Source: Dechloromonas sp.
GTDB lineage: Bacteria; Pseudomonadota; Gammaproteobacteria; Burkholderiales; Rhodocyclaceae
Assembly (NCBI GenBank): GCA_016790815.1
Contig: JAEUOG010000061.1
Span: 1-38,269, forward strand
Direction: 5' to 3'
Length of the DNA: 38,269 bases
Every line of letters begins with the position of its first letter. Position 1 is the first letter of the stretch. The translations under genes were made by a program, and so were the position numbers. The notes beneath the pieces are model-generated. The model was given only the letters and a program-made list of their open reading frames with translations. It had not been told where the DNA came from and did not search any database. Shown here in pieces: positions 1-38,269 of this stretch.

Positions 1-110
1 GATCGACGTTAATGAAGCAAATCCATAATTGCCAATGATGAGCAATTCGCTATTGCCGCCTAAAAACGGTTAGCCGGGGCTGCTAGAGCCTTGTTACCAA
101 AGATAGCCGG

Positions 111-128
111 CGGGGACTTCGGTCCCCG
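111..128. other. Stem-loop with TTCG loop
   Basis: A perfect 7-bp GC-rich stem (CGGGGAC / GTCCCCG) closes a TTCG loop, a very stable RNA fold. No T-run follows on either strand, so an intrinsic terminator is not certain. It could be the 3' structure of a transcript entering from outside the window or part of an intergenic repeat. Confidence 0.4.
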
Positions 129-198
129 TCGTCAATTCCGGGGCGCCTGATTCGCGCTTTTTCCGGATACCCCGCATTTCGCTGTGCTCCGCTCATTC

Positions 199-234
199 CT
201 GCGGTGAACCGGAAAAAACGGCCAAAAATGAAAT
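199..234 (-). repeat. 36-bp element, copy A
   Basis: Read on the minus strand this is the closest copy to the consensus built by eye from the four intergenic copies (one difference in 36, no gaps). It begins ATTTCATTTTTGG, passes through CCGTTTTTTCCGG and ends TTCACCGCAG. It lies about 30 bases downstream of the stop codon of the minus-strand tonB gene, in the same orientation. Other copies: 7042-7077 (minus), 10179-10214 and 16102-16137 (plus). Confidence 0.75.
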
Positions 235-262
235 CCGCGTTGTTGATCCGGCAGGTTATCGC

Positions 263-940
263 TTAATTATCCAGCCGGAACAGCACGGGCACGATGACTG
301 TCGCCTCTATGGCTTCGTCGCCACGCCGGGCCGGCACGAATCGCCAGTGCAGCACACTTTGCCGTGCCGCCTCGTCCAGCCGGTCGTAAGCGCTGCTTTT
401 TTCGATGTCGACCGCCGCAGCCCGGCCATCGGCAGTCACCCGCACCTTGAGCAGCACCTTGCCCTCCTCGCCCAGCCGGCGCGAGATCGACGGGTAATTG
501 GGCTCGGGATTGTTCAGGTAAGCAGCATTGAAACGCGGCGCGCTGACCGTGGCCGGTGCCGATGCGGCGACCGGGGCGGGGTTGGCGGCGGGCGGTGCGT
601 TCGGTGCGACGACGGCCGGCGCTGCTGGCACGGAGAGGGCTGCCGGGGCGCTGGCCTGCTCTGGCCGCACGGCCAGGATGGGCCGTGGCGTGGGCTTTTC
701 CCGCTGTGGCTTGGCAGCGGCGGGTTTTTCCGGCGCGGCAGGCGGGATGACCTGCGGGGCAGCGATTTTTTCAGCGAGTTGAACCGTTACCAGGAGGGGC
801 GCAGGCTCGCGCCGGTCCACATCCAGCGTTTGCGGGTAGAGCAGAACGGCCAGGTGCAGTGCGATGGCGATCAGGAAATATCGGCTGCTGTGCCGCCACT
901 CGGCTGTTTTGGGCTGGGGAGGGCAAGGGCCTGCGGTCAT
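263..940 (-). CDS. tonB: TonB-family energy transducer (paralogue 1)
   Basis: TonB transmits proton-motive-force energy from the ExbB-ExbD motor in the inner membrane to outer-membrane receptors. The 225-residue product has a short basic N-terminus, one membrane anchor (FLIAIALHLAVLLY), a long Pro/Ala-rich periplasmic spacer and a C-terminal TonB domain (YPSISRRLGEEGKVLLKVRV... WRFVP) ending VIVPVLFRLDN. I chose the ATG at 940. An upstream GTG (979) would add 13 residues ahead of the anchor. A TATAAT hexamer sits only a few bases upstream of this ATG on the minus strand, so the message may have almost no leader. It is divergent from a second tonB at 1050 whose C-terminal domain is closely similar, and a copy of the 36-bp element lies downstream. 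The family call is firm; the receptor it serves is unknown. Confidence 0.9.
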   Translation of the reverse strand: MTAGPCPPQPKTAEWRHSSRYFLIAIALHLAVLLYPQTLDVDRREPAPLLVTVQLAEKIAAPQVIPPAAPEKPAAAKPQREKPTPRPILAVRPEQASAPAALSVPAAPAVVAPNAPPAANPAPVAASAPATVSAPRFNAAYLNNPEPNYPSISRRLGEEGKVLLKVRVTADGRAAAVDIEKSSAYDRLDEAARQSVLHWRFVPARRGDEAIEATVIVPVLFRLDN

Positions 941-1049
941 CGGCCGATTATATCCGCCGGCCCTGTGACAATTTGCCACATCGGCAATCCGGCCCTGACT
1001 GCTTAGAATCCGCGTCTCGTTAAGTTTCTGTTTTTCAACGTTTTTTAGT

Positions 1050-1745
1050 ATGGATCAAGAGCCGCCCGTGACCGCGCTTGTTTTGCCACCGCTCGATTGC
1101 CGGGAAGTGCCCCTTTCCCGTGGCGAACGCCTCGCGAATGCCACGCTGGTCGTCCTGCTGCATCTCGCGCTGGCCTACGCCATGCTGTACGTCTCGGTCA
1201 GCAACGATCTGATCGCCCTGCCGCCAAGTATCAGCGTCCGCCTGTTGCCGATGATCGAAGAAAAAGTCGAGCCGGCCAAGCCGCTGCCGCCACCTCCCAA
1301 GCCGGTGCCGCAGGTGCGGAAGCCGCCGGTCATTCGGCCGCAACCCGTTCTTGCCGTAGCGAGCCCGGCCGCGACGAGCAGTTTTACTGTCGCACCCCAG
1401 CCGCCGGCCCCGCCGCCGCAGCCTGTCGTTGCCGCGCCGCCCGCCCCTCCGGCACCGGTTGCCGTGGTAGCCGCCCGTTTCGATGCCGATTACCTGCACA
1501 ACCCGAAACCGGTCTATCCGGCGCTTTCACGGCGCATGAGCGAGGAAGGCAAGGTTTTGCTGAAAGTACGCGTCAGTGCCCAAGGCACGGCGCTGGACGT
1601 GGCGGTGTCGAAATCGAGCGGCTTTCCCCGGCTCGATGCGGCGGCCGTCGAGGCAGTCACCCGCTGGCGCTTTGTGCCGGCCAAGCGGGGTGATGAGGCA
1701 GTTGATTCGTCGGTGATCGTGCCGATCACCTTTGCGCTTGAGTAG
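1050..1745 (+). CDS. tonB: TonB-family energy transducer (paralogue 2)
   Basis: A 231-residue TonB-type protein: one N-terminal membrane segment (about residues 28-48), a Pro-rich spacer with PPPPKPVPQVRKPP-like runs, and a C-terminal TonB domain with YPALSRRMSEEGKVLLKVRV and WRFVPAKRGDEAV. It heads the cluster tonB-exbB-exbD-receptor-PepSY protein, so it most likely energises the siderophore receptor encoded at 2981. The gap to exbB is 12 bases. Its C-terminal domain is obviously paralogous to that of the divergent gene at 263-940, while the spacers differ. I saw no clear Fur box between the two genes by eye. Confidence 0.93.
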   Translation: MDQEPPVTALVLPPLDCREVPLSRGERLANATLVVLLHLALAYAMLYVSVSNDLIALPPSISVRLLPMIEEKVEPAKPLPPPPKPVPQVRKPPVIRPQPVLAVASPAATSSFTVAPQPPAPPPQPVVAAPPAPPAPVAVVAARFDADYLHNPKPVYPALSRRMSEEGKVLLKVRVSAQGTALDVAVSKSSGFPRLDAAAVEAVTRWRFVPAKRGDEAVDSSVIVPITFALE

Positions 1746-1757
1746 GAAAGGAAAAGC

Positions 1758-2492
1758 ATGCATTCCCAAATGGGCCTTGCCCACTTCTGGAGCCAGGGCG
1801 ACCTGGTTACCCATACCACCGCCATCATCCTCGCCGCGTTGTCGCTGGCCTCGTGGTCGGTCATTCTCTCGAAGATGTTGTCGACCTGGCGTGCCTCGCG
1901 CTCGCAGGAGAAAGCGCTGAACGGATTCTGGGCGGCCAACTCCCTGCCCGAGGCGCTGGAAACCCTGCGCCGCGACGATCCCTCCGGCATCTTCGCCGGC
2001 CTGGCACTAACCGGCGCCCACGCCGCCCAGGCGCACCAGCAGAACGCCGCGCGCGGCATCGGTGCCGGGGTCAATGCCAGCGAATTCGTCACCCGTTCGA
2101 TGCGCTCGCAGATCGTCAACACCCAGGCACGGATCGAACGCGGCCTGACTTTTCTCGCCTCCGTCGGGTCGACCGCCCCCTTCATTGGGCTGTTCGGCAC
2201 GGTCTGGGGCATCTACCACGCGCTGGTCGGGCTCTCCGGCGCAACGCAGGTGGTGCTCGACAAGGTGGCCGGCCCGGTTGGCGAGGCGCTGATCATGACG
2301 GCGGCCGGCCTCTTCGTCGCCATTCCCGCCGTGCTCGCCTACAACGCCTTCACCCGCGCCAACCGGCTGGTCGCCGTGCAACTCGACGGCTTCGCCCATG
2401 ACCTGCATGCCTACCTGACCACCGGCGTGCGCGTCGGCGGCAACGTCAACCTGGTCGACATCGGCGCCGCCCGCGCCAGCCGGCAGGCCTGA
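1758..2492 (+). CDS. exbB: ExbB / MotA-TolQ-ExbB proton-channel subunit
   Basis: ExbB is the multi-pass inner-membrane scaffold of the TonB motor. The 244-residue protein shows the family layout: a first membrane segment at about residues 20-42, a large cytoplasmic loop, then two more segments at about 133-157 ([21 protein letters not shown]) and 178-198 ([19 protein letters not shown]). These last two carry the conserved GLFGTVWG and AIPAVLAYN signatures. A GGAAAGGAAAAG ribosome site precedes the ATG. exbD starts two bases after the stop codon, so they are co-translated. It is a paralogue of tolQ at 25128; the neighbouring tonB and receptor genes favour ExbB over TolQ. Confidence 0.94.
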   Translation: MHSQMGLAHFWSQGDLVTHTTAIILAALSLASWSVILSKMLSTWRASRSQEKALNGFWAANSLPEALETLRRDDPSGIFAGLALTGAHAAQAHQQNAARGIGAGVNASEFVTRSMRSQIVNTQARIERGLTFLASVGSTAPFIGLFGTVWGIYHALVGLSGATQVVLDKVAGPVGEALIMTAAGLFVAIPAVLAYNAFTRANRLVAVQLDGFAHDLHAYLTTGVRVGGNVNLVDIGAARASRQA

Positions 2493-2494
2493 TC

Positions 2495-2905
2495 ATGGCT
2501 TTCGGAAGCTTCGACGAGGCTGGCGTCACCCAGCCCATGGCCGAAATCAACACCACGCCGCTGGTCGACGTGATGCTCGTGCTGCTGGTCATCTTCATCA
2601 TCACCGCCCCGCTCTTTCACCAAGCCGTGCCGATCGACCTGCCGCAGGTCAACGCCACCAAGCTCGACGACAAGCCGGAAGTGATCCAGCTCGCCATCGA
2701 CATCGACGGCAAGATTTTCTGGAACGGCGAGGCGCTCGACCGGGCGTCGCTCGACACCCGCTTCGCCGCCGCCAGCGCCCGCCAGCCGGAACTGCACCTG
2801 CGCGCCGATCGCAAGGTGGCCTACGAAAAGGTGGCCGACGTGATGGCCGCCGCGCAGCGGGCGAGCATTGTAAAAATTGCATTTCTGACCGAGCCGGGGC
2901 GCTAG
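2495..2905 (+). CDS. exbD: ExbD / TolR-family proton-channel subunit
   Basis: ExbD couples proton flow to TonB movement. The 136-residue protein has the standard form: a short cytoplasmic tail with INTTPLVDVMLVLLVIF, in which Asp25 at the start of the single membrane helix is the conserved proton-relay residue, and a periplasmic domain of about 90 residues ending near AAQRASIVKIAFLTEPGR. It directly follows exbB. Family membership is clear; the adjoining tonB and receptor place it in iron/siderophore import. Confidence 0.94.
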   Translation: MAFGSFDEAGVTQPMAEINTTPLVDVMLVLLVIFIITAPLFHQAVPIDLPQVNATKLDDKPEVIQLAIDIDGKIFWNGEALDRASLDTRFAAASARQPELHLRADRKVAYEKVADVMAAAQRASIVKIAFLTEPGR

Positions 2906-2980
2906 CCGTCACGGTGTTTCGTGGGCCGCCGTCGGGAGGCTGGGGTTTTGTTGTTCAAAATATCAAAAGGGGAAAATCGC

Positions 2981-5131
2981 ATGCAGGAGCTTCGATTCAA
3001 ATTGTCGCCGGTAGCGCTTGCGGTACTGGGTGGCCTGGGGTGTCTGGGTGGCTTGCCGGCCCAGGCTGAGGAGGCCAGGGAATTGTCGACGGTCAAGGTC
3101 AGTGGCGAGCGGGATACGCGCGTCGTGCCGCTCGATTTGCCGGCCAGCACGGGCTCGCGCCTCGGCGTTACGATCAAGGAAATTCCGGCCAGCGTCGATG
3201 TCCTCAGCCAGGAAGTGATGCAGGAACGCGGTGACCGGACGATGGTGGAAGCGGTTGGCAAGGTTGCCGGCATGAACGGTGCCCGGGTCGGCGGTTCGCA
3301 TACGGGCTTTTCGGTGCGCGGCTTCATCGATAACGGTGTTACCTGGCTTTACAACGGCGTACGGGTTCCCGGCGGCTCCAACATGTCTTCCCGCATTCTT
3401 GATACGGCCAACTACGACCGCATCGAAGTCCTGCGTGGCCCGGCAGCGGTGCTCAATGGGGAGGGCGGCACGGGTGGAACGATCAACCTGATTTCACGGG
3501 CGCCCAGTTTCGCGGCGCAGCCGTTCGAAGTCGACTACGCGTTGTCCAGCTACAACTCGCATCGCTTCCATGCCGGTACCGGCGGCGCCATCAAGGATGA
3601 CGCCGTGGCCTATCGTGCCGATATCAGCACCAATCGCTATGGCAGCCATGTTGACGGCGAACGTACGACGCTCGACCGGTTTACCGGTTCGGTACTTTTC
3701 AAGTTCAGCGATACGCTGAAACTGACACTTGAGCTGGACAAGATGCGCGACGATGTCAAAGACTTCTACTACGGCACGCCGCTGGTCAACGGCAAGATCG
3801 ATCGTTCTCTGCGCGACATCAATTACAACAACCTGACCGACAACGTGTACGAGTCCGACACCACCTGGCTGCGGGCCAATCTGGAGTGGCATGCAACGCC
3901 GGACATCGAAGTGCGCAACCAGATGTACTACTACGACTCCTTCCGGAACTGGCGCGATGTAAACGATTTCAAATACAACGCGGGCGCTGTTCCCACGGTC
4001 ACGCGGACGACCTGGTCAGACCTCGATCACGATCACCAGTTGCTCGGCAATCGGCTGGATGTGTTGTTCAAGGGGAAGATCGGCGGCCTGGATAATCGTT
4101 TCCTGATTGGTGCTGACATCAACCGCACGGACTACAAGACGAATCGCAACGGCTTCCCGACTGGTGTCGAGGCGCCGGTGAATGCCTATTCCCCGCCGGC
4201 TGTGAATTTGAGTAGCGGAACCAATATTTTCAAGGCTCTGGCGCGCGACATCACCATCGAACAGACGTCGGTTTTCGTCGAGGACCAGTTGTCCGTCACG
4301 AAGAATCTCAAGCTGGTCGGCGGTTTGCGCCACGACCAGTTCAAGACCGAATGGATTTATTACGATCAGGCCGGTGCACCCCGCGAGACGAAGAGCCATA
4401 ACTTCAATTCCTGGCGCGTCGGTGCTGTTTACGACCTGACGCCGGAAGCCACGGTGTACATCTCCTATGCGACGGGGGTCGAACCCGGCGGCACCTTGCT
4501 CGTGCTCAACCGGAACCAGAGCCAGCTGGACCTGACGACAGCCCAGCAGCTGGAAGTCGGCGTAAAGCAGGGATTCTGGAACGGCAAGGGCGAGTGGACT
4601 GCGGCGCTCTATGACATCCAGAAAAAGAACGTATTCGTACCGGATCCGCTCGCGCCGTCGAGGCGCCTGCCGATCGGGAAGCAGTCTTCGCAGGGCATCG
4701 AACTGAGCCTTGGTCTGCGCCCCACCGAGCAGTGGCAAATCGATGGCAACATCGCCTACGTTCATGCCCGCTACGATGAGTACTCAGCTGGCAACCCGCC
4801 GGTTTCGCTGAATGGCAACGAGCCGCGTCTGGTCCCGAAATGGATGGCCAACCTCGGCGTCCGTTACATGCCGACCGCCGCCTGGACCTTTGCTGCCTGG
4901 GCAAGGCATGTCGACAAGGCCTACATCAACGACGCCAATACGCTAGAACTGCCGGCCTACACGACGCTCGACCTGTCGGCGGACTACAAGCTCAGCAAGT
5001 CCATGGACGTGGGCTTCCGCGTGCGCAACGCTACCGACGAGCTGTATGCCGAGTCGTCGTATGGCCAGGCTGCCCAGGTGATGATTGCCAATCCGCGAAC
5101 CTATGAGCTGTCGCTGCGCATGCGGTTCTGA
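2981..5131 (+). CDS. TonB-dependent siderophore-type outer-membrane receptor
   Basis: An outer-membrane gated beta-barrel that imports a ferric chelate. I start it at the ATG at 2981, preceded by AGGGGAAAA. This gives a proper signal peptide (about residues 1-29, ending PAQA) and 716 residues; a GTG at 2921 would add 20 residues before the signal. After the signal comes a TonB-box-like ELSTVKVSG. The plug follows (IKEIPASVDVLSQEVMQERG, FSVRGF, YDRIEVLRGPAAVLNGEGGTGGTINLISR), then a barrel ending in the usual aromatic residue (ELSLRMRF). The plug wording is typical of FpvA/FhuA-like siderophore receptors; the ligand cannot be read from sequence. It sits 75 bases after exbD and is followed by a hairpin and a PepSY-TM gene. 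Confidence 0.92.
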   Translation: MQELRFKLSPVALAVLGGLGCLGGLPAQAEEARELSTVKVSGERDTRVVPLDLPASTGSRLGVTIKEIPASVDVLSQEVMQERGDRTMVEAVGKVAGMNGARVGGSHTGFSVRGFIDNGVTWLYNGVRVPGGSNMSSRILDTANYDRIEVLRGPAAVLNGEGGTGGTINLISRAPSFAAQPFEVDYALSSYNSHRFHAGTGGAIKDDAVAYRADISTNRYGSHVDGERTTLDRFTGSVLFKFSDTLKLTLELDKMRDDVKDFYYGTPLVNGKIDRSLRDINYNNLTDNVYESDTTWLRANLEWHATPDIEVRNQMYYYDSFRNWRDVNDFKYNAGAVPTVTRTTWSDLDHDHQLLGNRLDVLFKGKIGGLDNRFLIGADINRTDYKTNRNGFPTGVEAPVNAYSPPAVNLSSGTNIFKALARDITIEQTSVFVEDQLSVTKNLKLVGGLRHDQFKTEWIYYDQAGAPRETKSHNFNSWRVGAVYDLTPEATVYISYATGVEPGGTLLVLNRNQSQLDLTTAQQLEVGVKQGFWNGKGEWTAALYDIQKKNVFVPDPLAPSRRLPIGKQSSQGIELSLGLRPTEQWQIDGNIAYVHARYDEYSAGNPPVSLNGNEPRLVPKWMANLGVRYMPTAAWTFAAWARHVDKAYINDANTLELPAYTTLDLSADYKLSKSMDVGFRVRNATDELYAESSYGQAAQVMIANPRTYELSLRMRF

Positions 5132-5148
5132 TCCAGCCGGGCCAAGTG

Positions 5149-5180
5149 CGCGGAACGAAGGCAAGGGCCGGCGTTCCGCG
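5149..5180 (+). other. Intercistronic stem-loop
   Basis: A perfect 9-bp inverted repeat, CGCGGAACG (5149-5157) and CGTTCCGCG (5172-5180), lies 18 bases after the receptor stop codon and 50 before the PepSY-TM gene. There is no T-run, so it may stabilise or process the receptor message, or attenuate transcription into the next gene, rather than end it fully. Confidence 0.4.
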
Positions 5181-5230
5181 TACCCGGCCGGGGTTTCAAT
5201 GACCCCATGGTCGGCAAACACTAAATCGGG

Positions 5231-6460
5231 ATGGCTGCATCGGTGATTCGCCGCATTTTTGTCTTGCTCCACCGCTACATCGGCCTGGTCATCACGCTGT
5301 TCCTGATCACCGTCGGTCTGACCGGCTGCCTGCTGGCATTCCAGCCTGAATTGAACCGGCTGGTGACGCCGCACCTGTTCCCGGCCGAGCGGGGCGGACG
5401 TCCGCTCGATCTGGCGACCCTGGCCGAGCGTGCCCAGCGGATACTGCCCGCAGCGCAAATCAACCTGATCGACGTCGGAGCGCCGGAAACGGTGATCGTC
5501 CGCTATGAACCGGGCAAGGCAGCAGACGCGGAAAGCGCTGTCACGGCGGGCTACCACGAGCTGTTTCTCGATCCGGTCAGCGGTGTCGAGCTCGGCCGCC
5601 GTGTTGCTGGGACCGGATTGCCCACGGGGATGGACAATCTGATGCCGTTCATCTTCCGCTTGCACTACAACCTGTCGCTGGGCGATCTGGGCATGTGGTT
5701 GTTGGGCATTGCTGCCCTGCTGTGGACAATCGACTGTTTCGTCAGTTTCTTTCTCACCTTGCCGGCAAGGGGGCGAACGCGCAGTTCACCGGCTACCGGG
5801 GTTCAACGCCGCAGTTATTGGATGCGCTGGAAGCCGGCCTGGCTCGTCAAATGGCAGGCTTCCGCCTTCCGACTCAATTTCGATCTGCATCGCGCCGGCG
5901 GCCTGTGGACCTGGCTTGCCTTGCTGATCTACGCCTGGTCCAGCGTGTACATGAACCTGCACGACAGCGTTTACGCGCCCGCTACCCGGCTGTTTCTCGA
6001 TTATCCGGCGCCCTACTGGGAACTGCCCCGGCGGGAAACCCGGCTGGAACAGCCTGGGCTGGATTGGCTACAGGCAGTCGGCACTGCCCAGCGCCTGATG
6101 GCTGAACAAGCCGTTGCGCAAGGCTTCACCTTGGATAAGACGGTCTCCATGCGCCTTGACCGGGCAAGGCACCTCTACATCTACCAGGTACGCAGCAGCC
6201 GCGATATTCAGGATCGGCGTGGCAGAACGCGCCTTGTCCTCGACGCCAATACGGGGGAGATGAAGCAGCTGCATCTGCCTACCGGCCAGCACAATGGCCT
6301 GACCGTGACGATGTGGCTGAACGCGCTGCACGATGCGAATGTGTTCGGTTTGCCGTATCGCATCTTCGTTTCGATGCTGGGTTTGTTGATTGTGATGCTG
6401 GCGAGTACCGGCGTGTATGTCTGGTGGAAAAAACGTCGGGCCAGAACTTCGTCCGTTTAG
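5231..6460 (+). CDS. PepSY-associated membrane protein (putative siderophore-iron reductase)
   Basis: A 409-residue inner-membrane protein of the PepSY-TM family. I see four hydrophobic segments: about residues 16-37, 153-175, 222-241 and 376-398. Periplasmic PepSY-like portions lie between them. Histidines recur at membrane edges (LLHRYIGL, FRLHYNLSLG, FDLHRAGGLW, LNALHDANVFG), as expected for heme-binding members. Characterised relatives such as FoxB, FpvG and PiuB act in periplasmic reduction and release of iron from siderophores. The position just after a siderophore receptor and tonB-exbBD fits that role, but the reductase activity is inference. The C-terminus is basic (WWKKRRARTSSV). 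The next gene is convergent, its stop 16 bases away. Confidence 0.85.
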   Translation: MAASVIRRIFVLLHRYIGLVITLFLITVGLTGCLLAFQPELNRLVTPHLFPAERGGRPLDLATLAERAQRILPAAQINLIDVGAPETVIVRYEPGKAADAESAVTAGYHELFLDPVSGVELGRRVAGTGLPTGMDNLMPFIFRLHYNLSLGDLGMWLLGIAALLWTIDCFVSFFLTLPARGRTRSSPATGVQRRSYWMRWKPAWLVKWQASAFRLNFDLHRAGGLWTWLALLIYAWSSVYMNLHDSVYAPATRLFLDYPAPYWELPRRETRLEQPGLDWLQAVGTAQRLMAEQAVAQGFTLDKTVSMRLDRARHLYIYQVRSSRDIQDRRGRTRLVLDANTGEMKQLHLPTGQHNGLTVTMWLNALHDANVFGLPYRIFVSMLGLLIVMLASTGVYVWWKKRRARTSSV

Positions 6461-6476
6461 CGAAGAAACCCGGCCG

Positions 6477-7127
6477 TCAGCCCGCCATGGCCAGATCGAC
6501 CCGGTAACTCCGCGTCGCATGCACGCCTTCCACCTTGATCGGCAGCAACACCTTGCTGCGTTCCAGCGCCTTGATGATGCGCGAGATGGTTTCGAAACGC
6601 AGGTCGGTGATGTCGGCAATGTCCTGCCGGGTTGGCAGCACGACTTGCCCGGCGTTGTCGGTGAATAGCCGGATCAGGCCAAGAACGCGATCCACCGCCT
6701 GACCGCCGCGCAGGGCGACGACTTCGGCGGCCCGTTTCTGGGCCTGGGCCAGCGAGGCGAGCAGCGAATCGCCGGCCATGGCGCTGGCGCCTTCCGGCCA
6801 CGGCGCGAGTTCGCACTGGGTGAGCGCGGTGGCCGAGAATGTGTAGCAGCCGAAGAGCATGGTCTCGCAGCCGAGGATGTCGCCGGGGATGGCGAGGCTG
6901 GCAAACGATACCTCGCCCGAAGAACCCGCGTTGTCGAGCCGGATCACCCCGCGTTTGAGCCGCCAGGCCAGGCCGTCGGCGCCGGCTTGATAGACGCCTT
7001 GGCCGGCCGCAAGTTGCCGGGCGGTTCGTACGGGGCTATTGCTACGGTCAACCGGAAAAATCGGGCGAATTTGAAATCTCCTGGCTTGAATGACAACCGC
7101 CCCGACAGAGGGCGGGGCGGTTGGCAA
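6477..7127 (-). CDS. Crp/Fnr-family transcriptional regulator, start uncertain
   Basis: A cyclic-nucleotide-binding-type sensory domain (about residues 35-125, ending near the ECELAPW-like stretch) is followed by a Crp-type helix-turn-helix: VVLPTRQDIADITDLRFETISRI, then IKALERSKVL. FNR-style N-terminal Fe-S cysteines are absent. The only conventional start in frame is a TTG at 7127, which lies beside the terminator hairpin of the upstream receptor gene, so residues 1-20 would be encoded by hairpin and repeat DNA. A cleaner ribosome site (AGGAG, 7078-7082) sits seven bases ahead of an in-frame ATT at 7070. Homology-like sequence begins only around residue 33. The regulator lies 20 bases after the copper-receptor stop and may control it. 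Function is inferred from family only. Confidence 0.75.
   Translation of the reverse strand: MPTAPPSVGAVVIQARRFQIRPIFPVDRSNSPVRTARQLAAGQGVYQAGADGLAWRLKRGVIRLDNAGSSGEVSFASLAIPGDILGCETMLFGCYTFSATALTQCELAPWPEGASAMAGDSLLASLAQAQKRAAEVVALRGGQAVDRVLGLIRLFTDNAGQVVLPTRQDIADITDLRFETISRIIKALERSKVLLPIKVEGVHATRSYRVDLAMAG
7042..7077 (-). repeat. 36-bp element, copy D
   Basis: Minus-strand copy, 30 of 36 positions matching the hand-built consensus, no gaps: it begins ATTTCAAATTCGCCCG and ends TTTTTCCGGTTGACCGTAG. It follows the receptor terminator (7095-7122) and overlaps the apparent N-terminal codons of the Crp/Fnr gene, where it would encode FQIRPIFPVDR. Confidence 0.7.
7095..7122 (-). terminator. Terminator-like hairpin after copper receptor
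   Basis: A perfect 10-bp stem (AACCGCCCCG / CGGGGCGGTT) with an 8-base loop lies 25 bases beyond the receptor stop on the minus strand. The following bases (GTCATTCAAG) are a poor T-run, so termination may be partial and allow read-through into the Crp/Fnr gene. Confidence 0.6.
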
Positions 7128-7146
7128 GACTCTGAGGCAGAGTCGA

Positions 7147-9417
7147 TCAGAACTTCACGTTGAGTCCGGCGTAGAACGAGCGGCCCATGCCGGGGACGGC
7201 GGTACCCCACGGTGCAGAGCTGGTGCCGCCGGTGGTCATCGTCGTGCCCTGGCCGTTATAGGCGCCGCCGAGCGGGAGGGAATAGAACTTGTCGAACAGA
7301 TTCTCGACACCGAAATCGACGCGAACCTGCTTCCAGGAATAGCTGGCGCGCAGATTGAACAGGCTGTAGCCCGGCGTCTGGATCTCGTTGCGGACGTCGG
7401 ATACCTTGTCCTTGGCCAGCGCCGTGACAAACTCGACGGCGTTGTTCCAGCCGCCCATTTTTTGCGTCAGAACCAGCTTGGCGTTGAGCGGCATGATGTT
7501 GTAGAGGTCGTCGCCGGTGTCGCGGTTTTCGCCATTCGTGTAGTTCAGCAAGCCTTTCAGGCCAAACTCGCCGAAGCCGGTGCTGGCCAGCGGCATGTAT
7601 CCGGACAGATCGAGGCCATAGAGGCGGGCCGACTGGTTGGCCAGCTGGAGGTAGACGAACTTGTTGCCACCGCTCAGGTTGGCAGCAGAGCAAGCGCCGC
7701 CCAGACTGGTCGGGCAGCGCACGGCGTCGATGTAATCGGTTACATGGGTGTAGAACGGCGTTGCCTTGACTTCCCAGCTGCGGTCGGCGGCATGCCAGTC
7801 GAAGGTGGCAGACAGCGTGTGCGCCTTTTCCGGCTTGAGGTCGACGTTGCCAATGTAGCCGTTGCCGTCGCCAACCCAGTTGATCATCAGCATTTCCATG
7901 CCGCGGCTGAACCAGCTGTAGCGCTCGTAGAGGCTGGGCGAGCGTACCTTGCGGGCAAAGCCGAATTCGATGTCGCTGGTGCTGCTCGCGGTGTAGCGGG
8001 CCAGCGCGGTGACGTCGAGGTTGTTGTCGGCGCGTTCGCGATCCTTGTTGTTGAAGGCAGGGACCAGCGTGGTCGCCGGGGCTACGGTGTTGTCGTAGGC
8101 GCTGACCGGGCCGGTGTCGGATTCAACCCGCTCGTAGCGGGCGCCGAGCAAGGTCGTCAGCTGCGGTGTCAGGCGGGATTCCCATTCGGCAAAGACGCCA
8201 GCCCGGTTGCGCTGGCCATCGTTGACGTTCACGAAAGTGTTTGGCCACATCATGGCGCCGGAGGGTGTCCACCAGTCGTTCAGCGTGTAGCTTTGGTAGA
8301 GGGCGCCGACACGCAGCAGGTCGTTGGTGCTCAGGTCGATGTCGGCCTTCAGATTGACACCGGTGGTCTTGCTGGTCGTGTACATCGGCATGCCGGCGGC
8401 GCAGGTGCCGCCGATAGTCGGACAGGGGGTGCCATTGATGGCGGTCGGGCCACCCGAGGCGGAGCCGTACCAGAAGCGCTTGTCGGCGCCGAAGTCCATG
8501 AAGTGATCGACTTCTTCGTAGTAGGCGCGCGCTTCGAGCATGCCCCAGTCGTATTGGCCGAGATAGCGCAGGTTCACACGCTTCTGCTCGTTGCCCAGCA
8601 TGTCCATGCGCTGGTTCGGGTAGAGCTGTTTGGGAACGTCCTGGTAGCCGAACTTGGCTTCGAACAAGTGGTTGCCGCCGCGCAGGGCGAAGCCGAGGGT
8701 GTGCGTTTGCGATTCGTAGGCGGTCGAGCCGACTTCGTCGAGGGCCAGCGTGTGGCCGATACGGCCGGTTGCGGTGCTCGTCTTGAAATTGCCGCCGGCC
8801 TTGTAGTTGTCGGCCTGGGAATAGGCGCCGGTGTAGCTGACGCTGAAGTTTTCGGTGGCGACCGTGGCGCCGATATTGCCGCCCAGCGCGTTGTTGTTGC
8901 TGCGGAAGAAGGTGCCAATCTCGCCCTTGGTCAGCAGGCCCTGGCCGGGGGCGGCGAATTCCGGCGCCCTGGTTTCGGCCACGATGCTGCCGCCGATGCT
9001 GTCGCCACCGACGCTGACCGGGGTGATGCCGGCGTAAACCTTGATCTTGCTGACCGCGTTCGGGTCGAGATAGGCAAGCGGCGGGTTCATGTGGTTGGGG
9101 CAGGTAGCGATGAAATCCATGCCGTCGACGGTGATGCGCAGGCGGTCATCGGCCAGGCCGTGGATGGACGGCAGGCTGGAGACCCCGCCGGCACCGTACA
9201 GGCTGACGCCGGGAACATCCTGCAGCAGGGCTGCGGTATCGCGGGTCACGGCGTGCTTGGCGGCGATCTCGGCTTGCCCTACCTGGCGCGGCTTGCTGGC
9301 TTCGGGAATCCGGCCGGCGTTGACCACAACTTCGTTCAACGTGCTCTGCGCGAAGGCTGCAGGTGATGAAAAGACGACAGCCAGCGCGGCGGCCAGCGGG
9401 TGGATGCGGTACCCCAT
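7147..9417 (-). CDS. oprC: TonB-dependent copper receptor, OprC/NosA-like
   Basis: A 756-residue outer-membrane TonB-dependent receptor. It has a signal peptide (residues 1-23, ending AAFA), a plug with LLQDVPGVSLYGAGGVSSLPSIHGLADDRL, and a C-terminal barrel ending FYAGLNVKF. The plug contains CPNHMNPPLAYLDPN, the hallmark of the OprC/NosA group. Cys106 and Met110 form the CxxxM half of the copper site described for Pseudomonas OprC, and HFM (His305, Met307) in the barrel forms the HxM half. Extra cysteine pairs lie in two predicted barrel loops (PCPTIGGTC, RCPTSLGGAC). A GGGAGAG ribosome site precedes the ATG. NosA proteins supply copper for nitrous-oxide reductase in denitrifiers; whether that applies here is inference. 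Followed by a hairpin and a Crp/Fnr regulator. Confidence 0.9.
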   Translation of the reverse strand: MGYRIHPLAAALAVVFSSPAAFAQSTLNEVVVNAGRIPEASKPRQVGQAEIAAKHAVTRDTAALLQDVPGVSLYGAGGVSSLPSIHGLADDRLRITVDGMDFIATCPNHMNPPLAYLDPNAVSKIKVYAGITPVSVGGDSIGGSIVAETRAPEFAAPGQGLLTKGEIGTFFRSNNNALGGNIGATVATENFSVSYTGAYSQADNYKAGGNFKTSTATGRIGHTLALDEVGSTAYESQTHTLGFALRGGNHLFEAKFGYQDVPKQLYPNQRMDMLGNEQKRVNLRYLGQYDWGMLEARAYYEEVDHFMDFGADKRFWYGSASGGPTAINGTPCPTIGGTCAAGMPMYTTSKTTGVNLKADIDLSTNDLLRVGALYQSYTLNDWWTPSGAMMWPNTFVNVNDGQRNRAGVFAEWESRLTPQLTTLLGARYERVESDTGPVSAYDNTVAPATTLVPAFNNKDRERADNNLDVTALARYTASSTSDIEFGFARKVRSPSLYERYSWFSRGMEMLMINWVGDGNGYIGNVDLKPEKAHTLSATFDWHAADRSWEVKATPFYTHVTDYIDAVRCPTSLGGACSAANLSGGNKFVYLQLANQSARLYGLDLSGYMPLASTGFGEFGLKGLLNYTNGENRDTGDDLYNIMPLNAKLVLTQKMGGWNNAVEFVTALAKDKVSDVRNEIQTPGYSLFNLRASYSWKQVRVDFGVENLFDKFYSLPLGGAYNGQGTTMTTGGTSSAPWGTAVPGMGRSFYAGLNVKF

Positions 9418-9578
9418 GAAACTCTCCCTGAATTATTAGCTTATTAACGCGCGCTTATTGTCCGGGAGTCGAAGCTCGGCGGGAATGCGACATATTGCCG
9501 CACTCTAAATATGCCTAATTCCAAACGATGTGGTTTAAGCACATGATTCGACGGTTGTTTTTGGCTTGAGGCCTGTTC

Positions 9579-9953
9579 ATGCCAGCATTGTCGATTCGGT
9601 TTCTGTTTGCTGTGTGGCTGGTACTGGCCGGTTTTCTCGCCATGGCCGGCATAGGGAACGAATACTTGCGTGTTGCGGCCAGGGCACACCGTGGTGGCGA
9701 AACCGGAGAGCCGGTGGCGATCTGGAAAGCCTGGGCGGTCAAGGGCAATATCGATGCTGCCTACAACCTGGCGGTCATTCAACAATACGGCGACGGCGTG
9801 CCGCTCGATTACACGGCAGCCATGTACTGGTATCGCCAGCCTGCCGAGCACGGCGACAAGGTGTCGCAGTATCAGACCGGTCTGATGTATCACGGCCAGG
9901 GTGTGGTCGCCGACGACGCCCTGGCCCAGCGTTGGTTCGCGATGCATCGCTAG
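9579..9953 (+). CDS. Sel1-repeat (TPR-like) membrane-anchored or secreted protein
   Basis: A 124-residue protein. Residues 1-26 form a hydrophobic signal or anchor (LFAVWLVLAGFLAMAG). Sel1-like repeats follow, recognisable by GNIDAAYNLAVIQQYGDGVPLDYTAAMYWYRQPAEHGDKVSQYQTGLMYHGQGVVADDALAQRWF. Sel1 repeats are protein-interaction solenoids; no enzymatic function is implied. It is divergent from the copper receptor, with 161 bases between. The product ends abruptly after the third repeat helix. Beyond the TAG, coding-like sequence continues in two frames up to 10162 (same frame LLLHAHEPKQVA, then shifted LAQQALALIEERD), suggesting the gene once extended further. Confidence 0.7.
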   Translation: MPALSIRFLFAVWLVLAGFLAMAGIGNEYLRVAARAHRGGETGEPVAIWKAWAVKGNIDAAYNLAVIQQYGDGVPLDYTAAMYWYRQPAEHGDKVSQYQTGLMYHGQGVVADDALAQRWFAMHR

Positions 9954-10162
9954 CACCTCCTGCTCCATGCGCACGAGCCGAAACAGGTCGCCTGGCGCAG
10001 CAGGCGCTGGCCCTGATCGAAGAGCGCGACTGCCGCGGACGGCTGGTGGCTTTCTGCGCCAGTTCAACGCAGGTGTTGGCGGGACTCAAGCGTCGGGCCG
10101 GGATGGCCGGTGAACGCCCGAGGGAAACCGCTGCGCTGGCGTCGGCGATGATGATCCGCTGA
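9954..10162 (+). pseudogene. Possible decayed 3' extension of the Sel1 gene
   Basis: After the Sel1 stop codon the same frame reads LLLHAHEPKQVA. From about 9990 a second frame reads RLAQQALALIEERDCRGRL and onward to a TGA at 10160-10162, with helical, GC3-rich codons. The two pieces read as a plausible C-terminal helix region broken by one stop and one frameshift. This is inference from codon pattern; no homologue was compared. A hairpin immediately follows, as expected for the original 3' end. Confidence 0.3.
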
Positions 10163-10190
10163 GCCGGGTTCGCCCGGCATTTCAATTTTG
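10163..10190 (+). terminator. Intrinsic terminator
   Basis: GCCGGG (10163-10168), a TTCG loop and CCCGGC (10173-10178) form a stable hairpin, followed by ATTTCAATTTTG as a T-rich tract. It would end plus-strand transcription from the Sel1 region. The T-tract is also the start of a 36-bp element copy. Confidence 0.65.
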
Positions 10191-10214
10191 ACCGTTTTTT
10201 CCGGTTGACCGTGG
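10179..10214 (+). repeat. 36-bp element, copy B
   Basis: Plus-strand copy with 32 of 36 positions matching the consensus, no gaps. It begins ATTTCAATTTTGACCG and ends TTTTTTCCGGTTGACCGTGG. It starts at the first base after a GC hairpin and lies between the convergent ends of the Sel1 region and ptsI. Confidence 0.75.
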
Positions 10215-10248
10215 GATTGGCTCCTGGGCCACTCCCCGACGGCGCGCT

Positions 10249-12006
10249 TTAGCTGGCTGTGGAGACGCCGTTCAGCTTGTCGAGTGCTTCGCGCAGCTTG
10301 CCGGGTTCATCGAGGCGAAGCATCTTGCGGACGTTGGGGGCGATTTCATTCACGTCGGACTTCAGCACGCGATTCTTGACCTTCAGAATCTGCGACGGGT
10401 GCATCGAGAAAATGCGCAGGCCCATGCCAAGCAGCAGACGGGTCAGTTCTGGGTCGCCAGCCATTTCACCGCAGACTGAAACGGGAATGTCAGCTTTTTC
10501 TGCCATCGATAATGTGTGGGCAAGCAGCATCAGCACGGCCGGGTGCAGCGGGTCATAGAGGGCTGCGACCTGTTCGTCGGAGCGGTCGATGGCCAGCGTG
10601 TATTGAATGAGGTCATTGGTGCCGATCGACAGAAAATCGAGGCGGCGCAGGAAAATACCGATGGCCAGCGCGGCGGCCGGTATCTCGATCATGCCGCCGA
10701 CCTGGATGTTTTCGTCGAATGCCACTTTCTCGCCGCGCAGGCTGGACTTTGCCTGCTCGAGTGCGGCGAGCGTCTGGTCAATTTCGTGGGCGTGGGCCAG
10801 CATCGGGATGAGGAGCTTGATCGGGCCATGCCTGGAAGCACGCAGGATGGCCCGCAATTGCGTCTGGAACATGCGCGGCTCGGACAGCGAGAGGCGGATG
10901 GCGCGGCGGCCAAGTGCCGGGTTGGTCTGCACGCGGTCGTTGGCGCTGTTGTTGGGACGAATGTCCTTGTCGTTTCCGAGGTCGAAGGTGCGAATGGTCA
11001 CGGGTCGGCCCCCCATGCCTTTGACCACTTTCTTGTAGGCTTCGTATTGCTCGCGCTCGTCCGGCATGTCGCCGCGGTCGAGAAACAGAAACTCGGTGCG
11101 GAACAGGCCTATGCCCTCCGCGCCGGCGTCGAGCGCGACCGAAACGTCGTTGGGCAACTCGATGTTGGCGAACAATTGCACGGGAACGCCGTCGATGGTT
11201 TCCGATTTGGCCGTCTTGAGGCGTTTGAGCTTGGTTTTCTCGAGCTCGATCTGTTCCTTGCGGATCAGGTATTCATCAAGAACGCGTTGGTCTGGATTGA
11301 CGATCACGACGCCGCGAAGGCCATCGACGATCAGCTGTTCGCCATCGCGGATCAGTCCGCGCGCATTGGCCAGGCCGAGCACGGCGGGAATCGCCATGCT
11401 TCGGGCGAGGATGGCCGTGTGCGACGTGGCGCCGCCAACATCGGTGATGAAGGCAGAGAAACGCTGATCCTTGAAGGCAATCGTATCGGCCGGCGAGAGG
11501 TCGTGGGCAACCACGATCAGCGCCTCCTCCTTGGAGCTCTTGGATGCCTTCAGCCCGGCGCGGCGCGGGTGGCCAAGCAACTCCTTGACGACGCGCTCGA
11601 CCACCTGGACGACATCGAACTTGCGTTCGCGCAGGTATGGGTCGTCGAATTGCTCGAACTGTTCGACCAGATGTTCCATCTGCTGAACCAGCGCCCATTC
11701 GGCATTGCAGCGGCGCTCGCGAATGATTTCTCGTGGTTTTTCCGCCAGCTCCGGGTCTTCGAGGAACATGGTGTGGATGTCAATGAAGGCATTGAGCTCG
11801 GCAGGGGCGTGCTCGGTGTTCTCCTTCATCTGGATCAGCTCTTCCTTGACCGCCTTGATGGCGGTGTCGAAGCGCTCGATCTCCTTGTCCAGCAAGCGCG
11901 GTGCCAGCGTCAGGTGGGACACCTCGAGCGTGGCATGCGACATGAGCATGGCACGCCCGATGGCGATTCCACCGGAGACGCCTAGACCGTGCAGTGTAAA
12001 GCTCAT
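10249..12006 (-). CDS. ptsI: Phosphoenolpyruvate-protein phosphotransferase (PTS Enzyme I)
   Basis: Enzyme I takes phosphate from phosphoenolpyruvate and passes it to HPr. The 585-residue protein has full family length. The N-terminal phosphohistidine domain contains GGATSHTAILARS with active His196. The C-terminal PEP-binding barrel shows LFRTEFLFLDR, the RTFDLGNDK motif, a GTNDLIQYTLAIDR segment and the catalytic-Cys region VSVCGEMAGD. It is the last gene of EIIA-ptsH-ptsI on the minus strand, starting 86 bases after ptsH. No EIIB or EIIC gene is nearby, so the chain probably serves regulation rather than sugar uptake, as known for other betaproteobacteria. Confidence 0.97.
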   Translation of the reverse strand: MSFTLHGLGVSGGIAIGRAMLMSHATLEVSHLTLAPRLLDKEIERFDTAIKAVKEELIQMKENTEHAPAELNAFIDIHTMFLEDPELAEKPREIIRERRCNAEWALVQQMEHLVEQFEQFDDPYLRERKFDVVQVVERVVKELLGHPRRAGLKASKSSKEEALIVVAHDLSPADTIAFKDQRFSAFITDVGGATSHTAILARSMAIPAVLGLANARGLIRDGEQLIVDGLRGVVIVNPDQRVLDEYLIRKEQIELEKTKLKRLKTAKSETIDGVPVQLFANIELPNDVSVALDAGAEGIGLFRTEFLFLDRGDMPDEREQYEAYKKVVKGMGGRPVTIRTFDLGNDKDIRPNNSANDRVQTNPALGRRAIRLSLSEPRMFQTQLRAILRASRHGPIKLLIPMLAHAHEIDQTLAALEQAKSSLRGEKVAFDENIQVGGMIEIPAAALAIGIFLRRLDFLSIGTNDLIQYTLAIDRSDEQVAALYDPLHPAVLMLLAHTLSMAEKADIPVSVCGEMAGDPELTRLLLGMGLRIFSMHPSQILKVKNRVLKSDVNEIAPNVRKMLRLDEPGKLREALDKLNGVSTAS

Positions 12007-12092
12007 GGGCCGACCTTTCGCCGGCTCTGGCCAGACAGAGGCGACGCGCCCTCGCGGGGCTGCGCACGCGGCGAGCGTGGCAGTCGAATCAT

Positions 12093-12362
12093 TTATTCTC
12101 CCTCGCCAAAGTAGTCGCCGATCAGTGCGAGCAGCGCTTCCATGGCTTCTGCTTCATCACTGCCGTCGGTTTCGATCGTTACCTTCGACCCCTTGCCGGC
12201 GGCCAGCATCATGACGCCCATGATGCTCTTGGCGTTGATGCGGCGGGTTCCCTTGCTCATCCATACCTCGCATTTGTGCTTGCCGGCCAGCTGCGTCAGC
12301 TTGGCGGAGGCGCGAGCATGGAGGCCAAGCTTGTTGATGATTTCGGTTTCGGTAGTGAGCAT
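12093..12362 (-). CDS. ptsH: Phosphocarrier protein HPr
   Basis: HPr shuttles phosphate between Enzyme I and EIIA proteins. The 89-residue protein carries His15 in NKLGLHARASAKL, the phosphorylation site, and Ser46 in NAKSIMGVMML. Ser46 is the position that HPr kinase modifies in organisms having hprK, so dual control is possible. It starts six bases after the EIIA stop and lies upstream of ptsI. Length and motifs are normal. Confidence 0.97.
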   Translation of the reverse strand: MLTTETEIINKLGLHARASAKLTQLAGKHKCEVWMSKGTRRINAKSIMGVMMLAAGKGSKVTIETDGSDEAEAMEALLALIGDYFGEGE

Positions 12363-12368
12363 AGTTGT

Positions 12369-12758
12369 TCAATGATCCAGCATGTTGAGAATGCCGTCAC
12401 GGCCGCCATCGCGAGCACGAACGAGCAAGGTTGCCATGTCCCTGTCGCGATAGGTCAGCGCGCGCAACAACATGGGCATATTGACGCCGGCCAGGCCTTC
12501 GACGCGGCCACGTTCAAGCAACTTTAGCGCAAGGTTGGCCGGAGATGCGCCAAAAACATCGGTCAGGATCAGCGCACCGTCACCCTTGTCGACCAACGCA
12601 AGCATTTCGCGCGCAATCGGCAGCATGTCAAGAGGATCATCCTGCGAGGTCAGGCCGAGTTGCATCACTTGCAGCGGACGCTTGTTCAGCATATGGCTGA
12701 CGTTCTGAATGAGCGCCTCGCCGTAGCTGCCGTGGGTGATGAGAAGAATGCCGATCAT
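12369..12758 (-). CDS. PTS EIIA component, mannose (EIIA-Man) family
   Basis: A stand-alone 129-residue EIIA of the mannose class. His9 in GILLITHGSYG is the expected phosphate acceptor, and ILTDVFGASPANLAL is the conserved core. In proteobacteria lacking mannose permeases such proteins (called PtsL, PtsM or EIIA-Man) act as regulators. It is the first gene of EIIA-ptsH-ptsI, 25 bases downstream of an exporter gene on the same strand. No EIIB or EIIC domain is attached or adjacent. Confidence 0.93.
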   Translation of the reverse strand: MIGILLITHGSYGEALIQNVSHMLNKRPLQVMQLGLTSQDDPLDMLPIAREMLALVDKGDGALILTDVFGASPANLALKLLERGRVEGLAGVNMPMLLRALTYRDRDMATLLVRARDGGRDGILNMLDH

Positions 12759-12783
12759 GCACGGGATTCTAACCCGAAGCCTT

Positions 12784-13671
12784 TTACCTGCGGCTGACGA
12801 TCAATATGCCGAATACCACCAGCGCCGCGCCGGCCATCTGCGCCAGCGAAATCGCTTCGTCAAGCAGCCACCAGCCGAAGGCGATGGTCAGGATCGGCCC
12901 GATCATGCCGAACAGGGCAGCCTGCCCGGCCCCAATTCGGCGAATCGCAGCCGACTGGGCGAAGACTGGCACGATGGTGGCGAAGAGAGCCATGGCAAGC
13001 CCCCAGCCGTAGACCGGCAGTGGCTGGATGAAAGCAGTGATCGGGTGCGACACCGCGAAGTGGAGCAGTGTTACACCGCTTGATACGAGCATGGCCAACG
13101 CCGAAAAACGCATGGGGCCAAGGCGGGCGATCATTGGCCCGCTGCCCGACAGATAGAGTGCATACGACACGCTGGAGCCGAAGACCAAAGCGCCGCCAAT
13201 CCACACATTGTGCGCGTCGCCGAGGCCAAGGTCGTGCACGAAAGCGAAGCCGATGCCCAGGTAGCACAGCACCACGGCGACCAACTCGCGCCGGGTGAAG
13301 GCTTTGCCCTGAAAGAGAACGCCGATCAGGATCGTCAGTGTCGGGTAGGTGAACAGGATCAGGCGTTCCAGCCCGGCCGTAATGTACTCGAGGCCCCAGA
13401 AGTCGAGAATGCTCGCGCCGTAATAGCCAAGGCACCCCAGCGCGACCAGCTTGAGCCAGTCGTCGCGGGTCAGGCCGGCGCCGGCACGCTGTCCGACAAG
13501 CCCGACCCACAGGAAAACCGGCAGCGCGAAACCCATGCGCAACGCAAGCAGCGTAATGGCATCGACGCCATACGGGTAAGCCAGCTTGACGAAGATCGCC
13601 TTCAGCGAAAACCCGAGCGCCGCGACAAGGGCAAGAGTAGCGCCATAAGCGTTCGATTTATCCAAAACCAT
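12784..13671 (-). CDS. EamA/DMT-family exporter
   Basis: A drug/metabolite-transporter family protein of about 295 residues with ten hydrophobic segments in two EamA halves (first half ending near YITAGLERLILFTYPTLTILIGVLF; second half ending GAALVVFGILIVSRR). I start it at the ATG at 13671; a TTG at 13692 would add seven residues. It may share a transcript with EIIA-ptsH-ptsI, since its stop lies 25 bases from the EIIA start. A LysR regulator is divergent from a common short intergenic region, the classic arrangement of an efflux gene and its regulator. The substrate is unknown. Confidence 0.88.
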   Translation of the reverse strand: MVLDKSNAYGATLALVAALGFSLKAIFVKLAYPYGVDAITLLALRMGFALPVFLWVGLVGQRAGAGLTRDDWLKLVALGCLGYYGASILDFWGLEYITAGLERLILFTYPTLTILIGVLFQGKAFTRRELVAVVLCYLGIGFAFVHDLGLGDAHNVWIGGALVFGSSVSYALYLSGSGPMIARLGPMRFSALAMLVSSGVTLLHFAVSHPITAFIQPLPVYGWGLAMALFATIVPVFAQSAAIRRIGAGQAALFGMIGPILTIAFGWWLLDEAISLAQMAGAALVVFGILIVSRR

Positions 13672-13754
13672 TTCCTGGTTGGTGTGGGCCAAGTGCCATT
13701 AAAAACGCCATTGGCCGGGTGGGCAATTGGTATTATTCAAACAAAGCATTCGTT

Positions 13755-14684
13755 ATGGACGAATCCATGCGCTACGATTTACCCGATCTGCGGCTGGTTG
13801 CCGCGATAGCCGATACCGGCAGCCTGACTCGTGCGGCCGAACAGGTGCATCTGGCGCCCTCGTCGGCCAGTCACCGCCTGACCCAGCTTGAGGCTGCGCT
13901 CGGAACCCCCCTGTTCGTCCGTCATGCGCGTGGCCTGACGCCAACGCCGGCCGGCGAATCCCTGTTCCGCCACGCTCGGCAGGTTTTTGCCCAGCTCGAA
14001 CAGATGCACGCCGACCTGGCCCCCTACGCCAGCAGCCTGAATAGCCAGGTCACCGTATTCGCTAACACCAACGCCATTAATTGTTTCTTGCCTGAGGATT
14101 TGGGCGATTTCCTGCGTGAACATCCGCAAATTCGCGTCAGCCTCGAAGAGCAGCCCAGCCCGGCGATCATTCAGGCGGTTGCCGCCGGGCAAGTCGACAT
14201 CGGCGTGGTTGCCGCCGATGCAGGGCTGAGCGGCGTCGAAACCCGCCCTTACCGGCAAGACAGGCTGGTGCTGATCCTGCCGCCTGGCCATCCGCTCGCC
14301 GAAAAAAGCGAACTCGCCTTCGCCGACGTGCTGGCCGAACCCTTCGTCTGCCTGCATGCCGGTAGCGCTATCCACACCTTCATGATGAATCACGCCGCTC
14401 GCCTCGGCGGCCGGCTTGATGTCCGCATCCAAGTCCGCAGCTTCAGCGCCGTCTGCCGCATGGTTGCGGGAGGGGTTGGCATCGGTATGGTTCCGCGTTC
14501 AGCTGCGGTCGACTCGGTGAAAACAATAGAAATCAGCGACGCCTGGGCGCCGCGCGATTTGCAGCTATGCGTCCGTTCGCGGTCAACGCTGGGCTCTGCG
14601 GCGGCAGCACTCTTCGACCATCTGGCCCGCAAGGGAGGTGCGGTCTCCGTAGGGGTGACACCTGAAGGGCCAACGGGGCGATAA
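13755..14684 (+). CDS. LysR-family transcriptional regulator
   Basis: A LysR regulator of about 309 residues. The N-terminal winged helix-turn-helix reads LPDLRLVAAIADTGSLTRAAEQVHLAPSSASHRLTQLEAALGTPLF. The effector-binding domain follows, with LREHPQIRVSLEEQ, VAAGQVDIGVVA and GGVGIGMVPRSA. I start at the ATG at 13755; another ATG at 13767 is equally possible, and a GTG-type start at 13719 seems too early. It is divergent from the EamA exporter, with about 80 bases between the chosen starts, so it probably regulates that exporter; the ligand is unknown. Confidence 0.88.
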   Translation: MDESMRYDLPDLRLVAAIADTGSLTRAAEQVHLAPSSASHRLTQLEAALGTPLFVRHARGLTPTPAGESLFRHARQVFAQLEQMHADLAPYASSLNSQVTVFANTNAINCFLPEDLGDFLREHPQIRVSLEEQPSPAIIQAVAAGQVDIGVVAADAGLSGVETRPYRQDRLVLILPPGHPLAEKSELAFADVLAEPFVCLHAGSAIHTFMMNHAARLGGRLDVRIQVRSFSAVCRMVAGGVGIGMVPRSAAVDSVKTIEISDAWAPRDLQLCVRSRSTLGSAAAALFDHLARKGGAVSVGVTPEGPTGR

Positions 14685-14711
14685 GGGGTTGGTGCAGTTC
14701 TTGGCTGTCTT

Positions 14712-14740
14712 GCGGGCATCGCGCTATTCGAGATGCCGCG
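14712..14740 (+). terminator. Possible terminator of LysR gene
   Basis: GGCATC (14715-14720) and GATGCC (14732-14737) form a stem with flanking GC pairs about 30 bases past the LysR stop codon. The following bases are only mildly T-rich, so this is a weak call. Confidence 0.3.
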
Positions 14741-14800
14741 ATTTGGCCTTGTGTGTTATTTGGCTGGCACAAATAAGTCAACTTTAATATTGTACGGTTT

Positions 14801-14829
14801 TGTAAATAGCCAAGTGTTATTTATTTACA
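14801..14829. promoter_or_regulatory. Candidate upstream activator site
   Basis: TGTAAATA (14801-14808) and TATTTACA (14822-14829) are exact reverse complements separated by 13 bases. The centre lies roughly 180 bases upstream of the transcription start expected from the -24/-12 promoter, a normal distance for a sigma-54 enhancer. The binding protein is unknown; a PrsR-type activator is a guess from the PEP-CTERM context. Confidence 0.4.
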
Positions 14830-14966
14830 TTTACTGTTGGTTAATTTTGGCAATATAGATTTGTGATATTTATTTTATAGTTTTATGTCGAATAATTTTA
14901 CATCCAGTAAATTTTTATAATCGAGTTTGGTTTATAACAAACTGATTTTTAGTCATAAAAATAACA

Positions 14967-14982
14967 TGGCATCATATTTGCA
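14967..14982 (+). promoter_or_regulatory. Sigma-54 (-24/-12) promoter
   Basis: TGGCATCATATTTGCA has the invariant GG (14968-14969) and GC (14980-14981) spaced by exactly ten bases, and differs from the common TGGCAC-N5-TTGCA form at one base. The start would be about 14993, giving a leader of about 65 bases before the PEP-CTERM gene. Confidence 0.7.
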
Positions 14983-15057
14983 TAATGGTTGGTATGGCGA
15001 TATTTTCTGATTGCCATATCCACAATCTGTACGCAGTGTTTCGTAAAAGGAAATTAA

Positions 15058-15702
15058 ATGAAAAAGACCGTATTCGCAGTAGCTGCTGCCGCCCTGTCGC
15101 TGAGCGCCCAAGCTGGTTTCTACGCCATCGATAGCTTTGACAATGGTGATCAATCGATCTCCCTGACCACCGCTGCTTCGAGCGGTTCCGATGCCAACGC
15201 GTTCCGCTCGCTGAGCGCAACCCTGCTGGCTTCGACCAATCCGGTTTCCAGCTCCGTCGAAGTCAGCTTCGGCGCCCTGACCGTTACCAACGGCTCTGGC
15301 GAAGACTCCAAGATTAACGTCTCCTGGGCGCTGCCGACGCTGTCGTCGATCGTCCCGACCGGTGCCAGCGGCCTGCAATTCCTGTTCAAGGTCATCGAGT
15401 CCGATGGCAACCCGACGTCCCTGGACTTCACCCTGGGCGGCGTCTCCCTGGCTAGCTTCGCCATTCCGGGCAACACCATTAGTCAAGACGTGGTCTTTAA
15501 CGTCAGCGCCGCTGCTCTGGCCGCTGGTGGCACGCTGGGTCTGGAAGTGAACGGCGCGCCTGGTTGGGACCTGCAGCTCGACGCGCTTGGCCTGAACTGG
15601 ACCGATCCGGTTACCACCCAAGTTCCGGAACCGGCTTCCCTGGCTCTGGTTGGTCTGGGCCTGGCTGCCCTGGGCGCCCGTCGTCGTCGCAAGGCTGCCT
15701 AA
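15058..15702 (+). CDS. PEP-CTERM sorting-domain protein
   Basis: An exported 214-residue protein. It has a signal peptide (MKKTVFAVAAAALSLSAQA), then a Ser/Thr/Asn-rich beta-type body without recognisable catalytic motifs. The PEP-CTERM tail comes last: VPEPASLALVGLGLAALGA followed by RRRRKAA. Exosortase recognises the PEP motif and processes such proteins at the inner membrane; they are associated with exopolysaccharide and floc or biofilm formation. No exosortase gene is in the window. The gene has its own sigma-54 type promoter and strong terminator, so it is a single-gene unit. The body has no cysteine. Confidence 0.92.
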   Translation: MKKTVFAVAAAALSLSAQAGFYAIDSFDNGDQSISLTTAASSGSDANAFRSLSATLLASTNPVSSSVEVSFGALTVTNGSGEDSKINVSWALPTLSSIVPTGASGLQFLFKVIESDGNPTSLDFTLGGVSLASFAIPGNTISQDVVFNVSAAALAAGGTLGLEVNGAPGWDLQLDALGLNWTDPVTTQVPEPASLALVGLGLAALGARRRRKAA

Positions 15703-15723
15703 TAGTTCGCAGCTTGATTCAGG

Positions 15724-15757
15724 AAATGGCCACCTTCGGGTGGCCATTTTTCATTTT
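15724..15757 (+). terminator. Intrinsic terminator of the PEP-CTERM gene
   Basis: An 11-bp perfect stem (AAATGGCCACC / GGTGGCCATTT) with a TTCG loop is followed by TTCATTTT, 22 bases after the stop codon. This is a textbook terminator. Its tail resembles the first bases of the 36-bp element, but the rest of that element is absent here. Confidence 0.88.
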
Positions 15758-16079
15758 GGGCGAGCGGTATCCAATAATCTCTAACCTGTTTCCCGGTTGG
15801 CGCGTTGGAATTCGCGATCTTCATCCGGCTGGGATTGGTTTTTGCTGAGCGCTGCTGACCTGCCTGCCTACCACCAGAGCCTTGGTTGTGGGGGTCGATT
15901 CTAGCCAATTGATTGCCTTGCGCTCGATACGCGCAATGCCTGACACCACCGGGTCGCGAACCTCAGGCAAGATGATTGCAGTTGTTTGTTTTACCTGTGC
16001 ATACCACTCGACCAGACCGTTTGGTGAGGCCGGTTGTTAAATCGAAGCGTGCAGAAATCGGCCTGGCATCGGCCAAAAG

Positions 16080-16113
16080 AAACGCCACCTGGAGGTGGCG
16101 TTTTTCATTTTTG
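16080..16113. terminator. Bidirectional intrinsic terminator
   Basis: AAACGCCACC (16080-16089) and GGTGGCGTTT (16094-16103) pair around a TGGA loop. T-runs follow on both strands (TTCATTTTT on plus; TTTCTTTT on minus). It lies about 50 bases beyond the stop of the minus-strand HerA-like gene, which it probably terminates. Confidence 0.8.
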
Positions 16114-16137
16114 GTCTTTGTTTCCGGTTGACCGCAG
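16102..16137 (+). repeat. 36-bp element, copy C
   Basis: Plus-strand copy with 32 of 36 positions matching the consensus, no gaps. It begins TTTTCATTTTTGGTC and ends TTTCCGGTTGACCGCAG. As with copy B it starts at the end of a terminator hairpin and uses the T-tract as its first bases. Confidence 0.75.
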
Positions 16138-16153
16138 CTCGCCGCTTTTCGAC

Positions 16154-17770
16154 TCAGCGTCGCCCGCCCATGATTGAGCCCAGCACCCCGCGCAGAATCT
16201 GCTTCCCGATTTCCCGGCCAACTGTTCCGGCAACGCCGCGCGCCGCGCTCTTGGCAGCGCTTTCGAGAACGCCTTCACGGCGTCCGCCGCGTGGGCCGGT
16301 GGTGCCGCCGAGCATGTCACCGATGGTGCCGAAAATGCCGCCGGACTCTTGCGGCGCGGGTTCGGGCTGGCGGGCTTGCGGAGCAGGTTGGCGACGCACG
16401 GGTTCCTGGTTGGCGCTGTTGCCCCAGTCAGCATCGTTGAGGCTGCTACCAGCCGGTGGGGGTGGGATAGCGCCGGGGGCTGCCTGGGTGGCGGCAGGTT
16501 TGCCGCGCAGGATTTCGTAGGCGGATTCGCGGTCGACCGTGGTGCCGTAGGTGGCAAGCATGGGCGAGGCGTTGATCATGGACTGACGCTCGGCGGCGGT
16601 CAGCGGGCCGAGGCGCGAGGCGGGCGGGAAGACGAAGCCGCGTTCGACCACATTGGGCCGGCCTTTTTCGTCGAGGAAGGAAACCAGCGCTTCGCCGACG
16701 CCGAGTTCGGTGATCGCCGTGGCCGCATCGAATTTCGGGTTGGCGCGCATGGTTTCGGCGGCTGCCTGGACGGCCTTCTGATCACGCGGCGTGAAGGCGC
16801 GCAGGGCGTGCTGGACGCGATTGCCGAGCTGGCCGAGGATTTTTTCCGGCACGTCGAGCGGGTTCTGGGTTACGAAATAGACGCCGACGCCCTTCGAGCG
16901 AATGAGGCGGACGACCTGTTCGACCTTGTCGGTCAGCGCCTGGGGTGCGTCGCTGAACAGGAGGTGGGCTTCGTCGAAAAAGAAGGCGAGCTTGGGCTTG
17001 TCGAGATCGCCGGCTTCGGGCAGTTGCTCAAAGAGTTCGGATAGCAGCCAGAGGAGAAAGGTGGAGTAGAGGGCCGGAGCCTGCACGAGTTTTTCGGCGG
17101 CCAGCACATTGATGACGCCACGGCCGTTTTCGTCGACTTTCATGAGGTCGTTGATGTCGAGCATCGGTTCGCCGAAGAACTGGTCACCGCCTTGTTGTTC
17201 GAGCGTCAGCAGGCCGCGCTGGATGGCGCCGATGGAGGCCGAGGCGACATTGCCGTATTCGGTGGTGAATTCCTTGGCGTTGTCGCCAACGTGCTGGACC
17301 ATGGCGCGCAGGTCCTTGAGGTCGAGCAGGAGCAGACCCTGATCGTCGGCTATCTTGAAGACCAGTTGCAGGACGCCGCCTTGCGTGTCGTTGAGGTTGA
17401 GAAGGCGCGAGAGGAGCAGCGGCCCCATGTCGGACACGGTGGCGCGGATTGGAATGCCGTTTTCGCCGAAGACATCCCAGAAGGCGACCGGGTTGGCGTA
17501 GGGCGTAAAGCCGTCGAGACCGAGTTCGGCGATGCGTTTGAGCAGCTTTTCGGAGGGGGTGCCAGCGACACCCATGCCCGAGAGGTCGCCTTTCACGTCG
17601 GCCATGAAGACCGGTACGCCGGCGAACGAGAGGCGTTCGGCCATCGATTGCAGGGTCACCGTCTTGCCGGTGCCGGTGGCGCCGGTGATCAGGCCGTGGC
17701 GGTTGGCCATCTGCGGCAGCAGGGCCGGGTAACCGTCTTCGGATTTGGCGAGGTACATGGGTTCGGACAT
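16154..17770 (-). CDS. yjgR: HerA-like ATPase (DUF853 / YjgR family)
   Basis: A 538-residue P-loop ATPase of the HerA/FtsK-like class. Walker A is GATGTGKT (residues 30-37), preceded by NRHGLITG; Walker B is [13 protein letters not shown]; a later sensor-like segment reads [33 protein letters not shown]. The C-terminal 110 residues are Pro/Gln/Arg-rich and low in complexity, ending with Gly/Arg-rich repeats. Members are annotated as helicase HerA-like proteins, but the cellular role of YjgR is not established. It is divergent from yebC and terminated by the hairpin at 16080-16113. Confidence 0.9.
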
Positions 17771-17928
17771 GGCGGCAGGCTCCAGCAGGAAAGGTATTCC
17801 AGCATTCTAGCAACGCTGCGCTAGCGCTTTGTTAAATAGCGTAAGTTTGGGGGCTACTTCGCCCTGACGAGAAGTCGCCGGACGAGTAAAATCTCGCCTT
17901 CTTCGTTATTTGCATTCAGGGAAACAGC

Positions 17929-18654
17929 ATGGCTGGTCATTCCAAGTGGGCCAATATCCAGCACCGTAAAGGTCGCCAGGACGAGAAGCGCGGTGCCGCC
18001 TTCTCCAAGATTGCCAAGGAAATTACGGTTGCCGCCAAGATGGGCGGCGGCGACATCAACTTCAACCCGCGCCTGCGTGTTGCGGTCGACAAGGCCAAAG
18101 GCGTCAATATGCCCAAGGACAAGATCGACACCGCGATCAAGAAAGGCACGGGCGAACTCGAAGGCGTCGAGTACATCGAGATCCGCTACGAGGGCTACGG
18201 CATCGGCGGCGCGGCGATCATGGTCGATTGCCTGACCGACAACAAGGTGCGCACAGTGGCCGAAGTTCGCCACGCATTTTCCAAGTTCGGCGGCAACATG
18301 GGCTCCGACGGTTGTGTGGCTTTCCAGTTCAAACACTGCGGCCAGATGATATTCGCGCCGGGTACCGACGAAGCGGCGCTGATGGATGCAGCCATCGAAG
18401 CTGGCGCCGACGACGTGACGAGCAATGATGACGGTTCGATCGAGGTTTTGACCCCGCCGAACGACTACATGGCCGTCAAGGATGCGCTCGAGGCTGCCGG
18501 TTTCAAGCCGGAATTCGGCGAAGTGACGATGAAGCCGGAAGGTGAAAACGTCTTCACTGGCGAGGAGGGCGTGAAGATGCAGAAGCTGCTCGACGCGCTG
18601 GAAAACCTCGACGACGTGCAGGAAATCTACACGACCGCCCTGATCGAAGACTGA
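17929..18654 (+). CDS. yebC: YebC/PmpR-family regulatory protein
   Basis: A 241-residue YebC-family protein with the signature N-terminus [32 protein letters not shown] and the conserved [21 protein letters not shown] and [19 protein letters not shown]. The family has been described as transcriptional regulators and, for some members, as ribosome-associated factors that relieve stalling. Its placement upstream of the ruv genes is common in proteobacteria, though here three genes intervene. The ATG follows a CAGGGAAA ribosome site. Confidence 0.95.
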
Positions 18655-18670
18655 GGTGCCGCGAGGCGCT

Positions 18671-18712
18671 GGTTTATTAGCATGGGTCATTCCCGCGCAA
18701 GCGGGAAACCAG
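18671..18712. repeat. REP-like palindrome (TTCCCGCGCAAGCGGGAA)
   Basis: TTCCCGC, a GCAA loop and GCGGGAA form a perfect 7-bp hairpin, within an outer CTGGTTT ... AAACCAG imperfect pairing. The core resembles the widespread intergenic palindrome family with CATTCCCGC...GCGGGAAT. It lies between yebC and the secreted-protein gene. Confidence 0.6.
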
Positions 18713-18801
18713 AATAATCAATATGTCGCGCCCGCGTTCTCGCTGGGGCGACGAAAATATCAGCCGCTACCCAACCTTGCCGTTGCAGTCAAAGGAATCC
18801 C

Positions 18802-19278
18802 ATGAATCGTCGTTCGCTCGCACTTGCCCTGTTTGCAGCCTCATTTAGTTTTTCGGCCGTTGCGGCCAACTTTTCCTGCCCCGATCTGGCCAGCACGGTT
18901 CAGGTCAATGCCTGCCCGACGGAAGAAGAGCTGAGGTTCACCTACAACGGATATTGCAGCGACAACGCCAAGGCTTACGCAAACCAGACCGATTCGTGCA
19001 TCCGCTACGAGGACTATCGCCAGATGAAGAACACGGCGCGCTGGGAATCGAAGGATGGCGAGTTTGACGGCTATGTCTCCTGCGACCTGCCGGCAAGCGA
19101 GTTCAAGGCACTCAAGGCGACAAGCCTGAAGGTGGTTCAGCAAGGCAAACTGACCAAGCTGGTGTGCACCTATCCGAAGGGAATCAACTTTACCTACCGG
19201 ACGAAGAGCGCCTGCAAGCTACTCGACGAAAAAGCCTGCGCTGCCAATGCAGCCAACTGCAAGGCGTCCTGCGACTGA
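18802..19278 (+). CDS. Secreted cysteine-rich protein of unknown function
   Basis: I do not recognise a function. The 158-residue product has a clear signal peptide (MNRRSLALALFAASFSFSAVA), then a mature part with ten cysteines (for example FSCPDL, NACPTEEE, GYCSDN, DSCIRY, VSCDLP, LVCTYP and a C-terminal cluster ending KASCD). An even cysteine number in an exported protein suggests disulphides. The body resembles small periplasmic DUF3757-like proteins, but this is only an impression. It starts after an AAAGGAA ribosome site, and the damaged exonuclease gene begins 29 bases after it on the same strand. Confidence 0.75.
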   Translation: MNRRSLALALFAASFSFSAVAANFSCPDLASTVQVNACPTEEELRFTYNGYCSDNAKAYANQTDSCIRYEDYRQMKNTARWESKDGEFDGYVSCDLPASEFKALKATSLKVVQQGKLTKLVCTYPKGINFTYRTKSACKLLDEKACAANAANCKASCD

Positions 19279-19307
19279 AAGCCGAGGCGCCAGACGCCCG
19301 GCGGCTC

Positions 19308-19814
19308 GTGAGCCTGCACGTCATTATCGACATCGAAGCCTCAGGCTATGGCCGGGGCAACTATCCAATCGAGATAGGCTACTGCATGCCGGGCAGCAGC
19401 GTGCACGGCACCCGGATTCGCCCGGAACCGGTGCGGATAGATTGGGAGACCTTGGCTGAAGCTGCTCATGGCATCGCAAGCGATCAACTGGCCAGTCACG
19501 GACAATCCGCATTCGATGCCTGCAGGGCGCTCAACCAGAACCTGGCTGGCCAACATGTGTACTGCGACGGCAGATCCCATGACCATGTCTGACGCAGCGT
19601 GATGTACGACGCAGTCGATCTGGTGCCCTCATTCACGTTGGGGGGCATCCGCGAACTGTTCTCCGAGTGCGATAAATCGCGGTGGCACGGCATCCGCTTG
19701 CTGTTTGAACTGCGGCTGGCAGCGCAGTGTCACCGGGCCAGCTGCGATGCACGAAGGTTGTTTGGAGCCCTGTTCGAAGCACGTCAGCTCTGTGCTGGCG
19801 GCTTGATCGTCTGA
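19308..19814 (+). pseudogene. DnaQ-like 3'-5' exonuclease interrupted by in-frame TGA
   Basis: Read through one stop codon this is a 168-residue DEDD exonuclease-type protein. Motif I is IIDIEASG (Asp8, Glu10); a motif II region is VYCDGRSHD (Asp87, Asp92); motif III is CHRASCDA (His142, Asp147, the HxxxxD spacing). A TGA at codon 95 (19590-19592) interrupts it, and the same frame continues immediately with VMYDAVDLVPSFTLGGIREL. The expected residue there is probably Trp (HDHVW), so a TGG-to-TGA change explains it; no frameshift is needed. The start is a GTG at 19308. The EamA gene follows after six bases. Alternatives are a sequencing error or leaky read-through. Confidence 0.7.
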
Positions 19815-19820
19815 CCGCCC

Positions 19821-20672
19821 ATGCAAAGTTTCTACCCTCTGCTTTTTGTCTTTCTGTGGAGCACCGGTTTCATCGGTGCCAAACTCGGCCTGCCCCATGC
19901 CGAGCCACTTTCTTTCCTGCTCACCCGCTACGGGCTGGTCATTTCGCTGATGCTCTCGATAGCGCTGCTGACCCGGGCGCCCTGGCCGGAGAGGCCGCGT
20001 GACTGGCTGCACATCGGGGTTTCCGGCGTACTCGTCCATGCCGTCTATCTCGGTGGTGTTTTCGTCGCCATCAAGCATGGCCTGCCGGCCGGGGTCACGG
20101 CGCTGGTCGTCGGCATGCAGCCGCTGCTGACGGCCTTTGGCGCAGGGTGGTTGCTTGGTGAGAAAGTGAGCGCTCGCCAATGGGCCGGGCTCGGGCTGGG
20201 TTTCGTCGGCGTCGGACTGGTCGTTTCGGGCAAGCTCGGCGACGGCGCACTGGGGCCGATGCTGATTCCGGCCGTCGTCGCCCTGCTCGGTATTACGGCC
20301 GGCACGCTGTACCAGAAGCGCTTCTGCCCAAAATTCGACCTGCGTACCGGCTCGGTCATCCAGTTCGTGCCGACCGCCATCGTCACGGCGATTGCAGTGG
20401 CCGTTTTCGAGGATTATCGGATCGAATGGACCGGTCAGTTCGTCTTCGCCCTCGGCTGGCTGGTACTCGTTCTTTCGCTCGGCGCGATCAGTCTGCTCAA
20501 TCTGCTGATTCGCAGCGGTAGCGCGGTTAACGTTGCGGCCCTGTTCTACCTGACACCGCCCACGACGGCCCTCATCGCCTATTTCATTTTTGGCGAAAAT
20601 TTGACGTTGACCGCAGCATTCGGCATGTTGGTCGCCGTGAGTGGCGTTTATCTGGTGGCGCGAAACAAATGA
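19821..20672 (+). CDS. EamA/DMT-family exporter
   Basis: A 283-residue drug/metabolite-transporter protein with ten hydrophobic segments, beginning MQSFYPLLFVFLWSTGFIGAKLGLPHAEPL and with the conserved LYLTPPTTALIAYFIFGE-like segment in the second half. It is distinct from the exporter at 12784. The substrate is unknown. The stop codon overlaps an ATG (ATGA at 20669-20672) that opens the duplicated ruvC 5' fragment. Bases 20581-20616 inside this gene match the 36-bp element at 28 of 36 positions. Confidence 0.88.
   Translation: MQSFYPLLFVFLWSTGFIGAKLGLPHAEPLSFLLTRYGLVISLMLSIALLTRAPWPERPRDWLHIGVSGVLVHAVYLGGVFVAIKHGLPAGVTALVVGMQPLLTAFGAGWLLGEKVSARQWAGLGLGFVGVGLVVSGKLGDGALGPMLIPAVVALLGITAGTLYQKRFCPKFDLRTGSVIQFVPTAIVTAIAVAVFEDYRIEWTGQFVFALGWLVLVLSLGAISLLNLLIRSGSAVNVAALFYLTPPTTALIAYFIFGENLTLTAAFGMLVAVSGVYLVARNK
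20581..20616 (+). repeat. 36-bp element-like segment inside the exporter gene
   Basis: The first 14 bases (ATTTCATTTTTGGC) and last 11 (GTTGACCGCAG) are identical to the consensus with exactly the same 36-base length; only the middle differs (28 of 36). Here it is coding, giving FIFGENLTLTA. EamA proteins often have a FGE-L-L-type motif at this place, so convergence is possible. Confidence 0.4.
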
Positions 20673-20821
20673 GCCTGGCAAGTCCCCGAATTCTTGGCAT
20701 CGACCCTGGTCTGCGGGTGACCGGTTTTAGCTTCGGCCGCGTGCTTCGCCCGCTTAACCGGCCAAGCCGGTTAGCCTGCGCTGAAGCCGAGCACCCGCCG
20801 AGTTCGCGGAGTATCAGATGA
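20669..20821 (+). CDS. Short ORF carrying a duplicated 5' end of ruvC
   Basis: Fifty codons. The ATG overlaps the exporter stop (ATGA, 20669) and the TGA overlaps the ruvC start (ATGA, 20818). Codons 7-20 read [14 protein letters not shown], identical to ruvC residues 5-18, including the first catalytic Asp. About half of these codons differ synonymously from the true ruvC copy. After TTT at 20726-20728 the sequence changes to an unrelated, structured segment encoding an Arg/Pro/Ala-rich tail. It cannot be a working nuclease. It may be the remnant of an older ruvC start left by insertion or recombination, now perhaps acting as a translational bridge. Confidence 0.5.
20730..20787. other. Nested inverted repeats in the insert before ruvC
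   Basis: An inner perfect 7-bp stem TAACCGG/CCGGTTA (20755-20773, loop CCAAG) lies inside an outer 8-bp stem GCTTCGGC/GCTGAAGC (20730-20737 with 20780-20787, one G-U pair). The fold occupies most of the extra segment separating the two ruvC beginnings. Confidence 0.5.
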
Positions 20822-21351
20822 CTGCGCTACGAATTTTGGGGATTGATCCGGGCCTGCGGGTGACCGGCTTTGGCGTCATCGAAATGCATGGCAAACAGCT
20901 CGTGTACGTCGCCAGCGGCTGCATCAAGTCGAACGACAAGGAACTGCTGCCGGATCGCATCAGGACGCTGTTTGCCGGCATCAGCGAAGTCATCGCCACC
21001 TACGCGCCGAATCAGGCGGCGGTGGAGAAGGTGTTCGTCAACGTCAATCCGCAATCGACCCTGCTGCTCGGTCAGGCCCGTGGCGCGGCAATCAGCGCGC
21101 TGGTCCACGCCGGTTTGCCGGTGGCTGAATACACGGCGCTGCAGACCAAGCAAGCCGTGGTCGGCCATGGCAAGGCGAGTAAGGATCAGGTGCAGGACAT
21201 GGTTGTCCGCTTGCTGAATCTGTCCGGATCGCCGACCGCCGATGCCGCCGATGCGCTGGCCTGCGCGATTTGCCACGCGCATGGCGGGCAGGGTCTGGGG
21301 GCGCTGGCGACAGCCGGCTATCGCGTTCGCGGCGGGCGACTGGTAGGATGA
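20818..21351 (+). CDS. ruvC: Holliday-junction resolvase RuvC
   Basis: RuvC cuts Holliday junctions delivered by RuvAB. The 177-residue protein keeps the four acidic catalytic residues: Asp10 (ILGIDPG), Glu70 (VEKVF), Asp142 and Asp145 ([11 protein letters not shown]). Length is normal. The start ATG overlaps the stop of the preceding 50-codon ORF, which repeats the first part of this gene in diverged form. ruvA begins 49 bases downstream. No LexA-type operator was noticed upstream. Confidence 0.97.
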
Positions 21352-21400
21352 GAACCTGTGTGAAATTACAGTACTTTCTCCAGAAAGAGATGACCCGGAA

Positions 21401-21982
21401 ATGATCGGAAGACTGACCGGCCTGATCGCCGAAAAGAACCCGCCGCAGATCGTGCTCGACCTCAACGGCGTCGGCTACGAGCTTGATGTGCCGATGAGCA
21501 CTTTCTACAACCTGCCGGCGAGCGGCGAGAAGGTCACGCTGCTCACGCACTTCGCGGTGCGCGAGGACGGTCATTTTCTTTACGGCTTTCTGACCGAAGC
21601 CGAGCGCTTCGCCTTCCGTCAGTTGCTCAAGGTGTCCGGCATCGGCGCACGTACTGCGCTGTCGGTGCTCTCCGGCCTGTCGGTGGGCGACCTGGCTGCC
21701 GCCGTGGCGCAGCAGGAGCTCGGCCGGCTGATCAAGGTGCCCGGTATCGGCAAGAAGACGGCCGAACGCCTGCTCCTTGAGCTCAAAGGCAAGCTGGCCG
21801 ACGCGATTGGTGGTGTTTCCCTGCATGCTGCGGTCGACGATGCAAAACAGGACATTTCCAACGCCCTACTCGCGCTCGGTTACAACGAGAAGGAAGCGGC
21901 CGCGGCGATGAAACAATTGCCGGCCGACATCGGCACCTCGGACGGTATCCGGGCCGCCCTCAAGTTGCTCTCGAAGGTCTGA
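21401..21982 (+). CDS. ruvA: Holliday-junction branch-migration protein RuvA
   Basis: RuvA tetramers bind Holliday junctions and load RuvB. The 193-residue protein shows the N-terminal OB fold ([31 protein letters not shown]), the central helix-hairpin-helix pair ([19 protein letters not shown] and [23 protein letters not shown]), and the C-terminal RuvB-contact domain ([16 protein letters not shown]). Its stop codon overlaps the start of the permease gene by one base (TGATG). Confidence 0.97.
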
Positions 21983-23037
21983 TGATTCAGGACAGCGACC
22001 CCAAACGGCTGGCGCAAATTGCGCTGGTGGTGCTGCTTATCATCGGCTGCATCGCGCTCCTGCTGCCCTTCATCGGCGCCATCCTGTTTGCGTTTGTCGT
22101 GTGGATCTGCACCTGGCCCCTTTATGCCGAGAAGCTGCTGCCGCGACTCGGTGGGCGAAATATCCTGGGTGCTTCGCTGATGACGCTGGCGTTGATCCTT
22201 GTCCTGCTTCTGCCGACGCTGGTTATGGCCGGATCGCTGGCCAACGGTGCCGACAACCTGATCGATTTTCTCAAGCCTTACATTGAAAAAGGCCTGCCCA
22301 ATGACCCGCCGGGCTGGCTGGTCGGCTTGCCCTTCTTCGGCAGCGAGATCGATGCGGCATGGCACCGTCTGGCCGGCAACCGCGAAGAGCTCAACGCCCT
22401 CGTCAAGCAACTGATCGCACCGGCCCGCCAGTTTGCGCTGGCGCTCGGCGGCATCGCCGCCAATGGTTTGCTCCAGCTGGCGCTGGTGCTCTTCGTGACC
22501 TTCTTTTTGTACCGCGACGGTGCTGCGATCAGCAACGCGCTCTATCTCGGCGCCCGCAAGCTGGGCGGCGAACTCGGCGAAAACATGATGGACAAGGCGC
22601 GCGGCACGGTGGTCGGCGTCATGCTCGGCATTGTCGGCACGGCGGCGGCGCAGGGTACGGTGGCGATGATCGGCTTCCTGATCGCTGGCGTTCCGGCCGC
22701 CATGCTGCTCGGTTTCGCCACCTTTTTCCTTTCGATGATCCCGGTCGGCCCACCGCTGATCTGGGGCGGCGCGGCAGCCTGGCTGTACAGCGAAGGTCAG
22801 ACCGGCTGGGCGATTTTTCTGGTCCTTTACGGCCTGTTGGTGATCAGCAGCATCGACAATTTCGTCAAGCCGATCCTGATCGCCCGCGGCGCCGGAATGT
22901 CGATTTTGCTCATCGCCCTGGGCGTACTCGGTGGCGTACTGGTCTTCGGCTTCATCGGCATCTTTCTCGGCCCGGTATTGCTCGCGCTCGGCGACATGTT
23001 GCTGCAGCGCTGGCTTCGTGAGGAACTCCACGCATGA
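21982..23037 (+). CDS. AI-2E/PerM-family membrane permease
   Basis: A 351-residue inner-membrane protein of the AI-2E family (UPF0118/DUF20) with about eight hydrophobic segments, including [39 protein letters not shown] and a C-terminal [27 protein letters not shown]. It contains the family loop [22 protein letters not shown]. coli TqsA is the autoinducer-2 exporter of this family, but substrates vary. It is translationally linked to ruvA (one-base overlap) and to ruvB (four-base overlap), so it is co-expressed with the recombination genes though no functional link is known. Confidence 0.9.
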
Positions 23038-24107
23038 TTGAAACCGACAAACTGGGCCCGGGCACGACTCCTGCGGTCGACCGGATAATTGCCCCGAATT
23101 CGAAATCGGCGCAAGAAGAAGCACTCGAACGCGCCCTGCGTCCGAAGCGGCTGGCCGACTACACCGGTCAGGTCAAGATCCGCGAACAACTCGAAATCTT
23201 CATCCAGGCCGCCCGCAACCGCAGCGAATCGCTCGACCATGTCCTGCTCTTCGGCCCGCCGGGCCTGGGCAAGACGACGCTGGCCCACATCGTCGCCGCC
23301 GAAATGGGCGTCAATCTGCGCCAGACCTCTGGGCCGGTGCTCGAACGCGCCGGCGACCTGGCCGCCATCCTGACCAACCTCGAACCGCACGACGTCCTGT
23401 TCATCGACGAAATCCACCGCTTGAGCCCGGTGGTCGAGGAAATTCTCTACCCGGCGCTGGAAGACTTCCAGATCGACATCATGATCGGCGAAGGCCCGGC
23501 CGCCCGTTCGGTCAAGCTCGATTTGCCGCCATTCACGCTGGTCGGCGCCACCACGCGCGCCGGCATGCTGACCAACCCGCTGCGTGACCGCTTCGGCATC
23601 GTCGCCCGCCTCGAGTTCTACACGGCGGAAGAATTGAAGAGCATCGTCAGCCGGTCGGCCACGCTGCTCAACGCACCCATCGATCCCGAGGGCGCCTTCG
23701 AAATAGCCAAGCGTTCGCGCGGCACGCCGCGCATCGCCAATCGTCTGTTGCGCCGGGTGCGCGATTATGCCGAGGTCAAGGCCGACGGCAACATCACGCG
23801 CGGCGTCGCCGACCAGGCGCTACACATGCTCGACGTCGACCCGGCTGGGCTCGACATCATGGACCGCAAGCTGCTCTCCGCCATCATCGACAAATTCGGC
23901 GGCGGCCCGGTGGGGGTGGACAACATCGCCGCAGCCATAGGCGAAGCGCGCGACACCATCGAGGACGTCCTCGAACCCTATCTGATTCAGCAAGGCTACC
24001 TGCAACGCACCCTACGCGGCCGCATCGCAACACCGGCCGTCTATCGCCACCTCGGGCTGGCCGAGCCAGCCAGCGCGGTTGTCCGCGACCTGCTGGCTGA
24101 CCAATAA
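23034..24107 (+). CDS. ruvB: Holliday-junction branch-migration ATPase RuvB
   Basis: RuvB is the AAA+ hexameric motor for branch migration. The 357-residue protein has Walker [10 protein letters not shown] (Lys80), Walker [11 protein letters not shown], sensor 1 LVGATTRAG and the arginine finger region [10 protein letters not shown]. The C-terminal winged helix follows, with [22 protein letters not shown]. An N-terminal extension of about 25 residues precedes the usual start of homology. Start overlap with the permease is ATGA. The convergent cupin gene ends four bases away. Confidence 0.97.
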
Positions 24108-24111
24108 CAGC

Positions 24112-24552
24112 TTATTTCGCAGGCTCTGGCGGCGGCATGACGCGCGGCTTGCCTTTGTCCACGACGACGAATGTAAGCATGCGAACGGGCACTTCGCCGG
24201 AGTTGCGGAACTGATGGACCGTGCCACGTGGGTTGCTGAATGCCTCTCCGGGGCCGACTCGCCGCGTTTCCTTGCCATCCGCGACCAGATCGACAGTGCC
24301 TTCGATCACTGTGCCCAAACAATCACCGGGATGCACATGGGCCGGCGAGTAGCCGCCCGGTGCAATCGACACCGCAATGGCGTGCATTTCCTTGCTATCG
24401 TCGCCGCTGACCGGTGCCGACTGGATCGGCTTAGATTGGAAACCGGGTGTTTGTGGCATGCCCGGCGCCTGCGCGCCGACGCCCAGCGAAGTCGCGACCA
24501 GAAAACTCGCCAGCAGGCAGCGGGGGGTGTTTGTCGTCCGAGTGCGATTCAT
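24112..24552 (-). CDS. Exported cupin-domain protein
   Basis: A 146-residue secreted or periplasmic protein: Arg-rich signal peptide (MNRTRTTNTPRCLLASFLVATSLGVGA), then a single cupin barrel. Cupin motif 1 is AHVHPGDCLGTVIEGTVDLVADG and motif 2 is RGTVHQFRNSGEVPVRM. Two His plus Asp or Cys in motif 1 and the His in motif 2 are candidate metal ligands. The substrate is unknown. It is divergent from ybgC with about 155 bases between, and convergent with ruvB. Confidence 0.85.
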   Translation of the reverse strand: MNRTRTTNTPRCLLASFLVATSLGVGAQAPGMPQTPGFQSKPIQSAPVSGDDSKEMHAIAVSIAPGGYSPAHVHPGDCLGTVIEGTVDLVADGKETRRVGPGEAFSNPRGTVHQFRNSGEVPVRMLTFVVVDKGKPRVMPPPEPAK

Positions 24553-24708
24553 GGTTTTTCTCCCTTTTGTTTGTGTCGTCTTCCTGCTTTCAATTTAGCC
24601 CATGCCATCCAATCGACAAGTGCGGTGCTTGCCGGGTCAAAGACAAAATAAGTGAAGTGGAAACAGATTGTTACAGAACATTGTTGCAGCGCAAGGTAAA
24701 ATTCCCGG

Positions 24709-25127
24709 ATGAAATACGAGCCGAAACCAAACGCCTTTACCATTCCCGTCCGCGTCTATTACGAAGACACCGATGCGGGCGGCGTCGTTTATTACGCCAA
24801 TTACCTCAAATTCTTCGAACGCTGCCGCACCGAGTGGATGCGCTTTGCCGGCCACGACCAGTCGGCGCTGGCGTCCGAGGCCGGCATTGGCTTCGTGGCG
24901 CGCAAGGCGAGCTGCGAGTACCTCAAGCCGGCGCGCCTCGACGACGAGCTGATCGTCGGCCTCGAAGTCGAAAAGCTGACCCGTGTCCGCGTCATCTTCC
25001 GCCAGCACGTCCGCCGCGGCGACGTCGAGCTGGTCACCGGCACCGTCGAGATCGCCTGCGTCAACATGGCGACCATGACGCCGGCCGCCATCCCCGATTT
25101 CCTGCATCAAAAACTGGAAGCGCTTAA

Positions 25128-25131
<4 letters not shown>
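24709..25131 (+). CDS. ybgC: Acyl-CoA thioesterase YbgC, Tol-Pal linked
   Basis: A 140-residue hotdog-fold thioesterase with the YbgC signature [30 protein letters not shown] (catalytic Asp region at residues 20-22). Members hydrolyse acyl-CoA or acyl-ACP and are usually encoded first in the tol-pal operon, as here. Its stop overlaps the tolQ start (ATGA). A TAAAAT hexamer at 24697-24702 lies just upstream of the ATG, but I could not assign a convincing -35. Confidence 0.94.
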
Positions 25132-25805
<674 letters not shown>

Positions 25806-25914
25806 ACATGGCCACGCTTGCGATGACTTCGTTGGCTCTCTCGCCGTGCTGGGTGCACTGTCTCGCTCGCCGCCTCGTCCTCGCGGTGCGTGATCCGTTC
25901 TCAGGGAGGCTTAA
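25806..25914. other. Unusual 109-base spacer between tolQ and tolR
   Basis: These two genes are normally nearly contiguous. The spacer is GC-rich, with a near direct repeat of CTCTCGCCG/CTCGCTCGCC. A short ORF opens at 25808 and runs into tolR out of frame, but has no recognisable product. It looks like an inserted intergenic repeat. tolR keeps its own good ribosome site (AGGGAGG) at the right end. Confidence 0.4.
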
Positions 25915-26316
25915 ATGCGCCAGCGCCGCCTGAAAAACGAAATCAACGTTGTGCCGTACATCGACGTGATGCTCGTCCTGCTCGTTATTTTCATGGTGGC
26001 AACGCCGATGATGACGACCGGCTCGGTCGATCTGCCGGCCTCCGGCACGGCGCCGCAGAAGCCGGACAAGTACGTCAAGGTGCAGATCAAGGATGACGGC
26101 AGCCTGTCGCTGTTCAGCATCAAGGGCGACGAGACGAAGCTCAAGGGCATCAAGGAGCTCAAGATTGAACTGGCCAAGGCTGCTGACCAGAACACCCCGA
26201 TCCTCATCGCCGGGGCCAAGGACACGCAGTACAAGAACGTCATCGAAGTGCTCGATGAAGCCAAGCGCGCCGGTTTCCAGCGAGTTGGCCTGGAAACTGC
26301 CAGCGCCAGCAAATAA
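25915..26316 (+). CDS. tolR: Tol-Pal motor subunit TolR
   Basis: A 133-residue ExbD/TolR-family protein. The single membrane helix begins INVVPYIDVMLVLLVIFMVATPM, with Asp17 as the conserved proton-relay residue. The periplasmic domain ends YKNVIEVLDEAKRAGFQRVGLET. The ATG follows CAGGGAGG. It is directly followed by tolA and preceded by the odd spacer after tolQ. Confidence 0.96.
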   Translation: MRQRRLKNEINVVPYIDVMLVLLVIFMVATPMMTTGSVDLPASGTAPQKPDKYVKVQIKDDGSLSLFSIKGDETKLKGIKELKIELAKAADQNTPILIAGAKDTQYKNVIEVLDEAKRAGFQRVGLETASASK

Positions 26317-26322
26317 GTGGAC

Positions 26323-27078
26323 ATGATCCTCGACAAACCCGAAGAGCCCGGCAAGAACTACGCGCTGGCGTTCACCATCCTGGTGCACGTTGCCTTGGTC
26401 GCCTTCCTGTTTTTCGGGGTGCAATGGAAGCGCAGCAAGCCGGAGGTCATGGAAGTCGAGCTGTGGTCGCCAACGCCGATGCCGGCCCAGTACGTGCCAC
26501 CGCCACCTCCCCCGCCGCCAAAGCCGGAAGTGAAGCCGGAGCCGCTGCCCAGGGTCGAACCGAAGCCTGAGCCCGTGCTCAAAAAGCCGGACATCGTGGT
26601 CAAGGAAGAGAAAAAGAAGCCGGAACCCAAAAAGCCTGAGCCCAAGCCCGAGCCGAAGCCCGAGGTCAAACCACCGCCCAAGTTCGATTTCAGCAAGGAG
26701 CTGTCGCGCGAAACGGCTGAGCTCAAGCCGCGCCCGAATACGCAGCAGATGGCCAATGCAGCGGCGGCCGAGGCCGAGCAGCGGGCGTCGTCGAACAAGC
26801 GCGGCGTGGCCGATTACGCGAACAAGATTCGTGTCCGGATTCGCAGCAACATTACCTTGCCTCCCTCGATTCAAGGCAATCCGGAAGCGATCTTCGAGGT
26901 CAATCAATTGCCGACGCGTGAAGTCCTGTCGGTCAAACTCAAACGCTCCAGTGGCAACCCGGCGCTGGACGAGGCCATTGAAAGAGCGATCCGGAAATCG
27001 TCACCCTTGCCGGCGCCGGATGATCCTTCGCTTTTTCAACGTGACCTGACCATCAAATACAAGCCGTTAGAAGAGTAA
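26323..27078 (+). CDS. tolA: TolA envelope-spanning protein
   Basis: TolA links the TolQR motor to Pal/TolB. The product (251 residues from the ATG at 26323; a GTG directly after the tolR stop at 26317 would add two) has an N-terminal membrane anchor (YALAFTILVHVALVAFLFFGV). A Pro/Lys/Glu-rich middle with many KPEPKPE-like repeats replaces the long Ala/Lys helix of E. coli TolA. The C-terminal TonB-like domain shows ADYANKIRVRIRSNI and LKRSSGNPALDEAIERAIRKSSPLP. It is shorter than the E. coli protein, which has a much longer central helix, but short forms are usual in betaproteobacteria. Confidence 0.94.
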   Translation: MILDKPEEPGKNYALAFTILVHVALVAFLFFGVQWKRSKPEVMEVELWSPTPMPAQYVPPPPPPPPKPEVKPEPLPRVEPKPEPVLKKPDIVVKEEKKKPEPKKPEPKPEPKPEVKPPPKFDFSKELSRETAELKPRPNTQQMANAAAAEAEQRASSNKRGVADYANKIRVRIRSNITLPPSIQGNPEAIFEVNQLPTREVLSVKLKRSSGNPALDEAIERAIRKSSPLPAPDDPSLFQRDLTIKYKPLEE

Positions 27079-27093
27079 AATCGCGCGATCTTT

Positions 27094-28380
27094 ATGAAAA
27101 TGACTGCAATGTCCCTATTTTTCCGTCTCATTTTTCTGCCATTTTTCCTGTTGACCGCAGGATTCGCCCACGCCCAGCTGTCGATCGAGATTACCGGAGC
27201 CGGCGCCAACCGGATTCCCGTGACCATCGTCGATTTCCCCGGTGATCCGGCTGCCTCGCGCGTCATCACCTCGACCGTGCGTGCCGATCTGGAGCGTAGT
27301 GGCCTGTTCAAGCTGGTCGACCACAGCGGTCTGGCGCTTGACGAAAACGCACCGATCAACCACGCCGACTGGAAGGGCCGCGGTGCCGATGCGCTGGCAG
27401 CCGGCAGCATCGCGCGCAGCGCCGATGGCCGCATGGAAGCCCGCTTCCGCCTTTACGACACGCAAAAGGGTGTATCGCTGGGCGGGGCCGCCTACGTGAC
27501 CAATGCGACCCAATTGCGGGCTGCCGGCCATCGCATCGCCGATTTCATCTACGAAAAGCTGACGGGCGAAAAGGGTGTCTTCTCGACGCGCATTGCCTAC
27601 GTCGTCAAGGCGCGTGGCCAGTTCCTGCTGCAGATCGCCGATTCCGACGGCCAGAATGCCGCCACGGCGCTGACCTCAACCGAGCCGATCATTTCGCCGG
27701 TCTGGTCCCCGGATGGCGGTCGCCTGGCTTACGTTTCCTTCGAGAAAAAGAAGCCAGTCATCTACGTGCATTCGCTGGCTTCGGGTCAGCGCCACATCGT
27801 CGCCAACTTCAAGGGTTCCAATTCGGCACCGGGCTGGTCGCCGGACGGCCGCAAGCTTGCCGTGGTGCTGTCGAAGGACGGTTTCTCGCAGCTCTATTCG
27901 GTCAATGCTGACGGCAGCGGTCTGCAGCGCATCACCTCGTCCTCCGGTATCGACACCGAGCCGCGCTATTCGGCGGATGGCGGCACGATCTACTTCACCT
28001 CCGACCGCGGCGGTAGCCCGCAGGTTTACCAGATTGGTGCCAACGGCGGCGACGCCCGCCGAGTCACCTACGAGGGTAGCTACAACGTGTCGCCGCGCCC
28101 GTCGCCGGATGGCAAGAGCCTCGCCTTCATCAGCCGCCGCGAAGGCCGCTTCCAGCTTGCCGTCATGGATCTGGCCAGCCGCCAGGTGCAGGTGGTGAGC
28201 GATTCGAACAAGGACGAATCCCCCAGTTTCGCCCCCAACAGCCGCATGATCCTGATCGCCACAGAAGTGGGCGGTCGCGGCGTACTATCGGCTGTCTCCA
28301 GCGATGGCAGGATCAAACAACGCCTCTCGGTCGCCGCAGGTGATGTGCGCGAACCGGCTTGGGGTCCTTACTTCCAATAA
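27094..28380 (+). CDS. tolB: TolB periplasmic beta-propeller protein
   Basis: A 428-residue periplasmic partner of Pal and TolA. It has a signal peptide (residues 1-27, ending FAHA), an N-terminal alpha/beta domain (VTIVDFPGDPAASRVITSTVRADLERSGLF), and a six-bladed propeller made of PD40 repeats, each with a W-S-P-D-G-type core (SPVWSPDGGRLAYVSFE, APGWSPDGRKLAVVLS, NVSPRPSPDGKSLAFIS). The signal-peptide codons (27125-27160) match the 36-bp element at 28 of 36 positions. It starts 15 bases after tolA. Confidence 0.96.
   Translation: MKMTAMSLFFRLIFLPFFLLTAGFAHAQLSIEITGAGANRIPVTIVDFPGDPAASRVITSTVRADLERSGLFKLVDHSGLALDENAPINHADWKGRGADALAAGSIARSADGRMEARFRLYDTQKGVSLGGAAYVTNATQLRAAGHRIADFIYEKLTGEKGVFSTRIAYVVKARGQFLLQIADSDGQNAATALTSTEPIISPVWSPDGGRLAYVSFEKKKPVIYVHSLASGQRHIVANFKGSNSAPGWSPDGRKLAVVLSKDGFSQLYSVNADGSGLQRITSSSGIDTEPRYSADGGTIYFTSDRGGSPQVYQIGANGGDARRVTYEGSYNVSPRPSPDGKSLAFISRREGRFQLAVMDLASRQVQVVSDSNKDESPSFAPNSRMILIATEVGGRGVLSAVSSDGRIKQRLSVAAGDVREPAWGPYFQ
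27125..27160 (+). repeat. 36-bp element-like segment in the tolB signal peptide
   Basis: Ungapped 28 of 36 match to the consensus: CATTTTT near the start, TTTTTCC in the middle and an exact GTTGACCGCAG end. It is coding and gives LIFLPFFLLTA, the hydrophobic core of the signal peptide. This is the same frame as the match inside the exporter gene (FIFGENLTLTA). Confidence 0.4.
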
Positions 28381-28405
28381 TCCACACGTCCATCCGGAGA
28401 ACTTC

Positions 28406-28954
28406 GTGAAAAAATTGCTTATCCCCGCCCTGCTCGCCGCCCTACTCGTCGGCTGTTCCACCACCCCGCTGCCCGAAGACAGCAACGGTGCGCCGGTTGA
28501 ATCGCGCAGCGGCTCGTCTTCCACCGGCGTTGCCCCGGTCACAGCCGGCGGCCTTGATTCCAGCGGCCTGCCGCGCGAACTGACCGATCCGAAGAGCAAG
28601 CTGTCGCAGCGCAGCATCTACTTCGACCTCGACAGTTACGAAGTGAAGGGCGACTACAAGGATCTGGTCGCCGCACACGCCAAATACCTGGTTGCCAACA
28701 AGGGCTTCAAGGTTCTGCTCCAGGGCAATACCGACGAGCGCGGCAGCCGTGAATACAACCTCGCACTCGGCCAGAAGCGTGCTGAAGCCGTCAAGCGTTC
28801 GCTGACCCTGCTCGGCGTTTCCGAAGGCCAGATCGAATCCGTCAGCCTGGGCGAAGAAAAGCCGAAGAACCCGGGCCATGACGAAGCGGCATGGTCTGAA
28901 AACCGTCGTGCCGACATCCTGTACAAGGCTGCCGACGGTCGCGGCGAGTTCTGA
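28406..28954 (+). CDS. pal: Peptidoglycan-associated lipoprotein Pal
   Basis: An outer-membrane lipoprotein anchoring the envelope to peptidoglycan. I start at the GTG at 28406, preceded by GGAGA, because it gives a proper lipoprotein signal with lipobox LLVGC (Cys17). The 182-residue product ends in an OmpA-like domain with SIYFDLDSYEVKGDYKDL and LQGNTDERGSREYNLALGQKRAEAV. An upstream in-frame start inside tolB would place 34 residues before the signal and is unlikely. ybgF starts two bases after the stop. Confidence 0.96.
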   Translation: MKKLLIPALLAALLVGCSTTPLPEDSNGAPVESRSGSSSTGVAPVTAGGLDSSGLPRELTDPKSKLSQRSIYFDLDSYEVKGDYKDLVAAHAKYLVANKGFKVLLQGNTDERGSREYNLALGQKRAEAVKRSLTLLGVSEGQIESVSLGEEKPKNPGHDEAAWSENRRADILYKAADGRGEF

Positions 28955-28956
28955 GC

Positions 28957-29697
28957 ATGCGCCCGGTTCGAATCGCCCTTCTGATTGCCGCGCTGGGTGC
29001 TGCTCAGGCCCACGCCGGCGTTTTTGACGACGACGAAGCACGTCGCCAGGTGACTGATCTGCGGGTCAGGAGCGAGGCGCGGTTCGACCAGCAGGCAAAG
29101 GGGCAGTTGGATCTGGCCAACCAGATCCAACGTCAGGCCGATGAGATTTCCCGCCTGCGCGGCCAGATTGAAACGCTCAATTACGAGCTGGAGACGGCCA
29201 AGAAGCGTCAGCAGGACTTCTACCTCGACCTTGATACCCGCCTGCGCAAGTTTGAAACGGCGGACAGTGCAAGTGCCACGGTCAACCCGGAAAACGGGGC
29301 AAATTCCAAACCGGCCAACGACCCGGCCAAGGAAGGTCAGGAGTACGAAGCTGCCCTGAATCAGTTCAAGGCCGGGAAGTACAAGGAAGCGGCCGCCGGT
29401 TTCGGCGCCTTCGTGCAGAAATATCCGGCCAGCTCTCTGGCCCCCAATGCCCAATACTGGCTTGGCAACGCCTGGTACGCCCAGCGCGACTGCAAGCGCG
29501 CCATCGAGGCGCAGAGCGTGGTGACCACCAAGTACGCCGACAGCGCCAAGGCGCCGGACGCCTGGCTGGCCATCGCCACCTGCCAGCAGGAGTTGGGTAA
29601 CCCGACGGGCACCAAGCGCTCGCTGGAAACGGTGATCGCCAAGTACCCGACTGCTCCGGCTGCTGAAACGGCCCGTGAGCGCCTGAAGAAAAAGTAA
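28957..29697 (+). CDS. ybgF: Tol-Pal accessory protein YbgF/CpoB
   Basis: A periplasmic protein that coordinates Tol-Pal with peptidoglycan synthesis in E. coli (CpoB). The 246 residues comprise a signal peptide ending AQAHA, an N-terminal coiled coil (about 30-90, LDLANQIQRQADEISRLRGQIETL), a Ser/Asn-rich linker, and three TPR-like repeats in the C-terminal half (YEAALNQFKAGKYKEAAAGFGAFVQKYP, APNAQYWLGNAWYAQRD, KAPDAWLAIATCQQELG). queE begins at the base after the stop codon. Confidence 0.94.
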   Translation: MRPVRIALLIAALGAAQAHAGVFDDDEARRQVTDLRVRSEARFDQQAKGQLDLANQIQRQADEISRLRGQIETLNYELETAKKRQQDFYLDLDTRLRKFETADSASATVNPENGANSKPANDPAKEGQEYEAALNQFKAGKYKEAAAGFGAFVQKYPASSLAPNAQYWLGNAWYAQRDCKRAIEAQSVVTTKYADSAKAPDAWLAIATCQQELGNPTGTKRSLETVIAKYPTAPAAETARERLKKK

Positions 29698-30336
29698 TTG
29701 GCACTCCGCCTTACCGAGATTTTTTACTCCCTGCAGGGCGAGGCGTCGCGCGTCGGCCTGCCGACTGTTTTCGTCCGCCTGACAGGCTGCCCGCTGCGTT
29801 GCACCTGGTGTGACACGACCTACAGCTTTACGGGCGGCGAGCCGGCGACGATCGCGTCGGTGCTGGCCGAAGTCGGCAAGTACCCGGCCCGTCAGGTCTG
29901 CGTCACCGGCGGTGAGCCGCTGTCGCAGAAGGAGTGCCTGCCGCTGCTCACGGCACTCTGTGACGCCGGCTACGACGTGTCGCTGGAAACGTCGGGAGCG
30001 ATTGATGTCTCGGAAGTCGACCCACGTGTCTCTCGCATCATGGACCTCAAGGCGCCGGATTCGGGCGAGTCGGCAAAGAACCTCTGGGCCAACCTTGACG
30101 CCCTAACCCAGCGCGACGAACTCAAGATCATCATCGCATCGCGCGGTGATTATGAATGGGCGCGCAACATCTTGCGCGAGCGGCAACTTGATCGCATTTG
30201 TCCGGTGCTGTTTTCGCCTGCCGGTGGACTCATCGAACCGCAATCCCTGGCTGGGTGGATACTCGAGGATGGCCTCCCTGTCAGGTTCCAGCTCCAACTT
30301 CACAAGCTGCTTTGGGGTAACATGAAGGGAAAATAA
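29698..30336 (+). CDS. queE: 7-carboxy-7-deazaguanine synthase QueE
   Basis: A radical-SAM enzyme that makes 7-carboxy-7-deazaguanine from carboxytetrahydropterin in queuosine synthesis. The 212-residue protein has the CxxxCxxC cluster motif (Cys31, Cys35, Cys38 in GCPLRCTWCDT), ITEIFYSLQGE-like N-terminus (LRLTEIFYSLQGEA) and GGEPLSQKE. The start appears to be TTG, immediately after the ybgF stop (TAATTG), giving the normal N-terminus; no ATG fits. It is translationally coupled to the tol-pal operon. queC lies further on. Confidence 0.94.
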   Translation: MALRLTEIFYSLQGEASRVGLPTVFVRLTGCPLRCTWCDTTYSFTGGEPATIASVLAEVGKYPARQVCVTGGEPLSQKECLPLLTALCDAGYDVSLETSGAIDVSEVDPRVSRIMDLKAPDSGESAKNLWANLDALTQRDELKIIIASRGDYEWARNILRERQLDRICPVLFSPAGGLIEPQSLAGWILEDGLPVRFQLQLHKLLWGNMKGK

Positions 30337-30350
30337 AGGAGGAGACGGTC

Positions 30351-30725
30351 ATGGAGCGCAATCGCCGCAAGTTTTCCCGCATTTCCTTTCAGACCGAAGC
30401 CAGCCTTTTTCTCCCCGATGGCGAATACGGCGTCGAGGTCCTTGATCTCTCGCTGAAGGGCGCCCTGATCCACCCGAATGCCGACATGTTCGTCACGGTC
30501 GGTACCAATTGCACCTTGAAAATTCGGCTGGATGATGTCGGCACCGTAATTCGCATGGATGCCACCGTGGTTCACCACATGGCCAACTACTACGGCCTGG
30601 CTTGCCGAGATATCGACATAGACAGTGTTACGCACCTGCGACGACTGGTCGAACTCAATCTCGGTGACGAAGCGCTGGCGGAGCGAGAGCTCTCCCTCCT
30701 CTCGGCAGCACGGAGTGCCGGATAG
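30351..30725 (+). CDS. PilZ-domain protein, putative c-di-GMP receptor
   Basis: A 124-residue single PilZ domain with the ligand-binding motifs RRKFSR (RxxxR) near the N-terminus and DLSLKGA (the D/NxSxxG-type motif) about 25 residues later. Such proteins bind cyclic di-GMP and act on motility or polysaccharide systems; the target is not apparent. It has a strong AAGGAGGAG ribosome site and starts 14 bases after queE, so it is probably co-transcribed with the tol-que operon. Confidence 0.9.
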   Translation: MERNRRKFSRISFQTEASLFLPDGEYGVEVLDLSLKGALIHPNADMFVTVGTNCTLKIRLDDVGTVIRMDATVVHHMANYYGLACRDIDIDSVTHLRRLVELNLGDEALAERELSLLSAARSAG

Positions 30726-30898
30726 CCGACCTGATTCGATGGTTGGCGTCGCCTTCTATTGGCGCACTCCGGCACAACGCCTCGACACGTCGTGGCGCCT
30801 GTCAGGGCCTGCTGTTCTGAAAATTATGGCGCAAGAACAAGCAGATACCGCTGCGGTCGACGCCGAAAACCAGCCAATTTCGGGTATATTCGCGCTCC

Positions 30899-31576
30899 AT
30901 GATGAAGCCAGCCATCGTTCTCCTTTCCGGTGGACTCGATTCCGCCACTTGCCTCGCCATCGCCCGCAGCCAGGGTTTTGACTGTTATTGCCTGTCGTTC
31001 AATTACGGCCAGCGCCATTGTGCCGAACTGCAGGCTGCCGAAAGGGTCGTCAAGGCTCATGGTGCCGTTGAGCATCGGGTGCTCAACCTGGGATTGGCCC
31101 AGTTTGGCGGCTCCGCGCTGACCGATACCAAGATTGCCGTGCCCACCGATGGCGTGCATCCGGGCATCCCCGTTACCTACGTGCCAGCACGCAATACCAT
31201 CATGCTGTCGCTGGCTCTGGCCTGGGCTGAAGTACTGGGCAGCGATGACATATTCGTCGGAATCAACGCGGTCGACTACTCGGGTTACCCGGATTGCCGG
31301 CCGGAATACCTCGCCGCCTTCGAGAGGATGGCCAACCTGGCGACAAAGTCCGGCGTCGAAGGCCACAAGCTGCGCATTCATGCGCCGCTCATCAGCCTTT
31401 CCAAGGCCGACATCATTCGCACCGGCGCGAAGCTGGGTGTCGATTACGGCCTGACCGTTTCCTGCTACCAGGCTGATGAACTTGGCCGCGCCTGTGGTGT
31501 CTGCGATTCATGTCGCCTGCGCGCCGAGGGCTTTGCTGCCGCCGGCGTTGCCGACCCCACTCTGTATTGCGCATGA
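30899..31576 (+). CDS. queC: 7-cyano-7-deazaguanine synthase QueC
   Basis: An ATP-dependent enzyme converting 7-carboxy-7-deazaguanine to preQ0. The 225-residue protein has the PP-loop SGGLDS (residues 10-15), SFNYGQRH, and the zinc site Cys189, Cys199, Cys202, Cys205 in [24 protein letters not shown] hexamer lies nine bases before the ATG (30885-30890), possibly an almost leaderless promoter, although read-through from the PilZ gene is also possible. Its stop overlaps the next gene (ATGA). QueD and FolE are not in the window. Confidence 0.95.
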
Positions 31577-32682
31577 TCATGGAAAATATCGCCTCCCCCA
31601 GCACCGTCCTCTGGCTTGGCTTCGCTGCTGCCTTCGTATTTGGCGCCATCGGCCAGAAAACCCATTTCTGCACCATGGGTGCCGTTTCGGACATCGTCAA
31701 CATGGATGACTGGAGCCGCATGCGCATGTGGCTGCTGGCCATCGGCGTCGCCATCCTCGGCGCCGGCCTGCTCCATGCGAGCGGCCAGATCGACCTCGGC
31801 AAGACCATATACCGCACACCGACCTTCACCTGGCTGTCCTACCTGCTTGGCGGCGGCTGTTTCGGCATCGGCATGGTGCTGGCCTCCGGTTGCGGTGGCA
31901 AGACGCTGATTCGCATCGGCAGCGGCAACCTCAAGTCGTTGGTCGTCTTCATCGTACTGGGCATCGTTGCTTACATGACCATGCGCGGCGTATTTGGCGT
32001 GTTCCGCGTCAACGTGCTGGAAAAAGCGGCTATAGTCTTTCCGGGCGGGCAGGATGTGCCAGCGCTACTGACTGCTGCCGGTCTGGAGGCAAAGATTGCC
32101 TTCTGGCTGGCCGTGCTCGGCATCGGCGGCGGCTTGATGGCCTTTTGCCTGCTCAAGCGCGATTTCTGGACGCTCGACAACCTGCTGGGCGGCCTTGGTA
32201 TCGGGCTGACCGTGGTGGCGGCCTGGTACGTGAGCGGCCACATCGGCTATGTCGCCGAACACCCCGAAACACTGGAAGAGGCTTTCATCGCTACCAATAG
32301 CGGACGCATGGAGTCGCTGACCTTCGTCGCACCACAGGCCTACACGCTGGAACTGCTGATGCTGTGGTCCGATACCAGCCGGACGATGACATTCGCCATT
32401 GCCACCGCCCTTGGCGTTATTGCCGGCTCCTTTGCCTGGAGCATCGCGACGCGCAGCTTCCGCTGGGAAGGTTTCGCCAGTGTCGAGGATACCGCCAGTC
32501 ACCTGATCGGCGCCGCGCTCATGGGTTTCGGCGGCGTGACTGCAATGGGCTGTACTGTCGGTCAGGGGATTACGGGGTTTTCGACTCTGGCCCTTGGCTC
32601 CATCGTGACCTTCGCTGCCATCGTCGCCGCCTCCGTGGCTACCTTGAAGTTCCAGTACTGGCGATTGATGCGCGAGGCCTGA
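31573..32682 (+). CDS. YeeE/YedE-family sulfur-compound transporter
   Basis: A membrane protein of about 369 residues with roughly ten hydrophobic segments. It shows YeeE/YedE signatures: [24 protein letters not shown] in the first half and [21 protein letters not shown] in the second. The cysteines in these motifs are the residues used for thiosulfate relay in TsuA-type members. The start at 31573 overlaps the queC stop; another ATG at 31579 is possible. It may import thiosulfate or a related sulfur or selenium compound; the substrate is inferred from family. Confidence 0.88.
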
Positions 32683-32777
32683 GACGGTATATCTTTGAAT
32701 CAGCAACTTATGGACTGACAGCTAACTGTTTGTCATGGATAATTGGCGTGTTTTTCATTCGGAGTTGCGGGGCCACG

Positions 32778-33902
32778 ATGCGTCAATATCTTCTGGGTTG
32801 TTTGTTCGCCATGTTTGCGGCGGGTGTTTTCGCCGAAGCTGGTGTAACCGACAGGACGATAGTCATCGGCCAGAACATTTCGCTCGACCAAGGCAAGAAT
32901 GCCTACGGGGTCGCCGCCTTGCAAGGCATCAAGCTTTACTTCGACAAGGCTAATGCGGAAGGCGGCATAAATGGCCGCAAGCTGGTGCTGCAAACCCTGG
33001 ATGACGAAAACAAGGCGGCCAATGCGGCGGCCAATGCCCGCAAGCTGATCGCCGATGGCGCATTCATTCTCTTCGGTTCAATCGAGGGTGGGCCATCGAC
33101 GGCAGTAGCCGAGGTGGCGAACGAGGCCAAGGTCCCCTTCTTTGGGCCGATGGCTGGCTCTCCCAACTTGCGTCGTCCCTACCAACCCTATGTATTTCCG
33201 GTACGCGCCGAGCACCGCGATGAATTCCGCGCCCTGATGAACTGGGGCAAAACGACTGGAATGAAAACGGTAGGATTTGTTCGGGCAGATTCTCCGGTCG
33301 GTGCGACTCACCTTGAAAACGTACGCCTGGTCGCCAGCGAACTGGGCATGAAGGTCGTTCTCGACCTGCCGTTCAAGGGGGATGTATCCGACGCCCAGAT
33401 CGCTGCCTGGGCCAAATCGATTGGCGACAGCAGGCCAGATATGGTGCTTAACCATGGTTCCGGCGCTGTTTACCAACGCCTTGTCGGGCAGGCGCGCTCA
33501 GATAACGTGATGACCACTTTCATGGGCGTCAATTCGGGATCAACCCAGATCGCCGCCAAGCTGGGGCCGCTCGCCCACGGCATGGTCTTCGCGCAGGTCG
33601 TGCCGAATCCGCGTGACCAGCGTCAACCCATCGTCCGCGAATTCCTCGATTCGGCGCGAAAGGCCAGGTCGAGCGGAGACTTCAGCTATGGAGAACTGGA
33701 AGGTTATCTGACGGCAAAAGCCCTGGTGCTCGCCCTGCGCGCCAGTGGCAAAGCGCTTACGCGGGAAGGTTTTGTCCGAACACTGGAAACGTCGCGCTTT
33801 GACCTCGGTGGGTACCCGGTGCGCTGGAAGAGCGGCGATCACGAAGGGTCCCGCTTCGTGGATCTCAGCATTGTTGGCAAGAGCGGTCGGTTCATCGACT
33901 GA
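32778..33902 (+). CDS. Periplasmic substrate-binding protein, branched-chain amino-acid type
   Basis: A 374-residue Peripla_BP_6-family protein: signal peptide (MRQYLLGCLFAMFAAGVFA), then a two-lobed binding fold with IVIGQNISLDQGKNAYG, FDKANAEGGINGRKLVLQTLDDEN, AFILFGSIEGGPSTAVAEV and VPFFGPMAGSP. Such proteins deliver ligands to LIV-type ABC transporters or act as sensors. No permease or ATPase gene is near, so it is an orphan; the ligand is unknown. The start ATG at 32778 has only a weak ribosome site. Confidence 0.88.
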   Translation: MRQYLLGCLFAMFAAGVFAEAGVTDRTIVIGQNISLDQGKNAYGVAALQGIKLYFDKANAEGGINGRKLVLQTLDDENKAANAAANARKLIADGAFILFGSIEGGPSTAVAEVANEAKVPFFGPMAGSPNLRRPYQPYVFPVRAEHRDEFRALMNWGKTTGMKTVGFVRADSPVGATHLENVRLVASELGMKVVLDLPFKGDVSDAQIAAWAKSIGDSRPDMVLNHGSGAVYQRLVGQARSDNVMTTFMGVNSGSTQIAAKLGPLAHGMVFAQVVPNPRDQRQPIVREFLDSARKARSSGDFSYGELEGYLTAKALVLALRASGKALTREGFVRTLETSRFDLGGYPVRWKSGDHEGSRFVDLSIVGKSGRFID

Positions 33903-33922
33903 GTTCTGCGAGAACCGCTGTT

Positions 33923-33960
33923 CCACCTTGCCTGTCGTCATGACAGTGGCGGCGAGGTGG
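33923..33960. terminator. Possible bidirectional terminator hairpin
   Basis: CCACCT (33923-33928) pairs with AGGTGG (33955-33960), with an inner CTGTC/GACAG stem. It lies between the convergent ends of the binding-protein gene and a small membrane-protein gene. There is no T-run, so it is a weak call. Confidence 0.4.
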
Positions 33961-33972
33961 CCGGGTGCAGTG

Positions 33973-34191
33973 TCAGGCGCCCTCGCTTTCCTTCAATTTT
34001 TCAATAATCAGCGGAAAGGCGCCGGAACCTATCAGGGCGACAGCCGAGACCAGAAAGGCAAGCCCGGCCATCGGGTCTTCGAGGACCGGGTGTAGCTCAG
34101 CGCCGAAGCCGGCGAGGCTGATAGCGCCCGGAATGGCGCAGAGGACACCGAGTGTGGTCAGAGACACAAACGAGAAAGGGTAGCGGCGCAT
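33973..34191 (-). CDS. Small two-helix membrane protein of unknown function
   Basis: A 72-residue product with two hydrophobic segments (FSFVSLTTLGVLCAIPGAISLAGF and GLAFLVSAVALIGSGAFPLII) joined by a short acidic loop and ending in a charged tail (EKLKESEGA). I do not recognise it. The ATG lacks a clear ribosome site. Support is the clean membrane pattern and the otherwise empty interval. Confidence 0.55.
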   Translation of the reverse strand: MRRYPFSFVSLTTLGVLCAIPGAISLAGFGAELHPVLEDPMAGLAFLVSAVALIGSGAFPLIIEKLKESEGA

Positions 34192-34262
34192 GGCGTGAGT
34201 GTAGACGAGCGATGGATTCGGCGCGATGATAAGCCGAAATTTTAACGTTTCAGGAGATGCTG

Positions 34263-35273
34263 ATGAATCGTCGCCAATTTCTTCGCACGACTACCGCGTT
34301 TTCTGCGCTGGGTGCGGTCGAGTTTGCACCGTGGCAGTCGATGGGGGCGTTTGCCAAGGAACTCGATGATTTCGTGCGTGGCCCGGCGATCAAGGATCAT
34401 CCGCTACGCCAGATCTCGAAGCACGTCTGGATGATCTACTCTCCCGATGGATTTCCGACGCCGGAAAATCAGGGAATGATGTGCAACATTACGTTCGTCG
34501 ATACGGCAAAGGGTCTCGTAGTCGTCGATTCCGGTGCCTCGGTGCAGATCGGTGAAATGGCGATCCGCCAGATCCGGAAGCAATTCAAGAAGCCGGTCAT
34601 TGCCATCATCAACAGCCACTTCCATGGTGATCACTGGCTAGGCAACGACGCTTTCGCGACAGCCTACAAAGGCATCCCGATCTACGCCCATCCCGGCACC
34701 ATCGCCGAAATTCAGGGCATGCAGGGGAATCTGTGGCGCACGTTGATGGAGCAATGGACCAACCAGGCCACGCTGGGTACCCGTGTCGTGCCGCCAAATA
34801 CTGCGGTCGACCATGGAAAAGAGCTCAAATTCGGCGACGTTACCCTGCGTATGCATCATTACGGCAAGGTCCATACCCCCTACGATATCTGCGTCGAAGT
34901 CGTTGAAGACAAGCTGACCTGTATCGGTGACATCGCCATGGACCGGCGGATCGCCAATATGGATGACGGCTCGTATGTGGGCAGTCTGAAGGCCTACGAT
35001 GCACTCGAAATGAATGCGGCCTCAAAAATATGGCTGCCCGGCCACGGCCAGCCCAGCGCTGCTGTGCTGCAGTGGAACCGTGAGCTGTTTGAGGGCATTT
35101 ACCGGCCTTGCGAGCAGGCCGTCAAGGATGGCTTGCCGATGGAAGCGGCCAAGGCGATGGTCCTCAAGGACGAGCGCGTCGCCAGCAGAGCCAAGGACAC
35201 CAAGGGTTTCGACGCCAATATCGGCAAGTACGTCAGCCTCGCCTATCTGGAGGCTGAGGCGGCCGGATTCTGA
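34263..35273 (+). CDS. Tat-exported metallo-beta-lactamase-fold hydrolase
   Basis: A 336-residue MBL-fold protein. The ATG at 34263 is right for an AGGAG site six bases away; the ATG at 34257 abuts it. A twin-arginine signal is visible (NRRQFLRTTTAFSALGA). The zinc motif HxHxDH is SHFHGDHWLGN (His119, His121, Asp123, His124), with later ligand candidates in KVHTPYD, CIGDIAMDRR and LPGHGQP. It resembles SoxH/glyoxalase II-like periplasmic MBL proteins; the substrate is unknown. It stands alone, with the kinase gene convergent. Confidence 0.9.
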   Translation: MNRRQFLRTTTAFSALGAVEFAPWQSMGAFAKELDDFVRGPAIKDHPLRQISKHVWMIYSPDGFPTPENQGMMCNITFVDTAKGLVVVDSGASVQIGEMAIRQIRKQFKKPVIAIINSHFHGDHWLGNDAFATAYKGIPIYAHPGTIAEIQGMQGNLWRTLMEQWTNQATLGTRVVPPNTAVDHGKELKFGDVTLRMHHYGKVHTPYDICVEVVEDKLTCIGDIAMDRRIANMDDGSYVGSLKAYDALEMNAASKIWLPGHGQPSAAVLQWNRELFEGIYRPCEQAVKDGLPMEAAKAMVLKDERVASRAKDTKGFDANIGKYVSLAYLEAEAAGF

Positions 35274-35344
35274 TTTTCAAACCATCTCCCTTATCGCGTG
35301 CGGAAGGAAGGCTTGGCCGGTACTCATCTTGCAGCTCAGTTGTT

Positions 35345-37312
35345 CTAGTTGATACCGACCGGCTCGCGTTGCTGCAGCCACTTCAACATCACGATAAACA
35401 ATGTGTCAGGATTTACCGGCTTGGCAATGAAGTCGTTCATGCCGGCATCAAGGCAACGTGTACGGTCTTCCGCAAACGCGTTGGCGGTCATGGCGATGAT
35501 AGGCGTCTCGGCGCAACCCGGAATCTCGCGGATGGCACGCGTGGCACCCAGGCCATCGAGTTCGGGCATTTGCATGTCCATGAGGATGATGTCGTAGCGC
35601 TGCTTGAGCGCCATGTCGAGAGCGACAGCACCGTTTTCCGCGATGTCGACGGTGAAATTGAGCGTTTCACGAAGCAGCTCGAGCGCAACCTCCTGGTTTA
35701 CCCAGTCATCCTCAGCAACCAGAATACGACAGGTGGCGAATTCTGAACGCAGGGCACGCTCGGCGGCAATGCCAGATTCAGCCGTCAGTACCGTAGGTGC
35801 TGCGATTGAATCAGCCAACGGAAGACGAATGGCAAAGGTGAAGACACTGCCGTTGCCAGGGGTGCTCACCACCTGGATGTCCCCGCCCATCAGGCGAACG
35901 AGGCGCTGGCATATTGGTAGCCCGAGCCCGGTGCCGCCATATTTCCGCGTCGTAGAACCGTCCGCCTGTTCGAACGGGTTGAAGATGCGTTCCAGCGCTT
36001 CCGGCGTAATGCCGATGCCGGTATCCCAGACGGAAAGCTCGACCAGCATGGAGTCTGCAGCCTCTTCGACAATACGGGCTACCACGCGGACTTCACCGTG
36101 CTCGGTAAATTTGATTGCGTTCCCGGCCAGATTGAGCAATATCTGCTGCAAGCGCAGCGGGTCTCCCACGAGTTCCAGCGTCTTGAGGCGCGATTCAATG
36201 TCCTGAACGAAGCGAAGGTGAACGGCTTCGGCGCGAGGAGCCAGGAGGCTGGCCAACTCATCGGCCAAGGCACCGATCTTGAAGGGAGTCTGCTCAAGAG
36301 TCATTTTGTCGGCATCGATCTTTGATAGATCGAGAATGTCGTTGAGGAGTTGCAGAAGATGGTTGGCGGCATTGTCGATCTTGCTCAGTTTGTCGACGTG
36401 CCCGGGGTCTTGAGTGTTTCGCCGGAGCATGAAGGTCATTCCGATAATCGCGTTCATCGGCGTCCGTAGTTCGTGGCTCATGTTCGAAAGGAACGTGCTT
36501 TTTGCCCGGCTGGCTGCCTCGGCCGCCTCCTTGGCCAGCGACAGGGCGTGGGTTCGTTCCTGCACCGTATCCTCGAGGTGATCGCGCTGATCGGCGAGTT
36601 GGCTGTCACGCTCCGCAATTTCGGTGAGCATGGCATTGAACGCGCTGCCCAGATCACCGATTTCATCATCTGAATAAAGCTTGGCATGGCGCGAATAGTC
36701 TTTCGACTTGGCAACATACTGCGCGGTGTCGGTCAGTGAGCCCAGGGCGGCCAGAATTGATGCCAGCATGTGCCGGGCTATGGCAAAGGCGATGATGAAG
36801 GAAATGGCCAATGCCAGCAAAGACAGGGTCAGGTTCCAAACAATGGCTCGCCAGACTTCAGCAAGGCTTGCAGAAATGGATACGGAGCCAACCACCTCGT
36901 CGTCAGAGCGAATGGGAACGGCGACGGTGACGGATGACCAGTCGGCATAAGCGGCACGCTCTTTATGTGGTTTATCACCAAGTGCGACTTGCGGCGGCAA
37001 CGGAGCTGCAGCGGCATCGTAGCGATAATGAAAATCCGAGGTTATTCCGACAAGGCGTACAGCCAGCACATCCTTGTGCTCTGCAAAGGAACTGAGAAGG
37101 CGCTTGGCGCCGGTCACATCGCGGAATTCAATGACGGCTGAAGCATTGAATGCGACGACGTCAGCCATTGCGAACAACTCGGTAGTTTTTGCTTCACGGC
37201 GCTGATCGATTTCGCGGACTGCGAAGGTCAGGAAAGAAAGCAGCAGGCCAACGCCCAGTGAAGCTGCGATGGCCAATGCTATCTTTTTTCGGATTGTCTG
37301 GCGTCTGTTCAT
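35345..37312 (-). CDS. Hybrid sensor histidine kinase with receiver domain
   Basis: A 655-residue membrane kinase. A first membrane helix (about 11-31) is followed by a periplasmic CHASE8-like sensor (about 35-155) and a second helix (about 160-180). HAMP comes next (about 181-235, with [17 protein letters not shown]), then a coiled coil and HisKA with His280 in [16 protein letters not shown]. The HATPase domain has an N box at Asn398, DTGIG at 430-434 and [14 protein letters not shown]. The C-terminal receiver has Asp579 in [11 protein letters not shown]. It overlaps the preceding YfiR gene by ATGA, so the YfiR-like protein is probably its periplasmic partner. No diguanylate cyclase domain is present and the output regulator is unknown. 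Confidence 0.94.
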
Positions 37313-37872
37313 CGTTCGCTTCCAACTATCCGGTTCGCCAGACGCATCATCTGTGAGCTCGGGGTCAGTCCATGCCGCGAAAGTGTCTCAGCATTGACGA
37401 TGAATTGCACGCGTCCACCATTTCGCAGAAGCTCTATGCCGCCACCTGATCGCGCAAATCCATCGGAGTTGCTGGCAGAAAGGATGGGCGAACCGAGTGT
37501 CCAGCGCAAGACTGCCCCGATACGTGCTTCTTCGACATCAGGAATGTAGAGCACCTGACAGTTTGCAACGTCATCTGGACTGTTGATGCGGCGAACTCGC
37601 AACTCCCTGCCGCCTATGGTACGCCCTTCATGGCTGCCAAGGTATGGCCCGAGCGTGTCACGCCCGAACAGGCATATGGTGTTTGTGTTCCGGTTGCTGG
37701 GGGGCCAGTCGACGTACTTCAGAAAATTGACAAGGTATGCGGCTTCAAGCTGTGGTTCGGTATTCGGCTGTGCGAAGGAAAGCGGCGCGCCGACAAGCAA
37801 CACGACGGTGAGCCAGAGCAGTGCGCGACTTCTGGAAAGAGAGAGGAGTAAGGCCGGCCCGATTACTGCCAT
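37309..37872 (-). CDS. YfiR/HmsC-family periplasmic protein
   Basis: A 187-residue exported protein of the YfiR (DUF4154) family: signal segment (LLWLTVVLLVGAPLSFA), then LEAAYLVNFLKYVDWP, the typical beginning, CLFGRDTLGPYL, CQVLYIPD and GIELLRNGGRVQFIVNAETLSRHGL near the end. In Pseudomonas, YfiR binds and restrains the periplasmic domain of a diguanylate cyclase (YfiN). Here the downstream partner, overlapping by four bases, is a CHASE8-type hybrid kinase instead. The promoter is presumably in the AT-richer segment up to 38139. Confidence 0.9.
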   Translation of the reverse strand: MAVIGPALLLSLSRSRALLWLTVVLLVGAPLSFAQPNTEPQLEAAYLVNFLKYVDWPPSNRNTNTICLFGRDTLGPYLGSHEGRTIGGRELRVRRINSPDDVANCQVLYIPDVEEARIGAVLRWTLGSPILSASNSDGFARSGGGIELLRNGGRVQFIVNAETLSRHGLTPSSQMMRLANRIVGSER

Positions 37873-38139
37873 CCTGTCCCCCTTGTTCGACTGCCAGGCT
37901 GGTACACAAGGTCGAAAACATTGTGCCGAATGGCGAACGCAGGTTGGCAGACGACCGCTGCGAAAGGGGCGGCCGCCGCATGCAGCTTTTTTGATGGGCG
38001 CGGAAGATTACCGTTTTGAAACAATGTGTTCTACGCGGTGCGTGATTAAGCTAGGACTATGCCATTGCTTTCGTTATATATCAACGAGCAGAAACTATCG
38101 TAGCGGGAGAAAACACACGATTGTCGGGAATAAAAAAGG
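37873..38139. other. Intergenic region between YfiR gene and IS element
   Basis: No gene seen. On the minus strand it holds the presumed promoter of the yfiR-kinase operon (AT-rich TATATAA near 38074-38082), but no reliable -35/-10 pair could be fixed. The right end (AATAAAAAA before 38139) is A/T-rich, as favoured by IS insertion. Confidence 0.4.
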
Positions 38140-38268
38140 CTATGTACCCGTAACATGTTGAACGCCACCGATCCCCAAAGCGGCGCGTAGGAAATCGGCA
38201 GAGGACATATTCCGGTCGTATCGCTCGATCAGTCGTCGCCATCCCAGATAGTTACCCAGATAGCGAGT
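38140..38268 (-). mobile_element. Transposase C-terminus (partial), probably IS1595 family
   Basis: On the minus strand 42 residues followed by TAG run off the right edge: YLGNYLGWRRLIERYDRN, then SADFLRAALG. The NYLGWRR...LRAALG ending is how many IS1595-family transposases finish. The rest of the element is outside the window. Bases from 38139 (GGCTATGTACCCG), next to an AT-rich run, could be the terminal inverted repeat, with the stop codon inside it. The family assignment is from memory of the motif. Confidence 0.6.
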
Positions 38269-38269
38269 G

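What the first reader, a model, noticed from the sequence alone, without database searches (positions are those of the whole stretch)
199..27160. A 36-bp element in four intergenic copies, three of them beside stem-loops
Hand alignment without gaps finds the same 36-base word at 199-234 (minus), 7042-7077 (minus), 10179-10214 (plus) and 16102-16137 (plus), with 35, 30, 32 and 32 of 36 positions matching a consensus that begins ATTTCATTTTTGG and ends CCGGTTGACCGCAG. Copies B and C start exactly where a terminator hairpin ends and use the T-tract as their first bases; copy D follows a hairpin by 17 bases. All lie near gene 3' ends. The conserved second half (TTTTTTCCGGTTGACCG) is not needed for termination, so it may be a protein site, an RNA 3'-end or processing signal, or a tiny mobile repeat. 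I know no described element of this form.
Basis: seen in the sequence. Interest (0 to 1): 0.78.

Follow-up and report, generated by a model that had tools for sequence, protein, structure and literature searches.

The report
Putative DNA uptake tags in Azonexus
Freshwater bacteria of the Azonexus/Dechloromonas group carry up to hundreds of copies of a short DNA tag that looks like the "self" labels Haemophilus and Neisseria use to choose which DNA to take up, in a group for which I found no report of such labels.

Summary
The repeat is real, genome-wide and genus-specific. On its other strand it reads T, CYRCGGTCRAC, then two A/T tracts 11 bp apart. The own genome holds 359 near-matches against 2 for the reversed pattern; a weight matrix finds 153 sites in 438 kb and none in controls. 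By home-made gene of 150 copies lie inside genes, orientation is balanced, spacing is more even than chance. This argues against a terminator, RNA 3' signal or mobile repeat. Of 76 Azonexus/Dechloromonas genomes 38 have 73-687 core copies and 38 have 2-47; 285 genomes of other genera of the family and 368 of the class have at most 15. The best-aligned orthologous site turns over by point change; other sites also show indels. Dialects differ; islands nearly lack the motif. These are signatures of uptake sequences, in print known from Pasteurellaceae and Neisseriaceae. I conclude: a putative DNA uptake sequence with Pasteurellaceae-like architecture. Not shown: uptake, receptor, or any competence gene that tracks copy number.

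The parts
194..234 (+).
   Evidence: 47.5 bits; ssrA; TonB_C
7037..7077 (+).
   Evidence: 50.6 bits; receptor and weak cNMP/HTH_Crp matches
10179..10219 (-).
   Evidence: 49.5 bits
14498..14538 (+). Weak site inside a called gene
   Evidence: 17.2 bits; gene
16102..16142 (-).
   Evidence: 39.6 bits
18075..18115 (+). Weak site inside a called gene, CGGTCGAC form
   Evidence: 21.5 bits; gene
20581..20621 (-). Site inside the 3' part of an EamA transporter gene; best case for gain and loss by point change
   Evidence: 46.1 bits; ortholog alignment; EamA
21823..21863 (+). Site inside ruvA, CGGTCGAC form
   Evidence: 28.7 bits; RuvA
23066..23106 (+). Site at the variable N-terminus of ruvB
   Evidence: 42.3 bits; the name ruvB is recalled from gene order, not searched
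27125..27165 (-). Site in the 5' end of the tolB gene
   Evidence: 39.5 bits; the name tolB is recalled from gene order, not searched in a family library
29271..29311 (+). Site in the gene of a TolA-binding TPR protein, at an indel-prone stretch
   Evidence: 41.7 bits
30846..30886 (+). Weak site, CGGTCGAC form, just before a called gene start
   Evidence: 29.9 bits; gene
34796..34836 (+). Weak site inside a called gene, CGGTCGAC form
   Evidence: 27.7 bits; gene

Best explanation
The word is one strand of a putative DNA uptake sequence of the genus Azonexus (in the wide sense, including Dechloromonas). Proposed mechanism: a type IV-pilus-associated receptor on competent cells binds T-N-CYRCGGTCRAC plus the A/T tracts that follow at one-turn spacing. 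Fragments carrying the motif are taken up preferentially, pass to ComEC and recombine with the chromosome. Because taken-up alleles are biased towards those with a good motif, copies accumulate by mutation plus recombination in permissive places of the core genome (gene ends, linkers, convergent gaps). They decay once a lineage loses competence or specificity. Shown here: abundance, architecture, distribution, dialects, turnover between relatives, near-absence from three islands, presence of ComEC and pilin-type genes in most genomes of the genus. Inferred: receptor binding, uptake bias, the transformation step and the drive.
For: Abundance: 359 against 2 reversed; 153 sites in 438 kb against 0 in controls. 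Strong consensus: 121 perfect CYRCGGTCRAC in 438 kb against 3 for the reversed control, while singly mismatched ones are 162 against 127. Architecture: core, A/T at about +15..+18 and +26..+29, sharp edges. No strand bias: 183:176, 126:113 relative to GC skew in sampled stretches of three single-contig genomes, 11:11 in co-directional gaps. Spacing CV 0.65 against 0.92 random, 0 of 1000 simulations as even. Of 107 intragenic sites 85 use just two frames. Genus-limited. Dialects. Turnover: at 20581 motif identity is 0.86 in high-copy and 0.59 in low-copy relatives, flanks 0.78 in both, 1 of 25 and 3 of 14 alignments gapped. Islands inside comEC in three high-copy genomes: 1 site in 125.6 kb against 37 in 114.4 kb of flank. 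ComEC profile matches in 75 of 76 genomes, 68 over the cut-off; ComP_DUS-family pilin in 70 of 76.
Against: I found no uptake experiment. Copy number does not track ComEC integrity (broken or unfound in 7 of 38 high and 13 of 38 low genomes, p 0.19; 6 of 31 and 7 of 25 among genomes at least 90% complete, p 0.53; classified by hand, contig breaks count as broken) or ComEA below cut-off (5 of 38 and 4 of 38); ComP_DUS and GspH pilins occur in both classes. High-copy G042, a single-contig genome, has no short ComEA-type protein by two models, only hits in frames of 834 and 1075 aa. Density (one per 2.6-2.9 kb) is below the about one per kb quoted for Haemophilus and Neisseria, and tight inverted pairs are rare. 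In pooled ortholog alignments the motif in high-copy genomes is slightly less conserved than flanks (0.786 against 0.813), and 58 of 160 high and 57 of 107 low alignments have gaps; at the ruvB start several low-copy relatives lack about 10-12 bases of the site, so loss or gain there is by indel. Islands have lower G+C (0.515-0.559 against 0.618-0.642), which may explain part of their lack.
Confidence: 0.83

Rival explanations
1. Binding site of a chromosomal protein (nucleoid organisation, segregation, repair or recombination) unrelated to DNA uptake.
For: Hundreds of evenly spaced copies, near-palindromic CGGTCRACCG core and A tracts that could bend DNA; nearly absent from three foreign islands.
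Against: No strand polarity relative to GC skew (126:113), unlike polar Chi or KOPS sites as recalled; nearly lost in a close relative (8 core copies in G034, TolB 93% identical), which is odd for a housekeeping site; dialect shifts between species.
Confidence: 0.1
2. Transcription terminator accessory or RNA 3'-end/processing element.
For: Copies C and D abut or overlap hairpins; intergenic sites favour gene 3' ends and convergent gaps; 8 of 43 have a hairpin on the T side against 7.7% of random stretches.
Against: 107 of 150 sites are called intragenic; orientation is 11:11 in co-directional gaps; 6 of 43 have a hairpin on the other side and 14 of 107 intragenic sites have one too. Association of uptake sequences with terminators is described (PMC3630211, passage; PMC1852404, title and abstract start only).
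Confidence: 0.02
3. Tiny mobile or palindromic repeat (MITE, REP or BIME-like).
For: Dispersed, hundreds of copies, patchy between close relatives; indels at some orthologous places, such as the ruvB start.
Against: No similarity beyond about 41 bp; copies in genes in preferred frames; at the best-aligned site (20581) relatives differ by substitutions with no empty site.
Confidence: 0.02
4. DNA tag used by another transfer or defence route (self-label for restriction or a defence system, packaging signal of a gene-transfer agent).
For: Self/foreign contrast with islands.
Against: Length, degeneracy and core-plus-two-tracts form fit uptake sequences better. I did not search for such systems.
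Confidence: 0.03

Closest known systems
Uptake signal sequence (USS) of Pasteurellaceae, Hin-type AAGTGCGGT and Apl-type ACAAGCGGT(C)
   Same: Many copies; core plus two A/T segments on the 3' side at about helical-turn spacing; CGGT, often GCGGTC, in the core; no orientation bias; more regular than random; denser in non-coding DNA with many copies in genes; clade dialects (PMC1626085, passages; GCGG crucial for uptake, PMC7811141, passages). The Apl segment 3 AAAATTTTGCAAAT resembles the CAAAATTGAAAT end here (my comparison by eye).
   Different: Betaproteobacteria, not Pasteurellaceae; A or G before CGG; longer near-palindromic core CGGTCRAC(CGG); first A/T tract starts about 9 bp after CGGT instead of just 3' of the core; lower density; few inverted pairs; no uptake data.
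DNA uptake sequence (DUS) of Neisseriaceae
   Same: Same class of genome-wide signal with species dialects and terminator associations (PMC3630211, passages); also Betaproteobacteria; ComP_DUS-family pilins present here.
   Different: Sequence unrelated (GCCGTCTGAA, no flanking motifs, quoted in PMC1626085); inverted pairs at terminators are described as frequent there, rare here.
Chi / KOPS / matS-type chromosomal motifs (recalled)
   Same: Over-represented short motifs across a chromosome.
   Different: Recalled as short and polar or regional; here about 38 bp, unpolarised, found throughout the sampled stretches and easily lost between close relatives.

Membership tests
Uptake sequence (USS/DUS class) | Strong over-representation of one motif genome-wide | tested here: met
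   359 against 2 reversed in own genome; 153 against 0 by weight matrix in 438 kb
Uptake sequence (USS/DUS class) | No orientation bias, more regular spacing than random | tested here: met
   183:176; 126:113; CV 0.65 against 0.92, 0 of 1000
Uptake sequence (USS/DUS class) | In coding and non-coding DNA, denser in non-coding | tested here: met
   107 of 150 in genes; 1.08 against 0.268 per kb (home-made gene calls)
Uptake sequence (USS/DUS class) | Arises by point mutation, not insertion | tested here: inconclusive
Uptake sequence (USS/DUS class) | Shared by relatives, with dialects; depleted in foreign DNA | tested here: met
   38 of 76 genus genomes; dialects; islands 1 in 125.6 kb against 37 in 114.4 kb
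Uptake sequence (USS/DUS class) | Host carries transformation machinery | tested here: inconclusive
   ComEC profile in 75 of 76, over cut-off in 68, split in several; ComEA over cut-off in 67 of 76, not in high-copy G000 (76% complete), G042, G014, G391, G058 (G391 has a PF12836 hit in a 367-aa frame); ComP_DUS pilin in 70 of 76
Uptake sequence (USS/DUS class) | Competent cells prefer DNA with the motif | not testable with these tools
   needs an uptake assay
Pasteurellacean USS | Core ANNNGCGGT with segment 2 just 3' of it | tested here: not met
   Core is CYRCGGTCRAC, first tract about 9 bp after CGGT; works like one, not a member
Neisserial DUS | Core related to GCCGTCTGAA, no flanking tracts | tested here: not met
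   Logos
Intrinsic terminator / RNA 3' element | Fixed orientation at transcript 3' ends with hairpin | tested here: not met
   11:11 orientation, 8 of 43 with hairpin on the T side, 107 of 150 in genes
MITE / REP | Inserted unit with empty sites in relatives | tested here: not met
   No empty site at 20581 in 39 alignments, largest gap 4 bases; short indels at other sites; no similarity beyond about 41 bp

The most novel reading that the evidence does not exclude
Self-recognising DNA uptake exists in a third lineage, environmental freshwater Betaproteobacteria, and its receptor reads the same physical pattern as Pasteurellaceae: a (G)CGGT(C) inner core followed by two rigid A/T tracts one turn apart. 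This would mean that core plus phased A/T tracts is what such a pilus-associated DNA receptor needs, by deep homology of a minor pilin or by convergence, and not a Pasteurellacean peculiarity.
Probability: 0.3. Interest if true: 0.92.

Novelty: new variant of a known kind. Interest (0 to 1): 0.82.

Why it matters
[quoted passage not shown] A third, largely environmental lineage would test ideas that tie uptake specificity to mucosal life (raised in PMC7811141, passage). It offers 76 genomes with full-strength sets, dialects and losses for comparative work, and culturable hosts with dense motifs in the region sampled (D. denitrificans, D. hortensis, A. fungiphilus). It also suggests a way to find the receptor, by asking which minor pilin varies with dialect. 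The resemblance to the Pasteurellacean form makes the question of why uptake sequences carry A/T tracts testable in an independent lineage.

Tried and rejected
Terminator/RNA element: disfavoured on orientation and intragenic location; Rfam found only ssrA at gathering thresholds. Mobile repeat: no extended similarity, no empty site at the best-aligned place. Polar replication motif: no bias relative to GC skew. Replacement dialect in low-copy G034: none of the 24 most enriched 10-mers listed from 220 kb looked like one; the weight matrix seeded there from 4 sites is meaningless and was ignored. Competence-gene loss as the cause of low copy number: ComEC breakage and ComEA do not track copy class; ComP_DUS and GspH pilins were compared by eye only.

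Choices that shaped counts. The 20 own-genome stretches come from contigs with at least one perfect match, and the matrix was refined and counted on the same sequence. High/low was cut at 50 core copies (sorted values jump from 47 to 73); G028 is low by that cut but has 90 hits with the other pattern. In some searches labels came from one roughly 20-kb locus each (2.7 per 10 kb; L076 set to low by hand because its four sites reach at most 18.1 bits); three in-genus loci under 9 kb (L073, L079, L114) were dropped, and only 3 of the 31 loci with TolB identity of 72% or less were put in the tree. From then on, 3 weak opposite-strand shadows of the near-palindromic core were dropped (153 to 150 sites).
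Full report
Observation. Seven matches to the 17-base right half (up to 3 mismatches) occur in the window against 0.19 expected. In the whole own genome (2,544,949 bases, 81 contigs, 76% complete) a 17-base pattern with up to two mismatches has 183 forward and 176 reverse matches; the pattern read backwards has 0 and 2. A 41-position weight matrix, refined and counted on 20 stretches of 20 kb plus the window (438,269 bases; stretches taken from contigs with at least one perfect match), finds 153 sites at 14 bits or more and none in three third-order Markov randomisations or in the reversed sequence. The window has 13.

Anatomy. Flanks beyond carry almost no information, so the unit is about 38-41 bp. 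The two A/T tracts are 11 bp apart. Perfect cores are in large excess, singly mismatched ones much less so: in G000 121 perfect against 3 reversed and 162 single mismatches against 127; in low-copy G034 4 against 2 and 38 against 50.

Distribution. With home-made gene calls (start codons are uncertain, and copy B was called intragenic for that reason; 18 of 108 intragenic sites lay within 100 bp of a called start), 107 of 150 sites are in genes and 43 between genes; the density is 1.08 per kb outside and 0.268 per kb inside genes. Convergent gaps have 2.2 per kb, co-directional 1.1, divergent 0.4 (before shadows were removed). Orientation in co-directional gaps is 11:11, and relative to GC skew in ten sampled stretches of each of three single-contig genomes 126:113. 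Of 107 intragenic sites 85 use two frames (42 and 43); in the same-strand frame the commonest peptides are AAVD, VAVD, ATVD and ATVN. Distances between neighbours (129 gaps) have a CV of 0.65; random placement gives 0.92 with s.d. 0.07, and 0 of 1000 simulations were as even. A hairpin lies on the T-tract side of 8 of 43 intergenic sites, on the other side of 6 of 43 and on the T-tract side of 14 of 107 intragenic sites; 7.7% of 1500 random non-coding stretches have one.

Who has it. With the core pattern TKCYRCGGTCRAC, 38 of 76 genomes of the genus (the own one included) have 73-687 copies and 38 have 2-47. Of 297 genomes of the family searched, 12 belong to the genus; the other 285, in 67 genera, have at most 15. 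Of 369 in the class, the 368 others have at most 15. With the longer pattern, 40 genomes of other families of the order have at most 5. The tolB-region loci agree: 31 loci with TolB identity of 72% or less have 0 or 1 site each, and 28 of 47 in-genus rows kept for the tree were called high. On the TolB tree the high/low label needs at least 8 changes (16.6 for shuffled labels; 4 are forced by well-supported branches). High rows occur among the early branches and throughout the genus, which suits an old trait lost several times, though one gene tree does not prove it.

Turnover and dialects. Orthologous sites recur in the same genes. At 20581 the motif is kept in high-copy relatives (identity 0.86 over informative positions, 25 alignments, 1 gapped) and eroded in low-copy ones (0.59, 14 alignments, 3 gapped), while flanks are 0.78 in both. 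Pooled over the 8 of 13 window sites that had orthologs: high 0.786 motif against 0.813 flank (160 alignments, 58 gapped), low 0.598 against 0.805 (107 alignments, 57 gapped). So in low-copy genomes the motif has diverged more than its flanks; in high-copy genomes it is slightly under its flanks, which I ascribe to dialect differences and gaps. Of the 115 gapped alignments 101 are at four places: the ruvB start (23066), the tolB start (27125), the TPR protein (29271) and 30846. At the ruvB start several low-copy relatives lack about 10-12 bases of the site, so indels also make and unmake sites. Dialects: G000 and G042 prefer CYRCGGTCAAC (G000 also CGAC) with both tracts, G029 CYGCGGTCGAC with mainly the second tract, G244 a T-rich lead and CACGGTCGAC; G034 has none.

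Self and foreign. ComEC is split by large insertions in several genomes. In three high-copy genomes (G002, G396, G297) the 33.7, 43.3 and 48.5 kb between the two comEC parts hold 0, 1 and 0 sites, while 46.3, 36.7 and 31.5 kb of flank hold 12, 11 and 14 (16 bits or more with any of four dialect matrices). In a low-copy genome, G043, the insert has 0 and the flank 1. The islands are lower in G+C, which may contribute. The G002 island begins with a large serine recombinase.

What it is. Published uptake sequences show no orientation bias, more regular spacing than random, preference for non-coding DNA with many copies in genes, unusually strong consensus, origin by mutation and not insertion, and clade dialects (PMC1626085, passages read). 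These were met here, except that origin by point mutation is clear at one site and mixed at others. The Pasteurellacean form also has two A/T segments on the 3' side at about one helical turn (PMC1626085), and the central GCGG is crucial for uptake in H. influenzae (PMC7811141, passages). The present motif works like that form but is not a member: the core is not ANNNGCGGT, the first tract lies about 9 bp after CGGT, and the host is a betaproteobacterium. I therefore propose a DNA uptake sequence, confidence 0.83 (lowered from 0.84 on checking, because of the indels).

What does not fit or is missing. ComEC is broken or unfound in 7 of 38 high and 13 of 38 low genomes (p 0.19; in genomes at least 90% complete 6 of 31 and 7 of 25, p 0.53); ComEA is below cut-off in 5 of 38 and 4 of 38. 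ComP_DUS pilins in 70 of 76 and GspH pilins in 69 of 76 occur in both classes; this was judged by eye. Broken ComEC in high-copy genomes can be recent, but intact ComEC in low-copy genomes needs another cause, such as loss of the receptor or of expression. G042, a single-contig high-copy genome, lacks a short ComEA-type protein by two models. I found no report of natural transformation in the genus (five papers listed, none on it by title and abstract start; 15 of 339 listed).

Novelty. Searches of the held open-access library. Some lists were capped (10 of 43, 20 of 29, 25 of 41, 15 of 339). None of the papers listed reports, by title or abstract start, an uptake sequence in Rhodocyclales, Azonexus or Dechloromonas; the two searches that paired the term with Rhodocyclaceae or Azonexus gave no paper. 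Most subscription papers are not held, and I read passages only. [quoted passage not shown] Insertion of mobile elements into competence genes is known for comM, comYC and comFA (PMC4774983, 12 of 26 places shown; comM also in PMC11472951, 12 of 29 places shown); comEC was not among the examples in those passages.

Noticed in passing
   Followed up: partly
G000:C40 about 49984-56205; G042:C1 about 1087519-1088351 and relatives: ComP_DUS-family and GspH-family pilin genes lie near each other, in some genomes about 6-8 kb apart and in others about 0.5 kb apart, the latter mostly with weaker ComP_DUS scores; by eye neither arrangement tracks motif copy number.
   Followed up: no
L020 about 1501-1540 (G000:C26 9724-9761): One tight inverted pair of the motif forms a long inverted repeat, like the terminator-type pairs described in Neisseria; in 438 kb only one other close pair was not a shadow of the palindromic core (L048).
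   Followed up: partly
L213-L222 (G244 sample): A different 10-15-mer beginning AAGCCTGAGACG occurs about 42 times in 200 kb of G244, far over expectation; not examined, may be a local array.
   Followed up: no
window 1-134: 3' part of a betaproteobacterial tmRNA gene (ssrA), cut by the window start.
   Followed up: no
G034 C1:1958422-1959913: This close low-copy relative has ComEC matches in two frames that meet near profile position 225 and no listed match to the first 156 positions.
   Followed up: no
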